63,479 bases of DNA, taken from Chytriomyces cf. hyalinus JEL632. Taxonomy: Eukaryota; Chytridiomycota; Chytridiomycetes; Chytridiales; Chytriomycetaceae. Below the pieces are notes generated by a model that saw nothing but the letters and a program-made list of their open reading frames with translations, ran no database searches and was not told where the DNA came from. The position numbers were made by a program, and so were the translations under genes. Positions 1 through 63,479 of this stretch are shown one piece after another. The stretch covers positions 1-63,479 of the forward strand of contig JAIWWG010000144.1 in NCBI GenBank assembly GCA_025435555.1, in the 5' to 3' direction. Each line of letters starts with the position of its first letter. Positions within the stretch are counted from its first letter, which is position 1.

Positions 1-969
1 AATCCGAATCAGTTCAATCTGTGTCTTTCCGCTTTTGTTTCTGAACAACCCTTGATTCAATTTGAACAGTGCGTCATCTTTGATGGCTCTCTCCAATTTT
101 CTTGCATTGTGAGTTGGAATGACTTTGATGAAAACGAAGTCGCCAAAATCCCGGACGTGCTGTTTGTTACGCTCCATCAAATTGGAAGTCATCCCAAATT
201 TTACCATGTCAAAATTGGGAATGGGGTACGCAACTTTTTGGACGACAGCAGATTCACTTTCAATATCATCAGGTGGTGTAGAATTCGCGCTGGAAATTAA
301 ACCCAGGTAAACGACATCCGTTTCCGACTGGGCATACTTGGCAAGAATCCGTTCGCTTTCCTTTTTATATTCTAGTTCACTATTCCTGTGTTCCACGTCA
401 AGGCGAAAAGCGCGAGCACCGTTATCTGGATTCTCGGTATGCGCAGCATTGATTGCATCGACTTCTGCTTTCAGAGTGGTATCGCCACCAAGGTAACGGG
501 TAAATACGTCCGCATTTGCCAATCTAAAAGCCTTCGCGACTGGACCAGGTAGTCTGTACATGATCTGTACAGCGGTAGCAAGTTTCACCACCGGTGTGGC
601 CTTTTTTCCCGGGAAATTGAACATTTGGTAATCGATTACCGGGATTCGGGGAGAATCGCCCCGAATCCCCGGCATATTTGCCCCTATTCCCGGCACATTC
701 TCTTCATGTTCGTTTTCTGATGGGTTTTGAATCCTATACCATTCTTTGCGCGTACCTTCCCCCATTCCACAGACGTTGTTCAACAAGTCGAAAACGGAAA
801 TAGCAGGCGATGCAGAACCATCGCTTTCGTAATAGATGCCTATACGTACCAAATCCCCGTTCGCATTGAAAATTGTTTTCAAAACTTCACGAGTAATTGG
901 AGGTAACGCAGAGAAATTTGGCGCGGCACCGACAGCAGAAACTCCATCACTTGAAGTTCGAACGCTCAT
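1..969 (-). CDS. MSV199-like + GIY-YIG-like (T5orf172-type) viral protein, 3' end outside window
   Basis: The minus strand is open from an ATG at 969 to the window edge: 323 residues with no stop, so the C-terminus lies to the left. Residues about 130-185 carry FNFPGKK, then KAFRLANADV and RYLGGD, the pattern of the MSV199 DNA-binding domain of large DNA viruses. From about residue 218, VVYLGLISS opens a second domain, followed by VKFGMTSNLMERNKQH, which resembles the GIY-YIG-like T5orf172 fold (K-x-G-x-T/S, R, H). Such MSV199/KilA-N plus T5orf172 fusions are abundant in Nucleocytoviricota and their insertions in eukaryotic genomes; the exact role is unknown, with DNA binding or nuclease activity expected. 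Domain naming is from recalled motifs. It could also be a host gene of viral ancestry. Confidence 0.6.
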   Translation of the reverse strand, partial: MSVRTSSDGVSAVGAAPNFSALPPITREVLKTIFNANGDLVRIGIYYESDGSASPAISVFDLLNNVCGMGEGTRKEWYRIQNPSENEHEENVPGIGANMPGIRGDSPRIPVIDYQMFNFPGKKATPVVKLATAVQIMYRLPGPVAKAFRLANADVFTRYLGGDTTLKAEVDAINAAHTENPDNGARAFRLDVEHRNSELEYKKESERILAKYAQSETDVVYLGLISSANSTPPDDIESESAVVQKVAYPIPNFDMVKFGMTSNLMERNKQHVRDFGDFVFIKVIPTHNARKLERAIKDDALFKLNQGLFRNKSGKTQIELIRI

Positions 970-1040
970 ACTTCTATTGACCTTTTTTTAAGTCCATCTG
1001 TTTAAGCCAACGACGGGGGATCACCGGTGGTTGTGCTTCG

Positions 1041-1354
1041 TGTGCGCCATTTGACCGGGACTTCGACTAGTCTTTTGACCTCCCATAAATTCGAGTGCCT
1101 TGTGGACCGGGGGTTCCATTTTCAGTAAAATCGTTTAGGGTAACTAAAAGGGGAGCTAGAATCAGACCTTGGTTCCTTGAACATATGATCAATTCTGAAA
1201 ATCGGTTTAGGACTTATTGACCAAGGTCACAAAAGTGACCCCCGGTTATGCTTCCCCGAACGATAAATGCAAAAACAGGACCCCCGGTCCGCAAGGCACT
1301 CGAATGTTTGGGAGGTCAAAAGACTAGTCCAACTCCCGGTCAAAAGTACCCACA
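1041..1354. repeat. Imperfect inverted repeat, about 74-nt arms
   Basis: Positions 1041-1114 and 1280-1354 are near reverse complements. Shared blocks include the sequences around GACCTCCCA/GGGAGGTC, GACTAGTC and ACCGGGGGT/ACCCCCGGT. The 165-nt spacer shows no convincing gene. It lies between the MSV199-like gene and a D5 helicase relic. It could be a MITE-like element, a large cruciform or hairpin, or the scar of an inverted duplication. No flanking target duplication was recognised. Confidence 0.75.
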
Positions 1355-1479
1355 CGAATTTACCAAACAACCGGCAAAATCCACGTGACCCGCTCAAAGA
1401 GATCGACAGGGGCATCCTCAGGCTGGGGATATTTCCTCCATCCACATTCGTCCCCGATCTGAAACCATTACCGATCGGA

Positions 1480-1593
1480 ATCCAAACTGAGCCAGAAAAG
1501 GGAAAAACCATCAATTCTGGATTTATGAAGGGTCTTACTGGAAACGATGATATCGTCGCCCGCCATTTGTACGGAGAGATGGTCAAATATTTT
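1480..1593 (+). pseudogene. D5-type SF3 helicase fragment
   Basis: About 38 codons inside a longer accidental reading frame encode TEPEKGKTINSGFMKGLTG followed by NDDIVARHLYGEM. This is the stretch between Walker B and sensor motifs of D5/SF3 primase-helicases (EPEKG-x-x-INSGFMK-x-LTG-x-D-x-x-x-AR-x-LY). It is closer to that family consensus than the intact D5 at 32.7 kb is in the same motif, so it is not a simple copy of it. The flanks show no further helicase sequence, and coding signal ends at about 1593. I call it a relic of a second D5 lineage. Confidence 0.7.
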
Positions 1594-2265
1594 GTGATGC
1601 GGCGGGTGTCGGGAAGAGCGAATTCAGACGCCCTGGAGACAGAAGGTCACCATGTCCCAGAATATGAGACATGCTCCGTGGGTGGTAAGAAGGTGGAAGG
1701 AAAGAGAAAGCTGAAGGCAGTCTCCAAGTTGTGCACTTTCGGGGCCAAATTGCAGCGCGTGGGCGTTGGGAGTAACAGGCTGTCGATGGTGTCCAGACAA
1801 GTATCCCGGACTGGGCATGTGGTATCCAGCCATCATCAAATTGGTGACCCGTATGTTGTTTTTATCTCCAGTGAGATTACACAAACTTCAAACGCGGGCA
1901 CTGCAGGGCCACTGGCACTGCCCTTTTGAATCAGTAACAGCAGCATCCAAAAGCATGCGTTCGCTGCCAGTGCCAGTTCGCCAGATGCGTTTTGTGCCGC
2001 AGCCACCCCCGCACTCAAAGCCACGCACTCTTGCAGAATGCCATCCCTCCGCAGCGGCAATGAAACCAACACACAGAGCATTTGGGTTGGCCAAACCCGC
2101 GCGCGGGTTGCTTGCGACTGGGCCTTCAGAATGGAATGCATTTGTTTCCAAATGAGCGCAAATTGATTCTGTCACACTTGAACACGGCCGTGTTGTTCCA
2201 ACCCCGAAGCTGCTCAATGTAAATAGACCCAACAAATTGCCCAATTCAAGTGACCAACACCACGC
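1594..2265. other. Spacer upstream of NACHT gene A
   Basis: Between the D5 relic and the ATG of gene A I see no convincing gene. Long overlapping frames on both strands here are GC-biased and lack recognisable motifs. The last 60 bases before 2266 resemble the region just upstream of gene B on the other strand (a CCCAATT..A..TGACCAA pattern), suggesting a shared ancestral promoter region. Confidence 0.5.
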
Positions 2266-5200
2266 ATGGGAACGAATCAATCCAAAGGTCGGTAATGCTG
2301 CCTCCACAAAGTTGTTTTCTAAAAGCCGCTCTCTCCAACCACAACAGCCAACAAACCAGGAAGGGCATTGTCGCCCAAGCGAAAGGGCAACGATCACCCT
2401 ATCAACAGTCCGAATCTCGAGGCGAACAAAGTTGTCACGGTCCCAGTTCCGATCGTGGCAGTCGAGAAGACGGCCAATACTGTGAACGAGGATCCTCCAG
2501 TGAGTGTGACGCAGAATCCCCCTGCGACGAAGGATATCGCAAAGGCGGTTGAGGACACGGCCGATGTGCCTGCGAGGAAGCATTTACCCCCTCACATCGA
2601 CCTCAAGTTTCCGGACGGCACATGTACGTTGTTGTAGCGTGCTTTCCGACATACACTGAATTCAACGCCAGTGGGCACAGAAATCCAATCCCAGCCACTC
2701 GAGGATCTGGGAAAGGCATTTGAGGCCATGATCGCAAAATTGGCCGCAAAAGCGGCCAAGACAAGCGAATCCCGCTTTGAGACTGCCGATTTTATCAAGC
2801 AGTTTGACCACATCGCTGTGGAAGCGAGCGACTTTTCTGCAAATGCCAAAGCATTCCTGGCCGCAGTCCCCAACGTTTCGAGTGAAGTTAAAGAAACCAT
2901 AGATCATGCTATGGACACCATTGACAATATCGCAAGTGCCCACCCCATTTTGAAGATTTCGTGGTTTATAGTATCTGCCGGTTACAAGGTAAATGGCTTG
3001 TGACCTTAATTCTTGACACTCATATAAAGTCCTCAAACCCTTTCCTTTGGTGTGTTGCAGATGGTCAGTGACGCGAGTAAAGTCAACCAGGAATACTTGG
3101 AATTACCGGGACAGTTTCAGGCCATCTTAAAGCACGTCTTACATTTCCTGGAACTTCCCATCGACGGTATCGCGAATGTCAAGGAACGAAGCAACCTTGT
3201 CAGGGCATCTGAGAGCATTATAATTTGCCTGACGGATGCTGCGGTTCTATTCACTGAGTACATGGATATGCCTGGTACCACATTGAGCAACATGAATGGA
3301 TCCAACAAGAACAAACTGGATAAAATGAAGAGGAAACTGACGGACGTTCAAGAAGGGCTCAAGATTGCCAAAGTTGATGGATTATTCGTAGTGGCGGTCA
3401 CTACTGCAAGTAATATGGTGGATATCAAATCTGTTGGACAGGACACCAATGCTGTTGTTCACATGGTTCATAAAGGTCTGGAGGATATGAATGCAAGGTC
3501 GCAAGTCCAATCGGCAAGGGATTCAGAAAAAGAAAAGGAATCTGAACTGGATAAACTGCGAGAACTCTGCAAAGAAAAAGATCCAAATGTAGGAGAAGTC
3601 GCCGCTTTGGTGAACAGATGTGCGAAAGGAACCAGGAAATGGATTGTTGACCAGGTACTGGAATCCATTGAAACAGGGGAAGAGAAAATAACGTGGTTAC
3701 GATGTGAAGCGGGAACTGGAAAATCTGTGATTGCTGGTCTTGTGGCACAGGAGTTGGAGAAGAAAAGTTTGCTGGGTGCCAAATTCTTCTGCAAAGTCAA
3801 CACCAAGAGCGAAAACATAGTTTGCTTGATTCAGACTATCGCACTGGAAGTGAGTGTAGCTTAAGCCGACGATGCCTTACTGTTATATCGTTACTGACTC
3901 CTTTTTCTTATGTCAGTTGGCTGATATCAATGATCAGTTTCGAAAAGCGCTCATCAAAACATTGAAAGCCTGGGGCTTTCAGGATGTAAACGAGAGCAAG
4001 AAAGACATGCCAAACATCGAAAAATTTCTGCAGCTGTTTATTGCGGAGCCAATGAAGGCATGGCCCAAGAACACGTCTGTTGTTGTGGTCATTGACGCGT
4101 TAGATGAAATCAAGAACATTAGTGAAGATATCCGTCGACTGCTGGGTACCTTTCTTCACCTTTCGTCGGTGAAACTGTTCATCACAAGTCGACCTGAGAT
4201 CAAAGACGAATCAATAGAGAACAGCACTGCAACCAAGAAATCCTCAGTAGCACTCATAGCGTTTAAACAAAACGACGAAAGAAATCTTGAAGATATTCGA
4301 ATGTTTGCCACTTCGCAAGTGGATACGCTGTTTGCAAAGTTCCCGGACTTTGGGCTGGACGATAAGAAAGCACTCGAAGATATGCTTGTCAAAAAATCGC
4401 TCGGACTCTTCATATGGATCACCCTGGTCTTGGGGACATCCGATGGCGACGATGAGCAAAGGGGCGAGGTTGCTGATTTTGTGGAAGAGAACGAAACACA
4501 TCTGCTGAAGGCATCAAATCAGCAGAAAATGAAAGAGGAGAAAAAGGAACAGCTGATAAAACGTCTTGAAGAATCTGCATCCTTGGGCCTCCAAGATTTG
4601 TACTGCAGAGCATTCAGTGAAGCGTTTCTCGATGGAGAGAAAACTGGAAAAAAACCGCCATTGAATCTGTTTTCGCCATCTGTTGGAACCCTCATGGTCG
4701 TTAAAGTTCCCATGTCAAAAAAAGGATTGTCTTCCCTTGCGCAACAAGACAAGATAAAGCCACGCCGGATTTCAGAGAGTCTGGACAACATCAGTGCTCT
4801 ACTACGTGTGGACGGCAAGGACAAGCTCTCCTTTGTTCATAAGACTGTCCAAGATTACCTCATAGGTATTGCTTTATCGCAAGACAAAAGCTGCTGCAAC
4901 AATCTCGACAGCATTGGTGCTCTGCTGAGCATGGATGATGAGAATAGGCTCGCATCAATTGACAAGACAGTCTCAGATTATTGTGAAGGTATCAATTCAT
5001 GGAACTTGAACAGCCACGAGTGCGTCAAGGATGTAAACTTCAAGCTTGATTTTGACGAAATATCCTTCAACCTGGCCGCTGCATGTCTTAAAATGCTCAA
5101 CTCAGATGCCCTGTTCACAAATATGGCCGAACTTGATGGTCGTATGAATTATTCAGATGGGAACAGTGACAAGTGGAACATTGATGATGTCCTGTCCGAA

Positions 5201-6202
5201 AGTCTTCAATATGCCATACTCTACTGGTCAGATCACTTTACCAATGCGTTTCCACTTGTAGACCTGCAAAAAAAACATCAGCTCATTTCCAAACTCAAGC
5301 TGTTCTGTGGCAACAAACTGTTGAACTACCTTGAAGCCATCCTTTTGGCAGACAGGCTTGAGATGGTGGCAACCATGGTGAATCAAATGTTACTCTGCCT
5401 GAAGGTCATTCCCTTGGCTGCTTCTCCAACTCTGTCTGTCAAACACAAGCATTCTATTCTCTCAAGCTCCACAAGCAGTTCAGATGACAACCCCTACTCT
5501 GACACACTGTTGGCAGATGTGGCCTTCATTTGTTCCATCCTCAAAGATCTGAAACTGGTGTCAATCAATTTCAGGTCTCAGCTTCTTGTCTCTCCTCTCG
5601 AGGTCTACAATAATGCTCTGACACTTGTACCACAGCAAACAGCATATTACCATCAATATCAGAAAGATTTGCAAGTAAGGCTTATCATGGGTGGAGAACA
5701 AGATTGGGGACCATTGAGTCTGTCTGGTCACTCTGACTTGGTGAATTCAGTTGCAGTGACACCTGATGGCAAGACCATTGTCTCTGGCTCAGATGACGAG
5801 ACAGTCAATGTGTGGGATACTGAGAGTGGAGAATGCACATCAACTCTGGAAGTTCACTTTCACAGAGTGAATTCAGTTGTAGTGACACCTGATGGCAAGA
5901 CCATTGTCTCTGGCGCATGCGACTGCACAGTCAATGTGTGGGATGCTGAGAGTGGAGAATGCACATCAACTCTGGAAGGTCACTCTGACATCGTGACTTC
6001 AGTTGCAGTGACACCTGATGGCAAGACCATTGTCTCTGGCTCAGATGACAAGACAGTGAAGGTTTGGGATACTGAGAGTGGAGAATGTACATCAACTCTG
6101 GGAGGTCACTCTGGGTGGGTGACTTCAGTTTCAGTGACACTTGATGGCAAGATCATTGTCTCTGGCTCAGAGGACAAGACAGTCAAAGGTTGGAATATAT
6201 GA
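2266..6202 (+). CDS. NACHT-WD40 (NLR-like STAND) protein, gene A, five exons
   Basis: Exons are 2266-2287, 2348-2623, 2672-2988, 3061-3849 and 3917-6202, with introns of 60, 48, 72 and 67 nt, all GT-AG; the joined frame is 1,229 codons. The same structure fits paralogue B. Translation starts MGTNQSK, which matches an N-myristoylation motif (Gly2, Ser6). A helical N-terminal region is followed by a NACHT NTPase: Walker A GTGKS in EAGTGKSVIAG, Walker B VVVIDALDE and sensor-like LFITSRPE. The C-terminus has four nearly identical WD40 blades (VTPDGKTIVSGS...W), fewer than the seven of a full propeller. Fungal proteins of this design (HET-E/HET-D-like) act in non-self recognition and cell death. 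The ligand is unknown. The short WD array suggests a truncated or contracted allele. It lies beside viral relics, and gene B is in the opposite orientation at 26.7-32.2 kb. Confidence 0.85.
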
Positions 6203-6283
6203 CTGTAAACTGCAGCAGGCACTGTGAAGAAGGATAGATTTTAAAACATATTATTCTCCACCTTGCACGCCAATCAGTCAATC

Positions 6284-6289
6284 AATAAA
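6284..6289 (+). terminator. Polyadenylation signal AATAAA of gene A
   Basis: A canonical AATAAA lies 82 nt after the stop codon of NACHT gene A, in an AT-rich stretch. This fits host-type mRNA processing. Confidence 0.5.
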
Positions 6290-6399
6290 CAAATTCATTC
6301 TTGTTTTGTACACGAATTACAACTAAAAACAGCACGTGTATAATCACATTCTTGCAATAAAATAATAGGGTCATTGGACATTCTTTCCTTGCTGCAAGA

Positions 6400-6750
6400 T
6401 TACTTCATATCACTTTTCTTTCCTCGTTTACCTGGCGTTGCGACCTCATTCTTGTAGTTGTGTCGGATTGATCCAATCACTTTCGCGTTCACACTTCTGC
6501 GCTTGGTACTTTCAAAGTTTTGAACTGTGGAATCCCGCTTGATTGTGATTTGCAACACACTCATCCTCTGCGACATACTCATCCTACTGGCGCCACCAAC
6601 GGAGAGCGGGCGGGGGATATATCCTCCACATAAGTTGTTTTCGCGAAGAAGACAATGAAACGGATGAAAACGCGGCAAATTCACAGTTCGCCAGTCAAGG
6701 TTCCCGTCAGGATCATACGCAAGTTTTGACAACACCTTCTGCCGTGACAT
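6400..6750 (-). CDS. Small basic protein, uncertain
   Basis: A 116-codon frame begins with ATG at 6750 (MSRQKVLSKLAYDPDGNLDW). Its C-terminal half is rich in Lys, Arg and Ser. About 100 nt of its 5' end overlaps, on the other strand, the coding region of the repeat-containing protein that follows, so at least one 5' end is misjudged or one frame is spurious. I recognise no family. Its balanced composition and proper ATG argue for a gene; lack of homology signals and the overlap argue against. Confidence 0.3.
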   Translation of the reverse strand: MSRQKVLSKLAYDPDGNLDWRTVNLPRFHPFHCLLRENNLCGGYIPRPLSVGGASRMSMSQRMSVLQITIKRDSTVQNFESTKRRSVNAKVIGSIRHNYKNEVATPGKRGKKSDMK

Positions 6751-8726
6751 CAACTGGAGCGCAATTCAATGGAAGAGGTTCCCGGAGTAGATTGGAAGTT
6801 AAACCCAAAACCCATGGAAAAAAACCGTACAGGATCTCGGATTATTCTGCACCCAAACGCAGAAGTTCGAAACCCGTGAAGACTTCTGTCGAGACGAGCC
6901 CAAATAGTTCAACATTGTCACCCCATGTACCGTCAGCATTGGCAACCCAAGATGTGACAACGGTTAAAAATGATGCCCAAGATGAAGATGGGTCTGAGAT
7001 AACGGAAGATGTGGACATGGTTGATTCACTGCCCGTGTCACCAACACGGGACGTGGTAATGGTTGAAAATAATGCCCTACATGGTCCTGAGAGTACAAAA
7101 GCGGATGCGGTTGCTACGGAGGATGTGGATATGGTTTATGCAGCCTCGCAGCCAGTGTCACCAACACTGTATGTGGGTGTAGGGGAAACTGTTGCACAAG
7201 GTGCGTCTAACATTATGCCGTCACCATCGCACGGATCCGAAACATCACGTACGCAAATCTTGACAACACCCTCTACCGCGACATCAACTGGAGCGCAATT
7301 CAATGGAAGAGGTTCCCGGAGTAGATTGGAAGTTAAACCCAAAACCCATGGAAAAAAACCGTACAGGATCTCGGATTTTTCTGCACCCGTAATGTTGAAA
7401 GTGACAACCGTGAAGACTTCTGTCGACACGAACCCAAGTGTTTCAACAGCGTCACCCCAGGTACCGTCTCGCTCACAATCGCTATCACTCATGCCAGTAC
7501 AATTACCAATCATATCAGCAACCCCCACATCTGCGCAAAAAGACTCACCTACCTCGGTACCCTCATCACCACAAGTACCTGCAACATCAAGACCGGACTT
7601 TGGCCAGGCCTCGTCTTTGAAAAATGAGACCACCGCGAGGGAACAAAGCCCAAGTCCACAGGAAGAAAGCAAAGTTACAAACCATTTTTATGGACCTTAC
7701 CTGGAGACGATGAGATCTGCCGCGTGGCATAAGCGCCGTTACAACAAACCAATAGAATCAAGAAAGCATGAGAATGCGCAGTCATCGATACTACCTCGGC
7801 CAAATAAACTTGATGTGTCAGTTCCAGGCTCACGTAATGCTGATAATGATAATGATAATGACGATGTTGATCCACCGGCCCCAAGTCCATTTACATGGCC
7901 AGCTACAGTAACAGAGTTATGGACTGCTGGACCCAATAACTTCAACGGCAAGTATGAAGGGACACACTCACTGGTAAAGAAACATAAAAGCGCGAAAAAA
8001 GCTCTTGCAGCACCAGCACCGGCACCAACACCAACAAAGGGACCTGCATCAGTAAAAGGACCAGAGCCAGCAAAAGAACCAGCACAAACACAAACACCAG
8101 CACCAGTACCAGTATCGGACTCGGCCTTATGTTTCACCCATTTCTGCTTGACCTTGGAAGATCCGAGCGCATGGGTAGAATTCAATAATAGTCATTATCT
8201 CGAAACGCTGAAAAAGCAAGTGACCATGAATCCTTCAGTGGGACCCAGCTTATTTTGCGAACAAATCATGAATCTGAAATCGTTGGATGGTGATGAATGT
8301 GTCAGAATAGTCTCTTCAGTCGAGCCAATTATTCCTCAGCGAGTGCGATCGACTCTATCGCAAGTTTCGAAATTCGAACTGTGCCTGGAAGCATACATGC
8401 GAATTATGAATCTGAAATATATCCAGCTGACTAAAGGATTCGCATTGCGATGTGGTAAATTTAATGGTGACTGGACCGTGGACTTGTATGTGGACTCCCT
8501 GGAAAAGGAAGCAGTCCTCCAGTTCAAGTATTTGCTGGGGGCGCGCAATCTGATCCCAACGGCGTCGGTCTTTAAACGAGACGATGAACACAGTGCGATG
8601 CTGGCCTACGTTAATGAACGTCTCGATGAAATGGAGTCACAGCTGGCGACTCGAACACATCCGATTTCGCCCATAACGAGTGTCGTGGATGCACTAAGAG
8701 CGCTGATGTGGAATTCAATTTCATGA
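6651..8726 (+). CDS. Low-complexity protein with two internal repeats and a shared unknown C-terminal domain
   Basis: The frame is open from at least 6651 with no ATG near its 5' end, so an upstream exon or a lost start is likely. A 43-residue block (TTPS...TSTGAQFNGRGSRSR...GKKPYRISD) occurs twice, at 6726-6854 and 7260-7388, almost identical in DNA. A disordered Pro/Ala/Thr-rich middle follows. The last 200 residues (from about 8128) form a compact domain: LCFTHFCLTLEDPSAW, GPSLFCEQIMN, KFELCLEAYMRI, LQFKYLLGAR and EMESQLA. The same motif order is in the protein at 50501-51292 within the viral block, so the two are paralogous by C-terminus. I know no name for this domain. Viral origin is inferred from the paralogue's context. 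It could instead be a host family that the virus acquired. Confidence 0.6.
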   Translation, partial: DNETDENAANSQFASQGSRQDHTQVLTTPSAVTSTGAQFNGRGSRSRLEVKPKTHGKKPYRISDYSAPKRRSSKPVKTSVETSPNSSTLSPHVPSALATQDVTTVKNDAQDEDGSEITEDVDMVDSLPVSPTRDVVMVENNALHGPESTKADAVATEDVDMVYAASQPVSPTLYVGVGETVAQGASNIMPSPSHGSETSRTQILTTPSTATSTGAQFNGRGSRSRLEVKPKTHGKKPYRISDFSAPVMLKVTTVKTSVDTNPSVSTASPQVPSRSQSLSLMPVQLPIISATPTSAQKDSPTSVPSSPQVPATSRPDFGQASSLKNETTAREQSPSPQEESKVTNHFYGPYLETMRSAAWHKRRYNKPIESRKHENAQSSILPRPNKLDVSVPGSRNADNDNDNDDVDPPAPSPFTWPATVTELWTAGPNNFNGKYEGTHSLVKKHKSAKKALAAPAPAPTPTKGPASVKGPEPAKEPAQTQTPAPVPVSDSALCFTHFCLTLEDPSAWVEFNNSHYLETLKKQVTMNPSVGPSLFCEQIMNLKSLDGDECVRIVSSVEPIIPQRVRSTLSQVSKFELCLEAYMRIMNLKYIQLTKGFALRCGKFNGDWTVDLYVDSLEKEAVLQFKYLLGARNLIPTASVFKRDDEHSAMLAYVNERLDEMESQLATRTHPISPITSVVDALRALMWNSIS
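6726..7389 (+). repeat. Pair of 129-bp direct repeats inside the coding region
   Basis: Positions 6726-6854 and 7260-7388 (offset 534) differ at only about five bases and keep the reading frame. Near-identity in DNA, not only protein, points to recent duplication or gene conversion. Confidence 0.85.
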
Positions 8727-8896
8727 ACCACTTTCGATGCAAAAAAGAGAAACAATCAGTTTTCGCAACCTGGCTCACACTTGCACGTTGCAACAACGCC
8801 ACAGCAACTGGCGATACCAAAAGCTGTTCGAATGAATAGAGCTTCTGTCTGAGAGCTTCGACAGTTTGAGCGAGATGTTGAGTTCATTTTGTCCGA

Positions 8897-9616
8897 GTGA
8901 GTGTGTTTGCGAGCAATTACAAACTGGTGCCGGCCCAATTATTTGACAATCTCGACGGATTTTCCCAAGAGCCTTCTGAAAAGAAAGTAGCCAACTCTTC
9001 CGTGTTGAGCGGCGTTCTGTTGGCCAGCAATTACAAGCCATTGCCTGAAAAAGTTCCTGTCATCGACCATCTTGTCACGCCGGATGATCGCAAATTTGAA
9101 ACCGTTTCCAATGTAAAAGCAGCTCTGCCTTCAGGCAGTACATTGGCAGTCTCTCCAGGCTCAATGTCAGATTCTTCCAAAAGCAAAATAGCCGCATTAC
9201 AAACGGTTGCTCACCACGAAATGACAACTGCCGAGCCCCTGGTTGAATTTGCGTCAATAAGTGAGAACACTGGAAGTTCGTCGCATCACATGGCACTACC
9301 TGACAACCCCAGAGATTGGAACCAAGATGAAACTGCGCAATGGATACTTGAAAGATTTGGGGATGTGGAGTTATCGTCATTGGCTTTCAGTAAGATCCAA
9401 TCGTTGATAGTCTGCTTTTGACGCTGATATAATCAAACAGGTCAAAATATCAATGGACTTGCACTGTTGATGCTGGAAAGACAAGATATGATATCTGCGC
9501 TGAAGCTTGAAACTGTTGGACGTCGACTTTTATTTGAAGAAGCAGTTGCCGAGTTGAGAAGGCAAAGTGCGCAACAAAGCGCACTCGCTCAAGAAAGTCC
9601 ACCATCGTACGAATGA
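8897..9616 (+). CDS. SAM-domain protein, at least two exons
   Basis: An intron at 9390-9440 (GTAAGA...CAG, 51 nt) joins LSSLAF to SQNINGLALLMLERQDM. This yields a C-terminal sterile alpha motif: W-N-x-x-E-T-x-x-W-I, then F-x-x-x-x-I-N-G-x-A-L-L-x-L, then L-x-x-x-x-x-G-R-R. The stop is at 9614-9616. Upstream, the frame is open back to 8897 and contains two ASNYK repeats but no ATG. The first in-frame ATG is at 9164, so either that is the start or another 5' exon exists. SAM domains mediate protein-protein or RNA contacts in signalling. The intron and the SAM fold suggest a fungal host gene, although viral genes lie on both sides. The ASNYK-containing part is uncertain as coding. Confidence 0.6.
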
Positions 9617-9732
9617 ATCTATGAAGTCCTTTGTTTTCATTCGAGTGTGATCCTGGTTTATTTATTTGAGAATATATAGTATCAGCCATACAATAAGGCC
9701 AAAGCGATTGGTTTTATATTGTCCTATGTGAA

Positions 9733-12700
9733 CTAGTTGGGTGATTTGACTTCAAGGTAACTAGGATTCAGAGGGCAATAACTGCTATCACGTTCAAAAA
9801 CACGCGACTGATGAAAGAGACGAGAGTCGTCCAACAGAATATCCACAGCTCCCGTTCCCATCTTGGCGACAGCACCCACAAGGACGCTCTCTGCAACTCC
9901 ACGAATCCCATCCTTTTCACCGTGCACGGCGGCATCCAGCAGAATATCGACAGTCTGCTCAAAGGTGCATTTCATCAGAGGTCCAGCATCTGTACGATTG
10001 ATGCCATGGCGAGTGATACTCATGATCCCACCACGATGAGTCATGACTTCAACCAACAAGACGAGATGGCGGTAATTGATTGCAGAGCCCGCGTCCTCAA
10101 TGACTCCCCGAATTTCGTTCAAGAGGGATTCTCGTGCAATTTCGATGCCAAACACGCTGAGCATCTCATGCGGGTCGTTGCAATAGACACGGGATGCATC
10201 GACATCTTTGACCTTCATGACGCCGCGCAGATTGATACCCTCCGTTTCGATAATGTACTCCTTGGTGACGTTCATGTTGCCAAACACGCCTGTCGTGCGC
10301 TGCGAAACCAAGGCTCGCTCAATGCCCGGGACGCCGTTGACGGTGACGTTCGAAAGCAAGTCGGCCAAGAAGTGATTCCAGAAATGGTGGTTTGAGACCC
10401 ATTCTTGCTCGGAAGCGTCTTTGGCCAGACGCAACTGCAAAACAATTTCGGAGCAATTGTTGTCTGAATAAAGTGTGTGCACACTCGGGCCAAACATTTT
10501 GATTTTCTGAACAATGTCCCGAACGCCCAAATCACGACTGTTGAGCGACTCCCGATCAAGGACAAGTCGAATGACCCAAGGTGCCAGCGCAGTGGGCGAT
10601 ACTCTATCTGGATCCGGGATCTTCGCAAGCACGACCATCCAGCTCTTATCGGCGGTGACAGTGGAGTGCAGGTAGTCAGGGTCGTAATGGATCTCCGAGA
10701 CCTGCGTGACATCTCCCAGTGTGGTATGCTCGAGGCGTGCGCGCAGCGTTTCAGCAGCCACTTTGTTCTGAGCCACGCTCTTGTCAAGATAGACAGTCAT
10801 GCTGGGTGTCTTGAGGTTCTTTGCGGCATTGATGAGCTCTTTGAGTCTTGGGATGCCCGATGCGACTGCTTTGTTTCCAGTTCCTGAGAGATGGAATGTG
10901 TTCAGAGTCATTTGAGTGGCCGGCTCCCCGATTGACTGCGCTGCGATGACGCCGACGGATTCACCCGCACACACCAGGCCACGCTGATATCCAGCCTGGA
11001 TCTACAATACGAGCCAGTCGAACTGCGCCTGGTTCAGTTTATACTCGTTGACCACACGCCTGGTTGCAAGAACGCCGGACAGGAGACATGCAAAGAGGCG
11101 TGCGGGCGGATGAGCCGCATCGACTACGATTGGAGTTGGATGAAGCGTGGTGCGTAAAGACGACGTTTTGGAGAAGACATAACTTGTGGATACAACGCCG
11201 GTACTCGCCCCACCAGAAAACCGTTTCTTTCTGGCACGCAAGACGAACCTGTCCAAATTAAGCGGCAGGGCCCAACGGGCTTCGCGTAGCCTCATAACAT
11301 TGCGCATGTAGAGCTGATCTTGCTGCAAGATGTCCCATTCTTCCAGGCAGTCAGGATTGAAATACCTTGTCCTCAGTTCCGTTTCTGAGAGCAACATGGT
11401 TGGCAGAGTCTGGTACTCAATGGCCGTTCCATCAAAGCCATCTTCACCATAGTAAAACTGGAGAATATCGTTTCGACTGTTGCGGACGGTACCGTCTGAT
11501 TTAACCACCACATCTTCGAGTGCCTTCACGAGTCTTCGCTGAATGTAACCGGTTTCCGCTGTCTTGACTGCAGTATCAATGACACCTTCGCGGCCACCCA
11601 TAGCATGGTAAAAGAATTCGGATGGCGTGAGTCCTTCGATAAAGGAGTGTTGTACGAATCCTCGGGCGGCCGGAGAATGATCAAACTTGCTGAAATGAGG
11701 TAAAGTTCGATTTTTGAATCCCAAGGGGATGCGCCCGCCTTCCACAATCTGCTGACCAACACAAGCAGAAATCTGACAAATGTTCAAAACGGATCCTTTT
11801 GAACCAGCCTCGACCATCTGTCGAATATTATTTCGAGGGTGCGTACCGAGTGCGACTGCCTTGCCAGCCATATCTCGAGCGCGGGACAACAGAGAAACTA
11901 TTTTGGCCTCTTTTGCCTTTGAGTAAGTCTTTGGACCCGTAGTTCGATCCCCCAAGATTGCAGTAACAGAGTCTAACTGAGTTTGAATTAAGCCATGGAC
12001 AGCCTTGACGGTCTTTGGTTGAACCCAGGCATCACCAAGCCCGACACTAAATCCCGTGGACAGCAACCAACGCGTGACAATGCGCGACACATGATCCAAG
12101 AAATCGCGCGCGGCCTCAGGACCGAAATCCATATAAATGACATGAACGAGGCCACCGGATGAAGTCCCGACCGTTTTCTTGGACAAATAACCGGTGAGCA
12201 ATTGGCCGTTGAGGATGAGAACCCGAGTATCGTGGGGCGTCAGATTGTAAAACTCAGCCTCTGCCCATCTTGTTTCTGGTTCTGACAAATCAGCGGTAAG
12301 CTGTTTAAACGTGTCCTCACGGTCCGCATGAGTGAGAGTGACGCCTTTCAGCTCAATTTCGGGAATCGTGAGTGAGACAATCTGCTTGCCGGTCCAAAGC
12401 GGGACAGGTTTCAAGATGACAGGCTGAGGGATTTTTGCCCAAGCATCATGGTCCTCTGGGAAACACATCATTAAGTTGTAGACCTCCTCACGGGTGAGAA
12501 ACGTGTCGCGCTGAGTAAACTGCCGGATACCACAAAGAGAATCCTGAACAAGTCCATTGACGGGCTTGTTGGACTGGGGAGAAATGAGGAGTTTCGATAC
12601 AGTTGCGAGGGTCTTGAGCTCTGCAATTGCAGGGTAACTCTGGGGCATATGCAGGTTCATTTCGTCCCCATCAAAATCAGCATTGTAAGGAGCGCAAACA

Positions 12701-14082
12701 TTCACGTTCAAGCGAAATGTAGAATACGGCATGACACGGGCCGTGTGAGCCATCATGCTAAATTTATGGAGCGAGGGTTGGCGGTTAAACAACACGAGGT
12801 CACCAGTCACCATCTGGCGCTCGACAACATCACCAATTTCGACAGTGGGAGACACGTTGGCAATTCCGAGATCGATGCGTCGCTGCTGAGTACCCCCGGC
12901 CTTTTGTCCAAGGTGGCTTGAGTCTTTGACAACATATCTCGCGCCCGGGTAGATGGTTGTTCCATTGTTGACAAGGATCTGAAGCTGATCAATGTTGTAT
13001 CGAGTGACTCTTTCTGGAAACGTGAGAGTCCGCGCAACGGACAACGGGACTCCGACTTCCTCGATCGAGAGTTCCGGATCACCCGTGATGACAGTACGAG
13101 CCGAAAAGTCGACACGTTTTCCCATAAGGTTACCTCGCAAACGACCATTTTTCCCCTTGAGGCGCGTGGAAAGACTTTTGATCAGGCGACCTCCCTTCTG
13201 TTGGGCGGGAGCAACACCAGATACTTCATTGTCGATGTAACCGGACAAATGAATCTGAAGCTGTTCGCGGTAATCAGCCAGCATTTTAGGATGTTCGTTG
13301 CGTGTGAGAAGGTTGTTGTAACGGATGATGTTGGCTAACATGTGAGTCAGGTCATCCTCCCCGCGGCCACCACTATCGATAGAAACACTGGGTCTTACAC
13401 ACATGGGTGGAACGGGTAAAACTGTTGTGATCATCCATTCGGGGCGCGAGGTGACCGGATTCAACCCAAGAATATTGCACGTCTCGTCTGTGATACGGGC
13501 CAAGAGTTGCAGCGCGTCGGCGGGGGTAATCGGTGTCCTGGCCGCTTTTGCATCAAACTTTTTGGGGTCGTAGTACAAGACCACTCCTTGGCGGCGCACT
13601 GGCATGAGCTGAGTTTCGCAGAATTCGCACACGGTCTTTGATTTTGCAAATTCCCTTGCATACTTGAACTTGTCCCGTACATTTGCAAGAACGCGATACT
13701 TTGGATCGTCTGGATGAATTCGGTAGCGCGCGCATGTTGGACACACACATTCGAGAATCTTTTTGACGGTCCGAATGAATCCAATATTGTACATGGGAGC
13801 GTTGAGGGTGATGTGGCCGAAATGACCCGGACAAGAGTGCATATTTTCCTCACACGTGTAGCAAATTCTTGACGGGTCCATGCAGCCAAGGCGTGGGTCA
13901 TTGAGACTGCCGCGACTGGGATCCAATACAACACCTCCAGTGCTGCGACTGGAATTTAACGAATTGGAGTACTCGGTGGCATCGATGTGAGTGACACTAT
14001 AACGTGTTATTTCGTCTGGCGACAGTATGCCAAACTGAACGCTGCGAAGTTTGCGCAATGGGGCAGTAGAAACTGGCAACAT
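9733..14082 (-). pseudogene. Viral DNA-directed RNA polymerase largest subunit (RPB1-like) with one in-frame TAG
   Basis: The ATG at 14082 opens a frame of 1,449 codons interrupted only by TAG at 11002-11004. The N-terminus has the clamp zinc ribbon (CYTCEENMHSCPGHFGHI) and CPTC/CEFC. The catalytic loop NADFDGDEMNLH is intact. After the stop comes GESVGVIAAQSIGEPATQMT...RLKELI of the bridge and trigger region. The protein ends VKSPN with no CTD heptads, as in NCLDV enzymes, and its length is typical for them. In cellular and viral RPB1 the residue at the stop (WL-x-x-E-I) is normally Glu, so a single GAG to TAG change explains it. The 5' flank is very AT-rich up to the ATG. Either the gene died very recently, the stop is read through, or two subunit halves are made. 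Confidence 0.9.
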
Positions 14083-14167
14083 TTTTTTTCAACAGAAAAT
14101 GTTGGCTGCTTCAAAGAGTATTTTTCATTTGGTTGACGATAAATAAAAATAAAAAATTCAACAAAAA

Positions 14168-14998
14168 TTATTGCAACTTTGCAGCGGGTCTAAATTTCTT
14201 CCTGCTGGCCAGAGACTGTTTTTCGGATTCTGGAACAGATTTCATGTCAGGTGGTAATGGTGGCACCGAAGGTGGCGCAGATTTTCGATTGCTGGGCACA
14301 GGTTGATGCAATAACTTCAGATGGTGTTTCGAGAGTCTGTCCTGCCACCCGTGCTCGGGATCAGGAGTGTCATCCAGTCGACTCAATGAACTGATTCTGG
14401 TTGCCATGCGTTTCTTGTTGTCCAACGCCTCGAGAGAAATCGCACCATAACTAACCGCCGGCACTTCTGGTTCCGGTTCCGGTTCTGGTGCTGACTCTGG
14501 CAGCGGCCGTGGTTGTGGCTGCGCGTGTGGTTGTGGCTGTAGCAGCGGTTGTGACAATCGTTGTAGATGTAGTGGTTGGGGCAGTAGAAGTGGTGGCAGT
14601 TGGTGTGGCATCGGCTGTTGAAACTGTTGTAGACCACCTCGGGTGTAAGGGTGTTGAGTGACGGTTGGTTGAGAAAGCGGCACAGGATGACGCTGAGGTT
14701 GCGGCCGACGATCTTGTACTTGCTTTCCAGCCGACACCACAAGGGCTTTGACACCCTCTCGTATAGTAACGGCGTTTAAAAGTATGACTGCCTTTTTGGG
14801 ATCTTTCAACACGTCACCCACCAGTCTAGACTCTCCTTTGGCCAAGAGAAATGTCATCAACTGAGAGACGTATCCTCGAAGGGCCAGAGTGTCCAGTTTG
14901 CTGAAGCCGAGCGCAATGAGCTCGGTATGAATTTGTTTTGCGACAGATTCTGCGTTCAGAGTTGATTGAAATGCAGCCTTGATTTGTTCCTTTGTCAT
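14168..14998 (-). CDS. Pro/Gln-rich protein of unknown function
   Basis: The ATG at 14998 (MTKEQIKAAFQS) opens 276 codons. Residues 1-95 look folded and helical (TLALRGYVSQLMTFLLAKGE). Residues about 100-175 are a low-complexity Pro/Gln/His/Leu tract coded by CAG/CCA-like triplets, including EPEPEPE. The tail is basic (ASRKKFRPAAKLQ). It sits 85 nt upstream of the RPB1 ATG in the same orientation, as in compact viral genomes. I recognise no family; a virion or late-gene product is only a guess. Confidence 0.55.
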   Translation of the reverse strand: MTKEQIKAAFQSTLNAESVAKQIHTELIALGFSKLDTLALRGYVSQLMTFLLAKGESRLVGDVLKDPKKAVILLNAVTIREGVKALVVSAGKQVQDRRPQPQRHPVPLSQPTVTQHPYTRGGLQQFQQPMPHQLPPLLLPQPLHLQRLSQPLLQPQPHAQPQPRPLPESAPEPEPEPEVPAVSYGAISLEALDNKKRMATRISSLSRLDDTPDPEHGWQDRLSKHHLKLLHQPVPSNRKSAPPSVPPLPPDMKSVPESEKQSLASRKKFRPAAKLQ

Positions 14999-15044
14999 GT
15001 ACACAAGTGCACGGATTTTATTTTCTGCTGCTGAACGAAGGTTG

Positions 15045-15401
15045 TCACTGGGATTTCAGACTCTTTGCGCGACCGAGGCCAGCATAGTACCTTTGAGCAA
15101 ACTGTTGGCCAAGGGGTGTTTCGAGTTGGTCGGGCCGAGGTGGGGTCAGAACCTTGTCTTGATAAACGGTTATGACGGTAAAGCTCTGGGATTGATGGTC
15201 AGGTACACCCACCAGAACGATTCTGTTTCCCGTCACGCGGAACTGACCGGGGTAGGTCCGGCTTGGATACACTTGTTCCGGGTTGCTGAATGTTTCCAAG
15301 AGAACACGCAAAGAAAACTTTTTAGTTCTAGCCTGGTCTTTCGCATGCTGCTTCAAAATGAGGCGATATGTTTTTAGCTCCGACACACACATAGATGACA
15401 T
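15045..15401 (-). CDS. Small conserved-looking protein, unknown function
   Basis: The ATG at 15401 opens 118 codons, ending 46 nt before the next viral gene. The centre reads NPEQVYPSRTYPGQFRVTG, then VGVP...FTVITVYQDKVLTPPRPDQL. An x-N-P-x-x-V-Y...Y-R-V-x-G...V-I-T-V-Y layout is reminiscent of DUF4258-type small proteins, but this is a weak resemblance from memory. No signal peptide or membrane segment is visible. Co-orientation with RPB1 and its neighbours supports a viral gene. Confidence 0.6.
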   Translation of the reverse strand: MSSMCVSELKTYRLILKQHAKDQARTKKFSLRVLLETFSNPEQVYPSRTYPGQFRVTGNRIVLVGVPDHQSQSFTVITVYQDKVLTPPRPDQLETPLGQQFAQRYYAGLGRAKSLKSQ

Positions 15402-15455
15402 TGCAACACAGTCAATTGCACTGCATAAAAAGTTTATTCACATTCACACGCGTGT

Positions 15456-15842
15456 TCAGAGGCAAAAAATTGCAAGAGCTAGAAACGCCGGCACAACAAC
15501 CATGGCGAGAATCAAATACAATACGGACGTACAGGGCGGTTGTTGCACAAGCGTGTAGGCCAGCTTCTTTTCACCGTCATTGAAGCTGCAGCGAAAGCCG
15601 TGGCGATACAACATGCGTTGCTCCACTCGCTTGAGGATGGATGCCTTGTACTCGGAATGAAACACGTTGCGAGTTCGAGTGTCATCGACTGTTTTGAGGA
15701 AGGCGGCGACGGGAATATCGCCAGTCAGGACAAGCTCATTTTGCAACCGGTCGACAAGAAACGCTTCGATGGCATCCACGAGCTCTGTTTGGGCACGGTC
15801 AATAAGCGCGGACAGGTTGTGCTTGGGGTAGAGAGAAACCAT
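15456..15842 (-). CDS. Small C-terminal membrane-anchored viral protein
   Basis: The ATG at 15842 opens 128 codons. The N-terminal 100 residues are soluble and charged (DRAQTELVDAIEAFLVDRLQ). The last 25 residues are hydrophobic (VLYLILAMVVVPAFLALAIF), predicting a tail anchor with the body in the cytosol or virion interior. The gene is 54 nt upstream of its co-oriented neighbour. No family recognised; a virion membrane protein is plausible by context. Confidence 0.6.
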   Translation of the reverse strand: MVSLYPKHNLSALIDRAQTELVDAIEAFLVDRLQNELVLTGDIPVAAFLKTVDDTRTRNVFHSEYKASILKRVEQRMLYRHGFRCSFNDGEKKLAYTLVQQPPCTSVLYLILAMVVVPAFLALAIFCL

Positions 15843-15987
15843 CTTTGCGATGAGCCGTGCAACGACTGTCGCTTTTGCACTTGCTCCATATTTATTTACG
15901 ACAACACTCGCGCTTTGATTGAGCCTTGCATTTTATTAATTTTTTTTTCGACAATTTCTTGAAATTCCGTCGCAATCAGGCGGACAC

Positions 15988-15997
15988 TATAAAAAGG
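15988..15997 (+). promoter_or_regulatory. TATA box
   Basis: TATAAAAAGG lies in the 250-nt divergent region between the tail-anchored protein (minus) and the following plus-strand gene. It is preceded by an AT-rich tract with a run of eight or more T. The plus orientation fits the gene starting downstream. Confidence 0.5.
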
Positions 15998-16206
15998 AGG
16001 GCGCGCCTGCGGCATCAAGGAAATACAAATACAAAAACCAAAACAACAACACAATTGCACAACCCGGAAGAGCCCCCTCAAGCCGCAGTCGAGTGCGAGC
16101 AAGCCCGTACGATAGCCCTGATGCGCCTCGCAGACAGATCAAGCCCGAACCTGATCTTGTTCACGTGCAACCACCTACGCCGGATCATGTTCGGGTGCGG
16201 CCAAGG

Positions 16207-16560
16207 ATGTACATTCCCCCTACGGCCAAACCCCGCACGCACATTGAGCAGCAGCGGGTTGAGGACATTTTGGAGATTCGCACCAGTGAGACGCTGGCTC
16301 GATATGCCACCCTTTCGGATCAAGTCATGTTCGCAGAAGACATTGATTTTCTTACGAGACTGGGCAAGTGGTACATTCGGGTGATTCAAAACAACAGACG
16401 TGCACGGTCCATGTTTGCCGATAAACTTCCCGCCAACGTACGACCTCTCAACCCAGCGGACAACTGCTTCGCACATATGGGTCACATAACAATGGATAGG
16501 CTGCCAGAGAGGTTTCAGGGTCTTTCCACGTTCAACCCAGATGCGATCAAGTGGGAGTGA
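16207..16560 (+). CDS. Small viral protein of unknown function
   Basis: The first in-frame ATG is at 16207 (MYIPPTAKPRTHIEQQRVED), giving 117 residues. The frame is open upstream to about 15985 and reads as a Pro/Arg-rich extension (RRQIKPEPDLVHVQPPTPD), so a spliced or non-ATG start is possible. The body is helical (TLARYATLSDQVMFAEDIDF, LGKWYIRVIQNNRRARSMFA). A TATA box lies 210 nt upstream of the ATG, closer to the beginning of the open frame. No family recognised. It is divergent from the minus-strand RPB1 cluster. Confidence 0.5.
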   Translation: MYIPPTAKPRTHIEQQRVEDILEIRTSETLARYATLSDQVMFAEDIDFLTRLGKWYIRVIQNNRRARSMFADKLPANVRPLNPADNCFAHMGHITMDRLPERFQGLSTFNPDAIKWE

Positions 16561-16991
16561 GTGACACTTGATGGAGTTGGATTTGCTGCGGTGCTCATAC
16601 TCATTTCATTTTATCGTTTGACGGAAAGTGCAGTAATAATATCGTATTATATAATGGTGAAAAAGCCAATTTTTGAATTCTTTAAAATCACAAAAATGTG
16701 CGCATCAGGAAAAAACCTAAACCAAAAACAAACAATGGCACAATCCAGTAGAGCCCAATCATTCTCCTGCTCATTTCATGTGCTGTGGATGGAAATCAGT
16801 GGCATCAAAAAAAAAGGAGGAATTTTTCTTTTCAAGCAGCTTTCGCTCAAAGAGATAGTTCATCATGACGAGAGTCATAAAGTAAATGTACAAGTCAACG
16901 AACTCGCGCGGATTATCAACGATTGCCCATGCGTCATTCATCTTGGTGATCAGAGAGCAACCAAAAAAATATGATGCTGAAACGCGCGGAC
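16561..16991. other. AT-rich spacer
   Basis: This 430-nt stretch between convergent viral genes contains poly-A/T runs and frames without recognisable motifs. I see no gene, and no terminator hairpin of note. Confidence 0.5.
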
Positions 16992-17408
16992 TCACCCGCG
17001 CTTGAGATTGACTTTGATTTTAGGGACAGGGATGACTGGTCGTGACTCAACCAACAACGCTGCCAGTTCCTTTGCGAGGAGATCGTCCAATTTGGTGGAC
17101 AATGTTTCAATGATGTAGTCTTTGTTGATGGGCTTGGTTGACTTCTGCTCATACACCGACACATTCCCGTTGGGTGTCTTGAATGCAGGAATGTCGTTGT
17201 CGATCATGTACTTGCAAATATCAGAGGCCAACTCATTCTTGCGCTCATTGATGATCTTCAAATCACGCTTCACGTTTTTGATCTGCTCAGTCAGGTCAAT
17301 GAATTCACGCAAGTTGTTCTTCAGCGTGTCGCCAGGCGGCGGCGGTGGTGCTGGCGCTGGTGTAAGTACAGGTGCAGGTGCTTCAAGAGCGCTTTGAAAT
17401 TCAGACAT
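16992..17408 (-). CDS. DUF5760-like coiled-coil protein of NCLDVs
   Basis: The ATG at 17408 opens 138 codons. After a Pro/Ala-rich N-terminus (APAPPPPPGD) a coiled coil follows (LREFIDLTEQIKNVKRDLKI, then NERKNELASDICKYMIDND). Next come TPNGNVSVYEQKSTKPINKD and YIIETL. This order, a Leu/Lys-rich coil, then a short 'I-x-x-F-x-T-x-x-G' strand and 'KP-x-N-K-x-Y-I', is the pattern of the DUF5760 family common in giant viruses. Function unknown; chromatin or virion association is only a guess. The ATG is preceded by an A/T tract. Confidence 0.65.
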   Translation of the reverse strand: MSEFQSALEAPAPVLTPAPAPPPPPGDTLKNNLREFIDLTEQIKNVKRDLKIINERKNELASDICKYMIDNDIPAFKTPNGNVSVYEQKSTKPINKDYIIETLSTKLDDLLAKELAALLVESRPVIPVPKIKVNLKRG

Positions 17409-17462
17409 TTTTATTGTAATTATTGTCGAGTAAAAAAAATGCTGACAAACAAATAAACGCGT

Positions 17463-20400
17463 TTACAACGACGATGTGTACACGATCTGACACTGAATGT
17501 AATGGAGCACATGCGCTTGGACGGATTGGAATTTAACCATGACAGACTTGGAAGCGGGGACCGCGAGAGCCAACGTATTTTGAAGGGTCACGTAGTTCAA
17601 CGGGTCAGTCCATCCAGTGCACATCCCAAAGTCAAGATCACAGGGGGTGGAAAAGTCAGCGTCCAGATACGGAAGGCTGACATTGATTTGAGTGTTGCAT
17701 GAATCAGCGAGAGGTGTTACTTGCAGCGTAAACATCAGTACATATTGCTGATATTGGAGTTTTGCAAGGGAACATTTGACAATGCGGGCAACACCTGTAG
17801 CAAGATTGATTTCCGAATCGAGAATAAGACTCGACGCAGGAATAGGAAGTCTCGACCCAGTTGTGAGTGTTCCTTGCACTGTAAGGTTTCCGTTTATGGC
17901 AACGTCCTTCGCAAACGAGGCTCCTCCAGCAACGACCAATGCAGAATTTGGCGACGTGTCAGTGACTAAAAGAGGCTTGAAGACAGACACATTTCCGGCG
18001 GCGATGCGCATATTTTCACCAAGTTGAATGGAACCAGACGGCACTCCCGAAACGATCAGATTCCCATTGACCATTTCAATAGAACCCGCGCCAACACCAA
18101 TGCGCTCAGCAACAACCATCGAGTCACAAACCACATTGTCTGCTGTGATGCTATCACTCACTTCCAATGACGCCGCTATCGAAACCCTCGAGGAGGACTG
18201 TGCCCCAAGCGGTTGAAAAAGTAACATTGAACCAACGGGGTGTGAAATCACATCCCATCCAGAATTGTTAGCCGATTGAAGACTCAAAACAACCGATGCG
18301 CCGGGTTGTGTACTCAAAAGTGTCAGAGCACGCGTTTCTGGACCAGGATTGGATCCATCAGGGCAATCGAGGGCAACACATAACCCCTTTCGAGGTCTCT
18401 GTAAATTAGTAGTCAGAGATGTGGCACCTGCGTCAATAGACAACAAGCCCTGACACCAAACGTCACCGGAAACACCCATTCCACCCGCGAGAATCAGACT
18501 TCCTGTGCTTGGACTGACGGAATTCGTGAGATCAACGCATGTAATTGGTTCACAAACGTCCAATCGACCGGCGATCTGAACAGATTCCATGACCCCCAGA
18601 CCACCATCGACAACTAACACCGCTTCACTAGGACTGGTTGCAGGCGTGAGGTTCTGGATGTGCACAAGGCCAGCACTAACGATATTTCCACCGATACCTA
18701 AACCACCTGATAAAACGAGACTTCCGGTGCTTGGGCTTACTGATTCAGATGCACTGGTCAAGCGGGTATCTCCACTTGGCCCAACCTGAAACATTGGACC
18801 GTTTGCCCAAGTTCCCAGAACCCAATCGACGTTATCCACGCCGATGTACCAAGCAGGATTCAAAGCCGATTCATCCGAGCAGAAAAGAACTTTTCCATCC
18901 CGAGCGACAGAGAGACTAGCGCCATTTACCAAAGCGAATCTCGTGTCAACCGATATGCCAGTGGACTCAAGAACTAAACTCGGATAAGAAGTCAATCTCG
19001 AGCCATTGTATACGACTGTCTGGTGCAGACTGAAATCCACCCCACCGGTACCCGCCGTTGATAACGGCGAGCGGGGCACCCACCCAGTTCGAATTATCGA
19101 TCGTGTCTGTGAAGGCCACTTGACCCACCCCAAGCATATGTAGTACTGCCTCAGCGGACAGCGTGGTAAACCCTGTGCCGTTTGCAATGACAAATGTGTT
19201 CAATGTTGGAACCACGCTGGAGAGACTGTCAAGGTTTGGACTCCAAGCCTGGACACTGGATCCGATACCGAGCCCCAAGTGCGCTCTCAGTCGCTGACCA
19301 GATTCCAAGACAAGTGAACTGGAACCGTCACTCGATCCAATTGCAACCGTGCCACTTGGGAACGGACCCAACGAAGTAAAAGCGTCGGTTCCGTTGGCAA
19401 GAACAACACCATAAGGTAAACTTGACGCACCCGTTCCACCACAGGATGTGTCCAAAGGATTCGCAAAGTGGACCGCACCAGACACTCGCAGGGATCCTTG
19501 CACATCAAGTGTACTTTGGATGGTGTTGGAAGATGAATGACCAATTCCGATCGCACCGCGTTGACTGACAATCACTGCCGCAGTATCAAGCAAATCTTTT
19601 GATGGGGTCGGTTGCTCTCCAGTAAAAATAGTCAAATCGGCCATAGGAGTTGAGGAATACCGCAAACAGGCACCGTTTGTACGATCTGGAAAGTACACTT
19701 GACTCCCTGAGAACGCCGCGTTCGGAACACTTATTGCCGATGTTAATGTTCTCACGACGGTTGTGCCAATCTGCTGTACTTTGACACTCATTTGCGTGCC
19801 ACCAGCAACAATTTGCTGATCCGCTGTGATGAGGACAAACGTCCAAAGTGCAACCAGTCCATTAAACATGGGGGCCCAGTTGGAACCGAGATCAATGCTG
19901 AGAAAGACTTGCCCTCCATTTACCGCAGCGGCTATGACATTCCCCGACACGACGACTGAGACCCATTCGCGAGATGCTGTGTCGCCAAACGATTCCGACC
20001 AAGTAATTCCGGAATCTGGAGACACGAATATGGAACCTGGCGATTGGTAAGCGACTAAAGTGGACCCATCGACTGCAATTGCAGTAATTCGCTTGGCGCG
20101 GGTGTTCATAGAAGGGCCAAACGAAAGGCCCATGTTTTGCGACATTCTTGGACCCACGAGAGGGTCAAACAACCAAAGTTCACTGGGAGTGACACGCAAG
20201 GCCGGAGTCCAAGAACCAGCCACGAGTGTAAAGGTTGCCCCGCGATCCTGGGAAACATACACTTGGCTCGTGTTGGAAACAAACCCAGCGATACGGGTAC
20301 CAGTGACATCACTTGTCACAGCACTCCATGTGAATGAGCCGCCGCCCAAAGTGCGTGTTAAACGAGACCATTTCGTCCGGTTGGAATTCAATGCATACAG

Positions 20401-23400
20401 GTAGCCAGTTGGTGCCGCGGACCCAGCCAGAATCAAAGTGCCGTTGCCCGAAATGTGCGCAGTGGACCAAGCGGTTGATTTGGAAGTCGATACTTGATCA
20501 CGCACGGCGTTCCACTCCCAACCACCATTCACGGTGAGGTCATCAGGCTGGCCCGGATCCGTCAACAAGATGCCGGTTTTGTTTACGAAGCGTATGTCCC
20601 GAGGCGTCACATCCAGACAGTCGACGGTGGACACGTGAGGTTGTGATGCGATGGAAGATATGGCGTAGTCATAATTTCTGGCCTCGGAATCTGAAGAAAA
20701 AGCAATTCTGCCAGAATTGGGGAGATACAAATCACCAGAAAACAGAGTCAGTTTGTCATTCTGATTGTTTGGATCGGGTGTTCCGGAAGCACCCATGGCG
20801 ATGGCTTCCCCATTGCAAGAGACCGCGGCGCTTGAATTGAGATACGATCCTGTGCTTGGGTCTGCGAAAACAAGTCCACCACGTGCAAAGTGGGTCGCCC
20901 CCGTCCCACCATGGGGAATGTCGATCGTGGCACCCGACCATGTTGATCCCGTTAAAGTTTGTGCAAGTGACAGAGTTCCGTGCGCAAAAGTGAGTCCAGA
21001 TCCTGCGATGCTCGAATCAATCCGCAGCAGACTGTTGTTAAGGGATAATCCGTCGGCGTTGGGGTCGATAGTTATGGAAACTGTGCCATCGGCTGCTTTT
21101 GTGAGTCCAGCCCGGGTTGGAAGTAGTTGCTATTGAACAGTGAAAAGTCCAAGACGTTTGCCCCACATACGTCATTAGGGAACTTGGTGATGCACACCAT
21201 TCCACGATTCCCGTACACCGTTCCACTGGACACGTATACAAATGCGCCCGCGACATGGAGTCCTGCTCGGAAGTCAAGCGATCTGACAAACATACGCGAT
21301 GGTGAAACAACATAGACCCCATTTTCGAAAGCGCTTGTCTGATTGAGCAACAAGATCCGATCGCCAGGGTAAATGTTCACGTTGTCGATGGTCGGTGGAA
21401 TAGGTGCAGTTAGATCCTGGCTGATGGGAGATGCGGCTTGGACAGACTGTTTAAAATCAAGCCCCTGTGCCAGATTGTCGACATAGTTTTTGGTGGCAGC
21501 ATCCGTTGGATTGACAGGCTCATTGAGTCCGGTGAGTGTTGTGGTCAAATTGAGATTCACCTCCCTAAGAAGGGTATCGATGCGGAGAATGTCGGTGTCT
21601 GGCGCCCCCGGTGCAACAACTGTTATCAAGCGGGTACCGTTGACCCTCAACTGGTCACTGCAAATTTCCATGGAAGCAGCCTTGAAACGGACAAGAGGTG
21701 TTGCCGAGGTGTTTGCCACAAGGTTCAACTCCAAGTCCTGCGTTTGAAATGCCCAATCTCCTAGAGTCAGGCCAGCACATTCCATCACGCCAGAAGATGA
21801 TGCACGCCCCTGAAAAGTGCTGTCGCCAAATACATGAAGGGTTGATCCAGTCGAATGACTGGGGTTTACGATCAAAGGACACAGGAACGAAGCACTGCCT
21901 GACACAGCATCCAATACAAGCGAGTCTGGAACAGTGCGAGTTCCTACAATCAGATTTGCTGGTGACACCGAGTTGGTGTTTCCTGAGGCCACAGCCGTCA
22001 TGACGCGAAACCCTTCGAACCCATTGCAAGAACCCAAAACTAATTTCTCACGGGATTGCGGACCTGCAACCTCAAGACTGGTCACAGACGATGATTCAAA
22101 ATGAAACACTCCAACTGCGGTGGGAGACATAGATCCTGCGGTCCCCAAAGAAAGTTGCGTTGCACTCACATTACCCATGACTGTGGCACCTTGCACGTTC
22201 AAGCCACCTTCGAGGACTGCTGTACCTTGGACTGCTAATCCGCTGTTTCCAGCCACAGTCAGTCCCTGAGAGACGTTCAGATGTGTCTGGATGATGCAAT
22301 TTGCTGAAGATAGCATGACTTGTTGATTGTTGCCGAGCAAAAGAGTCCAATCGCCGGTGATGGGGTCGTTCTCGCCTGACAATGTGGCTCCAGAATCCAT
22401 AACTAGATTCGCAACCTTCAAACGCCCAGTGGTGTACATGGACCCAAGCACGTGGATTTCGGACGACATCGGAAGAAGCGAGTCGACTTGCAGTGAAGTG
22501 GACACAACCACAGGCACCTTAATGTCGATTTTGTCGGAAGCGAAGGTCAAGAACGGGGCCACGCTTCCTGACTGAAGGGTCAATCCCGGCGACACTATTG
22601 ATCCGGAAGTCGTAACCTGATCCGCATTCAGGACGATGCGATTGGTCTCTGGAACCAAAATTAAGTTGACTGCCCCCGACTGAATTTTCATTTGTCGATA
22701 AACGCCGGTACCCGTGCACTGCGCTGCTATTATAAATTGATTTTGCTGCTGTGGAGCGTATCCCATCACAAGTCGCTCCGAGTTGCGCAAATCATTCACC
22801 TTTCCCACTCCACCAAAGATTTGAAGAGTGCAACCAGCATTGTCTCGCGAGAAAAACTGCATGTCGAATGGGCCATGATTAAGCGAATCGAAAGAATGAC
22901 CGTTCAATCGTAGTGAGTCCCCTATGACCACAGAGTTTGCAACTGTCAAGGTCTCAGGTATGTTGACCATACCCGTGAGACCGTCCAATTGAATCAAGTC
23001 GCGAAATAGGCCTGGACCCTCGCGCGCAGAAATTACAAACGATGTCAGGACAGCCGGTTTCGGACGCAATGCAAACGTGAGCACATCCGACGTAAAGAGA
23101 ACGTTAGGCGAAGAACCAGTGAGTTCAATGTCCCGGTCAAGCAGCGAAAGACCTGACGTTGGGGTTGACGTGTTGATCCCGAGCCTTTGATAAATTTGGT
23201 CAAAGTACAGGCCGCCCTCCACCAGCCGAGATCCATTACTAAATGGAATACTCCCTGCTTGGAACTGTGTACCACCCGTTCCACCGTACGCCATGCTAAT
23301 CGGTTCTGCGTGCCAAGAACCAGACGTTATCATGCCGAGTGCAGACAAATGAAGGATGCTAGAAACACGCAGTGGCAATCCGGAGCCGCCTGAGAGCCCC

Positions 23401-26400
23401 GGTCCAGCATTGAAACCCGATACACGAAGTTCTCCAGTTAATGAAAAGTCGAGACTTGCGTTCGGTCTAACTTCGATCCGGTTTCCAGACATTTTGAGTC
23501 CAGACCTTGCTTCAACTTGACCGCTACCAGAAAAATGCACGAACGGAAGAGGATGGGAGCCTATAAGATCCGTTCCAGGCATGGCCGTACATACCCAACC
23601 TGTCGCGTCGGATTCAACAAAGAAGTAGGCGGCAGCCGCATACATGCCAATGTCAAAGTCATGGGAACGCACACATACATTGGCACTTTAAACGAGATAG
23701 ACCCCGTTCTCATTTGGGTTTGTTTGGTTTATAAGCAACACTCGCGAGCCGGGGTACACCACCGTTGAATTGACCACAGTAATAACTTGGGTCAAATCAA
23801 TTGGCTGGAGCGACACAACCATGACGCTCATTTTTGGCGAAAAACCCTGAACCATGGAATCCACGTATTGTCGGGTGGCTGCATCAGAAGCCTCAATGGG
23901 ATCGCCAATATTGGACAAACGAGCCTGTGAAACCCCGATTGCCCCATGTTCAAGTGATATTTCGGCACTAGTGTCTAACCCATCGCGGAGAACGATGCTT
24001 GGGACATTTACCACGGCATCCGAGTAGATTCCTTCCGCGGTACTCAACAGACCAGATACTTGAACATCCGTTGAAATAGACATGGTGTTGTTGCCGATGA
24101 GAAGTTGAGCACCACCTCCGGTTTGTAAAGTGAGCGTCTGTTGGGCAGTATCGCTCACGAGATTTGCGTTCCCAAGATTGATTTGAGAAGCGTCAGGACC
24201 ATGGAGCGTTAAAGAACCGGACGATAGCACTGCCGTGCTCGATGTGTCAGAGGATGTACAAGTTATTGAACCAGCGACGTATACAGACGACCCAGGGTTT
24301 GGGTTAAGATGAACGGAACCCGAGACATTGGTGGCACCGGTCATGTCAACATTTGTCAAACGTGCCGACTGAGAAGATGTCACTCTGGCCAAATTCAATG
24401 ACACCGTACTCTGCAACGTGTTGGAATCCATGTCGAGTGTGTGAGAGGATGGTTCGAATGCACTGAATGACCCATCAGGAAAGGGCCCTGATCCTTCGTA
24501 CTTGCAAGGTGGCATTTCAACCGGTGCTTCAATCACAGAAAAACGACAAGGAGCTGACAAAAGTCGGACAAAGGCGAGGAGACGTGTCGCTCCTTTGAAC
24601 ACCATGACTTGAGCCACGCTGGTGTCCAGAGCAAAGAGGCGCGCAGTAAAACTAAGCGTTGACGTGCAATCCAAACGCAAATTCCCACTTGCAGACCAAG
24701 AAAGTACGGTCCGTCCGATTTGTAAGTCCCCTAGGTAATACCACCCGGTTTGATTTAAGACTGATTCATGAGCAACCTGGCCGATAAACAGAGTATTCAC
24801 ATTACATCGTGCCAATTTGGTGACCACATCATCTGAAACACTCCAGCATCGTGTATTTGGATCGAATTTCACATACGATGTTTGATCTGCAGATGCCATA
24901 GTCACCACGAGTTCTGCATTTTCTCCACCCATCGCATCGCTCATCACGAGTTGGGGAGGTCCGGACCTTGGCAATGACGCAAGTGAATGTAGGAAAATGC
25001 GCTGATCATCGAACACCTGGGTTTGAAAGCCAAAACTATCGTGTTGTTGGACGCGAAAAGCACCAGCACACACCACAGGCTTGCTTAGACGGATGGAACC
25101 GGCACCCACGCCACCTTCAACGACCAGATTTCCGGACTGGACAGCAAAGCGAAACGCTGGTGATGATGTGTCGGCTAAAACGCCATTTGATCCAATGACG
25201 AGTCCGCGAGGAACAGCAAAGTCCGCCGAAGGGGTACAGATGGCCGCTTCGTTTCCAAGATGTGCAGGTAGAGTTGAGTTGACAGAGCGCAGGGAGACAC
25301 CACCGTCAGAGGCAACTGACACCAGCAGATTTGAGACAATAAGCCCTCCACCTTCGATTACAAGGTTCCCTGCGTCATCTTTTGTAATTCGAGGAGACCC
25401 TGTCCCTTGAAAGGTAAACCGAGATGCGGAAATGACGCCGGTCGCTTGGAAATTCCCATCACTTACTGTTGTATAATGTTCAGGGGTTGATCCATAGAAG
25501 GTGACCACGCCAGACTGTGAAATGAACACCCGTCTAATTTGGTCCGTGTCCAAGGCCACCCCTTGTGCACTTGAAAATACCAGCAGTCCAGACTGCGGCT
25601 GATTGTAAATTTTGGAGAGGATTGAGGCCCCAGGGCCCCGGAAACTGATTCCAGCATTTTGTACATTGTCTTGTATCGTTAACCAGGTCCCGTCACCAGA
25701 CTGGGCGCTGCATACGTGGAGTGTAGGTTCGGGGGCAGAAACATTGATTCCAAGTTTGTCGGAGAGAAACGTGACATTGGAAGACTGAAGTTGACCGGCT
25801 CCGTTCCCCATTATAAAACTCCGCGGAACAAACTGCGAACATCCCGTTCCACCGTAAGGTACATCGACAGGACTTGCTCTCCAAGCACCAGTGGTTATCG
25901 TTCCGAGTCCAGTCACGTGGGATAGTGTGCTGTCAACATTGACTCGAGAAGGCCCAATCACCATGCCTGCGCCAAAAAAGTTGGGGTTCACTTTTACTTT
26001 TTTGGTTGAAGGGTCCACGGTGAGGCTGATGGGATCGTAAGCCAGTTTGAAGGTAAACCCATCCGCCACGATGCCATTGTCTGCGGTGTAAGTTGGAGCA
26101 TCTACGCGCGTCCCGGCAATAGGGTGAAGTGAATGGGCCCCGCTCCAACAGGTTGACTAGCGATGGCAATAAACCCTGTAGAGGCAAACTTCTTACCCAG
26201 TGCTACAAATACAGAGGATCCAGAAACGTCGTTCCCAACGGCGAAGTCATGGTCACGAATAAGCTGATTTCCATCGAAGACATAAATTCCATTTTCCACT
26301 GGATTTGTCTGATTCATGAGCAACACACGCCATCCTTGCGCTACAATCAATGTATCAATGACTAGAGACGTGGTTATTGTATCAGTGGTGTCGATACTGA

Positions 26401-26410
26401 CGGAGCTCGC
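17463..26410 (-). pseudogene. Giant fibre-like repeat protein, degenerate and 5'-truncated
   Basis: One gene of about 2,980 codons can be followed on the minus strand from 26410 to the stop at 17463. It is interrupted by single-base frameshifts near 26108, 21105 and 19060 and by an in-frame TAA at 23688-23690. The protein is a series of 'S-P-S-T-G-S-L-V-L-x-G-G-x-G' repeats with recurring GAWRA/GTGCSQF-type linkers and NQTNPxENGVY modules, which are typical of tail-fibre or surface-fibre-like proteins of large algal and protist viruses. The TAA aligns with Ser in a sister module (YVVSPS versus YLV*SA), consistent with TCA to TAA. The frame is still open at 26410, where a 315-bp repeat abruptly begins, so the 5' end is lost. 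The shifts could be assembly errors; the TAA less easily. Confidence 0.85.
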
Positions 26411-26725
26411 ACTGCGGACCCAATATGACGGACGCGGGCTTCTCGGCTGGTCAGACGGTCAGGTATATATATGTTTCAGCAGCGGGTCTCTGGTTCAAGT
26501 GCTGATGACTTTTTTTTTTAGCCAGATGGGATTGTTGCAGTCGGACAAACTTGTGACAGACACTGCGCGGGTTGGCTGTATTGTGGACGGTACCCTGACA
26601 GCAAACGTGACTGGGAAATCTCAACCGAAAACAGTCACAGCGCGCCATTGCGAGGTTCTGCTGCACAAGATGTTTTTTTAACAATTTTCAAACAATAACA
26701 TTTTATTTCAAAGATGAGACATGAC
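26411..26725 (+). repeat. 315-bp exact direct repeat, copy 1
   Basis: Identical by eye, including the T10 run, to 49032-49346 (offset 22,621). It holds the last 95 bases of the plus-strand fibre gene, a 51-codon frame and the first 12 bases of the gene at 49335. Here it is out of context: its left edge truncates the minus-strand fibre gene and its right edge lies 17 nt from the stop of NACHT gene B. Confidence 0.95.
26526..26681 (+). CDS. 51-residue ORF, copy within the repeat
   Basis: ATG (MGLLQSDKLVTDTARVGCIV) to TAA, identical to the frame at 49147-49302. It is preceded by T10 and AG. Here it is carried passively by the displaced 315-bp repeat, so expression is doubtful. Confidence 0.25.
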   Translation: MGLLQSDKLVTDTARVGCIVDGTLTANVTGKSQPKTVTARHCEVLLHKMFF

Positions 26726-26742
26726 TCCACTGCAACTCCCTA

Positions 26743-29700
26743 CTACTCTATCACAACAGCTGTGATATTTTTGCACTGCACACCGTTTTGACTGTCCTCC
26801 ATACTTTCGCCGGGCCAAAAAACAATCATGTTCTGATCAACATTACTCGCATGACGAAGTGGAAATCCGCAGTCAACAAGTTGTGCTCCACGTGAAGTCA
26901 ACCAATCCCACTTGATTGCCATTCTCTGAGAAGAGAAGGCAACAGAGCCTGTGAACCTACAGCTAGAGTCCAAAATGACCCAATCACTCCCATTTGGCAT
27001 GTCCCTCACGTTCATTGTTTTGTCTGATGAGCCAGAGACAATAGTCTTGTTGTCAGGGCTAATAGCAAGAGAGGTCAAACCTTCCAAGAGACCTTCCAAA
27101 GTTGCAATGTATGTCCCTTTTTGCATGTCCCACACTTTCACTTTATCGTCCATGACAGAGACAATAGTCTTGTTGTCAGGGCTAATAGCAAGTGAGGTCA
27201 AACCTTCCAAGAGACCTTCCAAAGTTGCAATGTATGTCCCTTTTTGCATGTCCCACACTTTCACTTTTCTCACTTCGACAGAGACAATAGTCCTGCAGTC
27301 AGGGCTAATAGCAAGTGAGGTCATGACATCTCCGTGAGTTCCCATAGTTACAGTACAAGTCCCCTTTTGCATGTCCCACACTTTTAGTGTTTTGTCCGCC
27401 GAGCCAGAGACAATGGTCCTGCTGTCTGGGCCAATCGCAACTGAGGTCACCACGCCTAAGTGACCGACCAAAGTTACAGTACATTTTCTCTCTTGAATGT
27501 CCCACACTTTCACTGTGCAGTCCCATGAACCAGAGACAATAGTCCTACTGTCTGGGCTTATAGCAACTAAGGTCACCTCATCGAAGTGTTCCAAAGTTCC
27601 AGTGCATATACCATTTTGCATGTCCCATACTTTCACAGTCCCGTCCCTTGAGCCAGAGGCAATGGTCCTGCCGTCAGGGCTAATAGCAACTAAGGTCACC
27701 TCATCGAAGTGTTCCAAAGTTCCAGTGCATATACCATTTTTCACGTCCCATACTTTCACAGTCCCGTCCCTTGAGCCAGAGGCAATGGTCCTGCCGTCAG
27801 GGCTAATAGCAACTGAATTCACACCATCTGAGTGACCTTCCAAAGTTTCAGTGAATGTTATATCCCACACTTTCACTGTGCAGTCCCATGAACCAGAGGC
27901 AATAGTCCTGCCATCAGGGCTAATAGCAACTGAAGTCACCTCACCTGAGTGACCTTCCAAAGTTGCAGTGCATGTCCCCTCTTGCATGTCCCACAATCTC
28001 ACTGTACTATCCTGTGAGCCAGAGACAATAGTCCTACCATCAGGGCTAATAGCAACTGATCCCACCCTTCCTGAGTGACCTTATCTTGTTGTCAGTGGAG
28101 ATGATGACGAGATCTTGGCAAGTCTGGACCAGATCAGTGCTTTACTGCGCGTGGACGACAACGGCAAGCTCTCCTTTATTCACAAGACAGTCCAAGATTA
28201 CCTCATAGGTATTGCTTTATCACAAGACAAGAGCCGTTGTGACAATCTTGGTAGCATCCGTGCACAACTGAGCATGGATGATGAGAAAAAGGTCGCATCA
28301 ATTGACAAGACTGTCTCAGATTATCGTGCAGGTGATTATTCATGGATATTGAACAGCCATGAGTGCGTCAAGGATATCAACTTCAAACTTGATTTGGGCA
28401 AAATTTCCTTCAACGTGGCCATGTCTTGCCTGACGTTGCTTAACTCAACCCTGCGTAAAAATATGGCCGAACGCAAACTTGATGGTCTTTTGAATTATTC
28501 TGATGGACACAGCAATGAGTGGACCATAGACCCAAAATCCTTGACTGAGAGTGTACAATATGCAATTTTGTATTGGTCCGACCATTTCGTGGATGCGGTC
28601 AAAATGGTGGATGCCTACCAACAAGAACAGCTACTTGTTGAGCTCAAGCGTTTCTGTAAAACACAGTTGCTGCACTATCTTGAGGCAATATTACTTCTCA
28701 AAAAACTCGACTTGGTGTCAAGTGTAGTGAATTCAGTTTTAAGTTGTCTGGCTGACATCCACCATCCTGACACCCCGTCTGCCGAACTGCCCTCATCTGA
28801 CCCTCCCTCTGCTGACATTACATTCACTGGCATTCCCTCAAGTAACCATGTGTCAGCTGAAGATATCAAATTCATCAGTTCCATTCTCCAGGATCTGAAG
28901 CTAGTGTCCATTAATTTCAGACCTCAGCTTATGGTCTCCCCTCTACAAGTGTATAATCATGCACTTATTTCAGTTCCTCAGCAGACAGAGTACTACCTTA
29001 ATTATCACCAAATGACATCAGCAAGAATAACAATTGGTGCAAAAAAAAACTGGGGACCATTGAATCTGTTTGGTCAATCAGAGGTGGTATCAGTTGCTAT
29101 TAGCCCCGATGGCAGGACTATTGTCTCTGGGTCATCTGACAATACAGTGGAAGTGTGGGACATGCAAAAAGGGATATGCACTGCAAGTTTGGTGGGTCAC
29201 ACAAGCCTCGTGCATTCAGTTGCTATAAGCGCTGATGGCAGGACTATTGTCTCTGGGTCATCTGACAATACAGTGAGAGTGTGGGACATGCAAGAGGGCA
29301 TATGCACTGCAATTTTGGATGATGACTGCAGTGAGGTGCACTCAGTTGCTATTAGCCCTGATGGCAGGACTATTGTCTTTGGCTCATTTGACAGTACAAT
29401 AAGAGTGTGGGACAGGCAAAATGGGACATCTGAAATTTTGGAAGGTCACTCACGAGGGGTGAAATCAGTTGCTATTAGCCCTGATGGTAGGACTATTGTC
29501 TCTGGCTCAGGGGACAGTACAGTGAGATTGTGGGACATGCAAGAGGGGACATGCACTGACATTTTGGGAACTCACAGTGTGGTGACCTCAGTTGCTATTA
29601 GCCCTGATGGCAGGACTATTGTTTCTGGCTCAGAGGACAGTAGAGTAAGACTTTCATGACCATGAGAGTGCCAACAGATGCCCTGAAGAGTTTCAGCCAG

Positions 29701-32216
29701 AATTCCTTTTCCTTTTCGTCAACATCGAGGAACGCTTCACTGAATGCTCTACAGTACAGATCTTGGAGGCTCATTGATGCATATGCTTCAAGACGGCTTA
29801 TCAGCTCATTTGCAGTCTTGGGCTTTTGTGCGTGAGATTTGACAACCTTGGCCCTTTGTATTTTTTTGGCGCTGGTCACCTTATCCGATGGGCTGTCATG
29901 GCCATCAACATCCAAAACCAGATTGATCCATATGAAAAGTCCTGTTGAGTTTTTGACAAGCATTTCCACAAGTCCATTCCTTTCATTTTGCCCAAAGGCT
30001 GGGAATTTTGCAAACAGCGTATCCACTCGTGAAGTGGCAAACATTCGAATATCTTCAAGATTTCTTTCATCGTTTTGTTTCAACGCTATGAGTGCTACTG
30101 AGGATTTCTTGGTTGCAGTGCTGATCTCTGTTGATTCGTCTTTGATCTCAGGTCGACTTGTGATGAACAGTTTCACCGACGAAAGGCGCAGAAAAGCACC
30201 CAGCAGTAGATGGATATTTTCACTGATGTTACTGATTTCATCCAACGCGTCAATGACGACAACAACAGAGGTGTTCTTGGGCCAAGCCTTCATTGGCTCC
30301 TCAATAAACAGCTGCAGTAATTCTTTGATGTTGGGCATGGCTGTCTTATTCTCGTTTACATCTTGAAAGCGGCAGTTTTTCAACGTTTCGATGAGTGCAG
30401 TTCGAAACTGATCATTGACATCAGCCAACTGAAACAAAAAAAAGGACTCAGTAAAACTTCAATAGTAAGATATCGTAACACTCACTTCAAATGCAATAGT
30501 CTGAATCAAAGAAACTATACTGTTCCTCTTGGCGTTGTTAAATTTGCATAAGAATGTGGCACCAAGCATTCCTTTCTGTTCCAATTCCTGCGCCACACGA
30601 CCAGCAATTACAGATTTTCCAGTTCCTGCTTCACATCGTAACCACGTTATCTTCTCCTCCCCATTCTCAATAGATTCCAGTGCTTGGTCAACAATCCATT
30701 TCCTGGTTCCTGTCGCACATCTGTTCACCAAAGTCGCGACTTCTATGCTGTGTGGATATATTTCTTTGCAGAGGTCACGCAGTTTGTCCAAGTCGTCATT
30801 CTTTTCTTTTGCTGCATCCTTTGTTGATTGCGCTTGTGATCTTGCATTTATATCTTGAAGAGCCTTATTGTTATCCAGTACAACCCTCTCAACCCTGTGA
30901 GCAACATCTTTGATATCCACCACATCACTCCCAATAGTGACAACAATCGTGAATAGGCCCTTCTGCTTGGCCATTTCATGCGCCTCTTGAACGTCTGCCA
31001 GTCGCTTTTTCATTTCATCCAGCTTGTTCTTGTTGGATTCGAAAATATTGCTCCAAGTAGTACCAGGCTTATCCATGTACTCAGTGAACAGAACGGCAGC
31101 ATCCTTCAGGCAAATTATAATGCTCTCAGTGGCCCTGACAAGGTTGCTTCGTTCCTTGTCATTCGCGATACCCTTGATGGGAAGTTTCAAGAAATCTGTG
31201 ACATAGTCTGAGATGTCCTGAAACTGATCTGGCAATTCCAAGTATTCGCCGTCGACTTTGCTTGCGTCACTGACTATCTGCAGGAAAAGGGGTTTTGAGA
31301 AGTTTTAAAGAATGTTGAGATGCTGGGCAATTTACCTTGTAACCGGCAGACACTATAAACCACGAAATTTTCAAAATGGGGTGGGCACTAGCGATACCGT
31401 CAATGGTGGCCATCACTTTCTCGACAGCTTCACTTGCTGTACTCGACACGCTGGGAACTGCGGCCAGGAATGCTTGGGCCTTTGCGGAAAAATTTGCGGA
31501 AAAATCGCTTGCTTTCACAGTGACGTCGTCAATTTGTTTGATAAACTTGGCAGTCTCAAAGCGGGATCCCTCGGGCACTTTTGCAATCATGTCCTCAAAT
31601 GCCTTTGCCAGATCCTCGAGTGGCTTGGATTGGATTTCTGTTCCCACTGGCATTGAAAGGGTGATAAGATGCAGGTTTAGTCGCAGAGTATGTAAAGGGA
31701 ATCGACGTTGAAAACGAGATGAAGAGGGTACAACAACGTACATGTGCCGTCCGGAAACTTGAGCTCGATGCGATAGGGTGCATCCGCCTCCACCAGCGTA
31801 ACAGGCATTATAGGCGCACCAGGGAACTTCGCGTCTTGGACAATCGGAACAGGAACACCAGCGGGCTTCGCGTCTTGGACGCTTGGAACATGAGCGCCAG
31901 GGGGCTTCGCGTCTTGGACGCTTGGAACATAAACACCAGGGGGCTTCTCGTCTTGGAAGATCGGAACATGGGCACCAGGTACATCTGTCTCCTTCTGGGC
32001 TACGACGGTGGGAACATGCAACGCGGCGGCATTGTTCAACTCAACGCTTGAGGTCTTGAGTGAACGATCATTGGTCTTTCGGTTAAAGAGTCTGCCCAAT
32101 GACCCCAATGGCGATAGTGCCCGTTCTGCGGGTTTCTTGGCTGTTTGTGGAAAAGAGCGCAATCAGAAGGGCTGCTGCACGCGGCATCGCTGACCTTTGG
32201 ATTCTCTCGGCCACAT
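26743..32216 (-). pseudogene. NACHT-WD40 (NLR-like) gene B, split by an internal inversion
   Basis: Minus-strand exons match gene A: 32195-32216, 31742-32140, 31336-31646, 30486-31277, then 30428 down to about 29655, with introns of 54, 95, 58 and 57 nt. They encode MWPRESK, a repeat region (VPSVQDAKPPGA-like units, about five), then NACHT (EAGTGKSVIAG, VVVVIDALDE, LFITSRPE). Reading then jumps: the next protein segment lies on the plus strand at about 28081-29655 and includes five WD40 blades. The last nine or ten blades are again on the minus strand, 28080 to the stop at 26743. Start Met lacks Gly2, so the myristoylation motif of A is absent. Without the inversion there would be about 14 blades, that is two propellers. 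As it stands the gene cannot give the full protein; the N-terminal NACHT part alone might still be made. Confidence 0.85.
28081..29655 (+). other. Inverted central segment of NACHT-WD40 gene B
   Basis: This segment reads on the plus strand from DQISALLRVDDNGKLSF to a fifth WD40 blade ending GSEDSRVRLS. In gene A the homologous protein stretch (NISALLRVDGKDKLSF) directly follows SVGTLMVVKV. In B that preceding stretch (SVGTLMVMKV) is on the minus strand at about 29655-29700. The right junction overlaps in about five shared bases (ACTTT, 29650-29654). Ends are estimates, good to a few bases. Confidence 0.85.
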
Positions 32217-32745
32217 GGCAACTGCTCGTCAATTGGTCAATTTAAATTGGGCCAGGAATGCTTTGGATTGCAAGTTGGTGAATTGTGGTTGCACAGCCCC
32301 GCAAACCCTCAAATTTGGTTGCACAGCGCATGTCGCATGACGCAATCCGAATCTGCAAAGAAGGGACGTCTGCGAAAACACTGCGCTTGAGGTGTGTGCC
32401 CCATTCCCGGTGAGACGAAGGTATCCTCACAGTGTGTACTTCGCTGTTCGGAGATATTACGATGCAAGCGTCCTAGAAGAGTTGCGCAGTGCTCAATGCA
32501 CAGAAGGGCAGAGCAAGTTCAGTGTAGATACGATGTGGAGTGTTTTGGATACCACTGGTTGGTTCGAGGGTTCGATTCCAAAAGCTGAAATGATCCGATG
32601 TCAAATTGGACAAATTGGCTTTTTTCCGCAAAATCGCAAAATGAAAAATTGAGCGCTGAGAAATTTGGACTGATATTTCTTTTCTTCGTAAAAATCATGC
32701 ACGCAAAGACAAACACGGCTGTCGGAGCCTCAGCCTTGATGCAAA
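32217..32745. other. Spacer between NACHT gene B and D5
   Basis: No convincing gene in 529 nt. The part next to 32216 is the presumed promoter of gene B and resembles the 5' flank of gene A. The part before 32746 is AT-rich (GAAAAATTGAG-type runs) as expected upstream of a viral gene. A TTCGATTCC string at 32572-32580 is not part of a foldable tRNA. Confidence 0.5.
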
Positions 32746-35700
32746 ATGTCTTTCCTGCAGTCCTTTGTCAACACCCACAAGACTGTCACTCCTAGCACGC
32801 ATACTTCACTCGCTGGCGGATGTTATCACGTTCCGAGCGAGGGCTATCGCGACAACTTTCTCTCAAAGTACTTGAATGCGTTTCGCGACGGTGGGAAACT
32901 GTTCTTGACGGAACGAGTACCGAAAGATGCTCCTTTTCGCTGGTTCGCGGACCTTGATTACCCATTCAGTGATGTGGTCCGGGGGTGGTCTCCACAGCAA
33001 TTCAGGCAGTTTTACAAGATCAACCACCAGGCCGTGCTTGCTGCGTTGGACTCTTTGGAGTTGTCTCATTTGTCACAGCGGGTCAGACTGTCCGTGCGTG
33101 CGTCTAAAATTCATCTTCACGTCCCGGGACTGGTTGTTCACGCAGAATGTGCTCGCGCCTTTTTGAAGGTGGTTCGGACTTTCATCGAGGCGGATCCTGT
33201 AAAGTCGGAGTTGCTCGCTATGCTTGGAACTGTCAATTTTGACACTGTCTTTGATGCCTCCGTCTACTCCTCTGGCCTTCGAATGTTGGGCAGCCACAAG
33301 GTCAAGGACAAGGACCCCGATTGGGTTCATCAAAAGTTTTACCAAATGATTGACGAAGACTGCGAGTTGATGGACCTCACCTTGGATGACGAACCGGACG
33401 TCTTGCTGGACGTATTGGAAGATGCCTGCATTTTCAATTTGCAGAATCTACCAGTCACAAACTTCGCCCGTGATTTGGACACTTTTGTGAAGAATCAAGC
33501 CCCAGTTGCATCGGACGCACCACCTTCGGGGACACATGTTATTGACCCCTCGCAGGTTGACACGCTGAAGGCTGGAATTCAACTGGTTCTTTGTTTTCGC
33601 CCTGAGGAAATTCAGTCAATCAAGAAGTATTCCACAAGCATGGTTGTTGAAGTAAACTCAACTTACTGCCATGGATTGAAACGCGAACACTCAAGCAATC
33701 GCGCGTATTTGGTTGTGTCAAGTTCAATGGTCACGCAAAAATGCCATGCCCCTCTTTGCAAAGACAATGTGGACGCAATGATCAGAACCCCAATTGAGAA
33801 ATTTCCAGTTGAATTTCGCAACTTGGTTCAAGCATTGTTGAATGTAACAACGACTCCTGTCACTTGCATCACCTCGGAAAATCCCATGTTTCACAAACTG
33901 GCGACTGAAGTCAAGCAGGACTTTTCTGTGTTGACGCGACTCAAAAAACCCGTCGTACAATCGATTGAATCTGTCGATGGTCATCTGGCTGTTACAATCC
34001 AGCCTGGAAAATTGTCACCCAACGCTTTATTTATGGACTCGGACGCGGCCCATCTCAATTGGTTACGTCACGTGAAATCTTGTGGGGAAGCATCAGAACT
34101 ATGTCTTCACAGTCAAAATGGAAATTACATTTCCATCGATTGTTTATCTTCCGTGTGCCCGTTCCGAATTCCCGAAATTCCAAATTCTTACATTGAACGC
34201 TCCCAACCAGTCACGAAACAATACCTTACACAACTCAATCAATTCAACTTCCAAGGCGCCATAATCAATGTGAACGGAGCCCCCGCAAATGAATCGAACA
34301 TGCGAATTGATTTACCTGTCAACGCGGATCTGATCTTCCCTGGGAACCCTCTTCTCGGAACCCTTTTCGTCAACGCGCTGCATCGTGGAACAGCCACTCA
34401 TGTTGGCAAGTTTGCGTACGAGATGGGAAAGGACCTGTTTGGCGTGAATTCCTCACCGAAATCCTTTGATGAGTGGTGGGCGTTCATGGGACGCTCTGGT
34501 CGCTGGGTGGAACGAAAGCAAAATGTTCAAGCATTCTTTCAGGACGATGTTCCACGAAAAATTGCTGAGGGACACATCGTAGTGTCACGACAAATTGTGG
34601 ATTCAACTCTTTCAAAAAGGCTGACCCAACGGGTGGACTTCATCATCAAAAGTTTGGAAGACGTGCAACATTTGAATTTTATGGCCGAGGCTGCAATCCA
34701 GTTCAAAGTTCACGATCCCAATTTCGTATCCCAATTCAACCAAAAACAACATCTCATTTCCTTCCAGAATGGTGTTTTTGACCTCCTCACTGGGTCATTT
34801 CGTAATGGAGAACCCTCGGATATGTTGACAGTAGGACTGTCATACAACTATCCCGACGCAGTCGATCACGGTATTCGCGCTGAAATCCTCAACTTTTTTG
34901 AAGAAATTCAACCGGACCCAGCTCAGCGCAAGTATCTTCTCTGCTTTTTGGGATCCATGCTGATGGGTGGTGGCGGCAAGCAACATTTCCACATCTTCAC
35001 GGGACAGGGTCGCAATGGAAAATCGGTCCTTTCAGAAATCTTAAAAGTGACTCTCGAGTTGGACTTTTTCAAATCTCCACCACCGACATTTCTCATGAAT
35101 GAGCGTCCAGGGAGTGACAAACCATGTCCAGATTTGATTTCCTTGAGGTACGCGCGGGCAGTCGTCGTGAGTGAACCTGGTGAGAGTAAGATCAAGTCTG
35201 GTTTCATGAAGGCTTTGACTGGTCAGGACTATTATACAAGGTCAACACTGACAGTATTATACTCAATGGAAGTGAGAAATTTACACGAAAGCGCAATGGT
35301 GTCGATCAAGCCTGCCTTCACGTTGGTCATGCTGTGCAATGTCAAACCATCGTTTGATGTAACTGATCCAGCAGTGTGGGATCGTAGTCGGATCTTAGAC
35401 TTCCCCACCAAGTTTGTCGAAAACCCATCACTCCCACACGAGAGAAAAATGGATGATACTCTTCCGATGCGAATTAAGTCATGGGGACCCCAAATGATCC
35501 TCTTGATGATCGAATGGTACAACATGTTCAAGTCGGAAGGATTGACCCCCACCGCCAAGATTTTGAGCGAAGTTCAGACCTATCAAGAAGCCAACAGCGT
35601 GGTTCGTCAGTGGTACAATGAAGATGTGGTCGAATGCGCACTGCTCATGAAGAACGGAAAACCGGTACAACCTGGCCTTCCAATGAGTATCATGCTCGCA

Positions 35701-35898
35701 AAATTCAATGAGTGGTGGAGAGCAAACATCAGACGGGGTAACGAAGTGGAACCATTCAACATTCGAACTTTCGCAGTTGAACTTCGCAAGTTCATCGAAA
35801 GGGATCAATGCAGGGTCACACGCGTATATTGGTTGTCGAATGGGGAATTGGAAGACAAAAATAGTTCATGCATGTTGAAGGTGGCGTTTAGAAATTGA
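32746..35898 (+). CDS. D5-like primase-helicase (AEP primase + SF3 helicase)
   Basis: An intact 1,050-codon frame starts at ATG 32746. The N-terminal third resembles the archaeo-eukaryotic primase of D5 proteins: RWFADLDYPF supplies the catalytic acidic pair, and SGLRMLGSHK matches a later primase motif. The C-terminal SF3 helicase has Walker A GQGRNGKS, then VVVSEPGESKIKSGFMKALTG, LVMLCNVKP (sensor) and DRSRILDFPTKFVENP (Arg finger region). This enzyme unwinds and primes viral DNA at the replication fork. Between ALTGQD and VRNLHESA there is an extra stretch of about 13 residues that I do not expect in the family; it lies between two TATTATAC repeats. No intron is needed. It is the most intact replication gene of the window, which suggests recent insertion or selection. 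Confidence 0.9.
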   Translation: MSFLQSFVNTHKTVTPSTHTSLAGGCYHVPSEGYRDNFLSKYLNAFRDGGKLFLTERVPKDAPFRWFADLDYPFSDVVRGWSPQQFRQFYKINHQAVLAALDSLELSHLSQRVRLSVRASKIHLHVPGLVVHAECARAFLKVVRTFIEADPVKSELLAMLGTVNFDTVFDASVYSSGLRMLGSHKVKDKDPDWVHQKFYQMIDEDCELMDLTLDDEPDVLLDVLEDACIFNLQNLPVTNFARDLDTFVKNQAPVASDAPPSGTHVIDPSQVDTLKAGIQLVLCFRPEEIQSIKKYSTSMVVEVNSTYCHGLKREHSSNRAYLVVSSSMVTQKCHAPLCKDNVDAMIRTPIEKFPVEFRNLVQALLNVTTTPVTCITSENPMFHKLATEVKQDFSVLTRLKKPVVQSIESVDGHLAVTIQPGKLSPNALFMDSDAAHLNWLRHVKSCGEASELCLHSQNGNYISIDCLSSVCPFRIPEIPNSYIERSQPVTKQYLTQLNQFNFQGAIINVNGAPANESNMRIDLPVNADLIFPGNPLLGTLFVNALHRGTATHVGKFAYEMGKDLFGVNSSPKSFDEWWAFMGRSGRWVERKQNVQAFFQDDVPRKIAEGHIVVSRQIVDSTLSKRLTQRVDFIIKSLEDVQHLNFMAEAAIQFKVHDPNFVSQFNQKQHLISFQNGVFDLLTGSFRNGEPSDMLTVGLSYNYPDAVDHGIRAEILNFFEEIQPDPAQRKYLLCFLGSMLMGGGGKQHFHIFTGQGRNGKSVLSEILKVTLELDFFKSPPPTFLMNERPGSDKPCPDLISLRYARAVVVSEPGESKIKSGFMKALTGQDYYTRSTLTVLYSMEVRNLHESAMVSIKPAFTLVMLCNVKPSFDVTDPAVWDRSRILDFPTKFVENPSLPHERKMDDTLPMRIKSWGPQMILLMIEWYNMFKSEGLTPTAKILSEVQTYQEANSVVRQWYNEDVVECALLMKNGKPVQPGLPMSIMLAKFNEWWRANIRRGNEVEPFNIRTFAVELRKFIERDQCRVTRVYWLSNGELEDKNSSCMLKVAFRN

Positions 35899-35901
35899 AT
35901 T

Positions 35902-36267
35902 TCAGTTGATGAGGAAATCTGACTTGTCAACTGGAAATCGTTTGGGTATCTTCCCAGTTGATGAGCAAAAAACACTCATCAACTGGGTTTTTTGCCTGAT
36001 TTCGTTTGCTGGAGCTACTTTACTCTGTTTTTTCTCTTCCAGTTGATGAGTTGATGGGATTTTGACAAAGTTTTGCCAGGATTTGGAAACCCAAAAAAAT
36101 AAATTATATTTGTCTTTGTCTTATGAGGATTTATTTGTTGAAATCCCATCAACTCATCAACTGAGAACCCCCCGTGCGATTTCCAGTTGATAAGACACTT
36201 TTCCTCATCAACTGAGAAAGTACCCGATCGATTTCCAGTTGACATGCCAGATTTCCTCATCAACTGG
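35902..36267. repeat. Array of five hairpins sharing the CAGTTGATGAG stem
   Basis: Ten half-sites of CAGTTGATGAG or its complement form five inverted pairs: about 35902-35934; 35953-35965 with 35975-35987 (13-bp perfect, 9-nt loop); 36040-36062 with 36141-36163 (23-bp perfect, 78-nt loop); 36184-36194 with 36204-36214; and 36235-36242 with 36260-36267. The array starts 4 nt after the D5 stop codon and precedes a TnpB/Fanzor relic. Stems could act as mRNA 3'-end hairpins, as transposon subterminal palindromes, or as protein-binding origin-like repeats. The sequence does not decide among them. Confidence 0.9.
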
Positions 36268-36313
36268 ATGTTCCCCCAATCGATTGATCAAAGGAATGAC
36301 TCGGGGTAGTTTT

Positions 36314-36790
36314 TTATGCAAACATGTTTCCACTCAAAGAACCAAAGTCTATGCCGTCTGACTCAAGGATGGCGCGGAACTGCTCGAACCGCTCACTCAC
36401 TGAAGCGGTTTGAAACTGGAAGCTTGCAAGACATTCTCCCGCGTTTCGACCCCGCGTAACGACAGGCTCACCGTCCGAATCAGAATCCATTGCCACAGCT
36501 TCTTCTTCATCCTCTTCGGGATCATCGATATCATCATCAGCCTCCTCTTCATCACCCTCGTCAAACTCTTCCATGTCGTGCACATCTTCAACTTCTTCAA
36601 AGTCATGTGCCGCTACAGTCTCTCCATTTTCCCCGCCGACACCATCACCTCCCACACCGCCGTCTTCCTCATTCACTGTTGCCTGGTGGTATTCTACTGG
36701 AGGTACTCGTTTATGGCTGTTGAGGCGCTTTCCACACTCCTTCAGTCGTTTGCGTACAAGTTGTTGATGGGAAGTGAATGTAAAGCTTGA
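36314..36790 (-). CDS. Acidic protein or fragment, uncertain
   Basis: A minus-strand frame ends GIDFGSLSGNMFA at 36314. It contains a long Asp/Glu run (DEGDEEEADDDIDDPEEDEE) and a helical C-terminus (ASVSERFEQFRAILESDG). The frame continues further upstream, but there it merely mirrors the TnpB relic on the plus strand. No suitable ATG begins it; the only Met codons are inside the acidic tract. I interpret it as a gene whose 5' part was cut by the TnpB-containing insertion. No family recognised. Confidence 0.35.
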   Translation of the reverse strand, partial: SSFTFTSHQQLVRKRLKECGKRLNSHKRVPPVEYHQATVNEEDGGVGGDGVGGENGETVAAHDFEEVEDVHDMEEFDEGDEEEADDDIDDPEEDEEEAVAMDSDSDGEPVVTRGRNAGECLASFQFQTASVSERFEQFRAILESDGIDFGSLSGNMFA

Positions 36791-37153
36791 TTTCTTCAGA
36801 CAGTCGTCGTCCAGTTCAAGAAACTGAGTCGAGCTCAGAAAGAAAGAATGGCAGCGTTCAGTCACTGCGCATTCCTGAACAGACTGCAAAACAAGACCCG
36901 TGAGTACATGAGAACCAGAGTGTACGAGGTCACGGAAGAGTATACTTCCAAAACCTGTACTCGATGCGGGGTCCTGGACCCCAACTTGAGCAACAAAAAC
37001 GTGTTTGACTGTAAAAACTGTCACACGGTGGTGGACCGCGACATGAACGGAGCGAGGAACATTCTTCTAAAAACCGTTTGTGGATGGTCCACTAACACAG
37101 CGTCGGGTGAGCACCATGGGGTACCGCTCGACTTTGCCTCTCCGGCCAGGTGA
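36791..37153 (+). pseudogene. TnpB/Fanzor-type RNA-guided nuclease, C-terminal fragment
   Basis: From 36791 to the stop at 37153 the plus strand encodes KKLSRAQKERMAAFSHCAF, then YEVTEEYTSKTCTRCG, C-x-x-C, and VDRDMNGARNILLK. This is the end of IS605-type TnpB and its eukaryotic/giant-virus relatives (Fanzor): the zinc ribbon (CTRCG...CKNC) followed by the RuvC-III motif DRD-x-N-GARN. The RuvC-I and II regions and the whole N-terminus are missing, and a TGA closes the frame at 36788. It is therefore a dead remnant. Fanzors are nucleases guided by an RNA coded next to their gene; no such guide can be assigned here. A hairpin array lies 500 nt upstream. Confidence 0.85.
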
Positions 37154-37273
37154 TAAAAAACCTGCAGAACAATTTGCTTATACTTGGTCCGTAGCGTGTT
37201 TCACACGTTTCGGGTATTTGTCGAATTCAATAGGAGCGGGATATCGAAAACTTCTGATCAAGAACGCATCCCA

Positions 37274-37423
37274 CTTTCGGTGGTGCACATTGAGATGCCA
37301 TTTAAATTTCGGGATGCGATACCCCGACGAAATGCATCTATAGTGCGCCGACGCGATCCACAGTACATAACCCGAGTCCGTGATTGGGCACCTCAATTTT
37401 TACTGCTGCTGATTGAATGGAAC
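37274..37423 (+). pseudogene. D5 helicase C-terminal fragment
   Basis: Fifty codons read LSVVHIEMPFKFRDAI, RRRDPQY, then VRDWAPQFLLLLIEWN. In D5/SF3 helicases the Arg-finger strand (RVVHF-x-x-KF) is followed by a Pro/Asp segment and (K/R)-x-WAP-x-F-x-x-x-LIE; the intact D5 here has SWGPQMILLMIEWY in the same place. The frame carries no other recognisable motif and no start. Together with the relic at 1480-1593 it represents a helicase distinct from the intact D5. It lies directly after the TnpB relic. Confidence 0.65.
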
Positions 37424-37545
37424 TGCATCCATCGAGTCCGTAACCCGCTGTAGCATGCGAGCGTTTTATTGATTTTATTGATTTCTAATTTTTTGGCGTT
37501 TTCCAAACTCCGAAAAAAATTGGGTTCTCCAAGACAAAAAGACAA

Positions 37546-38196
37546 ATGCCTGAGAGTCCATTTGCTGACCCTTTTTTTGACAAAACAAAGTTTCTGCAAT
37601 ATTTGGTTGCGGCGCTCAGTCTGTTTTTCATCTCAACACGCGTGCTACACATTCATGCAGGTCACATCTTCGCGTTATTACTGTGCCTTGTGTTGTGGTT
37701 CCACCTGGAGCGACAACCAGGTGAGTTGCAAACGCTGTACACGACTTTAGACTCCAAGCTTGCGGCGCTCGGAAATCCGTCCCATTTTTACATGGACGCC
37801 AACGTGATCAACTTTTTCTATTCCATCTTCCGGTGGCGTGACAAGAATGCTCAAAACTTTGATGAAGCTGTGGCGAGTGTCAACAACGTGTTGCGCATTC
37901 ATAGCGATGCAGAGAAGCCGCTGCTGCGACCCGTCGATTCATATGACGTCGCGCGCGACCAGGCAACTGCGGCCCTGAATCTCATGCACGGATTCGTTTA
38001 CAGCATCGACCAGCCACTTCTGATTGACAAACTAAAAGTCATGCTGACACGTCTGCAGCAACTTCTTGAACGCCACCTTGTAAAAATTCAGGAGCGGTGT
38101 GCCCCGAACGACATAAACCAACACACGCGATATATTCAACCTGCAGGACCCAAACCCAACGACCCACAGGCCAAAGATTTCGATCTTTTTGTTTGA
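37546..38196 (+). CDS. Conserved NCLDV membrane-anchored protein, unknown function
   Basis: The ATG at 37546 opens 216 codons. Residues about 20-55 contain two hydrophobic segments (YLVAALSLFFISTRVLHI, FALLLCLVLWF). The soluble part has HFYMDANVINFFYSIFRWRD, then NNVLRIHSDAE, SYDVARDQATAALNLMHGFV and LTRLQQLLERHL. This succession (a short strand, 'W/FRDxNxxxFDE', 'YDVAxDQxxxALNxLH', 'LxxLLxxHL') is one I associate with a widespread giant-virus protein of unknown role, likely in the virion membrane. The stop is immediately followed by the convergent stop of the next gene with no base between. Confidence 0.7.
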   Translation: MPESPFADPFFDKTKFLQYLVAALSLFFISTRVLHIHAGHIFALLLCLVLWFHLERQPGELQTLYTTLDSKLAALGNPSHFYMDANVINFFYSIFRWRDKNAQNFDEAVASVNNVLRIHSDAEKPLLRPVDSYDVARDQATAALNLMHGFVYSIDQPLLIDKLKVMLTRLQQLLERHLVKIQERCAPNDINQHTRYIQPAGPKPNDPQAKDFDLFV

Positions 38197-38532
38197 TTAC
38201 TGTCCAAGCCCATGGATGATGTGGGCGGGGCTGATGTACATCTTGGTGGAGCTTTGTTTGGTTTGTGCCCTTGGCTTTGATTTCTTTTTGAACAGATCCA
38301 GGAAGTTTCGGCCACCGCCCCCTCCGCCGCGATGGCGACGCGGGGAGCGGGACTTCTTTTTGGGGCTACGTTGGGATTTACGCTTCAACTTTTTGGAAAA
38401 CAAAACACTCTTTCTGAACACCTCCACCATGTAGGCTTGGCGAGCTTGTTGCAAAGCGTCGCGGTATCTCTTGCTGCGGATACTGCGATCGCTGGCAGTG
38501 CTTCTTCTGCGACCCCTGGAGACTCTTGTCAT
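38197..38532 (-). CDS. Small highly basic protein, probable nucleic-acid binder
   Basis: The ATG at 38532 opens 111 codons. The sequence is rich in Arg, Lys and Ser (RVSRGRRRSTASDRSIRSKR, KKLKRKSQRSPKKKSRSPRR) with a Gly run (RGGGGGGR) and a C-terminal MYISPAHIIHGLGQ. Composition suggests DNA or RNA packaging or condensation, like small basic virion proteins, but no family is recognised. It abuts the previous gene tail to tail and is divergent from the glycosyltransferase that starts 58 nt away. Confidence 0.6.
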   Translation of the reverse strand: MTRVSRGRRRSTASDRSIRSKRYRDALQQARQAYMVEVFRKSVLFSKKLKRKSQRSPKKKSRSPRRHRGGGGGGRNFLDLFKKKSKPRAQTKQSSTKMYISPAHIIHGLGQ

Positions 38533-38590
38533 ATCTTTTTGTTTTTGTTTGATGAAACAAGAAGAAAAAAACAAAACAAACGTTTCAAAG

Positions 38591-39934
38591 ATGGCGACCA
38601 TATTTGTGAGTGTTGCAAGCTACCGCGACCCAGCATGTACCGCCACAATCAATTCAATTTTTGCGAAAGCAGCCTTTCCTTCGCGAGTATTTGTCGGACT
38701 CGTTCAACAAAACGATGAGTCGGACACCGACTGCTTGGACACGGAAGCATTCGACGGAAGCCCGTACCTGCAAAACATCCGCACCATCCGCATCAACAGC
38801 TCAGATGCGAAAGGTCCTACATATGCGCGCTACCTGTGTGCTTCATTATACCACGGCGAGACATTCTTCTGCCAGATTGACAGCCACATGACGTTTGTGG
38901 ATAAATGGGATACAATCTGCATCGAGATGATGCGAGAACTCCAGCAACTACATGGAGTGGCAAAGCCGATTTTATCACATTACCCACGTGAATTGAAGGA
39001 TGAGGCGGACTACATGAAGATGGAAGAAACAGAGCGATACAAAGTGCCCACTATTTGCAAGTCCTTTTTCAATGAGAGGGGAATGATTTCCTTCAAAGGT
39101 GCACAGTTCGTTGACACTAAGCGTGAGATGTATACCGAAACGCCGTTCATGGCGGCTGGTTTTCTCTTTACCATCGGACGTGTCCTGAAGGAGGTCCCAT
39201 TTGACCCTACCTTGGATTACGTCTTTGTTGGAGAAGAGATCCTGCACAGCGTCCGCATGTGGACGCACGGGTACAACATCTTTACACCGCGTGAAAATGT
39301 CATTTTTCACGAGTACACGCGCGAAAAGAAACCCAAGATTTGGACAGACAAAAAGTATTCGGATGAAGTGGCGTTTGGGAGAATCAAAGAGATGCTAAAA
39401 CTTGGCGATTCCAATCCCAAAAGTGAAAGCAGCAGCCGCTTTGGATTGGGCCACGAACGCTCATTGGAGCAATTTTATCAATTCGCTGGCATCAATGTTG
39501 GGGCCAAAAGCGAATCGCGCGATTTCTGCGCCACCACATCGCAGAGCATGCCCACCACCGAATCACCACATCCGCCACACACACCACATGCACCCCAAAT
39601 ACGGATGGTCGAACATTTTGCAGGACCTGTTTCAGCCAAAAAGAACATGGCTTGGGTGAATCGCTTATTTTTTTTATTATTTGTTGCAATTTTTGTGTGG
39701 CTTGTTTCCGTCAAATTCGGGATCTTAGCACAAGGGCCCAGCCAACAGCAGCAGCGCATGAAATCAAAAAGAGACTCGACAACATGGCCCAGGTTGAAAT
39801 TCGCGCGCTTGACGGCGTGGTTCACGTCCAGATTGACGTTCTCAAAAAGCTACCGCTGTTTCTGGACACGGATGCAGAGCCCTGGCAATCCACTTCCGTG
39901 TTTGAGCTTCCCTTTGTCGAGACGAAGGCGTTGA
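38591..39934 (+). CDS. GlcNAc-type glycosyltransferase (PF11397-like, Skp1 GlcNAc-transferase family)
   Basis: The ATG at 38591, preceded by TTTCAAAG, opens 447 codons. MATIFVSVASYRDPACTATI starts a GT-A domain. FFCQIDSHMTFVDKWD gives the metal-binding D-x-H in the form usual for this family, and FVGEEILHSVRMWTHGYNIF plus VIFHEYTR match its later motifs. Members add GlcNAc to hydroxyproline of Skp1 in amoebae and some protists, and virus copies may glycosylate virion proteins. A Pro/His-rich linker leads to one transmembrane segment (LFFLLFVAIFVWLVSVKF), so the enzyme is tail-anchored. The last 50 codons overlap the next gene in another frame and look non-natural (Arg/Ser-rich), suggesting that the original stop codon was lost. 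Confidence 0.8.
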   Translation: MATIFVSVASYRDPACTATINSIFAKAAFPSRVFVGLVQQNDESDTDCLDTEAFDGSPYLQNIRTIRINSSDAKGPTYARYLCASLYHGETFFCQIDSHMTFVDKWDTICIEMMRELQQLHGVAKPILSHYPRELKDEADYMKMEETERYKVPTICKSFFNERGMISFKGAQFVDTKREMYTETPFMAAGFLFTIGRVLKEVPFDPTLDYVFVGEEILHSVRMWTHGYNIFTPRENVIFHEYTREKKPKIWTDKKYSDEVAFGRIKEMLKLGDSNPKSESSSRFGLGHERSLEQFYQFAGINVGAKSESRDFCATTSQSMPTTESPHPPHTPHAPQIRMVEHFAGPVSAKKNMAWVNRLFFLLFVAIFVWLVSVKFGILAQGPSQQQQRMKSKRDSTTWPRLKFARLTAWFTSRLTFSKSYRCFWTRMQSPGNPLPCLSFPLSRRRR

Positions 39935-40137
39935 ACACGATCATCAGGCTTCTCAACGTCAAACAAGACTGCGATTTCAACGAATACCTCCGCTTTGTGG
40001 ACATCAGTGATATCAAAACGTGTCTGCGAGCAGCAGATTTCCTCATGGTGGATTCTGTGGTTGACATCCTTTTGAGGATGTTGATAGGTCGCTTGCGGGA
40101 TTCCAAGTCACCAGAAGATTTTTCGTTCACAATTTGA
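39784..40137 (+). CDS. Skp1/Elongin-C-like protein
   Basis: The ATG at 39784 opens 117 codons. It has the BTB/Skp1 order: an initial beta-hairpin (VEIRALDGVVHVQIDVLKK), then FELPFVETKALNTIIRLLN, FVDISDIKTCLRAADFLMVD, VDILLRMLIGRL and SPEDF. In cellular Skp1 the last part reads LI-x-GK-(S/T)-PEE-I-R and continues into two helices that bind F-box proteins and carry the hydroxylated Pro. Here the protein stops at SPEDFSFTI, so that tail is absent, as in Elongin C. It may recruit or block a host cullin-RING ligase. It starts inside the end of the glycosyltransferase frame (151 nt overlap). Confidence 0.75.
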   Translation: MAQVEIRALDGVVHVQIDVLKKLPLFLDTDAEPWQSTSVFELPFVETKALNTIIRLLNVKQDCDFNEYLRFVDISDIKTCLRAADFLMVDSVVDILLRMLIGRLRDSKSPEDFSFTI

Positions 40138-40236
40138 AATTTCGGGTGGCTTTTTCATGATAAAATCAACACATACCACTCTTCGCGGACGAAGGTATCA
40201 AACATACAACAACAACCAGGAAAAACAGCTAGCTGC

Positions 40237-41085
40237 ATGAGCAACCAGGAGGACGTGACTCAGTCGTTGTCGGGATTGTCTTTGCAACCAAAACGACAAA
40301 GGAAACCGAAAACACCTGGTGACACCGGAGGCGCGTCAGGGAGAAAACGGAAGTCTGTCGGAGAACCTACAGCCGCTGCAAAGAAAAAGGCAGCAGAAAG
40401 CGCAGAAAGCGACAGCGGGGACACGACGAATGCGTTTCTTGTTGAACTCAGGTCCATGACTGGAATTCGGGAGACCCCCAGTGGATACTCTTACTTTCAA
40501 ATGCTACAGGCATTTGAAGAAGGGTACCCGACAGTCGCTGGCGTTTGTTGCTGGTGGTGCACCGAACCATTCCAGAGCGCCCCCATTGGAATACCGAAAA
40601 AGCGGGATGAAGAAACAGGAGTCTATCACGTTGTTGGCTGTTTCTGCTCATGGAACTGCGCGGCAGCCTTCAATCAGGATTCGACATCGGGAAGATTGGC
40701 GTCAAACGCGAAAGGAGCGCACGAATTGCTTTTAGAGATGTACCGCAACACAAGTGACTCAGCAGATTCTATGTACCCGACCCACATTCGTCCAGCACCT
40801 AGTCGGTACGTGCTGGCCAAATTTGGCGGTAAACTGGGAATCTCGGCGTATCGCGCGTCATTCGCCATAAATCGCGCGATTGATGTAGTGATGGCCCCAC
40901 AAGTGCCTGTGGGATTGTTTGCGGATATTTCTGCCGAGTCAACCAATTCCAGAGGCCTTGTTATTCGAAAAGCAAAGACGCCTTCATCCCATTCAACAGC
41001 AGCGACATCCACAGCAGCGGGTGCTGCGGAACAGGGAGAAACAAAAAAGACGACTGTCAGCCATCTCATTTCTTTTTCAACGTGA
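40237..41085 (+). CDS. VLTF2-like (A1L-type) late transcription factor
   Basis: The ATG at 40237 opens 282 codons. A basic, low-complexity N-terminus (QRKPKTPGD, SGRKRKS, AAKKKAAES) precedes a zinc-binding core: CCWWCTEPFQSAPIGIPKKR, then GCFCSWNCAAAFN. The C-x-W-C-x-x-x-F...P-x-x-IP...G-x-FCS-x-x-C-A-x-A-F layout is diagnostic for the NCLDV homologues of poxvirus late transcription factor 2. The remainder (RPAPSRYVLAKFGGKLGIS) fits the family's C-terminal half. It acts in late viral transcription with the viral RNA polymerase. Its 3' end overlaps the convergent glycosyltransferase gene by 20 nt. Confidence 0.85.
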   Translation: MSNQEDVTQSLSGLSLQPKRQRKPKTPGDTGGASGRKRKSVGEPTAAAKKKAAESAESDSGDTTNAFLVELRSMTGIRETPSGYSYFQMLQAFEEGYPTVAGVCCWWCTEPFQSAPIGIPKKRDEETGVYHVVGCFCSWNCAAAFNQDSTSGRLASNAKGAHELLLEMYRNTSDSADSMYPTHIRPAPSRYVLAKFGGKLGISAYRASFAINRAIDVVMAPQVPVGLFADISAESTNSRGLVIRKAKTPSSHSTAATSTAAGAAEQGETKKTTVSHLISFST

Positions 41086-42256
41086 TTTTGCGAAGAATAA
41101 TCTTGAAATCGTTCATGAATGATTCAATTTTGAATCGAGTTTTATCCATACTTTGAAGATACCGACAGGCCTTGTCGATAGTATCCAGCGTCACGAGTCC
41201 CGGTACCTGGTCAATGGTGTCGTAGAACAAAGGGTACTTCTCCCCGAGGTATTCTTCCACACCAGGCAACCAATTGACAACTACCGGAGTGTTGCGCACA
41301 ATACACTCCAAAATGGTATTGACAGCCCCTGCGTCAATGAGATTCAGAAAAACGACGTTGGTCATGAGCAGTTCGTCATACGCGTCATTGTCCAGCTTGG
41401 ACAACAGAGTCACTGTTTCGTCGATGGATTTTAGGTGATTGACGGCACCTTGAACATACTTGTTGGACAACATACTCCGAGTGTCTACCCGGCACGGATG
41501 ATCGTCTTCACATGGCGCCTGAACCATTCTTGCGCTAAGAGGAACAAGCCCATTCGTGCTCATCACACTGTTACTAGGTTGGCGGTCGTTTGAACGGAAC
41601 GTCTCCCGACTGGGCGGCGCGATGACAGGGGTGAGATGGGGTGCAAGCAAGGCATTGAAGAAATTTATCGGTTTATAGTAGTGCTGCATGGCCATGCCAA
41701 CGAGGGCGGCTTTTTGAAGCCCCAAGTTCAAACGGGTCTGGTCGAGAAGGAAGATTGCGTACGTGTCGCGCAGCCAGGCACCAACTTGTACCAGTTTTTT
41801 GGCCCGATTAGCTCGAAATTTGTCAACGCTAAATTGGCTTGCTTCAGGCACGAATTCTGTGGCATGGGACATTACAAAGACCTGAACGTCGACGAACCCT
41901 CGCTGCTCCAGTTCAGAGACCCATCGCTTGCGTAGCACCTCGGTAAAGACAATAAGAGCTTGGCATTGTTGAAGACTTGCAATAAAGAGCGGGTTCTTGA
42001 GCAACTGTTGATTGTTGTAATCAGTGTACTCCTCAGAATCGAAGGTGTGATGAACGAACCCAATCCATGCGTGGTTGTACGGAAGAATGCCGTCCGGATT
42101 GAGCCAGTGGAACGTCCTGTCCACGTAGGTGTCGCACCAGAGATTTGCATGTTCGTTCTGAAGATAACTCAGTGCATGCGTGATGTAAGACTACCCAGAG
42201 CGGTGGAAGCCTTGGAGGTAATTGGTTTGTTCAATGAAGTTGAAGTTCACGTTCAT
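41066..42256 (-). pseudogene. GT-B glycosyltransferase of giant-virus type, one in-frame TAG
   Basis: The ATG at 42256 (MNVNFNFIEQTNYLQGFHRSG) opens a frame of 396 codons with a TAG at 42191-42193, after which the same frame continues SYITHALSYLQNEHANLWCD. Related sequences carry 'HRSGW-S-Y' here, so TGG (Trp) to TAG is the simple explanation. Later motifs are WIGFVHHTF, VFTEVLRKRW, KLVQVGAWLRDTYAI and the nucleotide-sugar-binding end VFLNLIDAGAVNTILECIVR followed by NTPVVVNWLPGVEEYLG. The fold is GT-B, with acceptor unknown; in giant viruses such enzymes glycosylate fibres or capsid. The lost Trp is within the first Rossmann half. An internal start could give a 352-residue truncated product. 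Confidence 0.75.
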
Positions 42257-42417
42257 GAATGTTGATTTAGGTTGTTTTATCAAGATACTTTGCAGAGAGA
42301 GACTAGAAAAAAGTCGGTGGAGTTCATTGAAAGCAAAGCTGCAATGAACACGGCATTGAGTCCTGTTCAAATTTATCAAATTTTCCTTTTTATTTCTTTC
42401 CTCAAATAGAACAGCGA

Positions 42418-43760
42418 ATGTCGACGGTGTCATCAGACTGTGCCGTCCTCAGGGCATGGCAGCCCACCATATACGCCAATGGCTGCTGCACTCCGAGCGG
42501 CTTATGCAACAGTGCTGGCAACGTTGTGAGAGTGTACACATCTCCTTCCACTGACCCCATCACACATGGTCAAGTATTTAACAAATCATACAGGCGGCTC
42601 TATTCCAACCAGTTGACAGGATCCATTCCAACTGAACTCGGCCAACTGACCAGTCTGCAATATCTGTTGGTGTCTTGCATCTGATCAATGCATCAAGTAT
42701 TGACCTTATCATACAGGTGGCTGTATGGCAACCAGTTGACAGGATCCATTCCAACTGAACTCGGCCAACTGACCAGTCTGACTTCTCTGTTGGTGTCTTC
42801 CATCTGATCAATGCATCAAGTATTGACCAATTCATACAGGTCTCTCTATTCCAACCAGTTGACAGGATCCATTCCAACTGAACTTGGCCGGCTGACCAGT
42901 CTGACTGAACTGTTGGTGTCTTGCATTTGATCAATGCATCAAGTATTGAACAAATCATGCAGGTCTCTCAGAAACAACCAGTTGACAGGATCCATTCCGA
43001 CTGAACTCGGCCAGCTGACCAGTCTGCAATATCTGTTGGTGTCTTGCATTTGTGATTGCTGTTGCAATGTGCCTGACCTTCAATCAAATGACTATAAAAG
43101 TCGCTTGGACTCAAACAGACTAAGCGGGAGCATACCTTGCGAGTTCAGCAACTTGAAAGCACTATCGACCAAGTGAGTATTGTTCCGTTTACAACATGAA
43201 ACCGTTGTGTTCACACAACGTCAAGCAACTTTACAGGAAATGCCCTTGAGTCCACTTCCATAAATGCTGCAGTGAGTTGACTGCATCTTTTTTCAAATTG
43301 AATCCACGATATCCAGTTAAAATGAGCCCCAGTCCTGCAAAAGTAACTCTGCAGCCTCCCTGCAATCTGCGTCATCGCCAACAACTTCCGAACCTGCCAC
43401 CATCCCATCCAACTCTAATCCAAGCATCACAAACAATGATCTACCAAGTCAGCAGAACTCCAGTGCTTCCATTATTGGTGGAGCTGTTGGTGCAGCAGTC
43501 CTTTTAGTGCTCACCATTGCTGTTGGTTTCTGGTGTCGCCAAAAACGTGCCAAAAGTAAAAGTCAATCTGATACCTCCTTGACCTGGACGTGGATCCAGT
43601 CAATCCCTCTGAAAAAGCACCCGGTGTCCCTGAGATTCCAACCTTTACGGAAGCTGCTCCCAAGGACTTCGTGAGCGAACCCAAACTGGAAGTTGGAGAA
43701 CGTGTATCTGAGTCTGATTCGGACAGCGATTCGGATTCCACAGTGACGCTCGACTTTTAA
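42418..43760 (+). CDS. LRR receptor-like single-pass membrane protein, nine exons
   Basis: Splicing at GT-AG sites gives exons 42418-42533, 42594-42665, 42717-42788, 42840-42911, 42963-43034, 43101-43172, 43226-43271, 43333-43555 and 43600-43760: 301 codons, with introns of 44-66 nt. The N-terminus (DCAVLRAWQPTIYANGCC) is the Cys-pair cap of plant-type LRR proteins. Exons 2-6 each code one 24-residue LRR (NQLTGSIPTELGQLTSL). A Ser-rich stalk leads to a TM segment (SIIGGAVGAAVLLVLTIAVG) and an acidic tail (ESDSDSDSDSTVTLDF). No signal peptide is visible at this start, so a further 5' exon may exist; a pyrimidine-rich acceptor-like site ends at 42409. It is a cell-surface recognition-type protein. 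It lies one base from the convergent viral gene that follows. Confidence 0.75.
42594..43034 (+). repeat. Four tandem 123-bp exon + intron units
   Basis: Units begin at 42594, 42717, 42840 and 42963, exactly 123 nt apart. Each contains a 72-nt LRR exon and, for the first three, a nearly identical 51-nt intron (GTTGGTGTCTTGCAT...ATACAG). High identity across the introns shows recent amplification of the whole unit. Confidence 0.9.
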
Positions 43761-43761
43761 A

Positions 43762-44382
43762 TTATTTTCGAAGTGGGATTCTTGTTCTGATTTCAAATAT
43801 GTACGTGACTTGCTGGAGTGGGTTGGCCGGTCCAGTTGGGGGTTCGGACCCAAAATAAACCTGTGATCCGTCTGGATGTTTCAACGAAATGGACACTTTA
43901 TCCAATTTATCGCGTGGTGGTCGGAACTGAATAGGCAAATCGTCAATATTGGACTTGTCCAGGTTCAGGTAACTGGCATTTGGGTGTCGCATGATTCCAA
44001 GAATGGCGAACCAATCGTGCCCTGATGAGCTTCGCAGATGACTTAAATCGCTTCCCATGTCCAACAGTAAATACGCGTCACTTCCAATGTGATTTAAATT
44101 CGGAATTGTCCCACCATACAAAGCCATGCTGACCACGTCGCGGTACATGTCGGGCAACTTGATATCAAATGAAGCAGAGTCGGGGAATCGAGTTCTATCA
44201 CGGTCTGCAGAGGAAATAATGACAAAATTGCGTTTTATTTCGAAGGGTTTTGCAGGTGTCGGGTTGCTTGGGCTGGGGTCCGAAATGCTATTTCTAACGC
44301 CGTGAAATTGAAGTGTTGGGAATTCCCGATCTTCTTCTTCAGCAATGCTGGTGTAATGCTGCTTGTAAATTTTGGTGTTCAT
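43762..44382 (-). CDS. DUF5901-like NCLDV structural protein
   Basis: The ATG at 44382 opens 206 codons. The domain begins FVIISSADRDRTRFPDSASF and continues DIKLPDMYRDVVSMALYGGT, IPNLNHIG and AYLLLDMG. A 'V-I-x-S-x-D-R-D...F-P-x-x-x-x-F-x-I-x-L-P...V-x-S-(M/I)-x-L-x-x-x-x-I-P-N' start is characteristic of a beta-rich protein family repeated across giant viruses (DUF5901 type), probably a virion component. The C-terminus (TYIFEIRTRIPLRK) fits the family's closing strand. Its stop codon faces the LRR gene stop with one base between. Confidence 0.65.
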   Translation of the reverse strand: MNTKIYKQHYTSIAEEEDREFPTLQFHGVRNSISDPSPSNPTPAKPFEIKRNFVIISSADRDRTRFPDSASFDIKLPDMYRDVVSMALYGGTIPNLNHIGSDAYLLLDMGSDLSHLRSSSGHDWFAILGIMRHPNASYLNLDKSNIDDLPIQFRPPRDKLDKVSISLKHPDGSQVYFGSEPPTGPANPLQQVTYIFEIRTRIPLRK

Positions 44383-44506
44383 TGTGCAGAGAGGCGCAGG
44401 AAAAAAACGTTGAGTGTCAAACGCGCGTGTTGTTTTTGTTTTTTCACGATAGAATGCACCTCATCCACATTTGTTGTCCTCAATCGAATCGACTTCACTC
44501 GCTTGC

Positions 44507-45376
44507 ATGGATTCCTGTTGCGACTCAGCCGACCTGGCAGTTCAATCAGGTCACTGGGTATGTTTGATGTGTGGCTGCGTCGATTCGCCGTGCCTTGACA
44601 CTACTGGGACGTCTCTCCCGTCTCAACCACATTCTATCGAGCTTGGTGGCGGTTCAAAATACAGTCGCCAAAAGAGGATACATCAGTGGACAAGTGGACT
44701 TGTCATGCGCTCTGAAGGCGACGGCACTATCGTACAAAGCGTTGCACGTAAGGTGTTCATCGCTGAATTTGAACAAATTCGGGAGAGATACAATCTTCCT
44801 GCGAGTATCCCTCAAGTCACTTGGAATCAGTGGAGTCATTTGGCTTTGGAGATGAAGGCTCAACACTGCTATTTGAAGCGAAACACGACAAGATCGCATT
44901 TAAAGACCGCCTGCTTTTACTTTGCTATGTTGCAAGAACGCGTTGCGGTCCAGAAGAAATTGGTCGTTCAAATGATGGCATCCATTGGCATGCGTATACC
45001 GCTACCCTCACTCTTAAAAGCCATCTTGCTCGTGACAAAAGTCACAGGATGGCGTGACAATGCGCCAATGTATACAGCGGAAGAATGGGTCCATCGGCTA
45101 TGCAGCAGATTCGAGATGGGATTCCAAATAGAGAGTCAAGTGCAGAAAATAGCTGACTTTGCCACGCGTCACATTTTTCCATCATCAGAAGGACCCGGAA
45201 ATCCAGTGTATGTGGCCTGCGCGAGTCTGACGTTCTTCAGCCATCATGTACCCAACAATGTCATTGTGAACAAGCGGAGTGTGGTGCGAGCGACTGGATA
45301 CAGTGACCCGAAAACTGTTCGAAAGACGCTGGATAGAATGGTCAAGCACAAGCGCGAGATTTTGTCGCTGTTGTGA
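44507..45376 (+). CDS. Viral TFIIB-like transcription initiation factor
   Basis: The ATG at 44507 opens 289 codons. The N-terminal zinc ribbon is visible: DSCCDSADLAVQSGHWVCLM followed by CGCVDSPC. Then SKYSRQKRIHQW marks the B-reader region, and two cyclin-like folds follow, the second ending VYVACASLTFFSH, then NKRSVVRATGYSDPKTVRKT. TFIIB recruits the polymerase to promoters, here presumably the viral RPB1-containing enzyme. A frame extends 36 nt further 5' without an ATG. The stop is 25 nt before the fibre gene ATG in the same orientation. Confidence 0.8.
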   Translation: MDSCCDSADLAVQSGHWVCLMCGCVDSPCLDTTGTSLPSQPHSIELGGGSKYSRQKRIHQWTSGLVMRSEGDGTIVQSVARKVFIAEFEQIRERYNLPASIPQVTWNQWSHLALEMKAQHCYLKRNTTRSHLKTACFYFAMLQERVAVQKKLVVQMMASIGMRIPLPSLLKAILLVTKVTGWRDNAPMYTAEEWVHRLCSRFEMGFQIESQVQKIADFATRHIFPSSEGPGNPVYVACASLTFFSHHVPNNVIVNKRSVVRATGYSDPKTVRKTLDRMVKHKREILSLL

Positions 45377-45401
45377 TTTTTTTACGACCCTTGTCAACAA
45401 C

Positions 45402-48400
45402 ATGACACAGTCTCGAAACGTTGTGAAGGAATTTGGAAATGTGTTTATTGATAATGAACCTGTATTGACTGCTGCCAACGGGCTTCCCGTCCATTTAACC
45501 AATAAGACACCGGCAGTGAGTGGTAGTACGGGTGCACTGATGGTCGATGGTGGTATTGGTGTGATTGGTGGTGTCTGGTCTGAGGGTGTCATATCGGCCG
45601 AGGGAGGTATTGATATGAAGAATTCTCGACTCTCGAATGTTGGGGCGCCAATAAATCCACAGGATGCAGTCAACCTGTCATTCTTTTCAGCCAATAATGG
45701 TGGTGTGGTTGCAGGAACTGGACTGACTCGTGACTTTGCAGCAAACATCATCAGTGTTAGCCCGTCACAGCCTCAAGTGACGGTGCTGGGTTGTATCACC
45801 ACCGGGATTTGGAACGCCACACCAATAACAAGTGCATACGGTGGTACTGGAGTAACTACCTTTGAGGCCGAACAAGTCCTGTTTGGAGGCACAGATCCAC
45901 GTACGGGACAATCCAAGTTGACATCGAGTCGAACATTTACATATAGTACGAGCACACAGTCATTGACCCTCAACGGCCTCAACGACACCTCAGGCGGAGT
46001 TGGCACAGGTACCCTAATTGTTGCTGGAGGAGGTTCTTTTGGCAAGTCCTTGTACGTACACGATGTCCTCAAGGTTGACGGAGCGGGTGTATGTTCTAGC
46101 CTCACAATATCCAGCTCTGATTCGAATGCGTTGACCGTGACCGGTGGAGCATGGTTTCAGTCCGATACTCGTTTTTCGGGAAATTTATCTTGCATGGGAA
46201 CAACAACGTTGTCCACTACGGTTATTCAGAGTACGTCCGACTCGTTGAGTCCATTCACTGGAAGCTGGGTTACTGCGGGCGGTGCGGGGATTGCAAAGTC
46301 ACTTTACGTTGGGGAAACAATTCATGTACTTGATCAGGCGTCTTTTTCTGCACAGATTGATTCCGTCAGCCCAGACACGGGTGCGGTTGTAATCACCGGA
46401 GGTCTTGGAGTTGGTCTCAATGCATCGTTTGGCGCGGGGCTCACTGTCACAGGTACTGCAACGTACATGGGGCCAGTGAGTTTTCGACAAACTGTTTCAA
46501 CTACCGCGCTCTTCAGCAGTTCCAATACCACTGACACATCCATTAGCACGGCAGGAGGAATGGTCGTCACGAAGCGCCTCAACGTTGGGGGGTTGTTATC
46601 CGTAACAGGTACCACGCGGTTAACAGGGATTGTTTCATTCGATTCTGCGGCCAACGTGGCTGGCAATCTTGTTGTCGCGGGATCACCCACGCTCCAAACA
46701 TCCGTCGCTATTGCGGGACCTTTGTCGTCCACCTCTTCGCTTTCAATTGCGGGCTTAGTGCAATTCTCAAATACACTGGACTCCAGTTCCGTTTCTTCAG
46801 GGAGTTGTGTTGTGTCGGGCGGAATCGGGGTCCAAAAATCCATCTTTTGTGGCGGACCCGTTACAGTTGACAGCGCCTTGGATGCCGTGTCTACTTCGAC
46901 GCCAGCAGCTTTGGTCGTAACAGGGGGTGCAGTGATTCAAAAAACAGTAATTCTCGGAGGAAACGCATCAGTGAATGGAACTTTGGTTGTTCAAAATACA
47001 CAAGATGCAGTCTCATCATCCACGGGGTGTGCAGTGTTTGCGGGAGGCATTGGCATAGGAAAGAGCCTGGTTCTCGCAGGATCCGCAACTGTGACGGGCT
47101 CGGTCACGGCCTCGAACCAGGTGCTTGCTCAAAGTCTGATCGCAAATTCCCAATGTCGAGTTTTGGGTACTCAGGACTCTGTGTCGCCCAGTTCGGGTGC
47201 TCTGGTTGTAAGTGGAGGCCTTGGCGTTGGTTCAAGTCTGGTTGTAGCTGGTGGTTCCACCCTTGGTGGTACTCTTTTGGTGAGCGGCACGTGTACCCTA
47301 GCGTCCGGAATGACGGTTTCGGGGTCCACGTCAATCACAAGCACTTCTGATTCTTGCCTTGTTCTTGCTGGTGGGTGCTCCGTGGCGAAAAATTTGACTG
47401 TTTCTGGAGCAAGCATATCAGCCCCAAACGCGAACGCCATCTTTGGGACAAGTCAGGTATCTGGAGCCGCCACTTTCCAGAGCACTGTTTTTGTGACCAG
47501 TACAACAGATGCATTCAACGCCAATTCAGGAAGCATTGTTGTGTCGGGCGGTGTCAGCATTGCCAAAACCTTGTATGCGAGCGGGAATAGTGTTTTTTCA
47601 GGCACGCTGACAGCAACATCCCCTGCACTCTTTCTCAACACAACTGACTCAACGACTGTCAATACGGGGGCAGTGCAGATCGCTGGTGGTCTTAGTGTCC
47701 AGAAATCATTGTACATTGGAAACACATTGACCGTTGCAGCAGCAACGGTTCTTGCAAGTAGTTTGGATTCAAATTCTGTCCTGTCAGGTGGCGTGGTTGT
47801 CGCCGGTGGCATTGGGATCGGTAAAAATGCAAATGTCGGTGGTGGATTGACCGTGCAAGGCGCAACATCGGCTCAGGGATCTCTGACAGTGTCGGGGCCA
47901 TTCACAGTCGTTTCTAATGCGCAATTCGCGTCCACCGTGGACACGGTATCTGTCGGCACTGGGAGTGTGATTGTGTCCGGTGGAGTTGGAATTGCAAAAT
48001 CCGTCACTGTTGGAGGATCCGTGAGTGTAGTGGGGTTGATAAACGTCTCAGGTTCATTAAACGTGGGTAGCAGCGTCAGCGTGTCCGTTTCGGGGGGACT
48101 TGTAATCCAGTCAAGTTTAGATGCGACAAGTCCAAATTCCGCTGCAGTAACCATTGCCGGAGGTCTAGGTGTAATGAAGAGCCTGAATGTATCTGGCTCA
48201 GCCACGTTTTCCGGTTCCAACGTGAGTGTCACGAGTCTGACTGTCACTAACACGTCGGATTCGTCGGGAGTCGGTACAGGAGCAGTCGTTGTAGCCGGTG
48301 GAGTGAGTGTCTCCAAATCCATATTGATTGGAGGTTCCGTCGCCGTTTCAGGCACGTTTGTCGCAAGTGGATCGGTTGTCTATCAGGGGAGTGCCTCTTT

Positions 48401-49126
48401 TAGTCAAGCAGTCACCATCACATCGACCATAGACTCGGCAAATACAAGTTCTGGAAGTCTTGTCATGGCGGGTGGACTAGGAGTGGCCAAAAATGCAACA
48501 GTGGGTGGATCCTGTGCAATTCAGGGATCCGCCAACATTTCTGGAAACACAGTTTTTGGAGGACTGGTGTCATTCACCAATACCTCAGACACAAGCGTAA
48601 CTCTGACAGGTGGGATGAGTGTGGCGAAGGCCGTGACAATCGCCAGTGACCTGACTGTTGGGGGGACAACCAATTTGTCAGGGTCGCTGTCAATTGCATC
48701 CCTCGCATCAACAACACTCACAGTGACAGGAAATCAGGACGCCACCATTTCAACGGCCAGTGGAAGTTTCGCAGTCGTGGGTGGTGCCACAGTGGGCAAG
48801 TCGCTTGTCTTGGGTGGCACCCTATATGCAGGAGCGGTATTGTGCACGGCGCAGTCGCATATGTCACACCTTCGTCCAATTCAACGGTGACAGTGAATGC
48901 ACCAGGAGTCGTCGTCGGAGCGAGCGGAACTCTGGCGGCTCTCTCGTTTCAGTTCCCCAGTACGCCTGCGAACGGAACATGCGTATTCATCACCACCGTG
49001 TACGCCATCTCGACCGTATCCATCCTGGCCAACTGCGGACCCAATATGACGGACGCGGGCTTCTCGGCTGGTCAGACGGTCAGGTATATATATGTTTCAG
49101 CAGCGGGTCTCTGGTTCAAGTGCTGA
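45402..49126 (+). CDS. Fibre-like repeat protein, one late frameshift
   Basis: The ATG at 45402 (MTQSRNVVKEFGN) opens 1,163 codons ending at 48890. About 25 repeats of roughly 40 residues follow a 'S-x-S-x-x-T-G-x-x-V-V-x-G-G-x-G-x-x-K-S-x-x-V-G-G' pattern, as in surface or tail-fibre-like proteins of large DNA viruses. The expected C-terminal domain (VHGAVAYVTPSSNSTVTVN to YIYVSAAGLWFKC) is present at 48842-49126 but in another frame, so a one-base shift lies near 48830-48842. Thus the gene is nearly intact; the shift may be mutation, assembly error or a recoding site. It starts 25 nt after TFIIB. Paralogous to the degenerate minus-strand gene at 17.5-26.4 kb. Confidence 0.8.
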
Positions 49127-49346
49127 TGACTTTTTTTTTTAGCCAGATGGGATTGTTGCAGTCGGACAAACTTGTGACAGACACTGCGCGGGTTGGCTGT
49201 ATTGTGGACGGTACCCTGACAGCAAACGTGACTGGGAAATCTCAACCGAAAACAGTCACAGCGCGCCATTGCGAGGTTCTGCTGCACAAGATGTTTTTTT
49301 AACAATTTTCAAACAATAACATTTTATTTCAAAGATGAGACATGAC
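49032..49346 (+). repeat. 315-bp exact direct repeat, copy 2 (native context)
   Basis: Matches 26411-26725 without a visible difference. Here it is in natural context, running from the fibre gene C-terminal domain across a small ORF into the first codons of the next gene, so this is the probable donor locus. Confidence 0.95.
49147..49302 (+). CDS. 51-residue ORF between fibre gene and next gene
   Basis: ATG to TAA (MGLLQSDKLVTDTARVGCIV...LHKMFF), starting 20 nt after the fibre stop and following a T10 run. It fills the gap between two viral genes, as small genes do in compact virus genomes. No motif recognised; it may equally be untranslated. Confidence 0.35.
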   Translation: MGLLQSDKLVTDTARVGCIVDGTLTANVTGKSQPKTVTARHCEVLLHKMFF

Positions 49347-49847
49347 GTCCCAACCCTCATCATTGCGGGCGAGACGTTTGTCGGGGAAGATGCCTTTGCA
49401 TGGGTCAACCAGCAACTAGGTGTGAGCAGACCGCCGCCCGCTGCAAACTCATACATCCAGAACCAGGTATTACAACAGCAGCGATTACAGCAACTGAGGG
49501 GCCACCCACATCAACTAGCCGCATTAGCCGCGCCTAAAGTTGTTGCGGATTCGGAAGGCACCAATCCATTGCCAGAACTGAATCTAATGGGTTTGGGGGA
49601 TGATGGTGGCGGTGGCGGTGGCCTGAGCGCGAGTAACAGTGTCGGTGATTTCATGTACGCAAATCCAAATGTAATGACGGACGTCACTGGAATCAACGGA
49701 AGTGGGGCGGATACTGCGGATGGGCTGCTGAAGCCGATTCAGACCAAAGACACGAAAGGAATGGATCGTATGAACGAGACCTTACAAAAATACGAAAAAG
49801 AGCGCAATCAACTGGGTGACATCATGGTTGGAGCAAGGAGGATCTAG
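49335..49847 (+). CDS. Viral protein with thioredoxin-like N-terminal snippet, unknown function
   Basis: The ATG at 49335, preceded by TTTCAAAG, opens 170 codons. The N-terminus VPTLIIAGETFVGEDAFAWV looks like the cis-Pro strand and last helix of a thioredoxin or glutaredoxin fold, a motif I also associate with several giant-virus proteins; the CxxC half is absent. A Gln-rich segment, a Gly run (GDDGGGGGGLS) and a charged C-terminal coil follow. Function unknown. The first 12 bases are in the 315-bp repeat. Confidence 0.55.
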   Translation: MRHDVPTLIIAGETFVGEDAFAWVNQQLGVSRPPPAANSYIQNQVLQQQRLQQLRGHPHQLAALAAPKVVADSEGTNPLPELNLMGLGDDGGGGGGLSASNSVGDFMYANPNVMTDVTGINGSGADTADGLLKPIQTKDTKGMDRMNETLQKYEKERNQLGDIMVGARRI

Positions 49848-49886
49848 TGAGTCTTTTTCTTCGCTCAAGGGGAAAGAACTTGACAT

Positions 49887-50474
49887 ATGCTGGATTTGTT
49901 TGCTTTGGTACTCACGTCGTGCTTGATTATCTACTTCATTTTTCGATATCATTTATCGGATGCAAGAATCCGCGTGCGAGCTTTACTGGACGGGCGATCG
50001 TATCTGGTTCGTAACTCACCGCAGTCGCAGGAAACAGCAGAAACACTTGCACGCATCAATATGAAACTTGAGCCATTTCTAAAGAGTCTGAATGTCAGCC
50101 CTGATCCCAAATACCGCGGCTTTTGTGCGCGACTCCTTGAAAGATACAACCCAGAGGCTCTTTCGGAAGGTCGCATTGAAAAAGGACTTACCTCATATAC
50201 AATCAACAAGGGCGATGCGATCGTTCTGTGCTTGAGGTCGAGAGATGATCGCGAAACGTTGTTTGACGAAAATCTGCTGATGTATGTCGTCCTTCATGAG
50301 TTGAGTCACGTCGGATGCGTTACTATGGATCATAGCGCTGAATTTTACATGAATTTTAGGTACCTGCTTCAAAAGGCTGAGGCAGCAGCTCTATTCCAAC
50401 CGGTGCAAGGCGATATAAACTACTGTGGCCTGAATTTACGTGGTGGGTTGGTTGCACCTTCCACATTTTTTTAA
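49887..50474 (+). CDS. WLM-type putative zinc metallopeptidase with N-terminal membrane anchor
   Basis: The ATG at 49887 opens 195 codons. Residues 2-22 are hydrophobic (LDLFALVLTSCLIIYFIF), a signal anchor. The catalytic motif is MYVVLHELSHVGC, a HE-x-x-H zinc site. YTINKGDAIVLCLRSR and LLQKAEAAALFQPV lie before and after it, as in the WLM/SprT-like peptidases found in many giant viruses, with Y-C-G-L near the end (INYCGLNL). Cellular WLM peptidases act on SUMO-conjugated or DNA-crosslinked proteins; the viral substrate is unknown. It is co-oriented with its neighbours, with a 26-nt gap to the next gene. Confidence 0.75.
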   Translation: MLDLFALVLTSCLIIYFIFRYHLSDARIRVRALLDGRSYLVRNSPQSQETAETLARINMKLEPFLKSLNVSPDPKYRGFCARLLERYNPEALSEGRIEKGLTSYTINKGDAIVLCLRSRDDRETLFDENLLMYVVLHELSHVGCVTMDHSAEFYMNFRYLLQKAEAAALFQPVQGDINYCGLNLRGGLVAPSTFF

Positions 50475-50500
50475 CTTGTCAAGAAGCAACAACAAAACTA

Positions 50501-51292
50501 ATGCTCTTTCAGAACCTGGCCGGAGATGTGTTTAAAAATATCGGCAAAAAATGGACGACTGCAAGTGTGCAGCAAGGTGGGGCTAGTTTGTTGGCTTCGG
50601 AAGAGAAACTTTGCCTCGCCTATTTTCAGCTCAAACTGCAGGATCCAAGCTCTTGGGTAGCGTTCGATCATTCAACAGAACTTAAGGGCTATAGGGCTTC
50701 GGTTTTGGTCGATCCATCTTCTGGTCCGCCAATCTTCTGTGAGAAATTCCTAAATTGTGATTACAAAAATAAACCTGCACTGCTTGCGGCAATTTTCGCA
50801 TATGGCAATCTTGTACCTGCGGGTAATGGATTGACTCAAGTCGGGAAGTTCAAGATTTGCCTTGAAATCGCCATCAGGTTTGCGTTCCTTTCTCGAATGT
50901 CTCTCGGCTCATTTCACATCACCCTTAACCCCATGATTTCGGACCCATGGACGTCGCTATGGAGTGTTGTGGATTCAAGTACAAAAAACATCGTGTATCG
51001 CTTTAAATATATCGTCGGGTCTCAAAGTGTGATTTGGGTCCGAGAAGATAGTGATGATGGACAAGACGGCGAACAAACCGCAATGTTACATCATCAGCTA
51101 CAACTCTTGCTCTCCGAAATGGAATCGCAACTTGCGGTAGACAGTAGTCGTCCAGCAGTCGATGAGACACTGGCGCTGCGGGATATTATTCGAATGTCTT
51201 CTGAACCCGGTTTTGGACAAATGGGGGGTGGGGCGCGAAGACGTGTCGTCCAAACTTGCCTCCCACCTCGTGTACTTGCGCGTGGACGTTAA
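50501..51292 (+). CDS. Protein of a new paralogous family (shared domain with 6.7-8.7 kb gene)
   Basis: The ATG at 50501 opens 263 codons. From residue 35 it follows the same motif order as the C-terminus of the protein at 6651-8726: LCLAYFQLKLQDPSSWVAF, GPPIFCEKFLN, KFKICLEIAIRFAF, YRFKYIVGS and EMESQLA. It lacks the repeated Pro-rich N-terminal region of that paralogue. No known domain name; alternating strands and helices suggest a compact fold of about 200 residues. It sits between a peptidase and an ankyrin gene, all co-oriented, so a viral gene is likely. Confidence 0.65.
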   Translation: MLFQNLAGDVFKNIGKKWTTASVQQGGASLLASEEKLCLAYFQLKLQDPSSWVAFDHSTELKGYRASVLVDPSSGPPIFCEKFLNCDYKNKPALLAAIFAYGNLVPAGNGLTQVGKFKICLEIAIRFAFLSRMSLGSFHITLNPMISDPWTSLWSVVDSSTKNIVYRFKYIVGSQSVIWVREDSDDGQDGEQTAMLHHQLQLLLSEMESQLAVDSSRPAVDETLALRDIIRMSSEPGFGQMGGGARRRVVQTCLPPRVLARGR

Positions 51293-51332
51293 AATGTTCT
51301 GTTTTTTTTTCTTTCAGTTTCAAAGATTGAAA

Positions 51333-52298
51333 ATGGAAACAACATCACTGTACCAAGCTGTAAAACGCGGTAATAGGAGAGTCGTTATCGATTTACTTCA
51401 TCATGGTATGACTGAAGCCATGCCAGACGCCATGTTTCTTGCATGTCGAAGAGGATACACACTCATTGTCAAAGTTTTGCTGCAACATGGAGCTCGCGCA
51501 ACATTGGGCTGCTTATTGAATGCGGTGGATAAGATCCATTATTCTGTCGTGCAGTTGTTACTTGACAATGGCTTGCAGCCTGAGAGTCAAGCGCTTTGGT
51601 GTGCATGTCAAAAGTCAAACAGTTTGCAAATCGGCGGTAACAACGCCACAGCAACTCGGATGGTGAACTTGCTTCTAATGCATGGTGCGAATCAACACGT
51701 CTATCAAGGTGAACTGTTGGAACAGGCATGTGCAGTTGGTAATATGCCACTTGTGGAACAACTGCTTGCGTTTGGTGCTCATTTGTCTTCGAACGCGTTG
51801 AGAGTTGCTTGTGACAATGACCGTCGCGTCATTGCCATCCTCCTCTTGCAGCATGGTTTTCAACCCTTGTTGTCTCAGATGGATGGATGGAGCCCTGATA
51901 TGAAGTATGTCATGGCCACACACACAAAACACACGCGCTGGACAAGGGTCAGACATGCTGTTCGCAAGTCCTGGACGTTACGAACTGGAATTTTGTTCAA
52001 GTGGCAGGTGTATGCGCAGGCACAGGGGGAACATCAACACATTGCCACGTTGCAGGCGCAGGCTCAATTTTTTGACATAGCTCATGATGAGCGTGCAACA
52101 TTTCGCGAGTTATGCGTGGCGCTTGAAGCAGCAACCAGCCTCATGTCGCGTACTGGGGATTGGCATCCTGAATTTTTTGACTTCACTGGTCAACCCATCC
52201 GCGAACTTCCCAAATGGCAGGTTCTGGTGACAGACGGACACCCATTCAACGTCTTTGATCTCCTAAAACTGGTTGAGATGAATCCTGTTTGGTTTTGA
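51333..52298 (+). CDS. Ankyrin-repeat protein
   Basis: The ATG at 51333 opens 321 codons. Five to six ankyrin-like repeats occupy residues 1-200: LYQAVKRGNRRVVIDLLHHG, ACRRGYTLIVKVLLQHGA, ACAVGNMPLVEQLLAFGAH and others, somewhat degenerate. The C-terminal third (RHAVRKSWTLRTGILFKW onwards) is unrelated and unrecognised. Ankyrin proteins are a typical expanded class in giant viruses, used in host interaction. A TTTCAAAG string lies 8-15 nt upstream, as in two other viral genes. It is the last viral-looking gene on the right. Confidence 0.75.
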   Translation: METTSLYQAVKRGNRRVVIDLLHHGMTEAMPDAMFLACRRGYTLIVKVLLQHGARATLGCLLNAVDKIHYSVVQLLLDNGLQPESQALWCACQKSNSLQIGGNNATATRMVNLLLMHGANQHVYQGELLEQACAVGNMPLVEQLLAFGAHLSSNALRVACDNDRRVIAILLLQHGFQPLLSQMDGWSPDMKYVMATHTKHTRWTRVRHAVRKSWTLRTGILFKWQVYAQAQGEHQHIATLQAQAQFFDIAHDERATFRELCVALEAATSLMSRTGDWHPEFFDFTGQPIRELPKWQVLVTDGHPFNVFDLLKLVEMNPVWF

Positions 52299-53103
52299 AC
52301 TTGGGCTGATAAGTATTTATCATCTTAAGCGTGAATCACAACACATCAAAACAGCTCTCCTTATATACACTTTTGTCTCCCATAAAATCTAATTAGGCTT
52401 TCTTCAATTTCACTTCTCAGCCACCTTTTTTTCCATTTCATTTGTCATAATTGAGATTTTCAGTCAGAAAAGTCATTATGGATGTGAAATCACTCATTTG
52501 TCATTTTCCAGTTTGAAATTGCTGAAAAAATGAGTCATTGCTCACAAATCGGTTTTCAGGCTGATTCATTAATCAGAACTGGGCTGACAGCAAAGGCTTG
52601 TCAATTATAATCAATATCCCCACAGTGGGTAAGGTTATTGATTAATTGCTTGACTGGCTTGACAGATTAGTCATACAAAAGTGGTAATAGAATACTTGTC
52701 TAAGTTGATTTCTATTTCCTCTTCTTCTGCTTATTTCCCCATAAAGATCAGAAGATAGCTGCATGAAGTTGGCAGCAGTGTGGGTTGAACCAGTGACCTG
52801 CGGGTCTGTGGTTGCAAACCTTAACAGCTATGCCAGAATCATATAAATTCCATACATTTGCTTTCCAACCATGTTTATGCTTGATCAGAGCAAGAATAGT
52901 TGAAATCATGTAGTGGAATAAGCTATCGTCATCTACAAGTCTGCACCCTTTATAGAACACGAGGATTCGTGTATTCATTCCTTGTTATCTACTAGACATT
53001 TACCCTACTCAATGTCATAATTCATGCCCATATGTATTGAGGTTGGTGGAATGGTGAGGTACAGGACTCTTCTTTATCTGCAGTAGAGAATAAGAGATGA
53101 ATC
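52299..53103. other. AT-rich non-coding region at the right edge of the viral block
   Basis: No coding signal in 800 nt. It is AT-rich with TCATT-type repeats around 52430-52580 and holds a tRNA-like sequence on the minus strand at about 52770-52834. This change in composition probably marks the boundary between viral and cellular or transposon DNA. Confidence 0.5.
52770..52834 (-). repeat. tRNA-like sequence, possibly a decayed tRNA or SINE head
   Basis: On the minus strand TGGCATAGCTGTTAAGG resembles a pol III A box (TRGYNNARNNG) and GGTTCAACCC a B box. The ends TGGCA and TGCCA can pair. The T-stem does not pair properly, so it is not a functional tRNA. Confidence 0.3.
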
Positions 53104-53118
53104 GGGGAGAATTAACCT

Positions 53119-53840
53119 TTATTGAAGTAAACAGTGCTCCATCACTTGAGACTGATATTCAACAAATAAAGAATCATACTCTAGGTTGCCTTGGCACCAC
53201 TCCTTCAGATGATACCTCACTCCGTGGTAGGGAACATGAACATTGTCCCACTGCGCATAACTTGCATCTGCAACATACAATCTCCCTTCTGGAATGACAA
53301 ATCCATTTTCGTATGCATCTGCAAGCACTTTGCCGTCATGAGCAGAACCCTCCCAGCCTGCATGAATGAACTGAAACTTCATGTCAAAGCCACAAACACC
53401 AAGCATGTTCTGTGTCAGCAATCTGCCTTTACAACATCGGTATGGGTTGCTTTCAGTTTCACCTACAATGGCACTGATGTGCATCCTGTCAAATGCTCCA
53501 ATACAGCTGTCGAAGAATGGGGAGAATTTGGGATTGAGTGCAATTTCAGGGGGTTTGGACTATCTGCTTGCAGCAGGCACATGAATTTCAGTTGCAGCTT
53601 TAGGAGGGCATTCAGTACCCCTTGAAAAGATCAACTGACAGTATCTGCAGAGCGTTGAAATCGCTCTTGCGTCGCACCGTTGGAGTTATTCCCTCCCACA
53701 ACATACAGGCAAATGGCGACTTGCTCAAATGGCTGCATGAACCGAGTTGTTGGAAGTGCTCTAGTCGACACTAGCAGGTGCACCAAGCCACTGAAAAGAA
53801 AAGCCTCAATAAAAGAACAACAGCAAAAATGAAAGCTCAC
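53119..53840 (-). pseudogene. Harbinger/HARBI1-like DDE transposase, broken
   Basis: The downstream part (53484 to 53119) reads MLGVCGFDMKFQFIHAGWEG, then SAHDGKVLADA, then PEGRLYVADASYAQWDN and HGVRYHLKEW, the DDE_4/HARBI1 pattern. Upstream, NSNGATQERFQRSADTVS and LNALLKLQLKFMCL match the family's N-terminal half but are separated by TGA at about 53632-53634 and a frameshift before CIGAFDRMHI. The usual D-G-T-H-I is changed to D-R-M-H-I. The element is therefore inactive. Confidence 0.75.
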
Positions 53841-54299
53841 TTACTCAAAGGTTTTAGTGTTCATCCGAAGGGCGTTGAGGATTCTAGTGGGATGTCCGCA
53901 GCAGATTTCTTGCAGCCACATGCTTCCTCTCAGGATGGAAGTGTGCCATGGGACTCAGATCTGCCTGCAGAGGTTCTTGTCGATGAGCGAGATAGTTATG
54001 CGAAGAATCATCATTAACAAGGTTTTCTTGATGGTGCATTCAAGCTCCTGCCTTTGAGTCAAAGGAGGTATGGTCATTTTGGTGACAGTTTGACTGTTTG
54101 GTGCAAGTTGATTAGCTGTCCTGATAACCTGTAAGGGCGCTTCAAACATACCAAATGCCCTGGGTGCAGGTTGACTGTGACCAAGCCTGAGTGATTGTGA
54201 GGTTTATGATGGGAACAGCAGCAGATGCCTTTTGTAGCAACTGTGCTGTTTGCGGGGACTATGGGTGGCTGGAAACAGCAGCGCCTGTGTTGGTGCTGG

Positions 54300-54480
54300 G
54301 CTGAAGTGTTGGTGCTGGAGGGTGGAGTGCTGGAGGTGCAGTGCTGGAGGTGCAGTGCTGGAGGGTAGAGTGTTGGAGGTGGTGGCTGAAGTGTTGGTGC
54401 TGGAGGGTGCAGTGCTGGAGGGCGCAGTGCTGGAGGGCGCAGTGCTGGAGGGCGCAGTGCTGGAGGTAGTGGTGGGAGAG
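54300..54480. repeat. 15-bp minisatellite (GTGCTGGAGGGCGCA type)
   Basis: About ten imperfect 15-bp units occur; the last three to four, near 54410-54465, are almost identical. On the minus strand they could code ALRPP repeats, but I do not consider that frame a gene. Confidence 0.85.
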
Positions 54481-54674
54481 TAGCTCTCGGCAGAGGAGGC
54501 AGAGCATTGCTGTTAGTGTTGTTGTGGCAGTGTGTTGGCAGCCGTGCAGTTCTTGCACTTTTTTCTCCTCCACTTGAGGGGAAATACTGTGACTCATATC
54601 CCCTCATTGCAATGACGCAATAAGGGGAATGGGTGGCACCATCTTTGCGTTTTTTCTTCCAAGAACAAGACGCA

Positions 54675-55407
54675 ATGGCACCACGATCAGTGCCACAGAC
54701 GTCACCCTGCCAGAACGCTCAGCCGTACCAGATACCGGCCCACCCTCCAATCCACTCGCACGCCCAGCCTCCGGCCCACACACATGCCCAGCCTCAAGGG
54801 TACGTTCCAACCCAGACCCCTCCAACACAGACCGCTCCAGCCCAGACCACTCCAGTATGGCAACTGCACTCTTGGGCCAAGGAGGAAGTCTCCTACATGC
54901 TGCATTTGCTGTTGATTGAAGCCGATCATGGCAAACAAGCTGCGGGAACGTTCAAGCCTGAATCATGGCAGGTGGTGCTTGACAAGCTGAACCGAGAGTT
55001 CAACATCCAGTTGGACCTCACCCAAATCAAATCCAAGGTCAATGTCCTCAAGCTCAAGCTCGGCACTGCTTTGAAGATGCGAGACCTCAGCGGTTGGGGT
55101 TGGAATTTCTCCATTCATGCACCAACCAATGAAAAAGACGTTGTGAGGGTGTACATTGCGGTAAGCTTTCTTTATGTGTGTACGTGCATGCCTTGCTGAC
55201 CATTTTGTTCAGGCTCTACCTAAAGACAAGCAGGCATTGGCGCACAAGCTGATAACTTCTGGTCTCGCTGACTTTGAATGTCTGAACTCATTGTTTACGG
55301 AGAGCATGGCCACGGGAAGGCTTGCCAGAAGCTCTGTGAACACTGAAGCCCCAGCCCCTCCTGCTCCAGCCCCTCCTGCTCCAGCCCCACCTACTTCTCC
55401 ACCATGA
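54675..55407 (+). CDS. Myb/SANT-like DNA-binding protein of the Harbinger element, two exons
   Basis: The ATG at 54675 begins a Pro/Gln/His-rich leader. Exon 1 ends at 55160; an intron of 52 nt (GTAAGC...TTCAG, 55161-55212) joins VYIA to ALPKDKQALAHKL; the stop is at 55405-55407, giving 226 residues. HSWAKEEVSYMLHLLLIEAD, FKPESWQVVLDKLNREF, IKSKVNVLKLKLGTALKMRD and SGWGWNF match the Myb/SANT-like (Myb_DNA-bind_3) domain whose genes accompany Harbinger transposases and help them bind DNA. The C-terminus has APAPPAPAPP repeats. Its frame is intact while the transposase is broken, so it may be domesticated or simply younger in decay. Confidence 0.7.
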
Positions 55408-56846
55408 ATACAACTATACCAGCAAGCCAACACCCAGTTACTGCGGGACCCTCTGACTATTCTCAAGACCTTGTCAACAACAACAACATGTTCTCCTTTG
55501 CACCACTCCTGCCTTCTCTTGCCTACCCAAAGAGTGGTCCCTCAGGTTTGAGTGCAGTGCTGCAAAACTTAGCCTCAGATGCAGCTACTCCGATCATTGG
55601 TCACTGGGATTCACCTATTCTGTCATCATACTGTATCAACCCCAAATCCTTTCTTAGCGACGCCTTCTGCTGCCTTCAGTGAGTTTTCACCTGTTGCTGA
55701 ATCTTTTTGCCTCTACTGACATTGTTTTATGAACAGCCACTCAACAAAAGAAAGTATCTGCTCTTCTCAGCTCCAGTGAAAGTGTAGGGGAATGTCCAAA
55801 GCACTCCCATACTCTGGTGGCACCTCCATCTGAACTTTCTGTCTTTGCTGAAGGCGTGAAGCCCATTGTTGTTGCCCTGAATACACCACCAGCACCACCA
55901 GCACCACCAGATTTTGGTGAAAGATGTCTTCATCCCAAAGCAATATTTTTGACTGCTGGTTTTGAAATAGATGTAGCTGTCGATGTCATCAATGGTAGGG
56001 TCTGAATCACTGATGTTGAAGCTGTGTGGACTGGCATTTTCATCAACGATTGCACGCCGCATTAAACTGTAGTGTAAGTTTTTTGGGTCACCACTGTCTC
56101 ATCACAACATGTCAATTGCATTGACTCACTTGTTACGGAACTTGTTCCAGATATCCTTTCGGGCCGTGTCCACATTTGCTGTGCGAAGGATCCACTTATC
56201 AAGAGTGTTGTTGGGGTTTGTGTGCTGCCGTGGAGTCAGTTTGAGGAGAGGATTGATTCGAATCGAGCGCAGGACTTCAACATGGGGGTCAATAGTGTCC
56301 TCAACAGTGGATTCGGTGGATTCGATGGGGGTTTCAGTATCAGTGTCCAGTTCCATGTTACTCCTGCTTGCAAGATCATTCAGTACTCTGCATACAAATG
56401 AAACACATTCTTACATGTTTTATTGATCAGTTTGGGACAGTTTGCTCTTCTTTTGGACGGTGCTGGCTTTCAGCTGTTCTTTTTTTGGCCGTAATGAAAA
56501 AAAAAAAATACCGTTGTTTTTAAATTTAAATGTAATTTATTTTTAGTTCAAAAAATGCAGCCACGTGCACTTTTTGACTGAAACGACAACACACAATACT
56601 CTCATTGAAATAAACACAACATTTTAAGCGCTTATACACACTAAAATCAACCACCTCATCCCTCACTGAATCAAGTTGACAATTCCTCACACTATTCAAA
56701 GTTGAGTTATTTCGTCACTTGCCGCAGTGGCGAGACTCACAATTCAAAATTTATTAGAGAATCTCCACAGAAAAGTGTGTGTGGGCCGTGTACTGGGGGG
56801 GCGGGGGGGTAAAAAAAAGCTGAGGTTTCAAAAGCGCATATATCTG
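55408..56846. other. Non-coding region with possible small exons
   Basis: An ATG at 55404 overlaps the preceding stop (ATGA) and opens 92 codons to 55682 without recognisable motifs; it could splice onward at 55681 but soon stops. The rest to 56846 shows ACC/CCA triplet runs near 55880-55915, a poly-A near 56497-56508 and a run of nine G broken by one C near 56798-56809. I see no convincing gene. Confidence 0.4.
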
Positions 56847-57904
56847 CTAACATCTTGTTCCTTTATTGAAGACTTTGTTGCAATTGGCACGAATATCCCG
56901 ATCGTATTTATAAACAATGATGGGGTTGATGACATCGTAAACTGTGACGCACATGGCCGCTGCGTAGTCAAAAATAGGTGATGCTCGCATCCCACCTGCG
57001 AACTCGTATGTTGACACTGTTGTTGGAATATTCAGATCAAGTGTTTGAAATAAACCTGGTAATACCCACTTATGACATACGGAGTCCAACCAATCAAAAA
57101 CGCGCAGACGATAATGATGCTTTGCTTGAGGAGATTGTCTTGCTGGAGTTCCATCTTGGGTCTTGGTCGAAGTTTCTCGCCTGCAGTGACTCCAGCCTCA
57201 GATGTATCCAGGTCAGTGCCAGCAGCCCCGGCAGTGTCACCAATGATCATTTGGCTGCTTTTCACTTCCAAAACAGACTGCCGAACGGTAGACATGATGG
57301 CAACGTATGCATAGATGACAAAGCTGGTGGGTAAAAACACTGCCGCGAAACACGCCCACGTGAGAATGACTTCCTTCGAATTTCGAAGACTCCAATCCGG
57401 GGAGCAGTAAACAGTACTCGGTCGAAGAATATAGGACTCGCTTTGCGTTCCAAGGAAAAATGGTATCCCGGCGATTAATGATGATAAAACCGCGACTGAT
57501 GAGGTGTAAATAGTCGCAAAGTATCTCGACAACTGCAAGTTTTGTACGATCACAAGATAGCGGAAAAAAGTGAGCCCGAAACACAGCAGTAGAGATGAAC
57601 ACTGCGCAAAGACAATGAGTGCGCCGTGCACTTGTATCGGCAAGACGTCATCTGAGACATTGTTTCGGAGCAGGTGCTGCGCTGAAACAATGACATTGCT
57701 CAATATTGATGTCCCGTCAAAGAAACACAGCCACAGTATGATAAATGAACTGGGCGCGAGTTGTTGAGCGTGTTTCAGGTTGAGAAGAACGATAGTGTAG
57801 TTGAACAAAATCGCCACGTTTCCAATGACAAGAAACACTACGGAGAACCAATAGCTGAGCGTATCCAAGGCCATAACGGAATTTGCGGTCAAGTCCAGGG
57901 ACAT
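56847..57904 (-). CDS. Rhodopsin-like 7TM receptor (GPCR), two exons
   Basis: The ATG at 57904 opens exon 1 (57070-57904); an intron of 53 nt at 57017-57069 (GTGGGT...ACAG) leads to exon 2 (56847-57016): 334 residues. Seven hydrophobic segments are visible. Class A hallmarks are GNVAILFNYTIVLLN (TM1 GN), FFDGTS (TM2 D), FRYLVIV at the end of TM3 (DRY equivalent), FLIGWTPYVI (TM6 W-x-P) and NPIIVYKY (TM7 NPxxY-like). The TM7 residue where opsins hold the retinal Lys falls in FDYAAAMC, so no retinal binding is expected. Such receptors occur in zoosporic fungi and suggest chemo- or environmental sensing. A third loop with many charges separates TM5 and TM6. Confidence 0.75.
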
Positions 57905-58073
57905 GATTTTCAGCGCACGAACGGGAGTCAATCGAATATATGTTCTTTGTTCTTGGCGATCCTTTAAAAATGGTCGTAAGTCGCAAGTCAGCCTGAAATA
58001 TCACCGTGAAGGAGGACTGCCGCTTCAAGATCAAGGGTCACGCATATTTCGCAGCATTTTATCTTTATGCATC

Positions 58074-59087
58074 ATGACCATCACCAGCTTAAATCCCGCT
58101 CACGAGTTCGAAGCTCTCTCCGCTCAACAAGCTCGCGAATACTTGAAACGCATCGGTCGCAGCTTCCTACGGCTGGACGAACTTCCCTCATTGGATCTCC
58201 TGAACCAACTCGTCTATGCGCATGCAACATCCATCCCATTTGAGAATATCGGCCCTCTCTTCACAAAGACAGAGCTGCCCCTTGATCCGCCTCAGGTCTT
58301 TCAACTTTTAGTGGCCGAAAAGCGCGGCGGAACATGTCTCCAAAACAACCTTCTCTTCTTATGTGCCATCAAAGCACTCGGTTTCAAGGCATCTAGTGGC
58401 GTCGGACGATTCGCAGCATTCGAAAAGAGCATTGACAAGTGGATCTTTAACGCTGTGCTGCACATGATTGTCTTTGTCGAATTGGGAAATGACACGTATC
58501 TCGTGGATTTGGGTGGGACTCGGTTCGTGGAAGCGATTCAAGTGCGGGGGGGGCAACATCGGAGGGACCTGCTGGAGAGGCTTATCGCATTCAAGCGGCA
58601 GATTTGACGGGGCCTGGGAACTTTATGGTCTGGCACAGACGGGCTCCATGGGCGGCTCCAGCCGACGGTGTCGACCGCAGCTCTGACCCGTTACAGCGGT
58701 TCACGCCTCTTTTCTATTTTACCTTAGAACGCGGCAGGTAACCAAAAAATGATTCCCTATTCCCCGCGCTGAATCCCAGTTAAACCGTTCTGCCTTAGAC
58801 CTCAAGACTACGAAGTCATGAATTTCTACGTGTCACATTCCCCAAAACATTTTCTGCAACGATTCTTGTTTCTCTCAATCGTCTCCAAATCGGGTGCAGC
58901 ACTACAGCTCGTTGGAAAAGCGTTCCGGCGGCGCGAAACGTCTGAAACAAGCGCCTTGAACTGCTCGGTCGATATCGAGAGCTTCGAGCAACTGGATTTG
59001 ATTATTCAAAGCGATTTTGGGATTCAAATGAGCCAAGAAGAGAAGGATGCTGCCTTGAGGCACTACTGGCCAGAAGCTGCCAAATAA
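58074..59087 (+). CDS. Arylamine N-acetyltransferase, frameshift at a G8 run
   Basis: The ATG at 58074 opens the NAT fold. The catalytic Cys lies in EKRGGTCLQNNLLF (family RGG-x-C-x-x-N), His in LHMIVFVEL and Asp in YLVDLGG, so the Cys-His-Asp triad is complete. At 58546-58553 a run of eight G shifts the frame; from GATSEGPAGEAYRIQAADL the protein continues in another frame. A 61-nt intron (58738-58798) then joins TLERGR to PQDYEVMNFYVSHSP, ending at 59087. The enzyme transfers acetyl from acetyl-CoA to arylamines or hydrazines, a detoxification role in fungi. The shift in a homopolymer could be a sequencing error. Confidence 0.75.
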
Positions 59088-59243
59088 ACAATTTGTCATT
59101 GACAGTTGAACTGTAGTGAAAGCTGTGCGGGACGGCATTCGATTGCTTAAAGAACAACGCCAGGAAAGCGAGAGCTCCATAGAAACACGAATATATTCCC
59201 CCATATGCAGCAGGGTAAACACTAGTCACTCAACTCCCAAACA

Positions 59244-60563
59244 TCAATTGTAATGAACAGACCTCCACTCATCCTTAATATAATCTCCACTTCCAATAGA
59301 CCTCCTCTCAGCAGCAGTATGAAACGATTCCACCGGCGAGAGCAAATCAAACCCGGAACTGTCGCCTCCCGATCCACCACTTGAATGAACATCACTGTCA
59401 CCGCTTCCATTCAGTATAATAAACGTCGCAGAAATTTCACCAGGTTCCATCGGCTTGCTTGACTCGGGAATAATCAAATGCCCTTCAACGTTCACAGGAG
59501 TTCGCTTTGAGCGTGTTTCATTGGATACAGCGCCGGGAATGGGGCCTTCGCTTCCTAGCACGTGTCCATTGCGTGGAGGTGCTTGAGTGCACTCCCTGGC
59601 GTCATCGCTCATTGAAAGATCGGACGGTACAAGAGATTGTGGGCTGACCGTGAAAGCAGCTGTCATAGCATTATTACGCCTTTGCATTGAATCGACAAAC
59701 GCGAGAGATGAGTCGATTTCTGCCAAATGCGCTTCGTATTCGGATTCACTCGGCGCTGAATGCTTTGGAGGTGATTCGATTTGTTTGGGTGGATTTGGTA
59801 TGGACGGAATCACGAGAGCTGGTAAAACTTGACCTGGGCGAGCAGCAACTGGTTGTGAAGAAGACGTGGCGACCATGGTCTCGAACGAAGACCTGATGTC
59901 TTCCTGCGTTATGCACTCCTGCTCCATGTGCTCTGAGGATATTGATGGCACTGAGCTTATTCGCTCTGTCCGACTTGGCTCCATCACATAGGTAGCATTC
60001 CCCAATTCTCCGTCATGACCATTTGACACTGCTAATCTTGCCCTACTCTCATTGTTGATGGTAGAGAGCCCCGATTCCAGACTTGCACTACCTCTCCTCA
60101 CCTTCTTATGCGACCTTCGATTCACAATGCACAGCGCCGTTATCCCCAAAAGTACGGCAAGACCAATCACGACAAAAGGTAGAGCAATAACAAAAGGGCT
60201 GGTTTCATGTGAGCTTTCCAGTGTGTTTACCGCAGCAGCTGCTGGCGAGATTAGCGGTTGAGGAGGTGGCACAGTCTCCGTCAAACGCCCCAGCATCCTG
60301 TTCTCATTCCCTGAGTTCACCGTCAGAGTGGAGAATACATCAGTCGAGATACTTGCACTGGCGCTGGTCATGGATTGTGTGGATTCCGAATCCGAGTTGT
60401 CCGAAATATCGCCGGGCTCATCGTCGTCAATTTGGTCGGCTTCACCAGTTTCCAGCAAACCGGACGTAACTGGCAGTGCATCCTGCGGTGTTGATGCTGA
60501 TGCGGTAGTTGCTGGGTATGGTGAAGCATCTGACAGCGTAGCTGCCTGAGTCAAAAATGACAT
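59244..60563 (-). CDS. Ser/Thr-rich single-pass membrane protein, unknown function
   Basis: The ATG at 60563 opens 439 codons without introns. The first 120 residues are Ser/Thr/Ala-rich with an acidic patch (DQIDDDEPGDISDNSDSES), likely extracellular and O-glycosylated, though a clear signal peptide is missing, so a 5' exon may exist. One TM segment follows (FVIALPFVVIGLAVLLGITA), then a basic stop-transfer (NRRSHKKVRR) and a 280-residue Ser/Pro-rich cytoplasmic region. This layout resembles fungal stress or wall sensors, but no domain confirms it. Confidence 0.6.
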   Translation of the reverse strand: MSFLTQAATLSDASPYPATTASASTPQDALPVTSGLLETGEADQIDDDEPGDISDNSDSESTQSMTSASASISTDVFSTLTVNSGNENRMLGRLTETVPPPQPLISPAAAAVNTLESSHETSPFVIALPFVVIGLAVLLGITALCIVNRRSHKKVRRGSASLESGLSTINNESRARLAVSNGHDGELGNATYVMEPSRTERISSVPSISSEHMEQECITQEDIRSSFETMVATSSSQPVAARPGQVLPALVIPSIPNPPKQIESPPKHSAPSESEYEAHLAEIDSSLAFVDSMQRRNNAMTAAFTVSPQSLVPSDLSMSDDARECTQAPPRNGHVLGSEGPIPGAVSNETRSKRTPVNVEGHLIIPESSKPMEPGEISATFIILNGSGDSDVHSSGGSGGDSSGFDLLSPVESFHTAAERRSIGSGDYIKDEWRSVHYN

Positions 60564-60768
60564 GAATGAAGAGCGCGGAGGGTGATTGCTTCAAGACTTT
60601 AATTTTTTGTCCCCTTTCATTCATAATTCTGATTTTGCTTACTTTGAAACGCGGCATTAATTACTCCCGCGCAAATTCTGTGAGTGCGCGATGAGGTCCT
60701 TTTGTTTTCTGGTTATCAAGAATATTTCACGCGTGTGGTGGTGTCACAGCATTTTATTAAAATCGTAA

Positions 60769-61345
60769 ATGCAACGAAGCTTGGAAACGCTTGTCAACCT
60801 CGACACGCGATTCCAGCGTCTCAACACAGACGGCCAAGCTGCTTTCCAAACCATCGCAAACTGGGTTCTGTCTCGGCATCTGTGCCAAGAGAAGAAGGGG
60901 ATGCAGTGGGGCAGTCCGCAGCACGGCTTCCATTCAGACGACTCGGATACCACCAATGCCGTTTCTATGGATGATCTTGCGAATGGCCGGGCAACGATTC
61001 TGTCGGTCCTGCGGTTGATGAAGGGCATTGTTGTGGATATGCAGACGGTGGTGCAGTCGCTCATGGCGGGATATTCTCATGTCGATTCGTTTGGACATGC
61101 AGAAAAGACTACACGTGCGTATATATTTGATCTTCTTCAGGTGCCTGCACTCATTTTTTTTTTGTTTCCTCGCAGACTTAAAGAACAGAGTCGCAGCATT
61201 CCAAAAGGAAATTCAGCTCAAGTCGGAACTGTTTGCGAACATATTTAAAGTGAAGCACACTGCGGATGCCATGTTTTATGTGTCATGTTGGCTGCATCTT
61301 CCTTTCATATCGGACGTGGAGGACTTTGATTCTTTTGAGTTTTGA
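60769..61345 (+). CDS. CINP-like protein (CDK2-interacting protein family), two exons
   Basis: Exon 1 is 60769-61114 and exon 2 61176-61345, with a 61-nt intron (GTGCGT...CGCAG): 171 residues. The N-terminus (RFQRLNTDGQAAFQTIANWV) and the C-terminal helix pair (FQKEIQLKSELFANIF, then MFYVSCWLHLPFISDV) match the order of CINP proteins, where R-K-E-L-x-L-K...Y-L-S-x-W-L-H-Q-P-Y is conserved. CINP acts in genome maintenance and ribosome biogenesis in animals and fungi. Assignment is from remembered motifs, so moderately sure. Confidence 0.6.
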
Positions 61346-61601
61346 GCATGAGGGCGTTGGAGCGGAGTGGATGGGAGTGCATCGTGTGAGGGAAGTGCGT
61401 GGAATGAGTTTCCAGCGATTGCATGTCCCCAGTTGGTGTGTGCTGTAAAAAGTAAACAGAGCATTTGCAATCACGCCTTTTTTTTTGTTTGTCAAGAAAC
61501 TGAGAATCCCGTCAAAAAAAGGAAAAATTTCTTGCCGTCAAAACAAACTCCCAAAAACAAACCATACATCAACAACAGAAAACATCCAAAAAACACACAC
61601 A

Positions 61602-62735
61602 ATGCAATTGAAAGCCTTCCTTGCCGGTGCCCTGCTTCTCCTCTCCCAAGTCTACGCGGCCCCTCTCACCGCTGTCGTCTCAGGCGACGCCGACCTCAAG
61701 ACACTCATGACCCTCGTCGCCGGTCAGCCTGCCATTCTGGGCGCCCTCGGTGGCTTCAAGGGAACTCTCTTCGCTCCCACTGACAAGGCATTTGAGGCAG
61801 TCGTCGCAGCAGGTTTCGACCCCACAAAGGCCGCCGACGTCGCGCGCGTTTTGCAGTACCATGTTGTTCCCAGTCTCTTCCCGGCTGCCTCTTTCAAGGC
61901 TGGAGACACTGCCTTCCTCACTACGCTCGAGGGCAGTGAGGTGAAGGGTACCCAAGAAGGCACTGTCATTAGCATCGGCTCTGCTGCTGCCTCCCCAGCC
62001 ACTGTGGTCAGGTCCCTGCCATTCGACGATGGTGTCGTGCACGTGATTGATGCTGTCCTTATCCCACCAGCCAACATTGTTGATGTTGCTACGGCTGGTA
62101 AACTTACAGCCCTCCTAGCTGCCTTGACCAAGGCTGGACTTGCTTCTACCGTCGCTGGACTCAAGAACGTGACTATCCTGGCTCCTGTCGATGAAGCGTT
62201 TGCCGCCATCAAGAGCGTTGCTGACACTCTCACTGTCGACCAACTCAAGCAAGTTCTCCTACTCCACGTTGTCCCAGGCATGGTCCACAGCACTGATATT
62301 CTTGCCGCCAAGTCCATCGACGCCTTGCCAACGCTCGCTGGAGGTAAAAACACGCTCAAGATCGCGGTTGACGGAGAAAATGTGCTCATCTCGGGAGCCA
62401 AAAACGACAATCCACCAGCCAAGGTCGTTGCAGCGGACATCTTTGCCGCCAATATGATTGTGCACGTCATTGACACGGTCCTCCTCCCAGACTTCGCCAA
62501 CGCAGTTGCCTCAGCCGCCGCCTCCTCTGCCGCCTCCTCTGCCGCACCCGCCGCCTCAGGAGCCTCTGCCGCCTCTGCTGCCCCTGCTTCTGGTTCCGCC
62601 TCTGGCGGCGCTAAGACCACCGGAGGTGCTGCCGCTACTTCCAGCCCCACCGCTGCTGCTTCTCCAAAGTCTGCCGGCATTGTTGCTGAAGTGAGCGCGT
62701 TGATTGTGTTTGCGGCCTCGGCCTTGGTGCTTTAA
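61602..62735 (+). CDS. GPI-anchored fasciclin (two FAS1 domains) protein
   Basis: The ATG at 61602 gives a signal peptide (MQLKAFLAGALLLLSQVYA). FAS1 domain 1 covers residues about 25-155 (GTLFAPTDKAFEAV, LQYHVVP, VVHVIDAVLIP). Domain 2 covers about 155-300 (VTILAPVDEAFAAI, LLLHVVPGMVHS, IVHVIDTVLLP). A Ser/Ala-rich stalk and a hydrophobic tail (AEVSALIVFAASALVL) predict GPI attachment. FAS1 proteins function in adhesion at the cell surface. Codon choice is strongly C-ending (for example GCC, CTC), unlike the rest of the window, which suggests high expression. Preceded by a long CAAAA-rich leader without stops in frame. Confidence 0.9.
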   Translation: MQLKAFLAGALLLLSQVYAAPLTAVVSGDADLKTLMTLVAGQPAILGALGGFKGTLFAPTDKAFEAVVAAGFDPTKAADVARVLQYHVVPSLFPAASFKAGDTAFLTTLEGSEVKGTQEGTVISIGSAAASPATVVRSLPFDDGVVHVIDAVLIPPANIVDVATAGKLTALLAALTKAGLASTVAGLKNVTILAPVDEAFAAIKSVADTLTVDQLKQVLLLHVVPGMVHSTDILAAKSIDALPTLAGGKNTLKIAVDGENVLISGAKNDNPPAKVVAADIFAANMIVHVIDTVLLPDFANAVASAAASSAASSAAPAASGASAASAAPASGSASGGAKTTGGAAATSSPTAAASPKSAGIVAEVSALIVFAASALVL

Positions 62736-63123
62736 TGTAACTGTCTTCCTGTATCATTTTGTTTTTCACGTATTCCGGCCGTGTTTTTTGTTTTGGTGTG
62801 AATTTTCTTCCTCCTATTCCTCCCCTTTTCTTTCTGTGACACACGCAGCTGGTTTTGAGCTTCAAAGCCTCTTTATTATACCGCAAATAAACTGAAATAG
62901 CTGTCAAAAGAAAGTAGTGTTTGGTGGAGTTTTTTTTTTCTGTATTCTGTGCGGGCCTGATTCTGACTGGGTAAGGTAGACAATGGCGCGAGTCAATTTG
63001 CACACAGGCAACACACCAATCAACCATATCACTTCGATACGTTCCAAAACATCTTCCAAAAAACCCAAAAACGCGACTCCTTTGACGGCTAGGAGTTGCC
63101 CTCGCAGGAGAAAGAACACTACC
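62736..63123. other. Intergenic region with polyadenylation signal
   Basis: Contains the fasciclin 3' UTR with AATAAA at 62886-62891 and, after about 62980, the leader of the next gene. A long T run at 62931-62939. No gene seen. Confidence 0.5.
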
Positions 63124-63479
63124 ATGAAAGTCATCAACCTCCTCGATAGTACCGGAGACTGCGTCCTGGACTCTGTCAGCGCCGATTACGAAGATTCATT
63201 TTGTTTGGACACATTCGCTGAATTGATTGCGGCGCATGAACATACGGAGCCGAAAGGGACAAAATGCTTCATCCTTGCGCGCGTGCAGACGTGGGACCAT
63301 AAGCAGCCGGAGAGGGCCTTCTATTCGTACTACAACGCGTATCATTTGAACAAGATCCTGTTTCAGACTCAGGTGACACAACAGCGAATGCATTGCTCCC
63401 CAACTTAATCCGACACCTCCTCACTCGGCCAAAAACTAACACTCGCACACATAAAAACAAGGTGTATGTACTTAACAAG
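63124..63479 (+). CDS. Conserved-looking fungal protein, 3' end outside window
   Basis: The ATG at 63124 (MKVINLLDSTGDCVLDSVSA) opens a frame with TKCFILARVQTWDHKQPERA and FYSYYNAYHLNKILFQTQ. At 63373 a GT donor (CAG|GTGACA) follows; the frame beyond gives only 11 further codons, so an intron probably starts there and the gene continues to the right. No known domain is recognised. Balanced composition and proper context after the fasciclin gene support a real host gene. Confidence 0.55.

Follow-up and report, generated by a model that had tools for sequence, protein, structure and literature searches.

Giant-virus genes in a chytrid have already been reported (PMC5294986). In that survey, which names three fungi and in which viruses of algal prey are not excluded, NCLDV genes were described in Gonapodya prolifera, there listed as Chytridiomycota, and in Allomyces macrogynus (see also PMC9894930). 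As in the locus analyzed here, these are giant-virus core genes that form small islands amid the genes of early-diverging fungi, and the survey reads them as larger-fragment insertions. Chytriomyces cf. hyalinus JEL632 is not in that survey's set of named fungi, and its single genome holds many diverged pieces, with capsid, DNA polymerase B (PolB), D5 and RPB1 genes and signs that the viruses entered separately. In Rhizophagus irregularis strain 4401, a 1.5-Mb endogenous region is described as one continuous Asfarviridae-related insertion, for which the report found no capsid gene (PMC10640383). There too Nucleocytoviricota DNA lies in a fungal chromosome with decaying genes, and extra virus-derived polymerase genes are reported on several chromosomes; in our case the host is a chytrid, the pieces are many and shuffled, a capsid gene is present and no family is assigned. 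The animal relative Amoebidium appalachense shows recurrent giant-virus endogenisation, with intron-bearing KDM4-like JmjC genes in 39% of insertions (PMC11244446). Both cases share many insertions, mostly intronless viral genes and one recurring type of intron-bearing eukaryotic gene, JmjC there and NACHT-WD40 here; silencing by CG methylation is shown in that report, whereas the viral genes here are without CpG depletion.

In this paper we looked at a window of 63,479 nucleotides, which is one whole contig (C51) of JEL632. With a probability of roughly 0.86, we read it as chytrid chromosomal DNA with the remains of a Nucleocytoviricota-type virus, a product of repeated integrations, decay and shuffling in NACHT-WD40 surroundings. 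The window seems to be just one decaying fragment among dozens, left on several occasions by related giant viruses, and such fragments often have fungal-type immune-receptor-like genes next to them. Such diverged insertions with capsid and polymerase genes tie a chytrid host to a virus group that, in the searches run, otherwise turned up almost solely as proteins lacking an organism name.

Layout and genes of the window

The window holds two dense viral blocks (9.7-26.1 kb and 32.7-52.3 kb), which give way to transposable elements and single-copy fungal DNA. The viral frames are intronless, with a density of 84-86% over the ORFs chosen, and about 9 kb of the span is taken by NACHT-WD40 genes. 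The features are as follows.

1-969 (-), ORF with a weak MUG113/T5orf172-type C-terminus, running off the contig end
2400-6202 (+), NLR-A, NACHT (NPHP3_N) and WD40; start not fixed
6726-8726 (+), virus-linked ORF, no function assigned; colinear with C199 at 94% DNA identity
8909-9651 (no strand), dispersed repeat; boundary 8909 common to C199, C102, C53, C122 and C50, with partial copies on other contigs
9733-14082 (-), RPB1 (largest RNA polymerase subunit), domains 1-7 by profile; no introns seen
17463-20796 (-), fibre-like repeat gene, frameshifted into two overlapping frames; similar repeats in C42
21072-23672 (-), gene judged fibre-like by eye; Pfam gave nothing at E 0.001
23688-26069 (-), gene judged fibre-like by eye; a 94% copy lies at C189:146651-149297
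26411-26725 (+), 315-bp repeat, copy 1, abutting NLR-B; 100% identical to copy 2
26743-32200 (-), NLR-B, NACHT-WD40; segment 28115-29650 inverted inside; 5' end not fixed
32746-35898 (+), D5-type primase-helicase, AEP_C962R primase domain and D5_N
38471-39934 (+), GlcNAc glycosyltransferase (PF11397)
40237-41085 (+), VLTF2-like ORF, zinc-finger motif by eye
42570-43052 (no strand), minisatellite with a unit of ~123 bp, present on C238, C156, C169, C117, C50 and C201 too
43762-44382 (-), DUF5901-like ORF, weak (E 0.058)
44507-45376 (+), TFIIB-like ORF (frame 44471-45376), zinc-ribbon pattern by eye
45279-48890 (+), fibre-like repeat gene (GGhG repeats)
49032-49346 (+), 315-bp repeat, copy 2, at the fibre-gene end
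49887-50474 (+), WLM metallopeptidase-like gene, by profile
51162-52298 (+), ankyrin-repeat protein, by profile; homology to C60 extends to 52285
52300-53164 (no strand), transposable element of about 865 bp; 30 other places at 90-98% among the matches listed
53165-55909 (no strand), PIF/Harbinger-type element with DDE_Tnp_4 and Myb/SANT; copies, whole or partial, on C24, C64, C111, C202 and C4
55910-63479 (no strand), fungal flank, matched nowhere else in the genome
57032-57931 (-), 7tm_1, in the fungal flank
57903-58607 (+), N-acetyltransferase, in the fungal flank
61449-62735 (+), fasciclin, in the fungal flank

The sequence-only reading of this DNA had named RPB1, D5 and WLM genes next to fungal ones, and profile searches confirmed each of the three names (for RPB1 on two pieces of the gene), while the 7tm_1, N-acetyltransferase and fasciclin genes of the right flank bear out the fungal neighbours. 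The D5 gene, described as intact, is indeed one open frame of 1050 codons. The lesions claimed for RPB1 and a fibre gene are also present: RPB1 is a single 1449-codon frame with one in-frame stop, at codon 1027, and 17463-20796 is split between its two frames. The glycosyltransferase, also claimed to be damaged, is not counted as broken since its PF11397 match sits in one open frame. Several other names were not confirmed by profile. The supposed MSV199 protein at the left end has no MSV199 match, and matches MUG113 and T5orf172 instead at E 0.0006 and 0.0096, both under the curated cut-offs. Pfam gave no match up to E 10 for the VLTF2-like and TFIIB-like ORFs, PDB gave no relative of the latter up to E 1 and its single-sequence fold was unusable (mean pLDDT 36.8), and the DUF5760-like frame (16093-16560) matches only another family, Ufd2P_core, weakly (E 0.027); these three names rest on motifs read by eye. 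The DUF5901 label keeps a match, but a weak one.

A true split of RPB1 at the stop, as in archaea, was considered and dropped because the second part, inspected by eye, has no ATG ahead of the conserved motif. A paralogue of the virus-linked ORF at 6726-8726 was noticed by eye at 50501-51292. Searches of the window for tRNAs and Rfam families found none.

The virus-host junction in the window is overlain by transposons. A second copy of the right flank (from 55.9 kb) is missing from the genome, and thus no uninterrupted allele was found. C238 was considered as an allelic contig; it matches just ~4 kb around D5 plus the minisatellite and its flanks differ, so it is not the other haplotype. The two NACHT-WD40 genes within the span and the transposable elements at the right junction were absent from the earlier reading.

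Dispersed copies, relatives and history

Pieces of the window recur elsewhere in the genome in shuffled order. D5 has 40 other matches over 16 other contigs at 30-98% identity (41 matches with the window's own), and the WLM piece 50014-50577 is found again six times on C37, on C48, C127, C150 and C106, and inside longer matches on C60 and C122. Contig C199, of 808,703 bp, carries a copy colinear with window positions 6655-15199, including the RPB1 block, and a gene that by eye looks like a class-I myosin lies ~3.5 kb from it. Together with the window's right flank, this copy gives continuity with the host chromosome by assembly, and it speaks against a contig wrongly joined from two organisms, one of the cases that the sequence-only reading had named as its own refutation. 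The search for capsid and PolB genes that it had proposed was also rewarded: both are on another contig, C42 (capsid by PF16903 and PF04451), so that the hallmark genes of a giant endogenous viral element are RPB1 and D5 in the window and capsid and PolB on C42. Profile searches for capsid and PolB on the window contig gave no match, and neither did a genome-wide search for the packaging ATPase (PF04665); the genome search for VLTF3 (PF04947) matched nothing, and no control either. An RPB2 search found four loci, with host and virus not told apart, and the RPB1 loci on C112, C225 and C100 were assigned to the host by number only.

In the RPB1 tree, the window RPB1 and its C199 copy fall within a set of 21 of the 60 rows with an SH-aLRT of 100, and all 23 fungal Pol II rows used form one clade (100) separate from that set. 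The proposed RPB1 phylogeny, which the sequence-only reading had also set as a possible refutation, thus places the gene outside fungal Pol II, among rows that include 45 of 120 listed proteins and 14 of 80 IMG/VR loci and no named giant-virus isolate. The IMG/VR rows have long branches. All 76 relatives of the capsid bear capsid domains. Other chytrids also have relatives: C. hyalinus has a D5 relative and a 94% capsid, Blyttiomyces helicus an RPB1 relative and Rhizophlyctis rosea a capsid relative. The IMG/VR scan with RPB1 reached a top identity of 44% (best 80 of 423 relatives), the IMG/VR scans with D5 and capsid gave no relative, and when 14 of the 80 IMG/VR RPB1 loci were compared with 29 other window ORFs, nothing matched at E 0.001. 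Judged by sequence, the virus lineage would be of Nucleocytoviricota type, with no named close relative in the searches run and no family assignment; its sole tie to Asfarviridae is C962R in the name of the D5 N-terminal domain profile, and a name is no placement.

The D5 copies have a dN/dS of 0.137 (dS 0.053) and the two parts of the RPB1 copies 0.21 and 0.11 (dS 0.046 and 0.059); under an assumed site ratio, neutral evolution is rejected at about 1e-9 and 2e-12. Short or odd genes are less low, at 0.41-0.56. Because the D5 and RPB1 copies differ mostly at silent sites, their divergence probably took place in working viruses that entered on separate occasions. Gene conversion could blur the silent divergence. 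One ancient integration, from which all dispersed copies would descend by segmental duplication and transposons within the host, would fit the module boundaries held in common at 8909, 43573/43577 and 50014/50577 in reshuffled order, as well as the 4-kb D5 segment that stands alone between minisatellite and host DNA on C238. Yet dN/dS between the D5 and RPB1 copies is far from 1, the two RPB1 copies carry different lesions and the D5 identities span a wide range, and we regard a single integration as improbable. Much less credit still goes to contamination of the assembly, or to a DNA virus sequenced along with the culture, with no integration at all. The window is a short and mostly viral contig, and C42 is alike, but the C199 copy lies inside a large contig by a fungal-looking gene, viral pieces are spread over 37 other contigs (anchor list), frames are broken and genome-wide transposons sit in the region.

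Under repeated integration, related giant viruses would have entered several times, as the silent-site divergence under purifying selection suggests. The pieces would then have gained the stops and frameshifts seen in them, been cut up and shuffled, probably via recombination at repeats, and been invaded by transposons; lesions, shuffling and transposons are visible in the sequence, and their order is what we propose. The viral pieces now lie among a recombining family of intron-bearing fungal-type NACHT-WD40 genes, where the association is observed and its cause is not. The profiles, the RPB1 tree, the C199 copy and the lesions in RPB1 and the fibre gene thus agree with the claim that a fungal chromosome carries giant-virus genes in decay. 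To speak of a single region in early decay does not describe it well, as the genome holds numerous scattered, diverged pieces from related lineages and part of the span is NACHT-WD40 genes with introns of fungal type. The suggestion of a still partly functional virus copy is unsupported, since neither capsid nor PolB was matched on the contig and the frames of RPB1 and a fibre gene are broken.

NACHT-WD40 genes beside the viral pieces

NLR-A and NLR-B resemble the fungal NLRs of published surveys in having a NACHT domain followed by WD40 repeats (NPHP3_N and WD40 matches) and in occurring in several copies (PMC4986451, PMC12258605). Chytrids had no hits in the 2014 survey (PMC4986451), and counts go down to one in Chytridiomycota species in that of 2025 (PMC12258605); here a chytrid has many NLRs, with one subfamily near viral pieces, so the link falls in a group where these surveys saw few or none.

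NLR-B-like loci lie within 15 kb of viral pieces in 9 of 11 cases, against 1 of 14 other NACHT loci, and within 5 kb in 5 of 11 against 1 of 14. The 56 anchors on 38 contigs include the likely host RPB1 loci on C112 and C225; without those there are 54 on 37, and 9/11 is unchanged. Removed ahead of counting were window hits, three repeats (8909-9651, the 315-bp repeat and the minisatellite), the WLM piece and transposons, PolB hits (C134, C184, C221) together with RPB1 on C100, taken as host, and six minor pieces (C217, C60, C200, C111, C114 and C238), whose restoration alters no count. Among the 11 loci, C216, C134 and C199:24 kb are the 5' part only and C114 is WD40 only; those with longer matches lie within 15 kb in 5 of 7 cases. 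Anchors and NLR loci were in part found with sequence from this one window. When the anchors are restricted to D5 protein, capsid and PolB (23, on 18 contigs), the counts are 5/11 and 0/14, with a chance of 3.7e-7 for a zone of 1.5% of the genome. The counts show that NLR-B-like genes and viral pieces lie together, and are silent on the cause.

One explanation, which we slightly favor, is that the NACHT-WD40 genes are unrelated to the virus and that both build up in the same repeat-rich, recombining chromosome parts. This fits the fungal-type intron found at one place in three NLR copies (spliceosomal type at 3850-3916 in NLR-A, GTGAGT...CAG as read from the sequence, and at the same place in NLR-B), the mosaic nature of the copies and the CpG observed/expected ratio of the WD40 parts (0.1-0.45), which is like that of transposons (0.28-0.48) and not like that of viral genes (near 0.95). 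It also fits the silent divergence of NLR-A (0.18-0.21), above that of nearby RPB1 (~0.05), and the lack of an NLR relative among free viral genomes in two IMG/VR scans of low sensitivity. Shared neighbourhood alone explains less well why NLR-A has matching positions on C51 and C199, next to the same viral genes, why the fibre-end piece adjoins an NLR on both C51 (NLR-B) and C84, and why the 9/11 and 1/14 counts differ so much. Another, more tentative hypothesis is that chytrid giant viruses bore NACHT-WD40 genes of fungal origin as cargo, introns intact, at two or more genome positions, where they might have served to weaken the host's cell-death defence or turn it elsewhere; if so, the chytrid's NLR subfamily would have come, or spread, via its viruses. 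The recurrent link makes a testable case for encounters, or gene exchange, between immune receptors and giant viruses in fungi. In the NACHT alignment, Walker B-like and sensor-like motifs can be seen by eye.

Contig layout and gene content

The 37.8-Mb assembly of Chytriomyces cf. hyalinus JEL632, a chytrid of the order Chytridiales, is composed of 242 contigs, and the window covers one of them (C51, 63,479 bp) entirely. It contains two blocks of long frames without introns (9733–26069 and 32746–52298), with coverages of 0.86 and 0.84, respectively, counted only over the ORFs that we picked. Profile searches matched RPB1, a D5 primase-helicase, a GlcNAc transferase, a WLM protein and an ankyrin protein. 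The gene list of the sequence-only reading was retained for RPB1, D5 and WLM. The labels of the TFIIB-, VLTF2- and DUF5760-like frames found no support in the profile search and the DUF5901-like frame gave a weak match (E 0.058). That reading had also described lesions; those seen here are a single internal stop in RPB1, which is one frame of 1449 codons, and a frameshift in one fibre-like gene. Beside the blocks are found:

2.4–6.2 kb: NLR-A, a NACHT-WD40 gene
26.7–32.2 kb: NLR-B, a NACHT-WD40 gene with an inner inversion
Directly after the viral homology: an 865-bp element, with 30 other places listed
Between the 865-bp element and 55.9 kb: a PIF/Harbinger-type element

On the right side the viral homology stops at about 52285, and from 55.9 kb on the DNA is single-copy with 7tm_1, N-acetyltransferase and fasciclin genes. 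A perfect 315-bp repeat (26411–26725 and 49032–49346) lies within otherwise diverged DNA, and its perfection there points to very recent duplication or gene conversion.

Origin and dispersal of the viral DNA

In a quick RPB1 tree, built without bootstrap from 45 of 120 listed proteins and free of named giant-virus isolates, the window RPB1 and its copy on contig C199 fall within a set of 21 of the 60 rows (SH-aLRT 100), together with 17 proteins without organism name and two of Blyttiomyces helicus. The 23 fungal Pol II rows form one separate clade (SH-aLRT 100), and 14 IMG/VR loci, with long branches, are likewise separate from the set. Judged by this placement outside the fungal clade, which agrees with the earlier assignment, the window RPB1 is probably viral rather than fungal. 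D5 has five relatives at E 0.001 or better, four of them from Chytriomyces. In another C. hyalinus genome, a 68,870-bp contig carries two D5 genes (P0002, P0003) whose locus numbers directly follow each other; one of these genes is 75% identical to the window D5 over 75% of the latter's length.

The sequence-only reading proposed one endogenised region, 1–52298. In that form it is not supported: D5 gives 40 further matches on 16 other contigs (identity 30–98%), and stretches of the two blocks are found again on many contigs, with identities of mostly 70–97%, in rearranged order and with boundaries common to the copies. The viral DNA in this genome is probably more than one insertion. On C199 (808 kb) window 6655–15199 has a colinear copy with an inserted minisatellite piece, about 3.5 kb from a class-I-myosin-like gene (read by eye). 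Capsid and DNA polymerase B genes, whose search elsewhere had been proposed, are both present on contig C42 (capsid PF16903 and PF04451; polymerase in two frames), where a fibre-type gene, retrotransposons and host-type genes were seen by eye. Among the 76 relatives of this capsid, two come from named organisms, one from C. hyalinus (94% identity) and one from Rhizophlyctis rosea (36%). Near these viral genes lies a Fic-domain gene (C42:10982–11818, E 2.7e-13), and by eye a similar frame is found on C199 (about 720.4–721.4 kb) between viral DNA and an NLR. A 560-bp piece with the WLM gene end (window 50014–50577), present at six places on contig C37 (96–97%) and on several other contigs, resembles a small mobile unit. 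On contig C238 (184–36547) a LINE-like element with two ORFs (1273 and 627 aa) occurs five times with identical first residues, as a run of three and then one of two, with a different element in between.

How did these copies arise? When the window is compared with other copies, D5 shows dS 0.053 and dN/dS 0.137, and RPB1 dS 0.046–0.059 and dN/dS 0.21 and 0.11, where neutrally evolving copies would be expected at about 1; the approximate binomial chances under neutrality are 1e-9 and 2e-12, with the site ratio taken as 0.757. The ratios of further pieces are less clear (WLM against contig C106, 0.41; ORF 14168, 0.47; ORF 36314, 0.41; ORF 6726, 0.56). The RPB1 copies of the window and C199 carry different lesions. 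The simplest reading is that related giant-virus lineages diverged while functional, would have entered the chytrid genome separately, and may have decayed afterwards. The window stop (11002–11004) lies about 13 codons from the first one that the C199 copy has in its later part, in a region close to the split site of archaeal RPB1.

Giant-virus DNA in fungi as such is already known, as in reports on Rhizophagus (PMC10640383) and on Allomyces and Gonapodya prolifera, the latter listed there as Chytridiomycota (PMC5294986). Among the papers listed by our literature searches, which took in no preprints and few subscription journals, none describes the present Chytriomyces case or an NLR link.

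NACHT-WD40 genes and viral DNA

The NLR-B stretch has 11 similar loci outside the window at the DNA level (our grouping of 52 matches); several of these loci match only in part. A viral anchor, that is, a giant-virus piece placed on the genome, lies within 15 kb of 9 of these 11, compared with 1 of the 14 remaining NACHT loci (our grouping of 25 matches), in a zone that makes up 3.2–3.3% of the genome; within 5 kb the count is 5 of 11. With anchors limited to D5 protein, capsid and DNA polymerase B, 15 kb gives 5 of 11 against 0 of 14. The position of NLR-A is shared between C51 and C199. A fibre-end piece adjoins the NLR both on C51 (NLR-B) and on contig C84. In NLR-A, NLR-B and the C84 copy, a GTGAGT...CAG intron sits at one common position, and NLR pairs show moderate selection (dN/dS 0.35–0.63).

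One possible explanation is that these NLR-like genes are virus cargo. In the Amoebidium report, host-type genes with introns recur in giant-virus insertions, a precedent for such genes amid giant-virus DNA (PMC11244446). Yet the silent divergence of NLR-A between C51 and C199 (0.18–0.21) is about four times that of RPB1, which could be because the NLR copies are mosaics. The WD40 parts are also CpG-poor (0.1–0.45), as transposons are, whereas viral genes are near 0.95; the other NACHT genes lie far from known viral pieces, and two scans of IMG/VR, of low sensitivity, found no NLR relatives. On contig C187, which has no viral anchor, three successive NACHT matches with open frames are seen at 82579–93667.
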